Of a stretch of DNA of 64,000 nucleotides, positions 1 through 64,000 are shown piece by piece. Positions within the stretch are counted from its first letter, which is position 1; the number at the start of each line of letters is the position of its first letter. Position numbers and translations under genes: made by a program. A model generated the notes under the pieces. It was not told the origin of the DNA and made no database searches. It saw only the letters and a program-made list of their open reading frames with translations. The DNA is from Sabellastarte sp. h YS-2021. Taxonomy: Eukaryota > Annelida > Polychaeta > Sabellida > Sabellidae. Location: contig OZ024936.1 of NCBI GenBank assembly GCA_964017235.1, forward strand, positions 54,239,028 through 54,303,027. The letters are read 5' to 3'.

Positions 1-528
1 CACCTACTTTTGGAACAGCTTACACACACGAAAATGAAAAATTGTGAATATCTCTTAAAAGCTATTTCTTCTCCTTTAATGCTCGGCGGGAGATACACAT
101 CGCGGCAGTGGTCTTGACAAAAAATTTTGTCTCCCCAAAAATGGTGGCCATTTTGAATTTTCAAAGTTTTTGCAAAACACAAAAATGCTTATATCTCGAA
201 AACCGTGCTATATGGAGCGAACTCAACAAAATTTTTGATCTGCTGGGTATCTCTGCAGAGTAGCCATGCCAATTTTCAAAATATTTTTGTCTCGCCAAAT
301 ATAGTGGACATTTTGAATTTTTGAATTTTTTGCAAAACACAAAAATGCTTATATCTTGAAAACCGTGCCAGATAGAGCAGACTGCACTGACTTTGGTTGC
401 CACAACAGTATAAGGCTAGAAACGAAGCATTTTCTTAATACTTTAGCACTCACCTTTATATCCTTTTCGGGACGCTTTGTTTTTGCTATGCAAAAACATT
501 ATCTTTTTTTTTGCGAGCGATCCTCTAG
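1..528 (+). mobile_element. Helitron-like element, 3' part only (cut by window edge)
   Basis: Carries the same right-hand part as the complete copies at 590-3841 and 43342-48256: the GGGAGATACACA..GCAGTGG block, degenerate 170-bp units (CTTATATCTCGAAAACCGTG), GGGACGCTTT, the GTTTTTGCTATGCAAAAAC hairpin and CTAG at 525-528. The left part is outside the window. Confidence 0.75.
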
Positions 529-589
529 TTTTACCTTAAAACACAATCTTCATTATTGCAAATTAATATAAACAATTTTGAATTATTTA

Positions 590-3500
590 TTAAGCGTCCC
601 TTGCGGGCTCCGCATTTTGTTTTCTTTATAACTCTGTAACCGTTAGGCGGATTCTTTTCAAATTTGGCAGGTTTATGCAGTAGCCTTGGGGAATTTTTTT
701 GAATATACTGCAGTGACATTTGAACCAATCAGAGAGGTCACATGACCAAAAATGTCTTTTTACGATGGGGAAGCTTGTCCGGATGATAACTTGAAAGGGA
801 TTTTATCAATTCACCTGAAACTTGGCAGATACATTCATTCTATTAAAATCTGGAAATCATTAGATTTTGGCATTGATTGGTTAAGAAATGGCCGAGTAAT
901 TAATGATTAATTAATCATTATGAATTTTCCAAATATGGAAAACACAAAAATGCTTATAACTCGAAAACCCTGCTAGATAGAGCGATTTCGACAAAATTTT
1001 TGACCCACAGGGTGTCTCTGCAGAGTAGCTATCCCAATTTTGAAAAAAATTTTGTCTCGCCAAAAATGGCGGCCATTTTGAATTTTCGAATTTTTCGCAA
1101 AAATTGCAAAACATAAAAATGCTTATATCTCGAAAACCGTGCTAGATAGAGGGTTTTCGACAAAATTTTGGACCCACAGGGTATCTCTGTAGAGTAGCCA
1201 TGCCAATTTTTAAAAAAATTTTGACTCACCAAAAATGGCGGCCATTTTGAATTTTACGCAAAAATTGCAAAACACAAAAATGCTAATATCTCGAAAACTG
1301 TGCTAGATGGCGAATTATCTCTTAAAAGTATTGCAGATAGCCAATTTTTCTCAAATAATTCATTCACCTACTTTTGAAAGAGCTTTCACATGGTGAAGTT
1401 TCAGACCCATAGCTAATTACTCACCTACTCAAAATGAGTAAATGCTAATTATCTCTAAAAGTATTGCAGATAGCCAATTTTTCTCAAATAACTCATTCAT
1501 CTACTTTTGGGAGAGCTTTCACTTGGTGAAGTTTCAGACCCGTAGCTAATTATTCACCTACTCAAAATGAGTAAATGCTAATTATCTCTAAAAGTATTGC
1601 AGATACCCAATTTTTATCAAATAACTTATTCATCTACTTTTGGGAGAGCTTTCACATGGTGAAGTTTCAGACCCGTAGATAATTACTCACCTACTCAAAA
1701 TGAGTAAATGCTAATTATCTCTTAAAAGTATTGCAGATAGCCAATTTTTCTCAAATAATTCATTCACCTACTTTTGAAAGAGCTTTCACATGGTGAAGTT
1801 TCAGGCCCATAGCTAATTACTCACCTACTCAAAATGAGTAAATGCTAATTATCTCTAAAAGTATTGCAGATAGCCAATTTTTCTCAAATAACTCATTCAT
1901 CTACTTTTGGGAGAGCTTTCACTTGGTGAAGTTTCAGACCCGTAGCTAATTATTCACCTACTCAAAATGAGTAAATGCTAATTATCTCTAAAAGTATTGC
2001 AGATACCCAATTTTTATCAAATAACTTATTCATCTACTTTTGGGAGAGCTTTCACATGGTGAAGTTCCAGACCTGTAGGTAATTACTCACCTACTGAAAA
2101 TGAGTAAATGCGAATTATCTCTAGAAGTATTGCAGATAGCCAATTTCTCTCAAATAACTCATTCATCTACTTTTGGGAGAGCTTTCACATGGTGAAGTTT
2201 CAGACCCGTAGATATTTACTCACCTACTCAAAATGAGTAAATGATTCACCTACTTTTGCAAGAGCTTTCACATGGTGAACTTTCAGACCCGTAGCTAATT
2301 ACTCACTTACACAAAATGAGTAAATGCTAATTATCTCTAAAAGTATTGCAGATAGCCAATTTTTCTCAAATAACTCATTCACCTACTTTTGGGAGAGCTT
2401 TCACTCGGTGAAGTTTCAGACCTGTAGCTAATTACTCACCTACTCAAAATGAGTAAATGCTAATTATCTGTAAAAGTATTGCGGATACGCAATTTTTCTC
2501 AAATAACTCATTCATCTACTTGTGGGAGAGCTTTCACATGGTGAAGTTTCAGACCCGTAGCTAATTACTCACCTACTCAAAATGAGTAAATGCGAATTAT
2601 CTCTTAAAAGTATTGCAGATAGCCAATTTTTCTCAAATAACTCATTCGCCTACTTTTGGGAGAGCTTTCACTCGGTGAAGTTTCAGACCCGTAGCTAATT
2701 ATTCACCTACTCAAAATGAATAAATGCTAATTATCTGTAAAACTATTGCGGATACCCAATTTTTATCAAATAACTCATTCATCTACTTTTGGAAGAGCTT
2801 TCACATGGTGAAGTTTCAGACCCGTAGATAATTACTCACCTACTCAAAATGAGTAAATGCTAATTATCTCTTAAAAGTATTGCACATAGCCAATTTTTCT
2901 CAAATAACTCATTCACCTACTTTTGGAAGAGCTTTCACATGGTGAAGTTTCAGACCCATAGCTAATTACTCACCTACTCAAAATGAGTAAATGCTAATTA
3001 TCTCTAAAAGTATTGCAGATAGCCAATTTTTCTCAAATAACTCATTCGTCTACTTTTGGGAGAGCTTTCACTCGGTGAAGTTTCAGACCTGTAGCTAATT
3101 ACTCACCTACTCAAAATGAGTAAATGCTAATTATCGGTAAAAGTATTGCAGATACCCAATTTTTATCAAATAACTCATTCATCTACTTGTGGGAGAGCTT
3201 TCACATGGTGAAGTTTCAGACCCGTAGCTAATTACTCACCTACTCAAAATGAGTAAATGCGAATTATCTCTTAAAAGTATTGCAGATAGCCAATTTTTCT
3301 CAAATAACTCATTCACCTACATTTGGAAGAGCTTTCAGACACGAAAATGAAAAATTATGAATATCTCAGAAAAGCTATTTCCTCTCCTTTAATGCTCGGC
3401 GGGAGATACACACCGCGGCAGTGGTCTTGTTTTCAAAAATTTTTGTCTCACCAAAAATGGTGGCGATTTCGAATTTTCGAAGTTTTTGCAAAACACAAAA

Positions 3501-3841
3501 ATGCTTATATCTCGAAAACTGTGATAGATGGAGCGAATTCAACAAAATTTTTGACCTGCTGGATATCTCTGCAGAGTACCCATGCCAATTTTCAAAATAT
3601 TTTTGTCTCGCCAAATATAGCGGCCATTTTGAATTTTTGAATTGCAAAACACAAAAATGCTTATATCTTGAAAACCGTGCTAGATAGAGCAGACTGCGCT
3701 GACTTTGGTTGCCACAACAGTATAAGGCTAGAAACGGAACATTTTGTTAATACTTTAGCACTCACCTTTATATCCTTTTCGGGACGCTTTGTTTTTGCTA
3801 TGCAAAAACATTATCTTTTTTTTTTGCGAGCGATCCTCTAG
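590..3841 (+). mobile_element. Helitron-like element with 133-bp satellite core
   Basis: Starts TTAAGCGTCCC and ends with GGGACGCTT, the hairpin GTTTTTGCTATGCAAAAAC and CTAG (3838-3841), the same ends as four other copies here. Joining the flanks (ATTATTTA + TTATATTTT) rebuilds sequence resembling the related stretch near 5000, consistent with insertion without target duplication. Inside are degenerate 170-bp units, a 133-bp satellite and a second, partial 170-bp block. No protein domain found. Confidence 0.75.
1310..3330 (+). repeat. 133-bp tandem satellite, about 15 units
   Basis: The block AAATGAGTAAATGCTAATTA recurs at spacings of 133-134 bases (GAGTA at 1436, 1569, 1702, 1836). Units differ at a few sites. 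Bases 1340-1680 and 1740-2080 match almost exactly, giving a three-unit, 400-bp higher-order repeat. Confidence 0.9.
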
Positions 3842-5590
3842 TTATATTTTATCTGAGTGAAAAGCGACAGATGATAACATATTTGACAAATTATAGAATC
3901 ACTCCGTCATTTGAAGGTATTCTAATACACAAATACTACATTAAAGTGTCAATAGCTTAAATATATTATGCTTGAATTTATTGTAATACAACTGTCAAAT
4001 GAATCTAATCAATAAATAATAAACCATTTTAATATTAACATTACCACTAATTAATAATAATTCTAATAGTTCAGTGATGCATCAGTATCTTATACTCTCT
4101 ATTATATTGGCAAATAGAAATCAATTTTAATATGGTTATAATTATTTTACTTCAATCATTAAATGAGTACATAATTGACAACTTATAAGACATTTGCTAT
4201 ACTTCAGTTATGCATCTGTAAGTATTATAAATCTGGGGTCGATTTCACAAAAGGACTTAGCCCAGACTTAGACTTAAATTTAAGACTTTTGTCTTAAAAT
4301 GAGGCTAAGTCTGTGATCTTAGACTTGGAGGATTTCACAAAGCTGCTAAGTCTAGGTTTTGGCTAAGTCTACCCAAGAGTGGGCTTAACTTTTGTAAACA
4401 AAGGCTTAAATATGGCCGCCATATATTTTTCTCACTTCAAAATTTGAAATGCTTGAATATAAAGAATAAATAATATAGAACACCTCCCTAAATTAGTCTT
4501 TGGACATATCTATATGATTACAAGGCTTCCTATTGAAAAACAGCATTTTTTCACAGATAAAATGAGCTAAACAAAGGATATATGTTGCCACTAAAATATT
4601 TTGAGTAGAAATAAAGTGTCACATGACATAGAAAACCACTGTGGTTATATGATAGACTTGGACTTTGCTAAGTCACCCTTTGTGAAATTTATTTAAGTCC
4701 AGGACTTAGCAAAGACAAAAGGCTCAGATTTAAGCCCCTGACTTAGCCTAAGTCCAGGCTAAGTCTGAGACCCTTTGTGAAACCGGACCCTGGTTTTATT
4801 ATCTTGGATAAATGAAATCAATTTTAGTATGATTATAATTATTTCACTTCAATTAATAAACGTTTTCATAATTGACAACTAATAGGACTTGCATCACTTC
4901 AAGATATTGTTATAAATAAAAGCAACAATTAATATGTTGCAATCAAGTTAATTATTTTACCTTATGACACAATCTGCATTATAACAAATTAATGTAAACA
5001 ATTTTAAATGGTTTATCATAATTTAATAGAGTCAGAAGGAATAGATGATTACATATTTGACAGCTTAGAATTACTCTGTCATTTGGAGGTATTCTTATAC
5101 GCAAAATTAACAATAAACTGTAAATAGCTAATATATTATATGAAATTAAATGTTAATTCAGTCAATAAATAATCAACCATTTTACTATCATAACCGGTTA
5201 AATGGTGCATCATAATGTAACAGAATCTATAAACAATACCTGAAAACATATTTGATAGATAATATTGAATCATTCTGTCATTCTTTCATATTCGTATACA
5301 CAAAATGTAACAGAATTTATAAACAATACATGAAAACATATTTGATAGATTATAGAATCATTCTGTCATTCTATCATGTTCTTATACACAAAAGTAACAA
5401 ATTGTCAGTAGTTTTAATATGTTATATTCAAGTTAATTGTATTACCTATGAAAAATGTAATGAAAATAATTTTTATTTAAAGTGTCTAACAGTGCTGTAA
5501 TAAAAATAATTTTTATTTAAAGTACCTAAGGGTGCTCTGGCATTGTTTGGAATTTTTGCCGGGCATATATCCTGTAACAAACGCCCTCAC
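3842..5590. repeat. Old AT-rich repeated host sequence
   Basis: A diverged block with ACATATTTGAYAG...GAATCA.TCTGTCATT and CTTATACACAAAA recurs near 3870, 5050, 5250 and 5335; TATAATTATTTYACTTCAAT recurs near 4140 and 4840. No coding signal. It hosts the inverted-repeat element at 4236-4790 and the insertion at 590-3841. Confidence 0.5.
4236..4790. mobile_element. Non-autonomous DNA element with GGGTC..TTTCACAAAGG terminal repeats
   Basis: The left end GGGTCGATTTCACAAAAGG and right end CCTTTGTGAAACCGGACCC are inverted repeats. The interior carries further inverted CTTAGCC/GACTTAG motifs. About 555 bp, no ORF. It splits an otherwise repeated host block. The target duplication could not be defined, so no superfamily is assigned. 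Confidence 0.65.
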
Positions 5591-5700
5591 AATTGGTATT
5601 TATTACTACATTTACTTTAGTTTATGTTACTTTAAATTGTAACTTTAAATTGTAAAGCACTTAGGTATATAATTAGTGCTGTATAAATCAAAATGTACTA
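5590..5700 (+). repeat. Possible retroposon 3' tail
   Basis: AATTGTAAAGCACTTAGG and TTAGTGCTGTATAAATC resemble the conserved 3' tail seen in many LINE/SINE pairs (TTGTAAAGCGCTTTG...GCGCTATATAAA). Short and weak; this is inference only. Confidence 0.3.
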
Positions 5701-5824
5701 TGTAATTTAAGTTGTAAGTTTTTGTAACTATGTCTCTTTTAATTGTATCCCCGACACGAAGCGGGGATACTATGGATTCATCATCGTTGTCGTCCGCGTC
5801 CACGCCCTCGTCCGCGTCCGCAGA

Positions 5825-6290
5825 GATTTCTTGTTAGCGACCTACAGTCCACATTTCTTTCCGAATTTCTTTCATATTTGGCAGGTGGCTTGATATGGTA
5901 GAGGACTCGCCACCCTATCTTTTTGGTAGGCTTTATGTCTAAATTAGGCCTGTGGTAGACAAAAATGTCTAAAATGAGGAATATTGCTTGTTAGCGACCT
6001 ACAGTCCACATTTCTTTCCGGATTTCTTTCATATTTGGCAGGTGGATTGATATGGTAGAGGACTCGCCACCCTATCTTTTTGGTAGGCTTTATGTCTAAA
6101 TTAGGCCTGTGGTAGACAAAAATGTCTAAAATGTGGAATATTGCTTGTTAGCGACCTAAAGTCCACATTTCTTTCCAGATTTCTTTCATATTTGGCAGGT
6201 GGCTTGGTATGCTAGAGGACTCGCCACCCTATCTTTTTGGTAGGCTTTATGTCTAAATTAGGCCTGCGGTAGACAAAAATGTCTAAAATG
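5825..6290 (+). repeat. 157-bp tandem repeat, 3 units
   Basis: CTTGTTAGCGACCTA recurs at 5830, 5987 and 6144, each followed by CCACATTTCTTTCC and GGACTCGCCACCCTATC. Copies are nearly identical. Confidence 0.85.
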
Positions 6291-6295
6291 CATTA

Positions 6296-7500
6296 AAAGT
6301 CATGAAATCATGCACTAAATCACTTATAACTTGAAAAGTGTTGCATTTAGAGCATTTTGTTAAAATATGTTATTCAGATACTTTTTTCATAGCAACATGG
6401 TGAGTAACTTGGGTGTCTGTCTCAATAGCTAAGTGAGTAATAGCTACTTTTGGGCTTTTCAGTAACTTACATCATGAGTAAAATCACTTGTAACTTGAAA
6501 ACTTTTGCATTTACACAATTTTGTATAAATATGTTATTCAGCTACTTTTGGGTCAGCTATAACATAGTAAAATTTCAGACCTGTAGCTCATGGTATAGCT
6601 GAGTAATAGCTACTTTTAGGTTATCACTGTTGAGTAAATTACTTATAACTTCAAAAGTATTACATTTAGAGTATTTTGTTTCAATATGTTATTCACCTAT
6701 TTCGGAGTCAGCTATAACATAGTGAAGTTCCACACCTGTGGCTCATTGCATGGCTGAGTAATAGCTACTTTGAAGTTCACACTGTTGAGTAAATCAGTTG
6801 TAGTTGGAAAACTATTGCATTTACAGAAATTTGTGTAAATATGTTATTCAGCTACTTTTGGGTCAGCTATAACATAGTGAAATTACAGACCTGTAGCTCA
6901 TGGCACAACTGAGCAATAGCTATTTTCAGGTACTGACTGTTGAGTAAATGACTTGTAACTTGAAAAATATTGCATTTGGAGTATTTTGTTAAAATATGTT
7001 GTTCACCTACTTTTGGGTCAGCTATAACATCGTGAAATTACAGACTTATAGCTCATGGCATAGCTGAGCAATAGCTATTTTCAGGTTCTCACTATTGAGT
7101 AAATCAGTTGTAACTTGAAAACTATTGCATTTACAGTATTTTGCTTAAATATGTTGTTCACCTAATTTTGGGTCAGCTATAACATAGAAAAAATTCAGAC
7201 ATGTAGCTCATTGCATAGCTGAGTAATAGCTACTTTGAGGTTATCACTGTTGAGTAAATCAGTTATAACGTGAAAACTATTACATTTACAGTATTTTGTT
7301 TAAATATGTTATTCACATAATTTTTGGTCAGCTATAACAGAGTGAAATTGCAGACCTCTATGTCATGGCATAGCTTAGCAATATCTACTTTCAGGTTCTC
7401 ACTGTTGAGTAAATCATTGTATCCACTGGATAGCCACAGTGTGTAGAGAGATTTCACCATTACCGCTCTAACAAAAAAAAATATTATAGCTAGCCTTCTC
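6296..7500 (+). repeat. 155-bp satellite array
   Basis: Units contain ACTTGAAAACTATTGCATTT, TATGTTATTCAGCTACTTTT, GTCAGCTATAACATAGTGAA and CAGACCTGTAGCTCATGGC. The same array, with the same closing segment (ATCCACTGGATAGCC), occurs at 27826-29310. Confidence 0.85.
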
Positions 7501-7584
7501 AAGTTTGCAAGGTATATTAGAGGGTGCACCACAGTATTCTATTGGTAGGCTTTATGTCTAAATTAGGCCTGTGGCTAAATTACT

Positions 7585-8060
7585 TGCCTACTAAAAATGA
7601 GTAATTCTGCATTTTCTCTAAAAGTATTGCAGATACCCAATTTTTCTTAAATAACTCATTCACCTACTTTTGGGAGAGCTTTCACATGCTGAAGTTCCAG
7701 ACCTGTAGGTAATTACTCACCTACTCAAAATGAGTAAATGCGAATTATCTCTAAAAGTATTGCAGATAGCCAATTTTTCTCAAATAACTCATTCACCTAC
7801 TTTTGGGAGAGCTTTCACATGGTGAAGTTTCAGACCCGTAGGTAATTACTCACCTACTCAAAATGAGTAAATGCAAATTATCTATAAAAGTATTGCAGAT
7901 AGCCAATTTTTGTCAAATAACTCCTTCACCTACTTTTGGGAGAGCTTTCACTTGGTAAAGTTTCAGACCCGTAGGTAATTACTCACCTACTGAAAATGAG
8001 TAAATGCAAATTATCTCTAGAAGTATTGCAGATAGGCAGTATTTCTCAAATAACTCATTA
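7585..8060 (+). repeat. 133-bp satellite, about 3.5 units
   Basis: Same unit as the arrays at 1310-3330 and 44685-47735 (ATTGCAGATAGCCAATTTTT, GAGAGCTTTCACATGGTGAA). Here it follows directly after the homologous 155-bp array in one element. Confidence 0.85.
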
Positions 8061-8469
8061 ATATGAAAACAACTTATAGGAAGTCATGGGCTGCAAATCT
8101 TTTCATGTGCCTGGTCAGATTTGACATGTGCCTGCTTATTATTGGTCCTAGAGGTTTGCAATGTGAAAACGACTTATAGGAAATCATGGGCTGTGAATCT
8201 TTTGATGTGGTCAGACTTCACCTTGGGCCCCTGCTACAGGGTCAAATAAGGGTAGCCAAACTTAAAAGTGCTTTCAGCTTGCTTATTAACGAAAAATGCT
8301 GTTTATCTTCTAAACTATGTTAGTTGGCCTTTGTCGGTGGATACATCCAGCATCTGGCCACAGATGCGTCCTTAGTCTAGTTAATCATGTGTTTAACTGT
8401 ACTACGGCATACTCCATAAGTGCAGTATAGGTGTAAATTTGAGGTTCTAGTTACAGAGTGTGTGTTGTA

Positions 8470-8760
8470 CATTGATTTTACCTCACATGTTTGGTGGAGA
8501 TTTTACACTTGTCTTTTTTATTGCGTAAAATACCCTTTCCTTATCCTCACTAATGCTTACGTGTTGGCGGGAGCAAACATGGACAACCAAATGAGAATAT
8601 TTTTAAAATAAATATTCTTGTTCGTACCATTATGTACGCATGACTGCACATGCGTCTGCACCGGAAGAACCCGGTTAAGCATTGGCACATTATACATTGA
8701 TTTTACCTGACATGTGTTAACACATGTATGGTGGAGATTTTACATTTGTCTATTTCTACC
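8470..8760 (+). repeat. Local direct duplication upstream of exon 1
   Basis: ACATTGATTTTACCTSACATG...TGGTGGAGATTTTACA.TTGTCT occurs at about 8470-8515 and again at 8695-8752, where it forms the branch/pyrimidine region of the exon 1 acceptor. The first copy has no exon after it. Confidence 0.6.
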
Positions 8761-8774
8761 TGTTTATAGGACAG

Positions 8775-8900
8775 GTGAAATGTCCAGAACAAAACCTGTG
8801 CATAGAACACCTGTGGCTGTGTGATGGGGAGGCAGACTGTGATAATGGATGGGATGAAAGTCCAGAGGTGTGCAAAAACTGCTCTGCTGAACAATTTCAG
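8775..8900 (+). CDS. Exon 1 seen: LDLa-1 (C2-C6) and start of LDLa-2
   Basis: Encodes VKCPEQNLC, then CDGEADC and WDESPEVC, the second to sixth cysteines of an LDL-receptor class A module with its acidic calcium site, followed by NCSAEQFQ, the beginning of a second module. Donor is CAG|GTACTAAG. Acceptor is ACAG ending at 8774 (phase 0); TATAG ending at 8769 also gives an open frame (phase 1), so the start is uncertain by 5 bases. The first cysteine of LDLa-1 is missing, so an upstream exon must exist. Confidence 0.88.
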
Positions 8901-11900
8901 GTACTAAGTAGTCTTTTTTTCTCAGTAAGATTTACTAAAATTCTTGTCTTAAATCTAAGGTGTTTTTTTTGTCTCTGATGATTTTTTTTAAAGTTGAGTG
9001 TAAAAAAATAAATCTAAATCAAGACAAAAAAGATCAGCTGAGATTTTACTTGTCAATCAAATAAAAATGTAAAGACAAATCTTCAATTATCACCAACTAT
9101 ATCTCATTTGTGCCAATTACTTCTATACTACCTTAATTCTACCATTTATACAAACTTATGTACTGTGTCCCAGCTTACTGAATGTCTTCAAGACAGATAA
9201 TCTGATAATCTTTGGTAAAATGTAAAAAAACATTCATCATCTTAATACAATAAGAAAAGAACCATCTCATCTCAATAGGTACATTATCTTGCTCATAATT
9301 ATCTCCCGCCCGGCTCGCCGGCTGGAGATTATAATTTCCACCATGTGTGTGTACGTGCGGGGGTGCATGCGTGAGTGTGTCACGCAGTTTTCACTGAAAC
9401 TACTACAGTTACACATTTTTGGTAAGTTACTTGTCCTAATGAATTTTTACGCTCTTCAATATTTTTTGGGTTTGGTGAACTTTGGCCAACTTTTGAGTGA
9501 GTAATAGCACTTTTAGTATACCTATATTATATGACTTATAACTCTCAAACTATTGCATTTAGAGTATTTTGTTCCAATATGTTGTTCAGGTACTTTCTCC
9601 ACAGCTACAGCATGGTCAGTAGTTTGGAAGTGTATCTCCATAGCTAAGTGAGTAATAGCTACTTTGTCAATTTTTAATGGTAACCATAATGAGTAAATGG
9701 CCTATATCTTCAAAAGTATTGCAGCTACACAATTTCTCTCAAATATGTTGTTCATCTATTTTTTTGTGAACTGTGACATATTTAAGTTTCACACCTGTTG
9801 CTCAATGTACAAGTGAGCAATGGCTACTTTATTGCTACTTTTAGTGGAAATGTTAAAAAATCACAAATATCTTGAAAACCGTAAGAGATAGAGCAATTTT
9901 GAGCAAATTTTTGACCCACAGGTTAGTACAAGAATGTCCTATGCTTAGGGGAAAAATTTCAATTTTTGCCACTTTTGGCGGCCATCTTGGATTTTAGCGG
10001 AAAATAAAACGTTGAAAATATCTCGTAAACGATAAGAGATAGAGCGATTTTGAGCGCATTTTTGACACACAGAGTAGTACAGGAGTATCCTGTGCCTAAG
10101 GGAAAAATTTCAATTTTTGCCACTTTGGCGGCCACCTTGGATTTTAGCGGAAAATGAAAAAGTGTGAATATCATGAAAACCATAAGAGATAGAGCGATTT
10201 CGAGCGAATTTTTGACCAGCAGGGTAGTACAGGAGTATCCTATGCAAGGGGGAAAAATTTCAATTTTCACCACTTTTGGCGGCCATCTTGGATTTCAGCG
10301 GAAAATATAAAAGTCTGAATATCTCGAAAACCGTAAGAGACAGAGCGATTTTAAGCAAATTTTTGACCCACAGGGTTGTACAAGAGTATCTTATGCAAAG
10401 GGGAAAAATTTCAATTTTCGCCACTTTTGGCGTCCATCTTGGATTTTAGGGAAAATAAAACATTCAAAATATCTTTGAAATGGTAAGAGATAGAGCGATT
10501 TCGAGCGAATTTTTGACCCATAGGGTAGTACAAGAGTGTTCTGTGCCTAGGGGAAATATTTCAATTTTCGCCACTTTTGGCGGCCATCTTGGATTTTAGC
10601 AGAAAAAGAAAAATTGTGAATATCTTGGAAAAGGTATTTCTTCCCCTTTAATGCTCTGCGGGAGATACACACCACGGCAGTGGTCTTGTTTTATTATGTC
10701 CACCCCCCTGGGGGGTGGATATATTATTTTTGCTTTTTCTGCCGTCCGATGTCCGGCGTCCGATGTCCGATGTCCGGCGTCCGGCGTCCGATGTCCGGCG
10801 TCACGCATGGTTTCCACTCATTTAAAGGAAAAGTATTAGAGCTATTGTCACCAAATTTGGTATGCAGGCTTATTGGGTCAGTAGCTTGCTTGGGATTGCT
10901 TGTGGCTGTTGTACCTCTTTTGCTTACTGAGTAATACTTAAGTACAGCTATTTTCAGTACCCATTGGTTTCCGTGCATTTAAGCCAAAATAATTAAAGAT
11001 ATTTTACTACAATTTTGAATACAAGATTGTTATGTCCATAGCTCGCTTGGTATTGCATTTGGGACTGATAGCTTTGTCAGTACATGAGTAATAGCCATTT
11101 AGGTACTTCATTGTGTATTTTCAGTACTACTTTTGAGTAATTTGCTAATATCTCAGAAACCGTAAGAGATAGAGCGATTTCGACAGAATTTTTTACTCAC
11201 AGGGTAGTAGAAGAGTATTCTGTACAAAATTGAAAATTTTCAATTTTCGCCACTTTTGGCGGCCATCTTGAATTTTTGCGAAAAACGAAAAAAATCTTAA
11301 TATCTCAGAAACCGTAAGAGATAGAGCGATTTGGACAGAATTTTTGACTCACAGGGTATCTAAGGAATGTAATCTTTGCAATTTTCCAAAAATTTTCCCC
11401 TCCCCAAAAATGGCGGCCATTTTGAATTTTCGAATTTTTGCCAAAATTGGCAAAACACAGATTTGCTTCTATCTCCTTAACTGTGTGAGATAGAGCGATT
11501 TCGTCGAAATTTTCGACCCACAGGGTATCTAAGGAGTGTACTCTTGGCAATTTTCAAAAAAATTTTCCCTCCCCAAAAATGGCGGCCATTTTGAATTTTC
11601 GAATTTTTGCCAAAAATGGCAAAACACAAATTTGCTTCTATCTCCTTAACCGTGCGAGATAGAGCGATTTCGTCGAAATTTTCGACCCAAGGGGTATCTA
11701 AGAAATGTACTCTTTGCAATTTTCCAAAAATTTTCCCATCCCCACATATGGCGACCATTTTGAATTTTCGAATTTTTGCCAAAAATGGAAAAACACAAAC
11801 TGGCCTTAACCGTGCAAAATAGAGTTATTTCGTTGAAATTTTCGACCCATAGGGTATCTAAGAAATGTACTCTTGGCAATTTTCAAAAAATTTTCCTTTT

Positions 11901-14900
11901 CCCAAAAATGGCGGCCATTTTGAATTTTGGAATTTTTGCCAAAAATAGAAAAACAGGAATTTGCTTCTATCTTTTTAACAAAAGGTTGATAGGGTGGACA
12001 TTACACATGATAATGTGTGTTCTTCTATGCTATCCTGTTTCTATTCATATGTCGCAGCTACAAGCAACAGGGCGTCCTATTTCTAGTTAATACTTGAACT
12101 GTCATTGCAACTTCCGAACTGCCCATTATATTGTATATTTCATCATGCAAAGAAGGCTATATTGAATTGTATTATCAACTGTTTACCTTATTGGAAATAA
12201 AATATGTTTAAACCAAATACAAGTGTTCTAATTACAGTGCCGAGATTATGGCTGTGTAGACAAGGCTGCAAAGTGTGATGGGATCTATGACTGTGCTGAT
12301 GGATCAGATGAACAATATTGTGGTAAGGTGAAATCTTCTTAAATTATGTAGAGTAAGAAATCTAAAATTCGCAAGAAATCTAAAATTCGCAACCTCTAAC
12401 ACCATAGTTAATTCTATTTAGAAAATCATGCTTTGTCTTAAACTTGGTATATTTCAGTTCGAAAAGTCTTGATTTACTATACATTCAACAAATCTTACCT
12501 CAATTCATTATTTTTTGTAAATATTTCAACCTGTGGAGAATTTCAGATATGTGGCAAATTTTAGATTTCTTACTCTAATACTAATAATATTGAAGAACCT
12601 CTCATGTCAGACCTTGTAATTATTAATTTTAATAATTACTCATTTCTACTCTCTCTTAAATTATATTTCCTTATTGTTTTATACTCAACTGCCTCTTATA
12701 TGTTACAACTCGTCTGTTACCCAATCTCAAATTTCCTCTCAAGACAAACAATGGAGGTTCTGCTGAACACAAACATAAAGGTTAAACAGAAATTTATAGA
12801 GTGGGAAATGTAAAATTTGCCACATATCAGAAATTCGCCACATGTGGAAATACTAATAAAATAAAATAATTGAGGTGAGATTTGTTGAATGTATAGCACA
12901 TTTAGGCTTTTTGAACTGAAAAATACCAAGTTTAAGACAAAATACCTTTTTTTCATAGAATTAAGTATTAGGTTTTTAGAGGTGGCAAAATTTAGATTTC
13001 TGGTCAATTTTAGATTTCTTACTCTATACATCTACACATCACTTGCTCACAATTTTATTCTTTTCGATTCTAGACTTTTATAGCACTTAATCTCTGGCCA
13101 AGGCAGACTTCAAGGTGCAACACCAGAAACCCATTCAAAATATTCCATAGACAAAGCCAGGTTGATACCACAAAGACATCGGGTAGTTTATAGGCTGAGG
13201 TGGGAAAACCTTTTTTAAGAGATAAGATGTTAGCCTTTTCCTGAAACAGGCAAGAGTTGGGGAAGAATGAACATCATCAGATAAATCTTTCCAAACAGTG
13301 GGAGAATCAAAGCAAAAACTGTGACAGTCACCGAAGTGTTTTTGAATTTATGGGTAGAATTGAGGAACCTCCAAGAACCTTGTATCTGATCAACTATACC
13401 TTGTGCCATATCTACCACAATAAATATGTAAAAGACAACCAGATATTAACCAAAATAGTTGGAGTGACCACTGTGGAGAAACTTGTAAACCAATAGAGTC
13501 TTTTGAGAATAGGAGATGCTAGCAATTTAAGCAATCCTAGTAAATGTATTTTGGTTACACTGGAGTGTACTAATTTAAAGGAAGGACTTTGCACTAGGTT
13601 TACACAAAGCGAGACATATCACCAGGTCCATTTGCAGTGTGATATCATAAATATTACATAGCTTCATCAAGATAAATCTTTTTGTGCAAACTACTGAGTT
13701 ATCTTTATTTATTTATTTATTTATTTGGGGTTTCTCATCACTTTCAACACTGTACCGGTCATATCACAATGGGTAGTTTTGTGAGCAGAGGAAACCAGTA
13801 CATACAGTTGGTCAAGGTTCTGTACTGTAAACTGCCGACCAGTGGTAATCAACTACCAGCTTTCCCACATGAGGTCCGGGGTTTGAACCGCTGACCTCAG
13901 AGGTGGGAGGCGAGTGTGTTACCACTGTGCCACCGTGATCCCCACTGAGTTACCAATCATCTGGACTAAGAAATGAGAAACTCACCACAGTAGGTGGAGA
14001 TCAGAGGCCTTACATAGTTCACAAAAAATTACAGATTTCTAACAAGTCAAGGAAATAGATGATCTTACTGGTGAATTTTATGTTTCCTACTCTATATATG
14101 TATTTTCTGTGGCATAATAATTTTATATTGTGCACTACATACCACAAAGATCTTGGTCCTCGTCACTGTCATTGAATAAGTTGTGTCCATCACCCTTTTC
14201 ACCATTTGTCAGAAGACATCACCCATTTTAAGGAACTTTCACTTCTAGAGACCATTTTTTTCTTTTTTTCCATTTTTTTTCTCCACAGCCTTTAAGGGCC
14301 GTATGGGTATTGTTTTCACCCATGGCATCCGGATGGGTGGGCGGATGGGTTGTGATTAAAAAGCTTGTCCAGGCTGGATTTCAAAAACAGTGAGGTATAG
14401 GGTGTTGATACTTGGTAGGGACATTGGTTTATGGGTGTAGGTGTGCAACATCATGGTGTACCCTTGTTTTGAAATTTTACCTTGCCACAGTGACCTTGAG
14501 TTTGAAAATCAAGTCGGGCCTATATCTCAGAAATCGTAAGGTGTAGGACATTGATACATGGTAGGGACATTGGTAAGGGGTTGTTAGCGTGCAATGTCAA
14601 GGTATGATTTGATTATACCTTTGACCTTGCTGTAGTGACCTTGTCATTTAAATCTTCTCTTTGCTATATCTTGGAAACCGTAAGGTTTGAAGGTTGAAAC
14701 TTGGTAGGGACACTGGTTAGGGGTGTAGAAATGCTATATCATTCTGTGACCTTGATCTGACCTTTGACCTTACTGTAGTGACCTTGATCTTTAAAATTTT
14801 GTCCAGGCTATAACTTGGAAACCAAACTGAGTGGACATTTGATACTTGGTAGGAACTTTAGTTAGGGAGTGTAGGTGTGCAACATCATGTGACACTGTTT

Positions 14901-17900
14901 GCTCTGAAGGTATCTTAATCTTTATGCTGTGTACCTTCTATATCTCATGGTGTTGAAAACTATTTCCCCGGGCTCTGGTGAATGGGCACCTCTGATGCTA
15001 TTTTTATATATATTTTTGGTCACAGGACTTTCATCACTTGTAGCTTAGCATGATGAGTATCCTTTCATCACTGAAATTAAGCAACAATGGGCTATGTTAG
15101 TACTTGAAAGGGTGACTGTTTGAGTTCCTAAGGCCAGGGATGTATCTGACTCAGAATTTGTTTTTGTCGCCACACTTTCATAAATTCTAGTGCACTAGTC
15201 GTGTCTCTCATAGTTTTACAGCTTGCGCATGTAGACCGAAACACTTCCAGCCTTGTTTAGTATCATGGTAGTATAATATTTATCTCTACTTATTCAAAGC
15301 AAAATTTACTTATGGGAATTTTTCTGAGACATGGTTTGTACTGTGATATATTGGTACATACTATTTTTTCAGTGAGAGTTCGGGAAGAGGATAGTGTTCT
15401 GGAAATATACAGGGATGACACCTTCATTCCTCTGTGTGCTGAGGATTTCCCAGGAACAAGACTGGATGAAATCTGCGCCAGCCTGGGCAAAGGAATTGTC
15501 GATAGAAGGTGAGAGTCATTAAAATTGTAATACTGAATATACTGTATGGAGGTATGTCATAGTCATAAATAATGTGCAACTAGTGTTGAAGATGGTAAAC
15601 CAGAAACCTATTTGCCGACCGAAAGCCACTGATCTGGTTACGTTTCATTTTCTTGTAACCAAAACCAGTTTTGCCACAGTCATTATTTTAACTTAAGTTT
15701 ACTAAAATATTCAACTACAACAAATATTTCGCAGTATTTTATAATATTCCATCAATACATCATCCATGTTGTCCTCGCAAGTCTTCAGAAAGGTCCATCG
15801 TTGTTCTTACTTATATGCGAGTTATGGCTCATGTACACATTTGAAAACTTATTTCTTTGCCTTTAATAAATCAAACCTACCCAGTTTTTCGCCGAATTTC
15901 TGGTTTCAGAAACCGGTTCTAAAATTCACATTGAACCACAACACTATGTATAACTAATTGTAATACAAGCCAAAGAAGATAGTAAAAGCCTCATTTAAAT
16001 CTCTTAACATAATTGCTTTGTATCTCTTTAGTGTACCTGAACCTGTGTCCAGCCGGTACTACCTCCATTGGAGCCCTGCCTCCTCATCCCAAAGCTCTGC
16101 CTCCAACTTCCTGCAGCACCTGTCAATCTCTGGCAGTTGCTATGACAACCAGGTAATAGCCATCTCCTGTATGGAGTTGAAGTGTGGCCTTCCCACTACC
16201 TTGCCCAGCCCATTCATAGTGAGTGGAGAAGATGCAACATTAGGGGAGTGGCCTTGGCAGGCGGTGCTGGTGTATAAAGGCAGGAGGGTGTGTGGAGGTA
16301 GTTTGATAGATGAGGACCATATCCTTACTGCAGCTCATTGTGTACAGTAAGTGTACTATAGTTATCATCATAGTCATGTATCTGTCTGCTTCACTATTAC
16401 AGGTAGTTGTCTTTATTCCAACTGAACACATCGGTGGCAACCTTTCCCCATGGACTTTTGTGTTATGTGAAATCTTTCAATTTATAATAAATGCTTGTAG
16501 TGCCAAGATGTATCTTGCTGTCTGTTCCTAAATGAACATTAACTTTAATTAAATTCCCAAAAAAAGCCACCAAATAACATATAATCATATATAAACTCTA
16601 TTTTTTTTATTTTGGGTTTTTATTTTGACGTATGTTATACTTATGATATAAATTTTCACAAAAGATCAACAATAACAAAACAAAAAGCCAGCCTGTAAGA
16701 CACATAGAGTAAGAAATCTAAAATTCGCCATGAATCTAAAATTCGCCACCTCTAAAACCTTAGTTAATTTTATGAAGAAAATGATGTTTTTTGTCTAAAA
16801 ATTGGTATTTTTCAGTTCAAAAAGCCTTAATTAAGCGTCCCTTGAAAATGGGACGCTTATTGGTTTCACCCCCGGTTTTCAGTCAGCCGCCGCCGCCGCC
16901 GCCGCATTATCGTCTCCCTTGAATATCTCCCTTGTTATTAGGCCTATCCAAATGATATGTGGCAGTGTTCTTCTATAGGCGTGGGGAAATTTTTTGACAG
17001 GCATAAATTTGACCTTTGACCTTTATCAAGGTCACATTATCAAAAATTCAAAAAAAAATTTACTTCCTTTTCACTAGATTTCCTCAGAAAGTACTGGGTG
17101 TGGGTCAACCAAATTTGGTATGCACATTCCTGGGGGAAGAATCTAGGCGCCAGTCGATATTGGGATCAGTCGGGCCATAATTGACCGATTGACGGGCGAT
17201 TGATTATAAGTTCATAAAAATTTTGCTAAGATTAAGCCTTGAACTCGCTTATTATTGGTCGTAGAGGTTTGGGATGGTATACCAACATATAGGAAATCAT
17301 GTGCTGGGAATCTTCTGGTGTGGTCAGATTTGACCTTGGGCCCCTCCTTCAAGGTCAAGCGAGGATAGGCAAAGTTTAAAGTGCTTCTAACTCGCTTATT
17401 ATTGGTCCTAGAGGTTTGGGATGGTATACCACCATATAGGAAACCATGGGCTGGGAATCTTTTGGTGTGGTCAGATTTGACCTTGGACGTCTCCTTCAAG
17501 GTCAAACGAGGATAGGCAAACTGAAAAGTGCTTATAACTCGCTTGTTATTAGTCCTAGAGGTTTGGGATGGTATACCAACATATAGGAAATCATGTGCTG
17601 GGAATCTTCTGGTGTGGTCGCATTTGACCTTGGGCCCCCCCTTCAAGGTCAAACGAGCATAGCCAAACTTAAAAGTGCATATAAGTCGCTTATTATTGGT
17701 CCTAGAGCTTTGGGATGGTATACCAACATGTAGGAAATCATGGGCTGGGAATCTTCTGGTGTGGTCGGATTTGACCTTGGGCCTCTCGTTCAAGGTCAAA
17801 CGAGGATAGCCAGACATAAAAATGCTTATAACTCGCTTATTATTGGTCCTAGAGCTTTGGGATGGTATACCAACATATAGGAAATCATGGGCTGGGAATC

Positions 17901-20900
17901 TTTTGGTGTGGTTGGATTTGACCTTGGGCCTCTCGTTCAAGGTCAAACGAGGATAGCCAAACTTAAAAGTGCTTATAACTCGCTTATTATTGGTCCTAGA
18001 GGTTTGGGATGGTATACCGACATATAGGAAATCATGGGCTGGGAATCTTCTTGTGTGGTCGGATTTGACCTTGGGCCTCTCCTTCAAGGTCAAACGAGGA
18101 TAGCCAAACATAAAAATGCTTATAACTCGCTTATTATTGGTCCTAGAGGTTTGGGATGGTATACCAACATATAGGAAATCATGGGCTGAGAATCTTCTGG
18201 TGTGGTTGGATTTGACCTTGGGCCTCTTGTTCAAGGTCAAACGAGGAGAGCCAAACTTAAAAGTGCTTATAACTCGCTTATTATTGGTCCTAGAGGTTTG
18301 GGATGGTATACCGACATGTAGAAAATCATGGGCTGGGAATCTTCTGGTGTGGTTGCATTTGACCTTGGGCCCCTCCTTCAAGGTCAAACGAGCATAGGCA
18401 AAGTTTAAAGTGCTTATAACTCGCTTATTATTGGTCCTAGAGGTTTGGGATGGTATACCAACATATAGGAAATCATGTGCGGGGAATCTTCTGGTGTGGT
18501 CGGATTTGACCTTGGGCCCATCCTTCAAGGTCAAACGAGGATAGCCAAACTTAAAAGTCCTTATAACTCGCTTATTATTGGTCGTAGAGCTTTGGGATGG
18601 TATACCGACATATAGGAAATCATGTGCTGGGAATCTTCTGGTGTGGTCGCATTTGACCTTGGGCCTCTCTTTCAAGGTCAAATGAGGATAGCCAAACTTA
18701 AAAGTGCTTATAACTCGCTTATTATTGGTCGTAGAGCTTTGGGATGGTATACCTACATGTAGGAAATCATGTGCTGGGAATCTTCTGGTGTGGTCGCATT
18801 TGACCTTGGGCCCATCCTTCAAGGTCAAACGAGGATAGCCAAACTTAAAAGTGCTTATAACTCGCTTATTATTGGTCCTAGAGGTTTGGGATGGTATACC
18901 GACATATAGGAAATCATGGGCTGGGAATCTTCTTGTGTGGTCGGATTTGACCTTGGGCCCCTCCTTCAAGGTCAACCGTGGATAGGCAAAGTTTAAAGTG
19001 CTTATAACTCGCTTATTATTGGTCCTAGAGGTTTGGGATGGTATACCAATATGTAGGAAACCATGGGCTGGGAATCTTTTGGTGTGGTCAGATTTGACCA
19101 TGGGCCTCTCCTTCAAGGTCAAACGAGGATAGCCAAACTGAAAAGTGCTTATAACTCGCTTATTATTAGTCCTAGAGGTTTCGGATGGTATACCAACATG
19201 TAGGAAATTATGTGCTGGGAATCTTCTGGTGTGGTCGCATTTGACCTTGGGCCCCCCCTTCAAGGTCAAACGAGCATAGCCAAACTTAAAAGTGCTTATA
19301 ACTCGCTCATTATTGGTCCTAGAGCTTTGGGATGGTATACCAACATATAGGAAATCATGGGCTGGGAATGTTTTGGTGTGGTCGGATATGACCTTGGGCC
19401 CCTCCTTGAAGGTCAAATGAGGATAGCCAAACATAAAAATGCTCATAACTCGCTTATTATTGGTCCTAGAGCTTTGGGATGGTAAACCAACATGTAGGAA
19501 ATCATTGGCTGGGAACCTTCTGGTGTGGTCGGATTTGAGCTTGGGCACCACGTTCAAGGTCAAACGAGCATAGCCACACTTAAAAGTGATTAGAACTCGC
19601 TTATTATTGGTCCTAGAGGTTTGGGATGGTATACCAGCATATACAAAATCATGGGCTGGGAACCTTCTGGTGTGGTCGCATTTGACCTTGGGCCTCTCAT
19701 TGAAGGTGAAATGAGCATAGCCAAGCTTAAAAGTGGTTATAATTCGCTTATTATTGGTCCTACAGGTTTGTGATGGTATACCAGCATATAGGAAGTCATG
19801 GGCTGGGAATGTTCTGGTGTGGTCGTATTTGACCTTGGGCCTCTCGTTTAAGGTCAAACGAGCATAGCCAAACTTAAAGGTCATAGGAAACATTTTTCAC
19901 AAAAATTATGAAGTTAACTTCATTCAGTAGACAAACAACCTATAAGAATGAAAATGTGGTTTATTTTAAGAAATATATGGTACAAGAGCCATAAATAGCA
20001 TTATAAAAATAAATATCACGAACGTGGAGTAAATTTATTTATTTGTTGCTTTACGTCGCGTTCAACAGCCAGGGTCATATTGCGACGGGTAGTTTACAGG
20101 TGGAATAAACCAGTGCATAGTGCACTGTAAACCACCGGGCATTGGCAAGTAACTACCAACTTTCCAACATGAAGCGCCCGGCCCGAGATTCGAACCGGCG
20201 GCCACAGAGGTTGGAGGCGAGAACCGAACATGGAGTAAAAAGTGGACATATTGCTTTTCTCGTAGTAGATGATTGATGACGTCACAGGTTCATAATGAAG
20301 TTCCGTGTAGTTGGAGATATAGTGTATATATTTCCAAACTGAAGGAAGATAACATTTTCCTTTGCCAAAAAAGCTGACTAGCCTCTATTTTTTCTAGATG
20401 CTGTTTTTTTCTCAAGTTTTACCTAACTTTTAATCACTGACAGTTCTAACAAACACAGATATACTGTAAGTAGGCTTGTCTTGGAATGCAGAAAGCGTAA
20501 ACATATGTATGAGATTTTGCCTCCTTCCATCATTTTTTTCCAGGTTTTTAAACTGTGATGAGAAAGTAGCCTTTCAAGTTAGATAAATTTACACAAAACT
20601 AAGAATCTCTTGATAAATTCAAAAGTGGTCATTTGAACTTACTGGATACTGTTTTTTTGCCTTTAATCACCGGCATTTCTATCAAGAAAAGGCATGCTGT
20701 AAAGTGAAATCAAAATACACAATTTGTTTTCATTTGCATCAATAATTTATAAAAGCATGCTGTTGTAGTCAAATTTATTGAATTTATTCTGAAAGAATCA
20801 TGTTTGAAGTTCTAACTTTTACATTATCAGTTTATGAAATAATTCAGTATATGAGTTTTCCTTAAGATATTAGTTCAGTATTTCTTGGCCTTAAGTTTGG

Positions 20901-23900
20901 ATAATTTAAAGTTTTGGAAATTAGTTGGTGACATTTTATTCTCAATTTAAGCCTTTGTTGAGACCAAAAAAAAAGGATATGTGTTTAGGGGAACTGTAAT
21001 CAACACTAGATGGCTAGACGCATTATGTATACTATGAAAGCAGTATTGTTTACAGTTTTGATGGGAAACTAATTTGGAGAACATATATGATTTATCCTTG
21101 CTTGAGGCCCAGTTCTAAAGACATTTATGTTGTATTTATTTCATCTCCTGGCAATAGTGTTTTCAAAATTGAAAAAAATAACTATCAAAATTCATCTCAG
21201 AGTTGAACCTGGTTGACTGCATTGTTTGGTGATTTTTATGCAACTTGCTTAATACCTCTCTAAATATTTTTTATTTGAGAACAAAAATAAAAGATGTTCT
21301 GAAGGCTATTTCAAAAATTTACTGTGGCAGACTGATGTCTTATAAACAAATAAACTTCATAAAAACACATTATGCAATCTTTTAAATATATATGTATGTA
21401 TTAAAAGGCTTACGGAAATAATAGTTTGTTTACATTGTCATGAACCTGTGACGTCAAGGCTAGTATTTTCTACGGGAATTATCAAGTGAAAAATAATGGC
21501 AACAGTTGTAAAAATCTTGAAAAAACAGCCAGAAAGTGATTGAATATACCATGTAACCTTGTCCAGACGCATCTTTTTTTCACAGAAATTGAACTTACAT
21601 ATATATATGTAATCACTAATGAATGATTTGAAAATACTTCCTATGACCTTTAAAAGTGCTTATAACTCGCTTATTATTGGTCCTAGAGGTTTGGGATGGC
21701 ATACCAACATGTAGGAAATCATGGGCTGGGAATCTTCTGGTGTGGTCGGATTTGACCTTGGGCCCCTCCTTCAAGGTCAAACGAGCATAATGAAACATAA
21801 AAGTGCTTATAACTCACTTATTATTGGTCCTAGAGGTTTGGGATGGTAAACCAACCTATAGGAAATCATGGGCTAGGAATCTTTTGGTGTGGTCAGATTT
21901 GACCTTGGGCCTCTTCTTCAAGGTCAAACAAGCATAGCCAAACTTAAAAGTGTTTATAACTCGCTTATTATTGGTCCTAGAGGTTTGGGATGGTATACCA
22001 ACATGTAGGAAATCAAGGGCTGGGAATCTTCTGGTGTGGTCGCATTTGACCTTGGGCCCCTCCTTCAAGGTCAAACGAGGATAGGCAAAGTTTAAAGTGC
22101 TTATAACTCGCTCATTATTGGTCCTAGAGGTTTGGGATGGTATACCAACATATAGGAAGTCATGGGCTGGGAATCTTTTGGTGTGGTCGGATTTGACCTT
22201 GGGCCTCTCTTTCAAGGTCAAATGAGCATAGCCAAACTTAAAAGTGCTTATAACTTGCTCATTATTGGTCCTAGAGCTTTGGGATGGTATACCAACATAT
22301 AGGAAGTCATGGGCTGGGAATCTTTTGGTGTGGTCGGATTTTGACCTTGGGCCTCTTCTTCAAGGTGAAACGAGCATAGCCAAACTTAAAAGTGCTTATA
22401 ACTCACTTATTATTGGTCCTAGAGGTTTGGGATGGTATACCAACATACAGTAAATCATGTGCTGGGAATCTTCTGATGTGGTCGGATTTAACCTTGGGCC
22501 CCTCCTTCAAGGTCAAACGAGTATAGCCAAACTTAAAAGTGCTTATAACTCGCTTATTATTGGTTCTAGAGGTTTGTGATGGTATACCAACATATAGGAA
22601 ATCATGGGCTGGGAATCTTTTGGTGTGGTCGGATTTGACCTTGGGCCTCTTCTTCAAGGTCAAACGAGGATAGCCAAACTTAAAAGTGCTTATAACTCGC
22701 TTATTATTTGTCCTAGAGGATTGGGATGGTATACCAACATATAGGGAATCATGTGCTGGGAATCTTCTGGTGTGGTCGCATTTGACCTTGGGCCTCTCAT
22801 TCAAGGTCAAATGAGCATAGCCAAACTGAAAAGTGCTTATAACTCGCTTATTATTGGTCCTAGAGGTTTTGGATGGTATGCAAACATATAGGAAATCATG
22901 GGCTGGGAATCTTTTGGTGTTGTCCGATTTGACCTTGGGCCTCTCCTTCAAGGTCAAACGAGCATAGCCAAACTTAAAAGTTCGATAACTCGATTATTAT
23001 TAGTCCTAGAGGTTTGGGATGTGAAACCAACATGTAGGAAATCATGTGCTGGGAATCTTCTGGTGTGGACGGATTTGACCTTGGGCCTCTCATTCAAGGT
23101 CACACGAGCATAGCCAAACCTAAACATGCTTCTTCTACTTTGCAGCTTAAAAGACATAGTCAGCTGATACAGAACCTGTTCACAGGCACTGATTGCTTTT
23201 TTCGTTTTAAGATCACTCTTGTGACCCTAACATGGTCCTTTCAGGAGAATTTCTCTTCACCAATAACATTTACCTCTTCACATTGGTCCTTTAGCATTTC
23301 TTATAAAACTTAAAAGCTGTAGGGATGCTTTGTTTTTGTGTACAAAAACTTTTGTCTAGTTTACTATACCATTAACAAATCTCACCACAATTCATTTATT
23401 TTATTAGTATTTTCACATGTGGCGAATTTCAGATATGTGGCGAATTTTAGATTTCTTACTCTACAGGTTAAAAGTTAGGAATTATTTAGTATAAATGGAA
23501 ATCTGCTGAATAAAAGTATAATTTCAGTAAATATCCACATTGAATCTCAAACGAGTTACTACAATGATATTTGTCACCCAGTACAAGACAGAAACTAAAG
23601 ACATTCAATACCCACACACTGAATAACTGTAAAACTCCTTGCATTTACTGTTGATTTTTTTTTTTTTTTTTTTCGATCCTATATATTATTATTAATTACA
23701 TCATTATGTGACATCTAGATGATGTTTCCGGTACACAAACCCATTATGCTTACACCCAAAAGGCATATACAATGATGATTTCAAGATGAAAAGGGCACAT
23801 TTTTTATCCAAAATGGGGGATGCCATGAGATTTTGCTTGCAAATAAAGCATTTTGATTGGCTGAAACCTACTTGGGGTAAAATAAAATATATGATACAAT

Positions 23901-26900
23901 GCAGTCTGATAATCTACACTTACTCAAAAAAAAAAGAAATGCAAGTTTTTAAAGAATAAATTACAGCATAACTTCTTTTTAATCTAAGAAATAGTTGGAA
24001 CTTGTGTGACATAGATTGTTTTATACATCAAAAACAATAAAATACCATGCTTTTCTCATTCCACCATCATTGCTTCCTCCAGAATAAAGAGAGCTCAATT
24101 CTGAACCTCTTGACAATGTGTCTGATCAAGTCAGCTCAGTGTGGTGTGTACACTGGTCTCAAGTGTAAAATGATATTTTAGAGTTAAAATTCTGCATAAA
24201 TGTGTAAAAGTGGGTGCAGGTAAAATTGTAAATAGAGTATCACTGTGTTAACTCTCTTTGAATTTAAATTAATAAGTATGAATTATTGTGAATAAAAATA
24301 TTGTATAGTAAATGGAATATGTTAAGCTCTTTAGTATGGGCAATTGCTGAAAGTTAGTCTAAGCAAAAAGTAAATTCAAGTTTTAAGCAATGAGGACCAA
24401 TGATATATATTGTGTATAATGAGGGTTAAAAATAATTAGCTGCGTTTTTCACAAAGTTATCGCATTTCTTTAGATGACTTCACATTCTCAATATCTGGAT
24501 GTTTTCTACACAGTGAAAAAGAAGCGTCTGATTATAAGATCTCACTTGGTACTGTGGTGACAAGTAACGTGACAAAAACAGAGTACCTCCATGATGTCTC
24601 AGATTACACTGTTCATCCGTCATACTCAAGTTTCTATGAGGGAGATGATATCGCCATTATAACCCTGGCAGAATCTGTGCAGTATACCGATTACATCAAA
24701 CCAGTTTGCTTGCCTCGGGAGACTGATTATATACCACCAAACAGCAGATGCTATTCAACAGGTTTTGGCTACACAGATTTTGCTCGTAAGTTTATACTTT
24801 AGCTTTTAAGTTTCTCTTGAAAAGGGGATGTTTTTTTTTGTTTCACCGATTGTTTTCAGACAGCCTACACCATGGCCGCTGTATTTTTAAGTTGAATATC
24901 TCACTTAATATAAGGCCTTAATGATCTAAATCACCTTTGTCCGTTATAATCTGGAGGCATTCAAAAACTCTTTAACATGAACAAATTTTACCTTTGACAT
25001 TTACTAAGTTTAACTAAAGGTCAGATGATCAAAAACAATTTTTACCCCACAGCCCTTAAGGGCTGTCGGGGTATTGTTTTCACCCATGGTGTCCGGATGG
25101 GCGGGCAGCGGGAAAAACTTTGTCCGGGCTATATCTCAAAAACCGTAAGGTGTAGGAAGTTGATACTTGGTAGGGACATTGGTTAGGAGGTGTAGGTGTG
25201 CAGCGTCATGGTCTGACCTTGATTTGACCTTTGACCTTGCCGTAGTGACCTTGAGTTTGAAAATCTTGTCCGGGCTATATCTTGGAAACCGTAAGGTGTA
25301 GGAAGTTGATACTTGGTAGGGACATTGGTTAGGGGGTGTAGGTGTGCAACGTCATTGTGTGACCTTGATTTGACCTTTGACCTTGCTGTAGTGACCTTGA
25401 GCTCTAAAATCTTGTCCGGGCTATATCTCGGAAACCGTAAGGTGTAGGAAGTTGATACTTGGTAGGGATATTGGTTAGGTGGTGTAGGTGTGCAACGTCA
25501 TGGTCTGACATTGATTTGACCTTGCTGTAGTGACCTTGACCTATAAAATCTTGTCCGGGCTATATCTCGGATACTGTAAGGTGTAGGAAGTTGATACTTG
25601 GTAGGGATATTGGTTAGGGGGTGTAGGTGTGCAACGTCATGGTGTGACCTTGATTTGACCTTTGACCTTGCTGTAGTGACCTTGACCTATAAAATCTTGT
25701 CCGGGCTATATCTCTGAAACCGTAAGGTGTAGGAAGTTGATACTTGGTAGCGATATTGGTTAAGAGGTGTAGGTGTGTAACGTCATGGTCTGACCTTGAT
25801 TTGACCTTTGACCTTGCCGTAGTGACCTTGACCTATAAAATCTTGTCCAGGCTATATCTCGGCAACTGTAAGGCGTAGGAAGTTGATACTTGTTAGGGAC
25901 ATTGGTTAAGGGGTGTAGGTGTGCAACGTCGTGACGTGACCTTGATTTGACCTTTGACCTTGCCGTAGTGACCTTGACCTATAAAATCTTGTCTGGGGTA
26001 TATCTCGGAAACCGTAAGGTGTAGGAAGTTGATACTGAGTAGGAACATTGGCTAGGGTGTGCAGATGTAAAACATCATGGTGTGACCTTGATTTGACCTG
26101 TGACCTTGCCGTAGTGACCTTGACCTATAATGCCTTGTCTGGGCTATATTTCGGAAACCATAAGGTGTAGGAAGTTGATATTTGGCAGGGACATTGGTCA
26201 AGGGTTATATGTGTGCAACGTCATGGTGTGACCTGGATTTGACCTTTGATCTTGCATATCTGATGCTATTTTATGTCTCTACGAGGATATCTGATACTAT
26301 TTATCTCTCTTATATCTCTCATATCATTTTACTTGAATCTTGGTTGTTGCACCTTTGGGTGTCTTTTGATGTAGATTAAGCACTGTTAAAGTCATATTAG
26401 AAGTCATTAACTGTTTTACTTTTGCAACTTCCCATTGTAACAGATGGTATTACATCAGGTGAGCCACAGGTTTTGCCCCAATTCCACATAAAAACATGTA
26501 TTGCTACATTTGTATGTATGGGTAATATTCAAAACATCTAAACCATAATTCGACCATACAAATGAAAATCAAAATGGGAGAAGTCTTACAGCTTCATAAT
26601 TTTTAGTTTACTGAATTGTCTTGTTTTAATACTTATTCTTTACATGCAATTTCTTTCTCTTATATATTATTTTCTCTATTTAAACATTATTTGGACACTG
26701 ACACTGCTCTGAAAGTATCCCAATCTGTGTTCCGGTTTACTACTTCTATATCTCATGGTGTTGAAAACTATTTTCCCAGGCTGTGGGGTACGGACATCTC
26801 TGATGCTATTTTTATTCTTGTATTTCCTTTTTACCAGATTTTCTTAGGCAGTACAACAGAAAGCTTTATAACATTTGGCAAGCATTTTCAAAATCAAGTT

Positions 26901-29900
26901 GCCAATCGAATTTCGGATTACTTAGGCCATAATCGACAGATAGATAGATGATTGATTATCACTTATAAAATAACATGCTTAAATTGACACTTTAGGGCAC
27001 ATATATCATGTATACTCACATTGAGGAGCTTACACAGGTTCAATATGTTATTGAAGCATGAAAATTGGATTTATAGCTTCAAAAACTACGTTGTCATAAT
27101 AAGGTTACCATAAATTCAATCAAATCAGGTGTCTTTGTTATGCTGCATGCAGCCAGAAGAGAATTGCAAAATGTCAAATGTCTCTTTTATTTTTGGATTT
27201 AGAGCTTTGGAATGTATTGGGAGGTGATAGGAAACCATAGCCTGTGATTCCAAATATACCATCATATCTGCCCCGGAGCCTTCCCCCACAAGGTCAAACT
27301 GGGGTCATTAAATTTCTTGTATTTTGACGTGTGTCTTCAAAAATATTGCCTAAAATCCTATAAAACTTTATGGAATTATTCTTCAGAACTATTCAAACCA
27401 AGTGATGTGACGTTTTGTCCCCTTTTTTTTGTCCAATTTTTATGTCATCACTCTGCGGCGTGGGCGTACGCGTCCGCGTATGCGTGAACAACTTCTTCTC
27501 CAAAACTACAAGGCCTAGAGACATGCTGTTTTTTTTAAAAGATACCTTATCTATCGAGGATGAAAAATTGTTCAAGGCATGCAAATCTGTCTGTTCGTCT
27601 GTTTGCTAGAGACATTACAAGGGGGGTACCCCCACCAAAAGTGTGAAAATTTCAACTTTTTATCACAATTTTCTCAGTGACTATTGCAGGGATTTCTCTC
27701 ATATCTTGCATATATGTACTAGGCCACAGGTAGATTCTCTTGTGTGAGTATGAGACCTGGATCTGTCTTACTTTTTTTTAATAAATTTTTTTAATAATTT
27801 TTAATGCATTAAAATTCATGAAATCATGCACTAAATCACTTATAACTTCAAAAGTGTTGCATTTACAGCATTTTGTGAAAATATGTTGTTCAGCTACTTT
27901 TTTCATAGCTACAATATGGTGAGTAAGTTGGGTGTCTGTCTCAATAGCTAAGTGAGTAATAGCTACTTTTGGGCTTTTCAGTAACTTCCATTATGAGTAA
28001 AATCACTTGTAACTTAAAAACTATTGCATTTAGAGAATTTCGTATAAATATGTTATTCAGCTACTTTTGGGTCAGCTATAACATAGTAAAATTTCAGACC
28101 TGTTGCTCATGGCATAGCTGAGTAATAGCTACTTTTAGGTTATCACTGTTGAGTAAATCGCTTATAACTTGAAAACTATTGCATTTAGAGAATTTCGTAT
28201 AAATATGTTATTCAGCTACTTTTGGGTCAGCTATAACATAGTAAAATTTCAGACCTGTAGCTCATGGCATAGCTGAGTAATAGCTACTTTTAGGTTATCA
28301 CTGTTGAGTAAATCACTTATAACTTGAAAAGTGTTGCATTTAGAGCATTTTGTTAAAATATGTTATTTAGCTACTTTTTTCATAGCTACAATATGGTGAG
28401 TAAGTTGGGTGTCTGTCTCAATAGCTAAGTGAATAATAGCTACTTTTGGGCTTTTCAGTAACTTCCATCATGAGTAAAATCACTTGTAACTTAAAAACTA
28501 TTGCATTTAGAGAATTTCGTATATAATATGTTATTCAGCTATTTTGGGGTCGGCTATAACATAGTGAAGTTTCAGACCTGTGGCTCATTTCATAGCTGAG
28601 TAATAGCTACTTTGAAGTTCTCACTGTTGAGTAAATCAGTTATAATTGAAAAACTATTGCATTTACAGAAATTTGTGCAAATATGTTATTCAGCTACTTT
28701 TGGGTCAGCTATAACATAGTGAAATTATAGACCTATAGCTCATGGCACAACTGAGCAATAGCTATTCTCAGGTACTGACTGTTGAGTAAATCAGCTATAA
28801 CTTGAAAAATATTGCATTTGGAGTATTTTGTTAAAATATATTGTTCACCTACTTTTGGGTCAGCTATAACATAGTGAAATTACAGACCTATAGCTCATGG
28901 CATAGCGGAGCAATAGCTATTTTCAGGTTCTCACTATTGAGTAAATCAGTTGTAGCTTGAAAACTATTGCATTTACAGTAGTTTGCTTAAATATGTTGTT
29001 CACCTACTTTTGGGTTAGCTATAACATAGTAAAATTTCAGACATGTAGCTCATTGCATAGTTGAGTAATAGTTCCTTTGAGGTTCTCACTGTTGAGTAAA
29101 TCAGTTGTAACTTGAAAACTATTACATTTAGAGTAATTTGTTAAATATGTTATTCACAGAATTTTTGGTCAGCTATAACATAGTGAAATTGCAGACCTCT
29201 ATGTCATGGCATAGCTGAGCAATAGCTACTTTCAGGTTCTCACTGTTGAGTAAATCATTGTATCCACTGGATAGCCGCAGTGTGTAGAGAGAGATTTCAC
29301 CATTACTGCTCTGATGAAAAAAAATATTATAGCTAGCTTTCTTAAGTTTGCAGTATATATTAATAACCATAAAATGTTGTCTGGGAATATTTTTGGCCTC
29401 ATTTTGAGAAACAAGATGGCCACCACAGGTGTTTTTTGTCAGTCATGAAAAGGGCTTATATCTCCCTTATTATTGATCCTAGAGGTTTGGGATGATAAAC
29501 CAACCTGTAGGAAATCATGGGGTGGGAATCTTTTGGTGTGGTCAGATTTGACCTTCAATGACCCCTCCTTCAAGGTCAAACAAGGATAGCCAAACTTAAA
29601 AGTGCTTATAACTCGCTTATTATTGGTCCCAGAGGTTTGGGATGGTAAACAGACAGGAAATCATGGGCTGTGAATCTGTTGATATGGTCCGATTTGACCT
29701 TGGAACCCTCCTTCAAGGTCAAATGAGGATAGCGAAAATTGAAAGTGCCTACAACTCGCTTATTATTGGTGACAGAGATTTGGGATGGTAAACCATCCCA
29801 TAGGAAATCATTGGCTCGGAATCTTTTGGTATGGTCAGATTTGACCTTTGGATCCCTCCTTCAAGGTCAAATGAGGACAGCCAAGCTTAAAAGTGCTTAT

Positions 29901-32900
29901 AACTCATTTATAATTGGTCCTAGAGGTTTGGAATGGTAAACCATAGGAAATCATGGGCTGGGAATGTATTTGTGTGGTTAGATTTGACCTTGGACCCCTT
30001 CTCAAGGTCGAACGAGGTTATTGCATTTCTAGTATTTCTTTAAATATGTTTTAACCTATTTTTTACACTTAAACAATTACCTTGTTATTTTCCTTCATAA
30101 TACCATTTACAGGGCACAACTTTTTTATCCTTTTCTTCTGTCAGCTTCGGAATTTCTTTCGAACTTGCTGTTCAGTTACCATTTACTGTATTTCTGTACA
30201 GCCCTTTTCCTGATAATTATTCTGTCCTCTAATCACCTTCACAAATCAAAAACACTCAAGTCAGCTGACACAGTGCCCATTCATGGGCACTCTCCTCTTG
30301 TTGCCTTTCAAGGTCAATTTTATTATCCTAAATGTGTCAGATTTTCGCTTATATCATAATATCTCTTCAATTATTACCATTCATTTGGTGCTTTGCAATG
30401 TTTTGAGAGATAATAAGAAACCAAGTCCTAGGATTCCAAAGAGTCCACTAAGTCTTGTGTATTCTACAAGCCTTTATCTTTATTATTTTTACCATTATTT
30501 ACTTCCTTTACAGTGTCACACTTTTTTCACCTTGGCAAAAACATTAAAAAACTCCTTTAAATAATGGAGTAAGATAAAGTTCAGTATTTAAGTTCTTTCA
30601 GGTGGATTGAAGTCAGGTTTTTGTTTTGGGTGATTGTGTTTTGTTGATTAAACAAGCGACCATTGTGCTTCTGCATTAATTTGATTTCATTGTTAAGTAT
30701 CCTCAGTTACATTGTATCACACTGTGAATGTCATGTTATGTTAAATGGTTTCTTTTTCTTCAGTTGTTATAGTTGTAAATGAATGAATAAATTTGCATTT
30801 ATCAATCCTACTTATTGCACTGTCAGTTAATCTAATTTGTGCAGCTGTATCTCTTATGTAATATTATGTATTCAATGTTAAAACAAAATTTGATAAAACA
30901 AAGTTCCTTGTAACATTATTAATTTTGTTATTCTACTAAAAATTTTAAAAATATATATTATATCAACATGTAATTGATGATCTCTTAAAACCCAAGTGCA
31001 GAATTTACTAATTAGTCTTATCCAAGTAAGACTTTTGTATGCTAGTTTAGTCAGTGTTCTGCACTGTAAACTGCTAGTTAGCTGCAAACAACTACCACAT
31101 TTCCCACTATAGGTACAAGGTCACGATTCAAACATAGAGTTTTAAAGAGGGTTGGGGAGGCCAGAGTACCACTGACAATACTGCAAAATTGATTGATTTG
31201 AGTTGGTTGTCTTTTTCAACTCTCTGTATAGGTTAAATATCACAACGGGCAGTGGAGAGGATGGAGGAAAGCAGTGCAAACTCATTGGTTAACATTCTAC
31301 ACTGAAACCCCTCCTGCATCCTCAGGCAACTACCAACTATTCCACTTTGCTGCTTGGCTATGTAATGTAATGTGTATTTATACTCAGCACAATATCTCCA
31401 TATATTACAGACTCAAAGCGCTATTAAACCCATCTGACTGCACAGGTACAGCCCCAGCTCATAAGTAACTGACATTCCCCTAATTGGAAGATAGAGGCTC
31501 AAGGATGACCATTTATCAACGTCCTTGAGGTTTTTTAGCCTGCCACTGGGGATAGGACCCAATGACAGAGGACTGCCATTTTAAGTGGTCATCCGAGCCA
31601 CTATGTATCTGCCTGTACCTGGGTTTGAACCCACGTCCTCTGAGTTCCTAGACAAGTGTGCTACCCGCTAGGCCACAGTGGCAGATGTAACATGGCACAA
31701 ACCCCTTCTTGGCACAAACCAGAAGATAAAATATTTAATAACAGATGTTTAGTATCGCCCACACTCGCGCATCGATAGCATACCATACAAGGTAGATGAT
31801 ATGGTAATGTATCCAAATGAATTAGCTTGGGCAATTTCCATATACCAAATTGTGCAAAGTTGGAGCATTTATTTCTAGCAAAAATTATATTATCCACCCT
31901 TAAGAAGCATTGTAAAAGGTTAATTGAATTTAGTTTGCCCTTGTGTCAGTGCATCTTTTAACTATAGTAATCCACAGCATTAAACATAAAAGAAGTGCAG
32001 ATAAGCTTTTTATGCCCAAGTTCTGTTAAGTAATGGCAGGAGCATTAGGTCAGGCAGGCAAGTGAGAGGTGAGATGTTATACTAACTCAAACAACTCAAT
32101 TTACCTTGTTAATACCTGGAAAGCCTGTTTAAATAGAAGTATTTTACTGGTACCTTGAAAATGCACTTAAATGAGAGATTATAATAAATGTAAAGAGTGG
32201 CCCTCTGTGTTTGTTTTTACATATAGAAAAGACTTATCCAGTCACACTACAGAAAGCCAAGATGAAGCTTGTCTCCGACAAGAAATGTGCACAGACATAC
32301 GATTACTTCAGGAATGAAATGCAGTGTGCAGGGTATGTAGAGACCATGTGAATAGATACAAAACTTGCCTCAGTTTGTAGAAGTCATCACTAATTAGGCC
32401 TCCCCATTTTGGGGGGAAATTATTTGAAATTGCTATGATAAAATTGTAAGTGTAATATGTTTATCTTGGTTGAGTTCACAGTTGTCATATTATATTCTAT
32501 AGTCTATATATCTACTATCTATAGCTTGTTTTTGATTGCCTATTGAATATTTTGTTAGTGTTTAAAACTGCCTTATTTAATTAATAAGTTTCTTCGGCCT
32601 CAGTTTACCCTAAATATTTTGATGCATGTCTTTCTCCCTTAGTCTGTACAACACTAGTCAGTGTCAAGGTGATGCTAGATACTATCCTCTATTCGTTGTG
32701 GAAGATATGGCTCAAGATACAACCGCCCAGATAAAAGGTTCTTGGAGCTTCCTCAGTACTACCCATCAGTACACTAATCCAAAAAACACTTCTGTCAAAA
32801 GTTTTGCTTTTTATGCTACCACACTTTGGAATGATTTGGCTGATGATGTCCATTTGCTCCAACTCTTACTTGGTCTCAGGAAAAAGCTAAAATCTTATCT

Positions 32901-35900
32901 CTTTCTTAAGGCTTTCCCACCTTAGCATGTAAACTACCCGGCATCTTGGTGGTGTTGACCTGGCTATGTCTATGGAATGATGATTATTGAATTGGACCTG
33001 GTGTTGCACCTTAGAGTCTGGCTTGGCAGAGATTAAGCACTATAAAAATTCAGAATAGAATGCTAGACTTTTCTGTTTTTTGGTTTATCCATTCATAAAT
33101 CAGTGAAATGGTTTGGTGACAGTTTTGATGCACCCACTGTGTGGAAGTGAGCTGTCTGATGAGATAAGAGGTGATTAGAATTGCATCAAAAGGAAACCCT
33201 AAGTCTTGCCTCTTTCTTTAAGTTAATAGATTGACCATATAGCCTTAATCCTGTGTCTTCAATGTGCTGACCTTTTTCTCGTCCCTGGATTTTTGAAATT
33301 GGACTTTATTATTAATTTTGTTGTAACTTAGTGTCTGTTTTAGTCAAGATTAAGCTCTGAAAAGTTGGTTAGATTTAGAATCTGTGCAAATGTATTTTTT
33401 TCCCCAGATATGACTCTGGTATCACAGCTAATTGTCGAGGGGACAGTGGAGGCCCACTCGTCTGTCAAAGTGTACACGGTCACTGGCAGTTGGTTGGGGC
33501 GTTTAGCTACTTTGTTGGCCATTGTATTTCTGCCTATTACCCCCCTGTGTTCACCAAGATACAGCCATATCTGGAGTTCATTGATGATTCAAGAGGTGAG
33601 AAAGCATTCATGTTGCATCATTAATATTTTATTTATATGTATAAAAGCCTTAAATGATGCATTTTTACAAGGGTTGAAGGGGGACAGAGGGACTGCTGTA
33701 ATTACAGATAGAAGAAGTGTCCAGTGACAATGGGTGATAAATAGATGCTTTACAACCTGCATCTTGATTATCAACACAATATACTTGCAGGAGAGCTAAG
33801 CCTTAAAATATAAAAAACAAACCTTTAATTTGAAGAAATTATACATTTTTCTGTCCTGGTTTTGTAGATTTAAAGGCGTTCTTGATCAAAACTGCCATAT
33901 TTTTGTGGAACTACACTTCCTATTAGCAGTTTTTAAGCATCCCCCAAGGGACGCTTGTTTGTATATAGGAGAAAATCAGGCTCCGCATTTTAGTTTCCTT
34001 ATAACTCTGTGACCGTGGGGAGGATTTTTTTCAAATTAGGCAGGTTTATGCAGTAGCCCTGGAGAATTTTTTGTAATATGCTGCAGTGACATTTCGACCA
34101 ATCAGAGAGGTCACATGACCAAAAATGTCTTTTTTTTGATGGGTAAGCTTGTCTGGATGATAACTTGAAATGGATTTTATCTATTGACACCTGAAACTTG
34201 GCAAATATATTCATTCTATTAAAATCTTGAAACCATTAGATTTTGACATTGATTGGTTACAAAATGGCTGAGTAATTAGTGATTAATTAATCAGTATGAA
34301 TTTTCCAAATAAGGAAAACAGAAAAATAACTGTATCTCGAAAACCGTGTGGGATAGAGCAATTTCTATGAAAATTTTTACCCGTAGGGTAACTATGCAGA
34401 TTAACAAACACATTTTTTTTAAATTTTTGTCTCGCCAAAACTGGCAATCATTTTGAATTTTCAAATTTTTCGCAAAAATTGCAAAATACAAAAATGATTA
34501 TATCTCGAAAACTGTGCAAGATAGAGCAGTTTCAACAAAATTTTTGACCCACAGGGTATCTTTGCAGTTCAACTAACACATTTTTCGAAAAAAATTGTGT
34601 CTCGCCAAAAATGGAGGCCATTTTGAATTTTTGAATTTTTCACAAAAAAATGCAAAACACAAAAATGCTTATATCTTGGAAACCGTGCAATTTAGACAAA
34701 ATTTTTGACTTGCTATCTTTGTTTTGCAACCCATCCTCTAGTTTGATTGGAGATGTACTTAAACGCATCTATTTTGGAGTCCAAGAATGACAGAGTAGAG
34801 GGGAGAAGGGTATTGGGAAGGAGGCATTTATATGGCTAAATATAGTAATTAAATGAAATCTCAAGGGATCAAAGAAAATAATTTTACTTCTGCAAAATTA
34901 AAGACTAAAAAAGTTTTTGTTTATTATTATTATAGCTGGTTCAACAGAAATTGCCTTTTAAAGACTTTTGACAGTAAAAAGACAAATATATTACATTCAT
35001 TTAGAAAAGATGTTTTACTTGATTGAAATTTGCTTATTATAATAAGATGTCTCGAAAACTTTATCAATATTTTATGGAAACTGTCTTTAATGGACAAGAA
35101 TTTAAAGCTTTAATTGTTTTCACAGAATTTCATGGTCATAATTTTTTTCTTTGCAGAATGTGTATTTTACTGTAAAAACGGGGCATGTCTCCTGACAAAT
35201 AGTGAGAAGTGTGATGGACACAACCATTGCAATGACTACAGTGATGAGGACCCAGAACTCTGTGGTATGTATAGTCCAAAAATTCTTATTATTATGCAAG
35301 TGAAATATAGACCGAGTATGAAAATGTTACATTCACCAGTAAGCAACTTTGCTTTGAAAAAGCAGAAATAAGTTTATCATGTTATCACTTTAAAAAGGGA
35401 GCAACCACTGCAGTGACCACTTATAATAACTACCAGAACTCATTGGTAAAATCAGCATAACCTCATAGGTTTGAATTATCACTCATTCCATGATTGTTTT
35501 AGTAAATCTGATTGGCTAATTGAGGAAGTATGGCTGTCCCGCCAATAACCCCCCTGCAAAGTAAAATGGTTGAAACAGCCTGTTTTTTGTTATTAAAATG
35601 TGAATAATATTAATTTGTATACTAGTTAAAAATTTGTCATGTTAGAATGGAAATAACCGATTCCGATCTCTTCTGGCTATAAGAGATTTTACAACTCTTA
35701 GCTCATTAGAATCACTCAGTCTTCACCTTTGTGATCTTAATATTGATATTTGTTGTAAAATCTCTTATAACTCCTTGCTCATCATCGGTTACTTCTATAT
35801 TAGTACGTCACAATTAAACTTGGTGGAAATTAAAAAATGCTGGACAATAGATATGACAGGTAAATTAGATTAGGTTTATTACACACGGGTTAGCATGAAG

Positions 35901-38900
35901 TGAGTCAATTTTTTTCATGTTATTTTAGGGCTGTATCAACATTAAGTTATATAGAAACATTGTATATATGGTAGACATACAGACGAAAGTAATAGTGGCA
36001 ACATTGTGTTGTGATTAGTACATAATTTCAAATTGTTTGAATTGAAAAACATGCTTACCAGTGGTCAGACCAGTTCTGAAAATCAAATCCAGTTTCCAGG
36101 GCTTAGAAGCCAAACAATATCCGGGATTTTGAATGCTAGCAATGATATGGTGAAAATTAACCCTGATCATACATGAGCCATAATTTTAAACAGGAATTGT
36201 CTTTGCAAGATAGTTTGAAGTTTATCAATTACATTAAGAATGCGAATAAATTAAAAAAGTGAGATATTTCCTGAAATTTATATGCTGTTTATTGTCTTGA
36301 TGAAGGATTTACCAGCAGAAAGCCTAAAATAATGACCTTTTTCAATAACTGGTTCATATATATTCTTGTGGAATTCGTCATTTCTTCCTAAACGAAGTGA
36401 AATATGGTATACCAGTTTACCATTCACATCACTAATGCTTAACCCAGGTACAGTGCAACCTCTATCATGTCACCAGGCTAGGAGAGTCCAATTATGCTTG
36501 GACATTGGATGGTTAACTTTATAAAAATAAATGAGCCAATTTTATACATTATACAGTAGGGGAATACAAATTTAGGAGAATGGAAATGACTCCATAAATT
36601 AAATATTCCATGGAAAATAGTTAATAGAAGGCGGGGGATTGCAGAGGTTTCTGTCATAATATTTCAGGTGCCTCCGTGAGCTGTGACTTTGAATCAAGCT
36701 TCCTCTGTGGTTACAGTGCAGTCATAGCCAGCGGTGAGAATGTATTTGTAAAGACATTTTTACCTCAACAAGGTCCCGTAGATGTGGACAGTAACAATGG
36801 AGCCACAGTGGATCATACTCTTGGTACTATTTATGGTGAGTACTGGGTTTAATTAAGGCTATGAGAAATACTTAAATACTCAATACGTATTATTTTGAGT
36901 ACACCATTGGGAAGAAAAGTATTCTTTTCTTGTTTGATATAAACAGTTTTGCAAATATTCTTATAAAACTGACCAACTCAGTGAATTTGTTTCAGCAGCT
37001 TTTACATGAGAATAATACAAATTCTGGCTATTTTAGGCTAAATAATAGGCATAAAAGAGTAGGGTCATGGTGAGCGAGTACTCAAGTTCAACAATAAGTT
37101 CTAGTTCCAGCTCTAGGTTTAATTAATCTGATGAAAGTTTATCATGCAGAGTAGGAAATCCCAAAGTATAGTTTTTCAATAATTAATTCTATTACTGTTA
37201 GAATAACTGCGGAAACTCTGAGAAATACTTTCATAAACATCTATTGTTCAATTTATTCCTTCCCTCAATTTCCCACCACACATTTCATGAAATAATGGTT
37301 AAAAAGGAGGTTTCTATTAAGAAGAACAAAAGGTTTTGGAAAAACAAGAGCAATGCAAATTATGTACATTTTATTTATTGAAATGGTTCATAGTAAGGAT
37401 GTCTCTATGGCACTGGTATCTAGACCACCTAACTTACATACTGTGACAACACTTTCAACTGTCATCTCGATAGGTGCAGCCAATATAATTGACGGAGACG
37501 TAGAATTATAGTAAAAACAAACCCTAAATCTGAAGAAATTGTAAACTTTTAGCCTATATTTTGGTGCGATTTGAGACTTTTATCGTGATTTCTTTGAGCA
37601 GAACTGAAATCTTAAGTTCACTCATGCAGTTCACTCTTTCTTGGCAGGCCTATTTGATTGGGGATAATCTGGCATACAAGAACTTTTCAGTATCCATGGT
37701 TCAGAACTTTATTGCATTGACAGGATACTCAAATAGAAAATATCATACCAACCAGTCCCTAGTTCATAGCCTTTACACTATGAAGCAATGATTTATCAAT
37801 TAACATAAAATAATCTGACATAGAGTAAGAAATCTAAAATTCGCCACATATCTGAAATTCGCCACATGTCAAAATACTAATAAAATAAATGAATTGTGGT
37901 GAGATTTGTTGACTGTATAGTAAATTAAGGCCTTTTGAATTGAAAAATACTAATTTTTAGACAAAAACATCATTTTCTTCATAAAATTAACCAAGGTTTT
38001 AGAGGTGGCGAATTTTAGATTCCTGGCGAATTTTAGATTTCTTACTCTACACATTATATTTCTATTCAAGAAAGAACAGCCTCACTCTTTATGTAAGATA
38101 TTCTGCATTCAAAGCATTTAACTTAATATCCATTTTATCAATGTTAGAGTAACCACTGAAAGTGTGAGGGAAACTTTTCAGGTACTCGTTTGGAGGCGGA
38201 AAAAAATAGAGCAGTCATCCTGTCTCCTGTACTGAATATCAGTGAAACAACCTGTCTCAAAGTCCACTACCACATGAGAGGGGAGTTGGTGGGACAATTC
38301 AAGGTATGGTAACAAGCTGATGTAGCTAATTTGGTTTAATATAAAGAATCCAATGATGCATAATGATAATCTAATCAACCTTGTATGTTTAACTTAGTTA
38401 ATCTATATTTTGGCGAATTCTTGTTCCAAAGTACAGTGCATAATATGTCAGCTGGTCAGTTTGACAAATCTAGTAGAATCACCATACCAGTAGAGTTATT
38501 GGTGGATAAAAAGTTAAAATTTCAAAAAATCATAAATCCATTGAAGACTGAAGTGTATATTGGTCATTATATGTTGAATTTTGTTTTCTATTTCATATAT
38601 ACAATAGAAACTATATACTCTTGAAATTCTGTTTACAAATCATTATCTGTTACAGATATTCCAAGTGTCTGTCAGTGAAGATGTTATCCACCCTCAGCAA
38701 GTGACCTCATTACAAGACTCTGTCAACAAGTTATATTTAGAACATCACCAAGGAGCCACATGGAATCAAGCACTCATTGACCTTGACCCAGGCAGATCTG
38801 TGGTTGGATTTGAGGCTGTTGCTAGACAACCAGATTACTATCCCACTGTGTCAATAGATGATATTGAACTGATGGATATTGAATGTGGAATGATTGGTGA

Positions 38901-41900
38901 GCTTGTACAATTATGTTTTATTTATAATGTCTAAGATATGTTATGCTCTACTTCAAAACAACAAGGGAGAAATGCTGATCATCTGTGTCAGTTCAAGTTT
39001 TAATTCTTATTGAACTTTTATAGTCTATGTCATGACTAAGGTGCACAATCAATTCTTAATCTGTTGAAATCAATGTGAAAACCAAAGCTTTAGTGACATC
39101 TCTGATTTCCTCTGTCTTGTGGTATGATCTCCATTAGTTCAGTATTTTTATTTCCAATTGTAGTTGCAGATAATTAGAGAAAGAAGATAACAGGAACCAG
39201 TTTGTTTCTTCCAGTAAATTCGTCTGTATCTAGTTCAGTATCTATCATAACACAAAACATGGTACTTAATATATACATTATTACATCACATCTCTAAGTG
39301 CTGATAATTAAATTTTTAAACACTGTTAACACATTTGAAGAGGTTTGCTTTGAGGTGTTTATTTAAATTCTGGTAGTGATTGTGAAGATCCCCAATATCC
39401 ACAAGCAACATGTTCCATAAAGTAGGTGCAGAATAGACAAAAGCCTGATCACCACTAACATTGTTTTGTACTTTGCAAAGGTTTGACAATTTAAGAAAAT
39501 TTGAGGCTCCAATGTAAATCTAACTAACTCAGAAACAGACTGAAGTTCCCCTTGGTATCATCTCCCTGTATCTGCCACTTATTATTTTACAGAATTATAG
39601 TCTGATGAGCAGTTTACAACCATGAAGGCAAATTATTACTATTCTAATACAATAAGGGTTAAATTATGTTTCAATCTGCTTTTAAATGAAGACTGTTTCA
39701 TGGACACTAATTGGACGGACTATTATGCGGAGGTATAATCCAAAGAATTTTTCTTCCAGCCAATCAGATTCACTGACCCACCTGTGTCATATCTGAATGA
39801 ATTTCAATTGTTAAACATCAATACAACGCATTTCAGGCTCCTGTTCCTCTGATGAATTTACCTGTGCACAGAGTGGTCTCTGCATCCCGGCATCATCTCG
39901 CTGTAACTTCCACTCCCTCTGTTCTGATGAGAGCGATGAGGAGGGCTGTGACACCGTGGCACCTTACACCTGTGACTTTGAGAAGTATGGAGACTGTCAT
40001 CTGGAACAAGATCACATCGATGATTTTGACTGGTCAATATGGGACTATGGACACAATGGAGGTAATATAGCAAAGTTTATGTTTTTAACCCCTTCACATC
40101 CAGAGGAGGCAGAGAGGATTAGCATAATTTGGTCACAGGGTAATTGCTTGCTTTAGCCGTTGACCAACCAGTTTCACTGTTTCCAGTGAGTAATATCTTG
40201 GAGACAGAGGAACTATGGAAAATCTCAGATATGCATGCACCAATAAAGCATTAAAAACAATATGGCGGATATCGAGTTGCTGGAAAAGTAGAAAATCCGC
40301 GCATATTATGGAGGTAACTAGCAAATAAATGCTATACTTAATGTTTTTGTAATATGCAGATAAAATGCCTTAATTTGAAACCTTTTAGGTTTTTAATTCA
40401 AAATATCAAGAATTATAAATAATGAGACTGCTTAAAGTACAGGAGAATTCCATATGAGGTAATATACACAAGAAAACAGTCATCCAGTGCAACAATATTG
40501 GTGCCTGTTGGTGGTTTAATAACTTTATATTTAGTTACTATCACGGTAAATTGTTTCAGCTCTACAGTAAAAGTAATAGTTTTCTTAAATTCAACATTAA
40601 CTGTTGTATCTTTTCCAAATGTTGTGAAAATAGTACTCCTTCAAGATTACAGTTATAAGAAAAAATTAATTCAGTACAAATTGTACAACTCATTTCATAC
40701 CTTCATGTTAACCTTAAAAAATAATATGTTATAAATGTCAAGAAGTACAGTATTAGACAGTGAATACACACAGAGAAACTGAGTAAGTTTGTATTGTTCT
40801 TTAGTGAGGCAAGTCTTTGTTTCAGGTCATGGTATGCTGTATGATCTTTGTCACAATGGCTGACAAGGTGGGCGTTTAATGTTATACTTGCTTCTCACCT
40901 ACGTGGTGCAAACCTCTCCCATGTCAATTTATGGAATGCACCAAACTCCTCTCCTAATATGGCTTTTCAGCCTGACAACAAACCCAATCTTTTACTTTAC
41001 TTTTTGTACTTTTTTACACCAAAATGTCTTTCTTTTAGGTCACATTATGTTGAATGATATTAATGGTGTATCACAGATGTGAAATTTAATTGCTTGCCTG
41101 TCACACAAATGGCCCTGGGTTTAAATCCATGGCAACATGTGAAATTCACCAAGATCCTCTTCCTATGTCACCTAACCAGTTGTAAGGGACATAAAATTAC
41201 CTTAATGTCAATTTGTCAAATATGCATGCATGCCTTGTCTATAAGTCCCACTATCTAAATGGATCTGGATGATTTAATAAGATTTTGTTTTCAATAATTT
41301 ATATAACACTAAACTGATACACCCTGTAAGTCACTGATTGCTTGAAAAGGAATAATCCAGCAGCAAGGAGTCATGACATATTAATATTGTATTGTATATT
41401 TATACTCAGCACAAAATCTCCATTATGACAGGAGTCAAAGCTCTAAGGATCCATCACAAATGCACAAGTACAGCCCAAGCACAAATGACTGATATTCCCC
41501 TGAAAGATAAAGGCTCAAGGATGACCATTTATCAATGCCGCAGAGGTTCTTTATCCTGCCACTGGGGATAGAACTCAATGACAGAGGACTGCCATTTTAA
41601 GTGGACATCAGAGTCACTAAGTATCTACTCATACCTGGCCCAGAACTCAGACGATCACCCATCCACGTACTTACCATGCTCAGTATAGGAATAACCCCTG
41701 ACCAAACCACGGTATACGTAGAATTTTACCATGGTTTGAGGTTATAAACCCTGAAGACGAAGCCTGAGGGGTTTATTGCCTCAAACCATGGTAAAATTCT
41801 GCGTATACTGTGGTTTTGGAGGGGGTTATTCCTATTCTAACATGACAAATTATTTTAAGAAGAATAATTATTGCAAATTTTACTGTAAAACGTTCATTGT

Positions 41901-44900
41901 TACGACAGCCATAATGAGCGATAATAGGGAGTGACAGGGTTACGCTGTATTTTACCGGTGAAGTATTTCACCGTTTAGCCAATCAGAATCGAAGACACAT
42001 CCATGTCATGTTAGAATGCTGCATAAATTCAGTGATCAGACGAAAACTGGTCAACCAATTTACCCTTAAAATGGTCTAACAATGTAAGTAGTCTTATTAT
42101 CTTCTGCTGGGAAATCCAAGCAGTACAATCTAAAACACAAAGAGAATTGAATAGATGAGATATTTAAAGCTTTTCTTTTATTTCAGGTCACAGTATCTAC
42201 ATGAACCTGGATGGTCTAAGTCCTGGTTACAGAGCCAACTTGATTCTGGCTATCAGAACTCCAGACACTGAGAGCTGTCTATCATTCTACTATACCATGG
42301 ACTCTTCTGGAATATTTCGGGTAAATTGTGTCTTGTAAATACCTTCATTCCACTGCTGTGAGTTTGTCTGTCCCATCCCGTCCCAATTGTGCTGAACATA
42401 GTGTTATAATTGGTCATATGACTTATCAGTTTACTTTTGAAGGTGGGGGCATAATCGCAATGATCACAGAAGCTAGACTAAAATATTTAACAGTTTGTGA
42501 GTGAGCATTTCCATAAACAACTACTTGCGACCAATACTTTTAGCAATGAGGCAGTTACTATAAACTAGCTTGTCCACATTGCTGTAAAAATTAAACCAAA
42601 TGATCTGTTCATAAGAGAATACTAATCATAGAAGTGCCACTGTTAGTGTGGTCAGGAGTCGGTGTTACCAGGAATCTCTATGAATCATAGCAGTCAGGAA
42701 CAGGGAATATACAGCTAATGTTTTCATTATTCCAGTGGAAATATCCATTCGGAGATATTGTTTTCTACATAAAACCAAATTATACTTAATAATATCAGAA
42801 GTATAATTAAAGGGGGGGCTATGTTGACAATGTCATATCTGTACTCACTGGTCAACTTTATCTTCAGGTCTCATTTGCATCAAGTTCAGACCAGTACACT
42901 GACAAGTTCACTCGCAGCCAAATTAAAGTGAAAACCTGGACAAAAGCAGAGATTACGCTTGATCCAGGAGTGAAAGTAATTGTCTTCAGTGCTGTCTCAG
43001 GTAGACATTTCATTTCCTAAGTATTCGCCCAGATTAAAATAAATATAATTTTCCTCTAATGCCAAAACAGTTGATTTCAGTTAAACCCTCAAATCTCAAC
43101 ATACTCAAAATTTTCTTCCACGTATTCAGCATTTCCAGATAGTAGATTAACAAAATTTAGAAAAAAAAACTGTATATTTGATATTTACTTCAGTTTAAGA
43201 GTATTTTATGTTTATAAGTGAGCCAAAATCAGCCTATTAAATTCATGTTTAATTTTAAGTCACGGTACTTTTTTTGAAACATAAAATAATGTATACAGTA
43301 TTCCTCATTTTGGTGGCTATTTCTTTAAGCACACAGTGTATTTAAGCGTCCCGCAAGGGACGCTTGTTTGTGTATGGGAGAGCTTCCGGCTCCGCCGGCT
43401 CCGGCGGCTCCGCCGGCTCCGCATTTTGTTTTCCTTATAACTCTGTAACCGTTAGGCGGATTCTTTTCAAATTTGGCAGGTTTAGGCAATACCCTTGGGG
43501 AATTTTTTTGAATATGCTGCAGTGACATTTCAACCAATCAGAGAGGTCACATGACCAAAAATGTCTTTTTTCGATGGGGAAGCTTGTCCGGATGATAACT
43601 TGAAAGGAATTTTATCAATTCACCTGAAACTTGGCAAATACATTCATTCTATTAAAATCTGGAAATCATTAGATTTTGGCATTGATTGGTCAAGAAATGG
43701 CCGAGTAATTAATGATTAATTAATCATTACGAATTTTCCAAATAAGGAAAACACAAAAATGCTTATATCTCGAAAACCGTGCTAGATAGAGCGATTTCGA
43801 CGAAATTTTTGACCCGCAGGGTATGTCTGCGGAGTAGTTTTCCCAATTTTCAAAAAAATTTTGTCTCACCCAAAATGGCGGCCATTTTGAATTTTCGCAA
43901 AAATTGCAAAACACAAAAATGCTTATATCTCGAAAACCGTGCTAGATAGAGCGATTTCGACGAAATTTTTGACCCGCAAGGTATCTCTGCAGAGTAGTTA
44001 TCCCAATTTTGAAAAAATTTTTGTCTCGCCAAAAATGGCGGCCATTTTGAATTTTCGAATTTTTCGCAAAATTGCAAAACACAAAAATGCTTATATCTCG
44101 AAAACCCTGCTAGATAGAGCGATTTCGACGAAATTTTTGACCGACAGGGTATATCTGCAGAGTAGCCATGCCAATTTTCAAAAAAATTTTGTCTCGCCAA
44201 AAATGGCGGCCATTTTGAAATTTCGAATTTTTCGCAAAAATTGCAAAACATAGAAATGCTTATAGCTCAAAAACCCTGCTAGATAGAGCGATTTCGACGA
44301 AATTTTTGACCCGCAGGGTATCTCTGCAGAGTAGCCATGCCAATTTTCAAACAAAAAATTTCTCGCAAAAAATGGCGGCCATTTTGAATTTTCGAATTTT
44401 TCGCAAAATTGCAAAACACAAAAATGCTTATATCTCGAAAACCGTGCTAGATAGAGCGATTTCGACGAAATTTTTGAGCCACTGGGTATCTCTGCAGAGT
44501 AGCCATGCCAATTTTCAAAAAAATTTTATCTTGCCAAAAATGGCGGCCATTTTGAATTTTCGAATTTTTGCGCAAAAATTGCAAAACACAAAAATGCTAA
44601 TATTTCGAAAACCGTGCTACATAGAGCGATTTCGACGAAATTTTTTATCTTCAGGGTATCTCTGCAGAGCAGCTATCCCAAAGAGCTTTCACTTGGTGAA
44701 GTTTCAGACCCATAGCTAATTGCTCACCTACTCAAAAAGAGTAAATGCGAATTACCTCTAAAAGTATTGCAGATGGCCAATTTTTCTCAAATAACTCATT
44801 CACCTACTTTTGGAAGAGCTTTCACATGGTGAAGTTTCAGACCCATAGCCAATTACTCACCTACTCAAAATGAGTAAATGCGAATTATCTCTAAAAGTAT

Positions 44901-47900
44901 TGCAGATAGCCAATTTTTCTCAAATAACTCATTCACCTACTTTTGGGAGAGCTTTCACATGGTGAAGTTTCAGACCCATAGCTAATTATTTACCTACTCA
45001 AAATGAGTAAATGCTAATTATCTGTAAAAGTATTGCGGATACCCAATTTTTATCAAATAACTCATTCATCTACTTGTGGGAGAGCTTTCACATGGTGAAG
45101 TTTCAGACCCATAGCTAATTACTCACCTACTCAAAATGAGTAAATGCGAATTATCTGTAAAAGTATTGCAGATAGCCAATTTTTCTCAAATAACTCATTC
45201 ACCTACTTTTGGGAGAGCTTTCACTTGGTGAAGTTTCAGACCCATAGCTAATTACTCACCTACTCAAAATGAGTAAATGCGAATTATCTCTAAAAGTATT
45301 ACAGATAGCCAATTTTTGTCAAATTAATCATTCACCTACTTTTGGGAGAGCTTTCACTTGGTGAAGTTTCAGACCCATAGCTAATTACTCGTCTACTCAA
45401 AATGAGTAAATGCGAATTATCTCTAAAAGTATTGCAGATAGCCAATTTTTCTCAAATAACTCATTCACCTACTTTTGGGAGAGCTTTCACTTGGTGAAGT
45501 TTCAGACCCATAGCTAATTACTCACCTACTCAAAATGAGTAAATGCGAATTATCTGTAAAAGTATTGCAGATAGCCAATTTTTCTCAAATAACTCATTCA
45601 CCTACTTTTGGGAGAGCTTTCACTTGGTGAAGTTTCAGACCCATAGCTAATTACTCACCTACTCAAAATGAGTAAATACGAATTATCTCTAAAAGTATTG
45701 CAGATAGCCAATTTTTGTCAAATTAATTATTCACCTACTTTTGGGAGAGCTTTCACTTGGTGAAGTTTCAGACCCATAGCTAATTACTCACCTACTCAAA
45801 ATGAGTAAATGCGAATTATCTGTAAAAGTATTGCAGATAGCCAATTTTTCTCAAATAACTCATTCACCTACTTTTGGGAGAGCTTTCACTTGGTGAAGTT
45901 TCAGACCCATAGCTAATTACTCACCTACTCAAAATGAGTAAATGCGAATTATCTCTAAAAGTATTGCAGATAGCCAATTTTTCTCAAATAACTCATTCAC
46001 CTACTTTTGGGAGAGCTTTCACTTGATGAAGTTTCAGACCCATAGCTAATTACTCACCTACTCAAAATGAGTAAATGTGAATTATCTCTAAAAGTATTGC
46101 AGATAGCCAATTTTTCTCAAATAACTCATTCACCTACTTTTGGGAGAGCTTTCACTTGGTGAAGTTTCAGACCCATAGCTAATTACTCACCTACTCAAAA
46201 TGAGTAAATGCGAATTATCTCTAAAAGTATTGCAGATAGCCAATTTTTCTCAAATAACTCATTCACCTACTTTTTGGAGAGCTTTCACTTGATGAAGTTT
46301 CAGACCCATAGCTAATTACTCACCTACTCAAAATGAGTAAATGTGAATTATCTCTAAAAGTATTGCAGATAGCCAATTTTTCTCAAATAACTCATTCACC
46401 TACTTTTGGGAGAGCTTTCACTTGGTGAAGTTTCAGACCCATAGCTAATTACTCACCTACTCAAAATGAGTAAATGCGAATTATCTCTAAAAGTATTGCA
46501 GATAGCCAATTTTTCTCAAATAACTCATTCACCTACTTTTGGGAGAGCTTTCACTTGGTGAAGTTTCAGACCCAAAGCTAATTACTCACCTACTCAAAAT
46601 GAGTAAATGCGAATTATCTCTAAAAGTATTGCAGATAGCCAGTTTTTCTCAAATTAATCATTCACCTACTTTTGGGAGAGCTTTCACTTGGTGAAGTTTC
46701 AGACCCATAGCTAATTACTCACCTACTCAAAATGAGTAAATGCGAATTATCTGTAAAAGTATTGCAGATAGCCAATTTTTCTCAAATAACTCATTCACCT
46801 ACTTTTGGGAGAGCTTTCACTTGGTGAAGTTTCAGACCCATAGCTAATTACTCACCTACTCAAAATGAGTAAATGTGAATTATCTCTAAAAGTATTGCAG
46901 ATAGCCAATTTTTCTCAAATTAATCATTCACCTACTTTTGGGAGAGCTTTCACATGGTGAAGTTTCAGACCCATAGCTAATTACTTGTCTACTCAAAATG
47001 AGTAAATGCGAATTATCTCTAAAAGTAGTGCAGATAGCCAATTTTTCTGAAATAACTCATTCACCTACTTTTGGGAGAGCTTTCACTTGGTGAAGTTTCA
47101 GACCCATAGCAAATTACTCACCTACTCAAAATGAGTAAATGCTAATTATCTCTAAAAGTATTGCAGATAGCCAATTTTTCTCAAATAACTCATTCACCTA
47201 CTTTTGGCAGAGCTTTCACTTGGTGAAGTTTCAGACCCATAGCTAATTATTCACCTACTCAAAATGAGTAAATGTGAATTATCTCTAAAAGTATTGCAGA
47301 TAGCCAATTTTTCTCAAATAACTCATTCACCTACTTTTGGGAGAGCTTTCACTCTGTGAAGTTTCAGACCCATAGCTATTTATTCACCTACTCAAAATGA
47401 GTAAATGCTAGTTATCTGTAAAAGTATTGCGGATACCCAATTTTTATCAAATACTCATTCATCTACTTGTGGGAGAGCTTTCACATGGTGAAGTTTCAGA
47501 CCCATAGCTAATTACTCACCTACTCAAAATGAGTAAATGCGAATTATCTCTAAAAGTATTGCAGATAGCCAATTTTTCTCAAATAACTCATTCACCTACT
47601 TTTGGGAGAGCTTTCACTTGGTGAAGTTTCAGACCTATAGATAATTATTCACCTACTCAAAATGAGTAAATGTGAATTATCTCTTAATAGTATTGCAGAT
47701 AGCCAATTTTTCTCAAATAACTCATTCACCTACTTTTGGAAGACCTTTCACACACGAAAATGAAAAATTGTGAATATCTCGGAAAAGCTATTTCTTCTGC
47801 TTTAATGCTCGGCAGGAGATACACACCACGGCAGTGGTCTTGACAAAAATTTTTGTCTCCCCAAAAATGGTGGCCATTTTGAATTTTCAAAGTTTTTGCA

Positions 47901-50900
47901 AAACACAAAAATGCTTATATCTCGAAAACCGTGCTATATGGAGTGAACTTAACAAAATTTTGGACCTGCTGGGTATCTCTGCAGAGTAGCCATGCCAATT
48001 TTCAAAATATTTTTGTCTCGCCAAATATAGCGGACATTTTTAATTTTTTTATTTTTTGCAAAACACAAAAATGCTTATATCTTGAAAACCGTGCTAGATA
48101 GAGCAGACTGCGCTGACTTTGGTTGCCACAACAGTATAAGGCTATAAACGAAGCATTTTCTTAATACTTTAGCACTCACCTTTATATCCTTTTCGGGACG
48201 CTTTGTTTTTGCTATGCAAAAACATTATCTTTTTTTTTTTGCGAGCGATCCTCTAGTTTGTAATTATTTTTAATATTTTATCCATATTTAAGGAGCTGAT
48301 GGGGACTGGGAATATACAGGAAGTAATTATGTTGAACTGGATGACCTCAAAATAGAAAACTCCGAATGTGATGCTCCAGGTTGGTGAATTTAAATGTTGT
48401 ATTGAAGCCATACACGTGATATGCAGTCTTTTGCCAAATACTTGCCTGATAGAGTAAGAAATCTAAAATTTATCTGAATTATCTGAAATTCGCCACATGT
48501 GGAAATACTAATAAAATAAATGAATTGAGGTGAGATTTGTTGAATGTACAGTAGATTAAGGCTTTTTAAACTGAAAAATACTAATTTTAAGACAAAACAT
48601 AATTTTCTTCACAAATTAACTAAGGTTTTAGAAGTGGCAAATTTTAGATTCCTTGCAAATTTTAGATTTCTTACTCTAATGCTTATTTTAATGTTCAGAC
48701 AAGGGGTTATTAAATAATATTAAAGTAAATCTAAGTATTAAAGTAAATCTAGTAAGAATAAAATGGTGAAAACAGATTGATGCCAATATTTCATAAGACC
48801 ACACACATATTGTTGCAATATACAATGCACTAACAAGGCTCTTTCTATAAATTAATATATCAAAGTAAATTTGTCAGAATTTTATGATTTTTTGTGTTTG
48901 TGCCATATAGAAGGACGTGGCCATGTTTGGTAGATACTAAATTCAAAAGTTTGGAAACAATCAAAATTTGTTCGAAAACCCAGCAACTAAATGTAGCATG
49001 TTGAGAATTGATATTGCAGGGTTACCCAGGCTTGCGATCAATATTTTGATATTTCTGAGCAACTCATTTTCCAATTTTTATGTGACACAAAGTCCATTAT
49101 CTCATCTACATGATAACAATCCCTTCCAATATTTCTTATCTTAAAATCATGATATATTTACATGATTTAAAGCCAGTAAATTTATAAACTATTTTATTAC
49201 ATCATTTACCAATTAAAAGAGAATTTTTTTATGGTTTTGAAGTAAAGTTTACGAAGGATATTAGAAAACAGACATGGTCAGCATATATTATAAAACTAGT
49301 AATACAGAGTGGTTTTGAATAAAACTGGTAAAAGTAAATGATTTACTCTGCAGAAAATATGGTTGCAACAGGAAAAAGAATAAAATCGTCAACTGTTACA
49401 GTGACCTATTGTTGATAGATTATTTAATTTATTGCCCATAAAGTAACCTGTTAGCAGACCATAACCATCAGCCATACCCCTTTTCTACCGGCCCCCTCCC
49501 CTTTAACCTCGCCTCTCTGAGGTGTAACTCAAATTTAGTGCAACAAGAAATTGGTAATTTTTTTTAAGCGTGAGCCTCAATAGAGCTCGCGCTTCTAGAG
49601 ATCACTTTTTTTGTCTCCGGACTTTCATGAATTGTGGCACAGTGTGATGAGTATTTGTCTGCTCATTGAAGTTAAGTGGCAATGGGCTACGTTAGTACTT
49701 GGATGGGTGACTGTCTGAGTTCTAGACTAGCTGTGTGATATGTCTGAGGTGGAATTTCTTTGTCACCAGACTTTCATAAATTCTAGTGCACTACTTGTGT
49801 CTCGGATGTCTTTGCGCTCGTGCTAGGGGACCAAAACACCTTTTGGCCTTGTTTCATATTCAACTTACCCAAAGTCTACTGAATATTAATGTTTCTTTAT
49901 CAGAATGTGAACCAGATGACTTTCGCTGTGACAATGGGCAGTGTATTCCTGGCATCTGGTACTGTAACAGCCTCAGTAACTGTGATGACAACTCAGATGA
50001 GAAGGCCGGTTGTACCTGTGATGATAGGTATCAGTTTTGATTGATTTGTTACTTTCATTGCAAAACACCTTTCCCCATGTAATGGTATACTGGATTTATT
50101 TCACTTGAGTTTGAAGGAGTTATAAATTTGTTTTAACTTGTTGTGACTGTGTATCTGAGTAGAATAAAGAGTGACCACAACCATCAGCTTTTGTTTATAA
50201 AACTCCAGCTATCTTTACCTAAATGTCTGCCAACTTTGAAGTAAAATATGTAGATAATATAATTTTATTATGTGTTTTTACCTTGACAACTAAAACTTTG
50301 TTGAAAACCTCTTGGCAAGCAGACTTAATGAGTTACGCTCTGATTTTCACAGACACGTATGTATGTAAGACACTGGTAAATGGTGTATTTGAGAGTGTGA
50401 ATTAATATGTCAGTGTCAGTTGATATATAAACTGAAAATACAGTTTGATATTGAAATTGCATTTCAATTTCTACACTAGTACCAGAAGAAATTTGTCGGT
50501 CTAAATAGGTTACACTGTTTAACTTGCCAAAAGTGCTTATCTGTGATGACAGGTAAGTTTGTTGATTATAAATTTGATGTAATGAGTAATTATGTGATAT
50601 CAAGTTTTAACTACATTACTTAACTGTCTTATTTTGTTTAATTTGTTTGATACAATAGGAAAACTTCCCGAATGACACATACAGAAAAAATATATCACAA
50701 ATGGAGATAACAATATTATATGAGTGTGTAGCGACCATTTTCTATGACTTATGAGTTAAATAAATAAAATTTAATGAGAAAGTGTGAAAAGGGCTATCAA
50801 AAAGCATCGGCAACAGTGAAACTAAAAACTTTATAACTTGCAATATCTTAGTCATTTCTGCATGTATATTTATTCAACAAACACGTGCAGAAACACTATG

Positions 50901-53900
50901 AAAGGACCTTTCTAATGATATATTAGTGAAAAAAATCAGAAGTTACTGAAGCTTCTTATCCATGGTACAGAGGCGCCGTTTTAAACAAAAAATATACCCC
51001 GCTCCGTATATCCCCTATACGGGTCAAATACGACTCGCGGTGGATAATAAATAATACTACTTAATTTCATGTTAAAAGTGCCTATGTTTTTTTTAACTAC
51101 TAGGTGGCAGTTCAGATGTAAATCCACAGGACGATGTATAAACAAAAACCAAGAGTGTGACCTCATTCAGCATTGTGCAGATTCCAGTGATGAACTAGAC
51201 TGCAGTAAGTTTTAAGTGTCAGTCCACACAATGGATTATGCAATTTAATATTACACTGCCACAATGGATAGAAAAAGCTTCTTGCTCGACACTCTGAAAG
51301 GAAAACTACCCTGCTAAACTTCACTAAAGTTTTAACATATGTCTGTTCCTCTGAAAGGTTGCCTGTCAACAATCTTAGTCTAATTTTGACGATCAAGATG
51401 GCTGGTCACAGCTATCTTTGCTTGATATTAGAAGATTTTGAAATGTGAAAGTCATCACTGTATTTTACTGAAATTCCACTGCACCTGAATTTAGAGTAAC
51501 CTTTAACAGAAAAGTGGGCTCTAGAAACCTGGCCATTTACTTCTTCTAAAATGGTGTGTTACTTGATAGAACTTTACCTATTAAAAAAGTTTAATTGTAG
51601 TTATGGAAGATCTTGTTTTTATTCTATTTAGCCTGTACCAACCAACAATTCCGCTGCAACGATGGCCGCTGTATTGAGGGTTACAAATACTGTGATGGAA
51701 ACGTGGACTGTACTGACAGTGAGGATGAGATAGGATGCAGCTGTACACAATGTAAGACATTCATCCAAGTGCTCATTTCAACTAATCCAGTCTGTGTAGA
51801 GTTAGAAATCTAAAATTCGCCACATATCTGAAATTCGCCATATGTTGAAACACTAATAAAATAAATTAATGGAGGTGAGATTAGTTGAATGTAGAGTAAA
51901 TTAAGGCTTTTTGAACAGTTACTGAAAAATACCAATTTTAAGACAAAACATCATTTTTGTCATAAAATTAACTAAGGCTTTAGAGGTGGCAAATTTTAGA
52001 TTCCTGGCGAATTTTAGATTTCGTACTCTACCACTTAATCTCTTTAATGCTGCCAAGGTCTATAGTCTCTAACATTCTTGTCCTTAGAATTGTTTTTAGA
52101 ATTTTCACCAAAAAACAACCCTTTTCTGGCAAAAATTCCACAAACTCAAAAAAAATTCATGGGTTAAAAATGTTATATAATTTACAGGAGATTTAGACTT
52201 CCTAAGGTAAAAATGACTAATTGGATACAATAGCTGTGCAGAAAAAGAGACATTTTCTTTTGAAAAGAAATTATTGTATTCTGGGGAATATATTTATTTT
52301 AAGGTATTTTTTTTCAATTGTTTCAACATTATTAATTATTCAATGAAATGCCATGGATAGGAAACCACTGATACACCAGGGACTGTATTCATTTATTTAA
52401 CTTGATTCTCAAAGTAAATAGCTGATTGTTAGATCAAGCATTATGAGAAGTTTCTGCCAAATTTGATACTGTACTATACTGTTAAAGGGTGTGTTTAATT
52501 ATTCCATTCTATAGTTTATTTTATTTGTATCAGGTTAATTTGAGTGCAGTATATAAGGATTTATTTCACTACACCATTCTATTTTCTATGCTGTTTTTTA
52601 TCAGATGACTTTTGAATGTACATCAGGCAGATGTGTATCATTGTTCTATCTTATACATTTTTTTGCAGATGACTTTGAGTGTACTATGGGAGGATGTATT
52701 GACTCTTCCTTTAGATGTGATTTTCAACCAGACTGCTTTGATAACAGTGATGAAATTAACTGCAGACGTAAGGAGCTATTTAATAGTTTTAGCATTACAT
52801 ACTTTCCATTTATTATTTCACTTTATGTAGAACTGTGATAAGTATAATTCTCTTTTTTAAGTAGAAATAAGTATCAAGAATGACGTTTGGAATTCCTTGT
52901 GTAGTCAAGGTATATCCAGGTCCTTCAGAATCAATTCCACTCTGTTCAGTACTTTTATAGTGCTGAATCTCTGTAATTACTATGCAGGCAGACTCTAAAA
53001 GGTGCAACAAACCCGAGCCATATTCAAAGTCATCAGTACATGGAAATAGGCATGGTTTTTATACCACAAACACCGGTCTGTGCACAAAGCCATGTTGGTT
53101 ACCAAAGAGAGAAAGTATGGCATCAGACAATTTCTTCCAGATAGTAAGAGCATCAAAGGCAAGACTGTAGCAAATATGCTTCCTTAGATTTGTGCAAAGA
53201 TGGACAAAACTGACAAACATCCAGAAAAGATGTGGTATAAAATGGGAAATTATAGCTGTTTGACTCCGAGTACTCATCTTGGCACATGTGTGACCATCTA
53301 TGAAATGATTTTGAAAATGTCCAAACCTGTAACCAATGTACAGATGCTTGTTTGATCAATCAATTCAAAGAATTTGGCTGGTAAATAGACATCACTAAGG
53401 ATTGTCAGTGATGTCACTCAGTTGGGCCCAGTGAAGATGATATCACTAATGACATCATCATCATCACATCACTATACCCTGGGTGGAAGGTATTGATGAA
53501 GTGGAGGCCCAGTCTTGCCGGACATGAATTCATGGCATCAAAGAGGGTTTGATTTCCTCTTGCTATTGGCTGATGGTGCCTAGAGTCCATTGCAATCATA
53601 GGATTGCAGGTCCAATTGATCGAAGGGGCTCTACTCAGGTGATCTTGGTGTCTGATCACTCAGCAAATAAACAAGTGAGGGTTAGGTGAAGCCTATGGAC
53701 CCAGGATAATGTTATTGGTTTTTTCTCAAAACTGGCCCCTGAAGGCGGGATCAAGATGTCCAAATTGCCTTATGCATGAAATTTTTTTTAACATGGCAAG
53801 TGGCAGTCAGGACACTTGGGATAACTCCTAAATGTTGAGGCCTTGGGGTGCGTTATTAAAAATAAGTATCCATTCCTCATCTGGTTTATACCCCTGCTAA

Positions 53901-56900
53901 AGGGGAGCCAAAATCGACTGAAGTAATGAGGATGACAGCATCAGAGATTTATCCACAAACCTTAAAGTACAGAATTACTTATGCACCTACCAAGTTAATT
54001 TGAATCTACAGTGACCAGAGGAATGCTTGTACCATCAATTGTCTCTTATCTCTTCTGATGCAAAAATTCAAAGTCTGACGATTTTACCTTATGTTTAAAG
54101 AGTGTTCCAGTGGCAAATTTTAATACTGTGGCAAATTTTACATGTCTTACTGTAACTGATACCTGACATCCATATGTTATCTATTTTTTTTTTCAGAATG
54201 TGCAGAGGGTCTGGAGGGATTCTTTGAATGTGACAACGGCATGTGTATTTACAATGACTCGCGTTGTGACAGCATAAATGATTGCCATGATTTCTCGGAT
54301 GAAAGAGGCTGCTCGTGTGAGGTGTGACCAACAAATTGCATTTAACATGAAATGTTCCAAAAAAATTTTCCCATTTTAAATAACATTCTCAAGGATTTGT
54401 CAGCTCCAGTGAATTATGATTATATATAAATTTGGGATATTCTTGAAAAATTTCACATGGAAAGTCTTGTTTTCAATTTTTTCCCAATAATTGGCAAGGA
54501 TATTGGTCAGAGGATGTAGGTGAGGAAGATCATGGTTCTTTATTTAACCTTTAAGCTTGCCTCAGTGACCAAGATCATTAAAATATTGTCCAGGCAATAT
54601 CTCTGAAACTGTAAGGTATAGGAAGTTGATACTTGGCAAGAATATTTGGTCAGGGGGTGTAGGTTTGTAATGTTGTGGTGTGACCTTGATTTGACCTTTG
54701 ATCTTGCTGTAGTGACCTTGACTTTTAAATTCTTGTACAGGCTATTTCACAGAAACCATAAGGTGTACAAATTTGATACTTGCAGGAACATTGATTAAGG
54801 GTGTGGTGTGCAGTATCATGATGGGACCTTGATATAACCTTTGGCTTTGATTCTGCCAGAATGTTTTCAGCTGCCACATTGAGACACATTTTATCAATCA
54901 CAAAGCTGTATAGACTGTTGCAACCAATTATTATATTTTTTACCTAATTGTGCTATCTCTATTGAGAGCTATATTTCAGTTAATGAATAGATGGTGATTG
55001 ATAAATTGTATAGCTACATAACTTTTAGTTTCCAAATTAATGCTATAATCTTGCTACTATACTGCCTTAGTTTGATACTTTGTCTTCAAATGTTTCTCTT
55101 TCTAAAGTGTTATTTTTCCTGCACCTTTACATAATTTACGCTGTAAGACTCTATATCTATGTATTTTTTTATATCTTCTATATCTCACGGTATCTAAAAA
55201 CATTTCAGGGGGCCATGGTGGCAGAGTTATAACACGCTCACCTCCCACCTCTGAGATCGTAGTTCGAATCCCAGCCCAACCTCAAGTGGGAAAGCTGGTA
55301 GTTGCTTGCTGTTGGTCGGCAGTTTACAGTACAGAACCTTGGCTAACTGTTTGTACTGGTTTCCTCTGCCCATAAAACTACCCTTCATGATATGACCTAT
55401 ACAATGTGGTGAAAGTGACGTTAAAACCCAAATAAACAAACAAGAATATTTCACAAAGGTTGTGGGGTACAAGCATCTATTTTAGTGACTACATATTAGG
55501 TCTCTAATCTCCACCGGCGCAAAATTGGCAAGATTTGTGGTTATTTTGTCTTATTTTTAAAAGCCGCCTCCCCAGCAGCGAATTATACATACTGTGACAA
55601 ATTTTCCATTTATTGCTGTATATTGTCTAAACATGAAACACAATGTGAAATGAAGAAAAGTGATCCAACATGCATACTTTATGAGCAAAGTTAAAATGAA
55701 GCATCTGATTATTGCCAGTCTGTAAGAGGTCCTCCTTGGCCTAGAGGTTAGCAAGTTTGTGATCTAATCACAGCCTGTCATCACTGTGTGGGGTTCAACT
55801 TCCACAAGTGGCAATGCTGAGGACCTGTCCCAATTTGACCCTGGCTGTTGAGCAGGAAGTAAAACCCCGACTTTGACTTGATTGCCAGTCTGTATCACTA
55901 GCAGATGTATATTGTGAACTAAGTGGCTTCAAGAGGTGAAGTTCATCAATTATGGCAAGTTTCACAACCTTTTATCTCTACACCCTTTTACTTTATAGGT
56001 GAACCAGTTTCAATGTAACAATGGTTTGTGTATCGACACATCTCTACATTGTAATGGACACGACGATTGTGGTGATGAATCTGATGAAATGGACTGTCGT
56101 AAGTAAACATTTATTTTTGTATTATGGAAAATTTTTAAATATCAGGGCAATAAAAAGAGATGAAATGCCAGAATTATATAAACTGACCTGAAGCTGATAT
56201 TATATTTGAGCTTTAGTAAGAGCCAAAGACAGGAGTGAAAAATCAATAAAAAAGTCCTGGGGTTACTGATTCAGAGAAATTATTTTGCAAGTCTGACATC
56301 ATTTCAAACCAACTGTCTACCCCCGATGTTTTCCATGTTTTAAAAATGTTCATGATGGCTTACTCAATTAAACGATTTAAGAATCTAATACATATAAAGT
56401 ATGACCAATTTTAAAATCATTCTCCATTGCTTTCTTTACAATACTGAAGAATTTTTAAAGAAAAGAATTAGATCTATAATGGGATTTTTTTACACATAAT
56501 TAAGCGGCCCGTCAGGGGCGCTTATTTCTTTTTCATGTAAGTTCGACTGATCACCACCGCCGGATTATGGTCTCCCTTGAATAACTTCTTGGGCTTTCAA
56601 ATTTTTCTTTCCTTCTTATCTTTCTTTAAAACTATAGCGGCGGAAAAAAATTTTGGAATACTTTGCCGAGACCTTAACTTTACTTAAGGTAACCTTAAGC
56701 ATTTTTCAAAAACACCCCGTCATCGCGTTTCGAAAAAAACCACACACACCAGTGCTATAAAATTTATCAGGTACATTCTAGACCTAAATCCGCAGGTCGA
56801 AAAGGATTTTCTGATCAATCGGACCATAGATGCTTGAATGGGAGGCGTTTTATTTTCGTAATTTTTTTTTTAAATGGGTACTTGGTCTGTATCTCAAAAG

Positions 56901-59900
56901 CGGTCAGGATTTCGGCGTTTTCTTGGAATAACTTATTCAGCTACTTTTTGATAATATTTCACATGCCAAAGTTTTAGCCCTGTATCTACAATCTTAAGGT
57001 CACTTTAATGTCAAAAAGGGGGGTTTTAGCCCTCCAGTTCACTTAGTTTTTTACTTTTTTCAACCAAACTAGGCATATATATTAAGATTTACCTAAAGAA
57101 TATCCTGACTTTATGGTGATCTTAAACTGTTAATATAATTGGAACTATGCCCCCCCTAAAGTCATAAAATTGGAATAAAGCCGTCTGGCCCCTTGCTTTT
57201 TCCATATCTAACATATATTGATATTGGAGTAGATCAAAAGAAGATTGTTACTACCTTATGATTTAAATATTAATGATGTTATGGCCATCTTAAACTTAAA
57301 ATGTAGGGTTTTTCAGCCCTTAGCTCAGTTAATGTTAAAATTTTTAAAATAAAACTTGGCACATTTATAAAGGTTAGCAGAAGGGACATTAATTTTATGG
57401 TCACCGTAAAGTCATAATATGCATGAAGTTATGGTCGCCTTACAGTTAAAAAAGGAAGTTTTCAGCCTCCAGCTATCTTATTGTTCAACTGACCTCAGCT
57501 AAAAATTGATCCACTTATAAAGGATGACAAAAGGGACATTCTTATTTTAAGGTCACCTTAAAGTCCCAATATGAATGAAGTTATGGCCACCTTGCAGTGA
57601 AATTATGGAGTTTTTAATCTCCAGCTATCATATTGTTTAGCTGACCTCAGATAAATTTTTCACACTTATAAAAGATGACTATAGGGACATTCTTAATTTC
57701 TTTAATTTTCATTATTAATATATTGCAGCTGATCAGTGTTCATATAATATAAATTCCCAATTTTAGGCTCATTAAAAAAATCCCACATTCTTCTGATGTT
57801 AAAAGGATGATAAGGGATATCAAGATGTATTCATTTCTTTTCATCAACGGATATGCTTACAGTAAATCTTTTTGGGGGTAAACAATTCAAACAAGGACAT
57901 TTATCTTTAGGTTCATGGAAGTAGAGCCTTGTGGAAAGAATGCCTTGTCTGTTTTGAGAGAATGGAAAAAAGCCTTAATAATATGTAAAAACCTTGGGCT
58001 TTCATGATATTCAGATATAGAGTCATGTGTGAACTAAAAATGTTAACAATAACATCTGACAACATGACTGTTAATTTTTTTTTACAATGGAACAATAATG
58101 GATTTCACAGATATGATTATCTTAATATATAAATATTATGCATATTCATCTGATAAAAATATTAAACAGCAATGAATTTTCAGAGGCATAAAATGCCTCA
58201 AAGATATATAACATATGAATGTCCCTATCTATAGCCAATTATAGTTTACTACAGTGTATCTTTATCATTATAAATCTGGGATTAAATATCTCCTGGAAAA
58301 AATTTACGATCCCAAATTTACAGCAAAAATGATATATTCTTTTCATAAAATATACCACTCGAAGAAATACAATAAAGCTCACATTCTGCTTACAGTTTAA
58401 TACTGCAACGGATAGAGTTTTTAGATAATCCACTTTTCCATCATATAAAACAGATGAAATCAGATACAAAACACATTTAAGCTTACCTTCTCCTTACAGT
58501 CTCATACTACAACTACTACAGCTTTATTAACTCAAGTCTCCATCCGGGCCATTTGTTTTTGCTAGCAAAAACCTTTTTCTAGTTTGTTTACCCTTTTTAC
58601 AAAATGTATACATAACTCTTTGGGAGGAGGGGGTAGCCATCCATCCATCAGGGGCTCACAAAAATTCATAAAAAATATGATGTAAATATTGTAATGACAA
58701 TTACGCACAATTAAAATCCATTTTTTAGCTCCTAATGGAATTTCAAAAGTTTCTTATACCGCTTCATCAAATAAAAAGATATTGTGCCTTCAATAGTGTG
58801 CAGTAGATTAGATTACATAACCCTTCTACTTTAGGGTTTAAGTATATTTTATTTCCAATTAGACAGTCTCTGTATATCTTTTAGCAAGCTGCAAGTTTGG
58901 TGAAATGATGTGTGGAGATGGTCGCTGTTACCAAACTGAGTGGCACTGTGATGGTTTTGCCGACTGCACAGACTCATCAGATGAAGAGGATTGTGGGACA
59001 TGTCCAGAGGGACAGTACCAATGTGCTAGTTACGAGTGTCTTGACAATTCCAAACGTTGTGATGGCACCATAGACTGTAAGAGTGGTAGCGATGAACTAG
59101 GCTGTGGTAAGTGAATTGAAAGATGAAGTACCATGATATTTTTTCAAAATATGGCCCGGACGTTAATTTTTTTCAAATGGCATCAGGCCAGGTGTTAAAT
59201 TGAACCAGGCGTTCTTTTGAAATACAAAAAACAGTGTTATAAATTGTAAACGTTGTGCTTGGTACCAGGCGTTTATTTGAACCTGGGCGTTATTTTGGAA
59301 ATTTACGGTAGTTGTTTTTAATTTAAAGTTTAGTTATTTTTTAGTTTCTGTCATTTAGATGTAAACTGTTGTGAATTTATTGCTTAAAGTGAATTTATTG
59401 CTTAAAGTTAATTGAAATGGCCAAAACAATTGTAAACCAGCACCACTCATGGAAGATAAAAAGATGAAAATATTTCAAGTTCATTCTCTGGGCTTTTCAA
59501 TTGAACAGATGCCACTCTTTAAACAGGGAAGAATTTAAATGTTATTAGTCCTGTAATTGTAGGATTGTCTTTTTAACCTTAATGATTTTTCATTGTTTAG
59601 TTTTTTCACAGATATTTGGTTAAACATAAATAAATTACATGTGAAATTAAACATTATTATAATTGCTTTTTGAGACTTAAAGATATTGTCATATTTATCT
59701 AAATTAGAAGAAAAACTATAAAAAATATTTAAGGATGAATTTTTAGAAATATGAACCTTAATGTGCTTTTATTCAGTGGACATCCACACTCGGTATTTTT
59801 TCAGTGACATTCCACTGTCTCTCTGTCTTAACTTTCACATCATATTATTTTTCAGTTGGCTTCCACACATCAGGCAGTGTAGTAAATATACTCCATGCTC

Positions 59901-62900
59901 TTTACAACGGTGCCTGGCTCCCAGTATGCAGCGATGTATGGCAGGATTCTTGGAGTGATGACATCTGCAAATCCATGGGACATGGCCCTGCCATAGCAAC
60001 CACAACAGTTACCGTAGAATCACCACAATATGTCAAAGCATCCAACACCAGTGTCAAATTCCATAGTGGCTTGTTGCAAGTGGCCAGCTCCTGTGTTGAA
60101 AATACTGTTGTCAAGGTCACTTGCGAAGAACGGACTTGTGGCATGAGAGAATTCGACTCAAAGCCAACTGGCTTTATTATAGGTGGTGATCTCGCACCAG
60201 AAGGTGCCTGGCCATGGATGGGCGGGTTATATTACAGAGGGGCTTTTGTATGTGGAGTAGTTTTAATAGATGAATACGTTGCCATTTCAGCAGTCCATTG
60301 TTTCTTTGATTATGACAGCAAATTATCAACTGCCAATTTACCTAATTACCACACGATTCAGTTTGGATCCAATCAGATATATGACAGTTCTGCACAGACA
60401 AAAGCAGTGAACAAGATTGTAGTACACCCCAATTATACTACACTAGCCAATGGCTTCAGATATGATGACATTGCAGTAATTCAGCTGAAGACACCGGTGA
60501 CTTTGAATGATAAAGTGAATCCCATGTGTCTGCCAGATGGATCAGATGCAGATGTACATGTGAATGATATATGCTATCACTCAGGATGGGGATACTCCAA
60601 TGTGGACAAGTGTAAGTGTATTAGAGTAAAAATCTAAAATTCGCCAGGAATCTAAAATTCGCCACCTCTAAAACCTTAGTTAATTTTATAAAGAAAATGA
60701 TGTTTTTGTCCAAAAATTGGTATTTTTCAGTTCAAAAAGCCTTAATTTACTATACAGTCAACAAATCTCACCACAATTCATTTATTTTATTAGTATTTTC
60801 ACATGTGGCGAATTTCAGATATGTGGCGAATTTTAGATTTCTTACTCTATTTATTTAATTGTGAGCATGGCATATATGATTTCACTTACGCCTTTAATGA
60901 TAACTGGAAAAATGCTGCTCAAGCTACTTAACTCTTTTCCATTATTTATTCTGACATGGTCTCTTTAGTATTTTTAGTGTAAAAATATGAAATATGCCAC
61001 TGTGACAACATATGAAATTTGCCACCCAGGGTTACCCTTTTAAAACAGAAAATAATCAGCCTTTGTGCCAATTTGCATTAGGGGAGATCAGAGGCTCACA
61101 CCCAAATCACAATAGAGATGGTAGTATGAGTTGGTCAATACGCCCCTGTCCTTGAATACTGTCTGACATCCGTGTGACCTTATGACACCGTTGCAAAACA
61201 TCAGATTCCTTACGTGTGCTACGGAAGTTTTAAAAATGTTTAAATTTCTGCCTTTGACCACCTCCCCATAACCATGCCCAGATGATTTTTTGGTATCATG
61301 GTAACTGGGAAGTATAGTCCACAGTGTATATAAGATTGTGACTCGGTCATGCCTCGGTGTAACATGGCGACATAAGGTTAGTGGAGGAATTGGACGTTCA
61401 CCACAGTGTGTCACAAGCTTCCATACACACCTCAGATGGTAGTTGAAGGTCTGGGGCATTTTGACCAGTGCATACTACTGCGGGACATACCACTTGTAAT
61501 GTAAATGGATACACTAAATCTCGGAAGATGTGTAGCGTCTTCGGAGGTGGTATCGCCACCGAGTAAAACCTTTAACTGCAGGACATACAAACTGTAATGT
61601 CATTGGGGTATTAATGTAGTCGTAAAAAATACAACAAATGTGTAAAGATCATCCCATAAACCAAGGAAATAGATGAGGGGTGTTTTCTCATTCACTCTCA
61701 TGAATTTTTGCACAAAGTGGCAAATTTCAAATTTCTTGCTCAAGCTTATTGAATGATAGAGTAAAAAGTAGGCGTCAGACCACTTCTGAAAATCCAGTAC
61801 GGTATCCAGGGCTTTAAACATGAGCCATAATTTAACACAAGAATTGTCTTTGCGAAAAATTATGAAGTTGATGAAGTTTGAACTTCATTTACAATGAGTG
61901 TAAAGTTAAAATGTGAGATATTTCCTTATATTTTTATGTTTTTTATTGTCTTGACAAAGTATTAACCAGTAGAAAGCCTAAAAAAATGACCTTTTGAATA
62001 GCTGGTACTTAAGAATTCTTTGCGGATTTCATCATTTTTAACCTCAACAAATGAAATGCAGTATACCGGTTTACAATTCACACCACTAGCAAAAGTGGAG
62101 AACTCTCTTGAGGTAAATTGTGTTTAAAGTAGAGATTAAACTGTTATGTAATAATAATAGTTAACCTTACAGAGGTTTCAGTAAAAACACAAGAGTCTAA
62201 TCTGTTGGTGTCATGCAATTTATGTATTTTTATATACTATGTGCATTTATACATAAGAATAACATTCATTGGGCTTTAATTGTAAAGACTCTACTTTATT
62301 AGCTCGAAGTCATTCAAAATATTTTATGTATAACTTGAACAAGTAAATTAGACTTAAGCTAGCTTATACAGAGTTTAATCTATTAGCTTGATGTAATTTA
62401 ATGTATTTTATGTATAACTTGTACCTGTAATTTACACTGGTTTTATTATTTTATTGATGACTATAGATGAAGCAGTGCAAGACTTAAGAGAGGCCAGACA
62501 TCTTGTGTGGAGTGCAACAGAGTGTAACAAAGAAGAAAACTGGGATAATTATATGAAGCCAGAGACTCAGCTTTGTGCTGGATATAGTAGTGGAAATATT
62601 GCCTCCTGTTATGTGAGTATAGAAAATAGTGTTAAAATTTTGTCTATTTTATGAGAAACAACTGATCAACTGATTAACGCTTATTTTGTTTTGTGCCCAG
62701 TGAACCGATTGAAAGACCTTTTAATTAAACAATTGCTTTATCAATTCATCATAAGTTGTGGTTTCAATGTCCTGGGTGATTGGATGTAGGAAATCAGTGC
62801 TTACTGATTAGTCAAGATTCTGGTAATTTTTATAACTTTGTGCTTTATCTTTTTTCCTGTAGAAACCCAGCCTGGTTCAGATAAAACAACATTACCCCAT

Positions 62901-63539
62901 TACCAGATATAAAGGGGATAATTTTTGTAAATGTAATACAAATCCTTTCATATACCATTTGTTGAATATTTAAAGGTGTTACCAACCTGAATAAACAAAG
63001 CCAACTGGCTGCTAAGGTATTGGATATCATTTGGTAAACATGAAAATCCTCTATAAGTCCTTGTGTTATCCACAACAGTCTTACAGTTTTGATATTTGTA
63101 TTGTTTATGTGACACTTGCCGTGTATATTTTATTTATTATTTGAAGCTCAAGTTTTCCCGTGACAGGAGTGGTTTTGAATGTTCTTTGACCACTCGACTC
63201 TGGCCTTTAAGTTAGTTAGGATAAAAGAACTGTTCATCAAATCCACACCCAAAGTAAATTGAAAATAATGTTGCTTTCAATAATTTTAAATTTTTTTCTC
63301 AAATAAATATAGAACTATTTTCATAACTGATAAAATCATGTATATTGTAGGGTGATAGCGGCTCACCGCTGATGTGCAGAGATGGAGTTGGGGGTTGGAA
63401 ACTAGCTGGCATTCTGACCTTGGGAGCAAATGATTGTGGTCAGCACAGAAACCCTCCAGTGGAACCAAGTGTGTTTACAAAAGCTGCAAGTTATGTGCCC
63501 TGGATAAAAGACACCATTGAAACATTCAAAAAAAGATAA
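8775..63539 (+). CDS. Mosaic double serine protease gene, 5'-partial, 25 exons
   Basis: Span of one spliced gene. Joining the 25 exons listed separately gives 4428 coding bases (1475 residues plus stop) with no phase conflict at any of 24 introns. Domains by approximate residue: LDLa 1-32 and 36-70, SRCR 71-165, protease 1 174-407, LDLa 410-445, MAM 450-620, LDLa 622-660, MAM 665-812, eight LDLa 815-1112, SRCR 1113-1210, protease 2 1226-1470. Both protease units keep the cysteine that ties the propeptide (KCGL, TCGM) to the catalytic chain (KPVCLP, NPMCLP), so activated forms should stay disulfide-linked. Expected to be extracellular, since LDLa, SRCR and MAM are secreted or ectodomain modules. 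Signal peptide or membrane anchor would lie upstream of the window. Not recognised as a named gene. Enteropeptidase-like or Nudel-like proteins are the closest family comparisons. Confidence 0.9.
8901..9290 (+). other. Intron 1, unremarkable start
   Basis: AT-rich intron sequence between the exon 1 donor and the next transposable element. I see no repeat or coding signal. Confidence 0.4.
9290..10690 (+). mobile_element. Helitron-like element, ATCTCCCGC family
   Basis: The 5' palindromic segment ATTATCTCCCGCCC...GGAGATTATAAT matches an inverted subterminal GCGGGAGATACACACC near 10658, then the small hairpin CCAC-GGCA-GTGG and TCTTG. The same right-hand block is present inside the larger elements near 90, 3400 and 47815. 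The core is a 151-bp array. Confidence 0.6.
9840..10640 (+). repeat. 151-bp tandem array, about 5 units
   Basis: AAGAGATAGAGCGATTT recurs at 10033, 10184 and 10335 (spacing 151), each followed by GACCCACAGGGTAGTAC and CCACTTTTGGCGGCCATCTTGG in truncated or full form. Earlier and later copies are more diverged. Confidence 0.85.
10742..10804 (+). repeat. Short GC-rich tandem repeat
   Basis: Alternating GTCCGATGTCCGGCG-type words repeated about seven times just inside the 5' hairpin of the element. Open in several frames by chance; not coding. Confidence 0.85.
11130..11975 (+). repeat. 170-bp tandem array, about 5 units
   Basis: Units carry ATCTCCTTAACCGTGCGAGA, GATAGAGCGATTTCGTCGAA, CAAAAATGGCGGCCATTTTG and TTCGAATTTTTGCC. 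Spacing of TCTCCTTAAC is 170 (11471, 11641). Clearly related to the 170-bp units at 43740-44680. Confidence 0.85.
12238..12322 (+). CDS. Exon 2: LDLa-2
   Basis: Acceptor ATTACAG, donor GTAAGG, phase 0 in and phase 1 out. Encodes [17 protein letters not shown] and ADGSDEQYC, completing the LDLa module begun in exon 1. The DxSDE calcium-binding cluster is canonical. Confidence 0.93.
12349..12577. mobile_element. TA-flanked palindromic MITE, copy 1
   Basis: Ends are TAGAGTAAGAAATCTAAAAT and its inverse ATTTTAGATTTCTTACTCTA, with a second inverted AAATTCGC block inside. About 229 bp, no ORF. TA at both edges suggests a TA target site as in mariner/Tc-type elements (inference). It starts 27 bases after the exon 2 donor. 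Confidence 0.85.
12797..13026. mobile_element. TA-flanked MITE, copy 2 (diverged)
   Basis: Same element in opposite orientation to copy 1, with left end TAGAGTGGGAAATG mutated and right end GATTTCTTACTCTA intact. Confidence 0.8.
13077..13500 (-). mobile_element. LINE 3' fragment, minus strand
   Basis: The minus-strand translation [20 protein letters not shown] matches the + strand copy at 32640-33060 ([20 protein letters not shown]). It ends with the shared tail CAGAGATTAAGTGCTATAAA. The frame is broken. It looks like the C-terminal end of a non-LTR retrotransposon polyprotein. Confidence 0.7.
13702..13943 (-). mobile_element. tRNA-derived SINE, family 1
   Basis: Read on the minus strand it begins GGGGATCACGGTGGCACAGT, with an A-box-like GGTGGCACAGTGGTAAC and B-box-like CGGTTCAAACCCC, and ends in AAATAAATAAATAAA. 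Flanked by ACTGAGTTA at 13693-13701 and 13944-13952 (target duplication). Confidence 0.85.
14285..15000 (+). mobile_element. Repeat element of the 146-bp family
   Basis: Begins with imperfect palindrome ACAGCCTTTAAGGGCCGT and TATTGTTTTCACCCATGG, followed by diverged units with GATACTTGGTAGGGACATTG, GTGTGCAACATCATGG and TTTGACCTTGC. It ends with ATCTCATGGTGTTGAAAAC...CTGATGCTATTTTTAT, a tail shared with 26740-26820 and, weakly, 55175-55500. Confidence 0.7.
15018..15270 (+). mobile_element. 5S-rRNA-derived SINE, copy 1
   Basis: AATTAAGCAACAATGGGC and GTTAGTACTTGAAAGGGTGA correspond to the internal-control-region part of 5S rRNA (GTTAGTACTTGGATGGGTGAC). The following 120 bases (ACTTTCATAAATTCTAGTGC) are shared with copy 2 at 49605-49870. 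Degenerate; it lies about 100 bases before exon 3. Confidence 0.7.
15373..15508 (+). CDS. Exon 3: first half of SRCR-1
   Basis: Acceptor TTTTTTCAG, donor GTGAGA, phase 1 to 2. Encodes [13 protein letters not shown], then [11 protein letters not shown] and LDEICASLG. This matches the opening of the scavenger-receptor cysteine-rich module that precedes the catalytic domain in mosaic proteases such as enteropeptidase. The two cysteines (PLC, EIC) are the usual early pair. Confidence 0.88.
16032..16346 (+). CDS. Exon 4: end of SRCR-1, activation site, His57 of protease 1
   Basis: Acceptor CTCTTTAG, donor GTAAGT, phase 2 to 2. The SRCR ends with SGSCYDN and [10 protein letters not shown] short linker then leads to [10 protein letters not shown], the expected zymogen cleavage point, followed by WPWQ, CGGSLID and LTAAHC with the catalytic His. 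P1 is Phe rather than Arg or Lys, which is unusual for this family (see findings). Confidence 0.93.
16705..16830. mobile_element. TA-flanked MITE, copy 3, left half
   Basis: TAGAGTAAGAAATCTAAAAT to AAAAAGCCTTAA. The other half resumes at 23360. Together the halves equal the intact copy at 60622-60849. Confidence 0.9.
16884..16906 (+). repeat. CCG trinucleotide run
   Basis: About seven GCC/CCG triplets in the GC-rich segment just inside the 5' hairpin of the Helitron-like element. Confidence 0.85.
17212..19877 (-). repeat. 147-bp satellite, about 18 units, open frame on minus strand
   Basis: The unit has CTTATAACTCGCTTATTATT, GGTCCTAGAGGTTTGGGATG, GTGTGGTCGGATTTGACCTT and CAAGGTCAAACGAGGATAGC. 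Because 147 is 3 x 49, one minus-strand frame stays open for 893 codons (19893-17212), with a 49-residue repeat containing [16 protein letters not shown] and SRTNNKRV. Its ATG lies in the inserted transposon. There is no sign that it is a real gene, and long frames are also open on the + strand. Confidence 0.9.
19878..21649. mobile_element. TTAA-target DNA transposon, non-autonomous
   Basis: Flanked by TTAA at 19874-19877 and 21650-21653. Terminal inverted repeats are AGGTCATAGGAAACATTTTT and, inverted, AGGTCATAGGAAGTATTTTC. Removing it rebuilds an intact satellite unit (CCAAACTTAAAAGTGCTT). A second inverted pair, GACGTCACAGGTTCAT / ATGAACCTGTGACGTC, lies inside (about 20278 and 21440). TTAA targets are typical of piggyBac and Kolobok elements; no transposase is present, so the superfamily is open. 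Confidence 0.88.
20034..20224 (-). mobile_element. tRNA-derived SINE, family 1, truncated, inside the TTAA transposon
   Basis: The minus-strand SINE has B-box GGTTCGAATCTCG and tail AACAAATAAATAAA. Target duplication CGAACRTGGAGTAAA at 20019-20033 and 20225-20239 with one mismatch. This is the innermost layer of the nest. Confidence 0.8.
21654..23135 (-). repeat. 147-bp satellite, continuation, about 10 units
   Basis: The same unit continues after the TTAA transposon. Minus-strand frames are broken by frameshifts here, unlike in the left part, which argues against protein-level selection. Confidence 0.9.
23360..23463. mobile_element. TA-flanked MITE, copy 3, right half
   Basis: TTTACTATACC to GATTTCTTACTCTA, continuing from 16830. 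Confidence 0.9.
23464..24513 (+). other. Intron 4, 3' part
   Basis: Non-repetitive AT-rich intron, with a run of T at about 23650-23674. No other structure recognised. Confidence 0.4.
24514..24785 (+). CDS. Exon 5: protease 1 middle, Asp102
   Basis: Acceptor TCTACACAG, donor GTAAGT, phase 2 to 1. Encodes [30 protein letters not shown] with the catalytic Asp, YIKPVCLP (the cysteine that pairs with the propeptide) and [12 protein letters not shown] is a possible N-glycosylation site. It follows an 8.2-kb intron packed with nested transposons. Confidence 0.93.
25125..26270 (+). repeat. 146-bp tandem satellite, about 8 units
   Basis: GGTGTAGGAAGTTGATACTT recurs at 25149, 25295 and 25441, with GTGTAGGTGTGCAACGTCAT and TGACCTTGATTTGACCTTTG in each unit. 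Confidence 0.9.
26393..26690 (+). other. Intron 5 segment
   Basis: No clear repeat. Contains ACAG|ATGGTATTACATCAG|GTGAGC, a 15-nt microexon-like string at 26444-26458 that would keep the reading frame between exons 5 and 6. I do not accept it as an exon because the direct exon 5-6 join has normal length for the fold. Confidence 0.3.
27826..29310 (+). repeat. 155-bp satellite array, about 9 units
   Basis: Same unit as 6296-7500 (GTCAGCTATAACATAGTRAA at 28071 and 28226, spacing 155). Both copies end with GTAAATCATTGTATCCACTG and a nearly identical flank. Confidence 0.88.
29435..30015 (+). repeat. 147-bp satellite, about 4 diverged units
   Basis: Units with CTCGCTTATTATTGGTCC, GGAAATCATGGGCTG and TCCTTCAAGGTCAAA, with small deletions, matching the unit at 17212-19877. 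Confidence 0.85.
30560..31035 (+). other. Intron 5 segment, no features
   Basis: AT-rich sequence with no recognisable repeat or coding signal. Confidence 0.4.
31035..31350 (-). repeat. Two degraded SINE family 1 fragments
   Basis: GTTCTGCACTGTAAACTGC with CAACTACCACATTTCCCAC, and TATCACAACGGGCAGTGG with CAACTACCAACTATTCCAC, both match internal parts of the SINE at 13702-13943. Confidence 0.55.
31358..31685 (-). mobile_element. tRNA-derived SINE, family 2
   Basis: The minus strand reads GCCACTGTGGCCTAGCGGGT with B-box GGGTTCAAACCCA, then a unique body (ATGGCAGTCCTCTGTCATTG) and tail ending GCGCTTTGAGTCTGTAATAT...AGTATAAATACA. A second copy without the tRNA head is at 41385-41640. Confidence 0.8.
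31690..32226 (+). other. Intron 5, 3' end
   Basis: Nothing recognised apart from the exon 6 acceptor. AT-rich. Confidence 0.4.
32227..32332 (+). CDS. Exon 6: protease 1, C168-C182 region
   Basis: Acceptor ACATATAG, donor GTATGT, phase 1 to 2. Encodes [15 protein letters not shown], then DKKCAQTY and NEMQCAG, the region between the GFG segment and the Ser loop, with the two cysteines that normally pair. It joins exon 5 directly to give [17 protein letters not shown], a normal spacing for a trypsin fold. Confidence 0.9.
32640..33060 (+). mobile_element. LINE 3' fragment
   Basis: Encodes [20 protein letters not shown] and [15 protein letters not shown] then stop, the pattern (F...A..LWN.L....F...LK.YLF) found at the C-terminus of many non-LTR retrotransposon reverse transcriptase proteins. 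A 3' tail ending CAGAGATTAAGCACTATAAA follows. 5'-truncated. Confidence 0.8.
33240..33360 (+). repeat. Second LINE tail fragment
   Basis: GTTGTAACTTAGTGTCTG...CAAGATTAAGCTCTGAAAA resembles the tail of the adjacent LINE fragment. Weak. Confidence 0.35.
33408..33595 (+). CDS. Exon 7: protease 1 end, Ser195
   Basis: Acceptor TTCCCCAG, donor GTGAGA, phase 2 to 1. Encodes [20 protein letters not shown] with the catalytic Ser, then [12 protein letters not shown] and PPVFTKI plus the C-terminal helix. By alignment to trypsin numbering, residue 189 is Ala, 215 Tyr, 216 Phe and 226 Pro, so this is not a trypsin-type S1 pocket. Confidence 0.93.
33933..34741 (+). mobile_element. Helitron-like element, short copy without satellite
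   Basis: Starts TTAAGCATCCCCCAAGGGACGCTTG and ends TTTGTTTTGCAACCCATCCTCTAG. It keeps the conserved leader (AACTCTGTGACCGT, CAATCAGAGAGGTCACATGA) and three 170-bp units but has no 133-bp satellite. A target for comparison with the 4.9-kb copy at 43342. Confidence 0.8.
35157..35264 (+). CDS. Exon 8: LDLa-3
   Basis: Acceptor TTTGCAG, donor GTATGT, phase 1 to 1, so a self-contained module exon. Encodes [20 protein letters not shown] and [10 protein letters not shown], a complete six-cysteine LDLa. It links protease 1 to the first MAM domain. Confidence 0.93.
35635..35810. mobile_element. Foldback (inverted-repeat) element
   Basis: The arms GGAAATAACCGATTCCGATC / ATCATCGGTTACTTCTAT and CTATAAGAGATTTTACAA / TTGTAAAATCTCTTATA form a hairpin of about 150 bases with imperfect arms. 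Confidence 0.6.
36058..36440. repeat. Unclassified interspersed repeat, copy 1
   Basis: GGTCAGACCAGTTCTGAAAA, GAATTGTCTTTGC, GTGAGATATTTCCT, AGAAAGCCTAAAATAATGACC and TATACCAGTTTACCATTCACA follow in the same order as in copy 2 at 61764-62095. No ORF. Confidence 0.7.
36668..36835 (+). CDS. Exon 9: MAM-1, first part
   Basis: Acceptor ATTTCAG, donor GTGAGT, phase 1 to 1. Encodes [14 protein letters not shown], the diagnostic MAM start, then GPVDVDSN and [10 protein letters not shown], matching the GP..DHT...G.Y signature. The usual Trp after CG is replaced by Tyr. Confidence 0.9.
37050..37820 (+). other. Intron 9, no features
   Basis: AT-rich intron sequence without recognised repeats apart from the MITE that follows. 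Confidence 0.4.
37821..38049. mobile_element. TA-flanked MITE, copy 4
   Basis: Complete: TAGAGTAAGAAATCTAAAAT ... ATTTTAGATTTCTTACTCTA. It ends about 130 bases before exon 10. Confidence 0.92.
38182..38303 (+). CDS. Exon 10: MAM-1, middle
   Basis: Acceptor CTTTTCAG, donor GTATGG, phase 1 to 0. Encodes [18 protein letters not shown], then [14 protein letters not shown]. This matches the MAM SP......CL.F.YHM.G core with its third cysteine. NIS is a possible glycosylation site. Confidence 0.92.
38656..38896 (+). CDS. Exon 11: MAM-1, C-terminal part
   Basis: Acceptor TGTTACAG, donor GTGAGC, phase 0 to 1. Encodes [31 protein letters not shown] and [12 protein letters not shown], the F.FEA....IDDI...C end of a MAM domain. 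Confidence 0.92.
38897..39836 (+). other. Intron 11
   Basis: No firm feature. 39330-39480 (GTTTATTTAAATTCTGGTAG, ATGTTCCATAAAGTAGG) may be an old retroposon fragment, but I cannot align it to anything else in the window. Confidence 0.35.
39837..40061 (+). CDS. Exon 12: LDLa-4 and start of MAM-2
   Basis: Acceptor CATTTCAG, donor GTAATA, phase 1 to 1. LDLa-4 is [33 protein letters not shown], all six cysteines present. It runs into [11 protein letters not shown] and [11 protein letters not shown], the start of a second MAM domain with the Trp residues that MAM-1 lacks. The two modules share one exon, unlike LDLa-3 and MAM-1. Confidence 0.93.
40062..41384 (+). other. Intron 12, 5' part
   Basis: No coding signal or repeat recognised. 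Confidence 0.4.
41385..41640 (-). mobile_element. SINE family 2, headless copy
   Basis: Shares TATTTATACTCAGCACAA, GATGACCATTTATCAA, CTGCCACTGGGGATAGA and GACAGAGGACTGCCATTTTA with 31358-31685, but the tRNA-like head is missing or unrecognisable. Confidence 0.75.
41684..41836. mobile_element. Near-perfect foldback hairpin element
   Basis: The arms AGGAATAACCCC...ACCACGGTATACGTAGAATTTTACCATGGTTTGAGG pair with CCTCAAACCATGGTAAAATTC..CGTATACTGTGGTTT...GGGGTTATTCCT across a short loop. Arms are about 70 bases with few mismatches. Confidence 0.85.
42187..42320 (+). CDS. Exon 13: MAM-2, middle
   Basis: Acceptor TATTTCAG, donor GTAAAT, phase 1 to 0. Encodes [14 protein letters not shown], then [20 protein letters not shown]. 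It is equivalent to exon 10 of MAM-1 and has the same end phase. Confidence 0.9.
42321..42867 (+). other. Intron 13, no features
   Basis: Plain AT-rich intron. Confidence 0.4.
42868..43000 (+). CDS. Exon 14: MAM-2, beta-strand region
   Basis: Acceptor ATCTTCAG, donor GTAGAC, phase 0 to 1. Encodes [30 protein letters not shown] and VIVFSAVSG, equivalent to the first half of exon 11. MAM-2 carries an extra intron here compared with MAM-1. Confidence 0.88.
43740..44680 (+). repeat. 170-bp tandem array, about 6 units
   Basis: Units carry AATGCTTATATCTCGAAAAC, GATAGAGCGATTTCGACGAA, GGGTATCTCTGCAGAGTAGC and AAAAATGGCGGCCATTTTGA. Long frames occur by chance on both strands. Confidence 0.9.
44685..47735 (+). 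repeat. 133-bp satellite, about 23 units
   Basis: Highly homogeneous: GAATTATCTCTAAAAGTATT, GCAGATAGCCAATTTTTCTC, TCATTCACCTACTTTTGGGA and GGTGAAGTTTCAGACCCATA repeat every 133 bases. Variants such as AATTAATCATTC and CTTGATGAAG recur at multiples of 133, pointing to multi-unit duplication. Confidence 0.93.
48293..48379 (+). CDS. Exon 15: MAM-2, end
   Basis: Acceptor ATATTTAAG, donor GTTGGT, phase 1 to 1. Encodes [24 protein letters not shown], the C-terminal LDD(L/I)....C strand of MAM-2. A 4.9-kb Helitron-like element ends only 36 bases upstream of this exon. The short remaining acceptor sequence still has an adequate T-rich tract. Confidence 0.85.
48450..48678. mobile_element. TA-flanked MITE, copy 5
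   Basis: TAGAGTAAGAAATCTAAAAT to GATTTCTTACTCTA. It starts 71 bases after the exon 15 donor. Confidence 0.9.
48680..49560 (+). other. Intron 15, middle
   Basis: AT-rich, no recognised feature. Confidence 0.4.
49564..49598 (+). other. Minimal hairpin plus CTAG, possible Helitron-end remnant
   Basis: TTAAGCGTGAGC, a short loop, then GCTCGCGCTT and CTAG. It resembles the 5' TTAAGCG hairpin and the CTAG 3' end of the large elements collapsed into 35 bases. Speculative. Confidence 0.3.
49605..49870 (+). mobile_element. 5S-rRNA-derived SINE, copy 2
   Basis: GTTAGTACTTGGATGGGTGA and TGAAGTTAAGTGGCAATGGG match the 3' half of 5S rRNA, including its internal promoter region, and the upstream GTCTCCGGACTTTCAT recalls the 5' half. 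The body after 49725 is shared with 15018-15270. It ends about 33 bases before exon 16. Confidence 0.78.
49904..50027 (+). CDS. Exon 16: LDLa-5 and start of LDLa-6
   Basis: Acceptor CTTTATCAG, donor GTATCA, phase 1 to 2. Encodes [23 protein letters not shown] and DNSDEKAGC, then TCDDR that opens LDLa-6. This is the first of eight consecutive LDLa modules. Confidence 0.93.
50028..51103 (+). other. Intron 16
   Basis: Mostly plain. At 50540-50552 the string CTGTGATGACAGGTAAGT echoes the end of exon 16 (CTGTGATGATAGGTATC). It may be a remnant of a duplicated exon end, but there is too little to be sure. Confidence 0.35.
51104..51204 (+). CDS. Exon 17: LDLa-6
   Basis: Acceptor ACTACTAG, donor GTAAGT, phase 2 to 1. 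Encodes [32 protein letters not shown]. With CDDR of exon 16 it forms a full LDLa module. Confidence 0.93.
51632..51751 (+). CDS. Exon 18: LDLa-7 and start of LDLa-8
   Basis: Acceptor TCTATTTAG, donor GTAAGA, phase 1 to 1. Encodes [31 protein letters not shown], then SCTQ as the start of the next module. A TA-flanked MITE begins about 46 bases after the donor. Confidence 0.93.
51797..52030. mobile_element. TA-flanked MITE, copy 6
   Basis: TAGAGTTAGAAATCTAAAAT to ATTTTAGATTTCGTACTCTA, both ends with single changes. It starts 46 bases after the exon 18 donor. Confidence 0.9.
52605..52646 (+). pseudogene. Broken half-copy of an LDLa exon
   Basis: After an AG acceptor (TTTATCAG), ATGACTTTTGAATGTACATC.. 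parallels the start of exon 19 (ATGACTTTGAGTGTACTATG). In its own frame it reads [12 protein letters not shown], but one extra T puts it out of phase with exon 18, giving TGA. No donor follows. Likely a duplicated exon start that has decayed. Confidence 0.6.
52669..52767 (+). CDS. Exon 19: LDLa-8
   Basis: Acceptor TTTTGCAG, donor GTAAGG, phase 1 to 1. Encodes [31 protein letters not shown] damaged copy of its first part lies just upstream at 52605-52646. Confidence 0.93.
52940..53280 (-). mobile_element. LINE 3' fragment, minus strand
   Basis: The minus strand encodes [18 protein letters not shown], the F.A..LW..L pattern of the other LINE fragments, and ends with CAGAGATTCAGCACTATAAA. 5'-truncated and diverged. 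Confidence 0.65.
53285..54100 (+). other. Intron 19, middle
   Basis: No recognised feature. A weak MITE-like half (GTGGCAAATTTT, ATGTCTTACTGTAA) lies at about 54105-54155. Confidence 0.35.
54197..54321 (+). CDS. Exon 20: LDLa-9 and start of LDLa-10
   Basis: Acceptor TTTTTTCAG, donor GTGTGA (weak), phase 1 to 0. Encodes [34 protein letters not shown], then SCE. Canonical six-cysteine module. Confidence 0.9.
54440..55500 (+). repeat. Diverged 146-bp-family repeats
   Basis: GTAAGGTATAGGAAGTTGAT, GACCTTGATTTGACCTTTGA and the tail CTATATCTCACGGTATCTAA identify two to three decayed units plus the 3' tail of the family, split by a SINE. Confidence 0.65.
55208..55444 (+). mobile_element. tRNA-derived SINE, family 1, + strand
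   Basis: Begins GGGGGCCATGGTGGCAGAGT, B-box-like TAGTTCGAATCCC, body AAAGCTGGTAGTTGCTTGC, tail CCAAATAAACAAACAA. The left flank AACATTTCA and right flank AATATTTCACAAAGG share ATTTCA, consistent with a target duplication. Confidence 0.85.
55725..55880 (+). mobile_element. Short SINE with perfect target duplication
   Basis: 156 bp flanked by ATTGCCAGTCTGTA at 55711-55724 and 55881-55894. It begins AGAGGTCCTCCTTGGCCTAG, with A-box-like TGGCCTAGAGGTTAGC and B-box-like GGGTTCAACTTCC, and ends GTTGAGCAGGAAGTAAAACC. Different from families 1 and 2. Confidence 0.85.
55999..56098 (+). CDS. Exon 21: LDLa-10
   Basis: Acceptor CTTTATAG, donor GTAAGT, phase 0 to 1. Encodes [33 protein letters not shown]. 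With SCE from exon 20 it completes the module. Confidence 0.93.
56500..58582 (+). mobile_element. Helitron-like element, diverged core
   Basis: Starts TTAAGCGGCCC-GTCA-GGGGCGCTTA and ends GTTTTTGC-TA-GCAAAAAC, CTTTTTCTAG. The core has loose repeats (AATATGAATGAAGTTATGGCC, CTTATAAAGGATGAC, AGGGACATTCTTA) of roughly 170-190 bases. It fills most of intron 21. Confidence 0.8.
58885..59106 (+). CDS. Exon 22: LDLa-11 and LDLa-12 in one exon
   Basis: Acceptor ATCTTTTAG, donor GTAAGT, phase 1 to 1. LDLa-11 is [30 protein letters not shown]. LDLa-12 is [30 protein letters not shown]. This is the same two-module cassette as exons 16+17, 18+19 and 20+21, but without the internal intron. Confidence 0.93.
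59130..59310 (+). repeat. Degraded GGCGTT repeat
   Basis: CCAGGCGTTCTTTTGAA, CCAGGCGTTTATTTGAAC and TGGGCGTTATTTTGGAAATT repeat three times with a terminal TTTACGGTA. Possibly the end of a MITE. Confidence 0.45.
59311..59855 (+). other. Intron 22, 3' part
   Basis: AT-rich, no features other than the exon 23 acceptor. Confidence 0.4.
59856..60611 (+). CDS. Exon 23: SRCR-2, activation site, His57 and Asp102 of protease 2
   Basis: Acceptor TTTTTCAG, donor GTAAGT, phase 1 to 1; at 756 bases it is the largest exon. SRCR-2: [41 protein letters not shown]. Then [33 protein letters not shown] (His), YDDIAVIQL (Asp), NPMCLPDG and CYHSGWGY. P1 of the cleavage site is Phe, as in protease 1. This single exon equals exons 3+4+5 of the first unit. 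NTS and NYT are possible glycosylation sites. Confidence 0.95.
60622..60849. mobile_element. TA-flanked MITE, copy 7 (intact reference copy)
   Basis: TTAGAGTAAAAATCTAAAAT to GATTTCTTACTCTA, containing the uninterrupted AGCCTTAATTTACTATACAG that is the empty site for the insertion at 16831. It starts 11 bases after the exon 23 donor. Confidence 0.93.
60850..61763 (+). other. Intron 23, middle
   Basis: Contains a 123-codon minus-strand open frame (61459-61088) with no recognisable domain. Treated as non-coding. Otherwise nothing identified. Confidence 0.35.
61764..62095. repeat. Unclassified interspersed repeat, copy 2
   Basis: Second copy of the repeat at 36058-36440, about 50 bases shorter: TCAGACCACTTCTGAAAATC, TGAGCCATAATTTAACAC, AGTATACCGGTTTACAATTC. 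Confidence 0.7.
62467..62612 (+). CDS. Exon 24: protease 2, C168-C182 region to C191
   Basis: Acceptor TGACTATAG, donor GTGAGT, phase 1 to 0. Encodes [36 protein letters not shown] and NIASCY. Residue 189 by alignment is Ala and 190 Ser. The exon ends directly before GDSG, whereas in protease 1 the intron lies about 12 residues earlier. Confidence 0.92.
62613..63350 (+). other. Intron 24, no features
   Basis: Plain AT-rich intron. Confidence 0.4.
63351..63539 (+). CDS. Exon 25 (last): protease 2, Ser195 to stop
   Basis: Acceptor ATATTGTAG, phase 0. Encodes [15 protein letters not shown] with the catalytic Ser, [33 protein letters not shown] and stop TAA at 63537. The residue after GDSG is Ser instead of Gly. 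Residue 214 is Thr, 216 Gly and 226 Ser by alignment. The protein ends in a lysine-rich tail (FKKR). Confidence 0.94.
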   Translation, partial: GDSGSPLMCRDGVGGWKLAGILTLGANDCGQHRNPPVEPSVFTKAASYVPWIKDTIETFKKR

Positions 63540-64000
63540 AAATTGGCACCATTATTTTTATTTCATACACAAAATTAAGTCATGTATATTTATAAATGTT
63601 TCTTTTTCTCCTAATTTATTGTTTGCTGGTTTGTTGCAATAATTTTATAAATAATTTTTATTATGTCCTAGTAGGCTATGTTCAGATTTTCTTGCTTATA
63701 CACTCACTAGCACTGACCATTATCAGCAGACTGGAGCAAAAATATTGTTGGTCATGTAACTTTCTTGTCAGCTATCAATGTTCTGAACTCAAGATATGTA
63801 GCTGATTCATTCGGTCACTGATTGCTTGTTATATCCCACCGGTACATGTGAGTGTGTGTTCTTGTGTCATGAAGATATTCTCTACATTAAGTAGCTATAA
63901 GGTCTTTTACTTGATTAACTACAATTGCTTAGTTTCTTATGACTTCCTTGACCCAGTTTCCTTCTTTTGCAAACCTAGGTCAAAAGCTAATAGAGTAATT
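63540..64000 (+). other. 3' untranslated and downstream flank
   Basis: AT-rich sequence after the stop codon. I see no AATAAA or ATTAAA poly(A) signal in the first 400 bases. TATAAA-type variants occur near 63590 and 63646, so the transcript end cannot be fixed. No further coding exon is evident. Confidence 0.5.

Follow-up and report, generated by a model that had tools for sequence, protein, structure and literature searches.

The window, by which we mean the whole 64 kb of DNA that was analysed (no N, 36 % GC), carries on its plus strand a single gene for a mosaic protease, and this gene is most likely a member of a conserved lophotrochozoan family. We consider it very probable from the sequence that a single gene carries two enzymes. 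The most informative finding, and one that is new here, is that the two protease units have Phe activation sites together with S1 pockets that are not of the trypsin type. Our proposal, to which we give a probability of about one half, is that this lophotrochozoan gene would produce a large extracellular polyprotease with two different S1A zymogens on a Cys-rich LDLa/MAM/SRCR chain, both of them activated by unit 2 or by a chymotrypsin-like enzyme.

Exons were recovered by scanning for splice sites and codons and applying dynamic programming to the result, and the final set of 25 was fixed by hand (Table 1). They span 8770-63539 on the plus strand and give, when joined, 4431 coding bases with no stop and no frameshift; the 1476 codons are closed by the TAA at 63537-63539. 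All 24 introns (352-8167 bases) are GT..AG and the exon phases agree throughout, bearing out the original prediction of a phase-clean join of at least 1475 residues. By our own matrices the acceptors of exons 2, 10 and 12 (2.3-2.6) and the donor of exon 16 (2.7) are weak. The exon 12 donor is ambiguous, the later of its two positions adding 26 aa with the phase unchanged, and the MAM model does not separate them (54.5 versus 55.2 bits). Only part of the first module, LDLa 1, is present in the chain, its first Cys being absent, and therefore the 5' end of the gene is missing and at least one exon upstream of 8770 must exist. A tblastn search of 1-8769 for N-terminal exons with six relatives gave one match, E 3.1, in repeat DNA, and no internal exon in this region passed the filter. 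Two ATG-hydrophobic first-exon candidates sharing a donor (8063-8153 and 8105-8153) were not accepted as N-terminal exons. Within the window, no AATAAA or ATTAAA follows the final stop.

Table 1. Exons, predicted sites and repeat arrays, in positions of the window.
Feature	Position	Strand	Content
Exon 1	8770..8900	+	LDLa 1 and start of LDLa 2; aa 1-43; tblastn to Lingula 2e-7
Exon 2	12238..12322	+	Remainder of LDLa 2; aa 44-72
Exon 3	15373..15508	+	SRCR 1, first half (SRCR_2 27.6 bits for exons 3-4)
Exon 4	16032..16346	+	Second half of SRCR 1; propeptide Cys; activation site; start of protease 1
Exon 4 sites	codons about 16213/16216; 16336-16338	+	Phe178/Ile179 cut; catalytic His
Exon 5	24514..24785	+	Protease 1; catalytic Asp 24647-24649; Cys122
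Exon 6	32227..32332	+	Protease 1, to residue about 184
Exon 7	33408..33595	+	Protease 1; Ala189, GDSGGP with Ser 33445-33447, Phe216, Pro226
Exon 8	35157..35264	+	LDLa 3, directly after protease 1
Exons 9-11	36668-36835, 38182-38303, 38656-38896	+	MAM 1 (Pfam 2.4e-14)
Exons 12-15	39837-40061 or -40139, 42187-42320, 42868-43000, 48293-48379	+	LDLa 4 and MAM 2
Exons 16-19	49904-50027, 51104-51204, 51632-51751, 52669-52767	+	Part of tandem LDLa 5-12
Exons 20-22	54197-54321, 55999-56098, 58885-59106	+	Part of tandem LDLa 5-12
Exons 16-22	49904..59106	+	LDLa 5-12 in tandem (Pfam: 8 stretches, 2.4e-69)
Exon 23	59856..60611	+	SRCR 2; propeptide Cys; activation site; start of protease 2; Cys122
Exon 23 sites	codons about 60173/60176; 60296-60298; 60467-60469	+	Phe1220/Ile1221 cut; His; Asp
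Exon 24	62467..62612	+	Protease 2, to residue 192; Ala189
Exon 25	63351..63539	+	Protease 2; GDSGSP with Ser 63357-63359, Gly216, Ser226, stop TAA
143-147-base tandem repeat	17242-19878, 21650-23131, 29448-30017		Introns 4 and 5; 17.9, 10.1 and 3.9 copies
133-base repeat family	1313-3337, 7578-8059, 44682-47751		Three places; 23 copies, 95 % match, in intron 14
150-169-base repeat family	916-1308, 9866-11979, 34315-34690, 43748-44681		Several introns and upstream; words GATAGAGCGATTTCGAC and GACCCACAGGGTA
146-base and 155-base units	25120-26255; 6475-7421 and 27994-29257		Further arrays

The remainder of the window is marked by the repeat arrays listed in the table. An 894-codon frame on the minus strand (17215-19896) was rejected as a gene, being the 147-base tandem repeat itself with Pfam/NCBIfam matches that include no single passing stretch. 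Searches of the window for tRNAs and for Rfam families at the gathering threshold gave no match.

The order of domains in the joined protein is LDLa2-SRCR-protease-LDLa-MAM-LDLa-MAM-LDLa8-SRCR-protease, both in Pfam and in our own profile scan. This is the order that had been read from the letters alone, and Pfam finds on the join the same 12 LDLa (E 1e-87), two SRCR_2 (3.8e-17), two trypsin (2e-101) and two MAM domains, the last with E-values of 2.4e-14 and 1.6e-14 when the two regions were scanned separately. Such E-values exclude chance as the source of the matches. Each trypsin domain covers model positions 1-220 of 220 and the joined MAM domains cover 1-157 of 158, while the LDLa of exon 8 falls below the Pfam cutoff when scanned with its MAM (19.7 versus 24.1 bits). 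With this full profile and the H57-D102-S195 triad, both protease units belong to peptidase family S1A (chymotrypsin fold). The join, the Pfam matches and the triads thus agree with the initial claim of two intact SRCR-protease units in one chain, one of them internal.

Relatives were collected in three protein searches, which listed the best 120 of 210 matches, all 26, and the best 120 of 1450 in a profile search. Closest among the matches listed were the predicted proteins P0001 of the nemertean Tubulanus (LOC141910238, 1071 bits) and, from the brachiopod Lingula, P0002 (773 bits), and the profile search, within its best 120 of 1450, added P0146 of the nemertean Lineus (LOC135503121) and P0150 of the bryozoan Watersipora. 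All four are uncharacterised, although the databases name the Lingula protein LRP2 and the Watersipora protein MALRD1-like. With L for LDLa, S for SRCR, P for protease and M for MAM, the window reads LLSP-LM-LM-L8-SP, Tubulanus LLSP-LM-LM-LM-L4-SP-L7-SP and Lineus LLLSP-LM-LM-LM-L4-SP-L7-SP (three proteases each), Watersipora M-L-M-LL-SP-LM-LM-LM-LM-L9-SP and Lingula LLL-SP-L14-SP (two proteases each). The nemerteans differ from the window by a third protease, Watersipora by additional N-terminal MAM modules, and Lingula by having no MAM in our own scan. A search of lophotrochozoan proteomes had been suggested as a check on the domain order, and the order does recur in predicted proteins of three other phyla. 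Identity to the window over aligned residues is 40 % for Lineus, 39 % for Lingula, 38 % for Tubulanus, 36 % for Watersipora and 34 % for the molluscs Dreissena and Mizuhopecten, values that do not support a molluscan origin of the window.

In several proteins of bivalves and gastropods there is a single, internal protease, in the order L4-SP-LM-LM-LLM(-L). Dreissena P0004, Mizuhopecten P0012 and Lymnaea P0009 begin LDLa4-SRCR-protease-LDLa-MAM-LDLa-MAM, with a protease that groups with unit 1 of the window, but they differ from it in ending in a MAM/LDLa tail, the unit 2 type being found on another protein (Lymnaea P0018). P0009 and P0018 lie on different contigs, of unequal length, therefore they are probably different genes. 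It had also been supposed that mosaic proteases usually carry one C-terminal catalytic domain. This was not borne out among the matches listed, many of which have several (TMPRSS9 type; Branchiostoma P0124, P0148 and P0155; tardigrade P0152; hemichordate P0220; fishes), and therefore several proteases per mosaic chain are not in themselves rare. The tardigrade protein (Hypsibius, 3264 aa) has four units of LDLa array, SRCR and protease in one predicted chain, the first with an intact triad, the second with HDA, and the third and fourth with no readable triad.

Trees were made of 38, 62 and 59 protease domains. The set of 62 was drawn from the window plus 44 proteins out of 254 that the searches gave, leaves out long TMPRSS9-type arrays lacking LDLa, and drops P0081, P0137, P0138 and P0145 of the 38-domain set; the set of 59 is the same minus three long branches. 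The label ParnNudel for P0113 was assigned by us from its architecture. In these trees the first protease of the window falls in a unit 1 clade with Tubulanus 1 and 2, Lineus 1 and 2, Lingula 1, Watersipora 1 and the molluscan internal proteases (support 99/95, 99/89 and 93/94 with 38, 62 and 59 domains). The second falls in a unit 2 clade with Tubulanus 3, Lineus 3, Lingula 2, Watersipora 2, Lymnaea P0018, cuttlefish P0253 and P0127 (91/89 with five rows, 96/75 and 93/81 with eight). Support for the two clades together is only 86/82 and 71/79. The window thus has one unit of each clade in one chain, as do Tubulanus, Lineus, Watersipora and Lingula, all with LDLa arrays before each SRCR-protease and with intact triads. 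Because the trees separate the two clades across phyla, the window units are not a recent duplication and diverged before these phyla did.

Two adjacent genes read as one, the first ending after exon 7 and the second starting between exons 8 and 23, would agree with the presence of the two units on separate proteins in molluscs. An in-frame stop at 33622, 9 codons beyond the exon 7 donor, is also in favour of this arrangement; it is read only if the donor is unused, and with the three polyadenylation-like hexamers that follow it in intron 7 it would allow a short product. However, the exon 7 donor (10.7) and the exon 8 acceptor (13.3) are strong, and the single-protease chains of Dreissena and Mizuhopecten continue from protease to LDLa-MAM across this same junction. 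Junction 7/8 aligns with 6-9 identities in 20 and 0-1 gap columns in predicted proteins of Tubulanus, Lineus, Watersipora, Dreissena and Mizuhopecten, and with 9 identities and 37 gap columns in Lingula. Junction 22/23 has 5-10 identities in 20 in the four relatives with a second unit (Tubulanus, Lineus, Watersipora, Lingula), and the junctions within MAM domains align poorly. The models of these four also join both units, although as predicted proteins they could share a fusion error. For a first exon with a hydrophobic start, introns 7-22 offered one candidate, versus two in the reverse-strand control, and none above that control. Taken with this evidence, the two-gene arrangement is improbable. 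A pseudogene or a misassembly would be less probable still: several introns contain long arrays that could cause errors in assembly, but the coding sequence stays open over its whole length, the domains are complete and their order is that of the relatives.

For a single gene with two enzymes, the question is then what these enzymes might cut and what might cut them. P1 of the activation site is Phe in both units (SPF/IVSG in unit 1 and TGF/IIGG in unit 2, with the cleaved bond at the slash). Residues 189, 216 and 226 are Ala, Phe and Pro in unit 1 and Ala, Gly and Ser in unit 2, counting 216 as the second residue after 214, so that neither has the Asp189/Gly216/Gly226 combination of trypsin-like specificity. 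Over 31 domains of the family, P1 is Tyr or Phe in 24, Ser in 2, and Thr, Asp, Met, Lys or Arg in 1 each; 30 of them have a residue other than Asp at 189, 29 have one other than Gly at 226, and the triad is H-D-S in 30. The remaining triad row is Batillaria p1, where the Ser region is misaligned with a gap at Ser, and its 189 entry (Y) is unreliable; inspected by eye, the row has Ala there rather than Asp. The two units differ at residue 216, which is bulky in 21 of the 22 unit 1 domains (Val, Phe, Met or Ile) and Gly in all nine of unit 2, HaliotisB included; residue 189 is not Asp in 8/9 of the latter. In the five chains with both units, 11 of 12 domains have an aromatic P1 (the other has Met; for the four chains outside the window Tyr or Phe stands in 9/10) and all 12 triads are intact. 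The Haliotis asinina protein P0073 is an exception within the family, with a Tyr activation site and a trypsin-like Asp189/Gly216/Gly226 pocket.

Among 31 other domains chosen for comparison, P1 was non-basic in 8 and residue 189 was not Asp in 11, five of the 11 belonging to a further molluscan group with Pro189. This separate MAM/LDLa-rich group (P0221, P0236, P0237, P0245 and P0176, molluscan or unnamed) has mostly non-basic activation sites. Over all 62 rows a non-basic P1 goes with a residue other than Asp at 189 (36:1 versus 5:20), and likewise over the 55 rows with intact triads (32:1 versus 3:19). On the tree, P1 changes about 4 times and residue 189 about 3 times, and an independent-pairs test cannot reach significance with so few changes. 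Repeated co-evolution of the two positions was rejected for this reason, and the state is therefore read as old and retained. It favours self-activation or a chymotrypsin-like activator, though with few evolutionary changes behind it, and it is quite probable that the activation of both units is non-tryptic. At least in unit 1, the pocket may be too small for Phe or Tyr, given the bulky residue 216 and the non-Gly226.

In the broad sense the predicted protein is a polyserase, having two or more serine protease domains per chain in the predicted join. Polyserases (TMPRSS9/polyserase-1, -2 and -3) carry several S1A domains per chain, polyserase-1 being described in PMC1435904 as membrane-bound with an LDLa. 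Unlike the window, they have no SRCR or MAM, and the bird TMPRSS9 that we scanned has Arg or Lys at all three sites and Asp at 189. The original prediction compared the gene with Nudel, which starts the dorsal-ventral cascade with a chain of the LDLa-protease-LDLa-protease type (passages of PMC11172050 and PMC10036332). Tenebrio Nudel, as given in passages of PMC11172050, has LDLa, a protease and a pseudo-protease, with an R/VVGG site and Asp189. That parallel proved loose: Nudel is without SRCR and MAM, and the window has neither the Arg-type site and trypsin-like first unit nor the degenerate second unit, its second triad being intact. By site, pocket and second unit the window is not a Nudel, and polyserase and ModSP are the closer parallels. 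ModSP is a self-activating, LDLa-bearing, chymoelastase-like initiator that prefers Leu at P1 (PMC10732536, in part), and the passages of PMC11172050 give an L/I activation site for the Tenebrio HP14 orthologue and Tenebrio polypeptidases with L/I sites. The window shares with this type the non-basic activation site and the non-tryptic pocket, but ModSP/HP14 has one protease, with sushi/CCP modules and no SRCR or MAM.

The best PDB matches were enteropeptidase for unit 1 (1ekb, 6.7e-46) and TMPRSS13 for unit 2 (6kd5). Enteropeptidase has LDLa, MAM, SRCR and protease modules as in the window, with the difference of one C-terminal protease, a Lys site and Asp189; TMPRSS13 has the same SRCR-protease unit, but Asp at the 189 place in the PDB alignment. 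Factor C of horseshoe crabs may be activated at a Phe-Ile bond. The literature passages seen on Factor C give LPS-driven autocatalysis only and do not confirm this bond, and the parallel was not used as evidence.

Perhaps the chain works in the manner of the self-starting ModSP/HP14-type initiators, with two enzymes per chain. The LDLa/MAM/SRCR part would bind a putative ligand or partner and cluster the chains, and this clustering could start unit 2. Each unit would be a zymogen cut after its aromatic residue; unit 2, with its more open pocket of chymotrypsin type, or some other enzyme of that type would cut these sites and activate both units, unit 2 with its Gly216 being the likelier cutter. 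Each activation site is preceded by a Cys at a distance of at most 22 residues, and Cys122 is present in both units. We infer that these form the usual disulfide, and therefore the cut chain would be a bonded complex of three chains, which makes the separable pieces suggested earlier unlikely. Held in this way, the pieces could act as an initiator complex with two non-tryptic specificities. The chain would probably be tethered to the membrane through the missing 5' exons, in the way that type II transmembrane serine proteases have an N-terminal signal anchor: of 14 sequences checked, 9 have a hydrophobic 21-mer (mean hydropathy at least 2.76) before their first domain, and the other five, which include the incomplete window chain, have no N-terminal membrane helix.

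By analogy with the known initiators, self-activation is a possibility, at well under even odds. The gene and enzymes could also be as proposed, with the activator a different protease of the gut or haemolymph that is chymotrypsin- or elastase-like. By a rule quoted in the passages of PMC10036332, an aromatic P1 marks a site of the chymotrypsin type, and the elastase-like look of the unit 1 pocket makes it unlikely to cut Phe, but the Gly216 and the general lack of Asp189 in unit 2 are compatible with cutting aromatic sites, and the LDLa-bearing initiators described in PMC10732536 (in part) self-activate. We regard such an outside activator as somewhat unlikely. Retention of the triad and of the aromatic P1 over several phyla implies selection for catalysis, which argues against units that have been retired as enzymes to serve as binding modules, with S1 blocked (Phe216/Pro226 in unit 1) and activation sites lost. 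Such retirement would be in line with the pocket residues of unit 1, with Lys at 193 in Lingula unit 1 and with the pseudo-protease units that are common in polypeptidases (passages of PMC11172050) and occur also in the tardigrade chain; we consider it doubtful.

Our literature search, made over listings and passages with subscription journals mostly outside its scope, found no paper describing the two-unit family. Lingula, a phoronid and a nemertean are among the animals in a survey of SRCR genes from invertebrates, whose passages name no such protein (PMC10855680). The fullest form of our proposal would be a self-starting initiator of two specificities in one disulfide-bonded chain, where unit 2 cuts both sites and two activities, elastase-like from unit 1 and chymotrypsin-like from unit 2, arise at one place, the units with their different pockets having been joined since before the split of brachiopods, bryozoans and nemerteans and parted into separate genes in molluscs. 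We put this forward as tentative, and on balance unlikely to hold in full. Since the molluscan units appear on separate proteins, having both in one chain is not needed everywhere. To our knowledge, the extracellular protease cascades of lophotrochozoans in immunity, clotting and development are poorly known compared with those of insects, and a conserved chain bearing a pair of non-tryptic zymogens would be an obvious one to consider as the starter of such a cascade.
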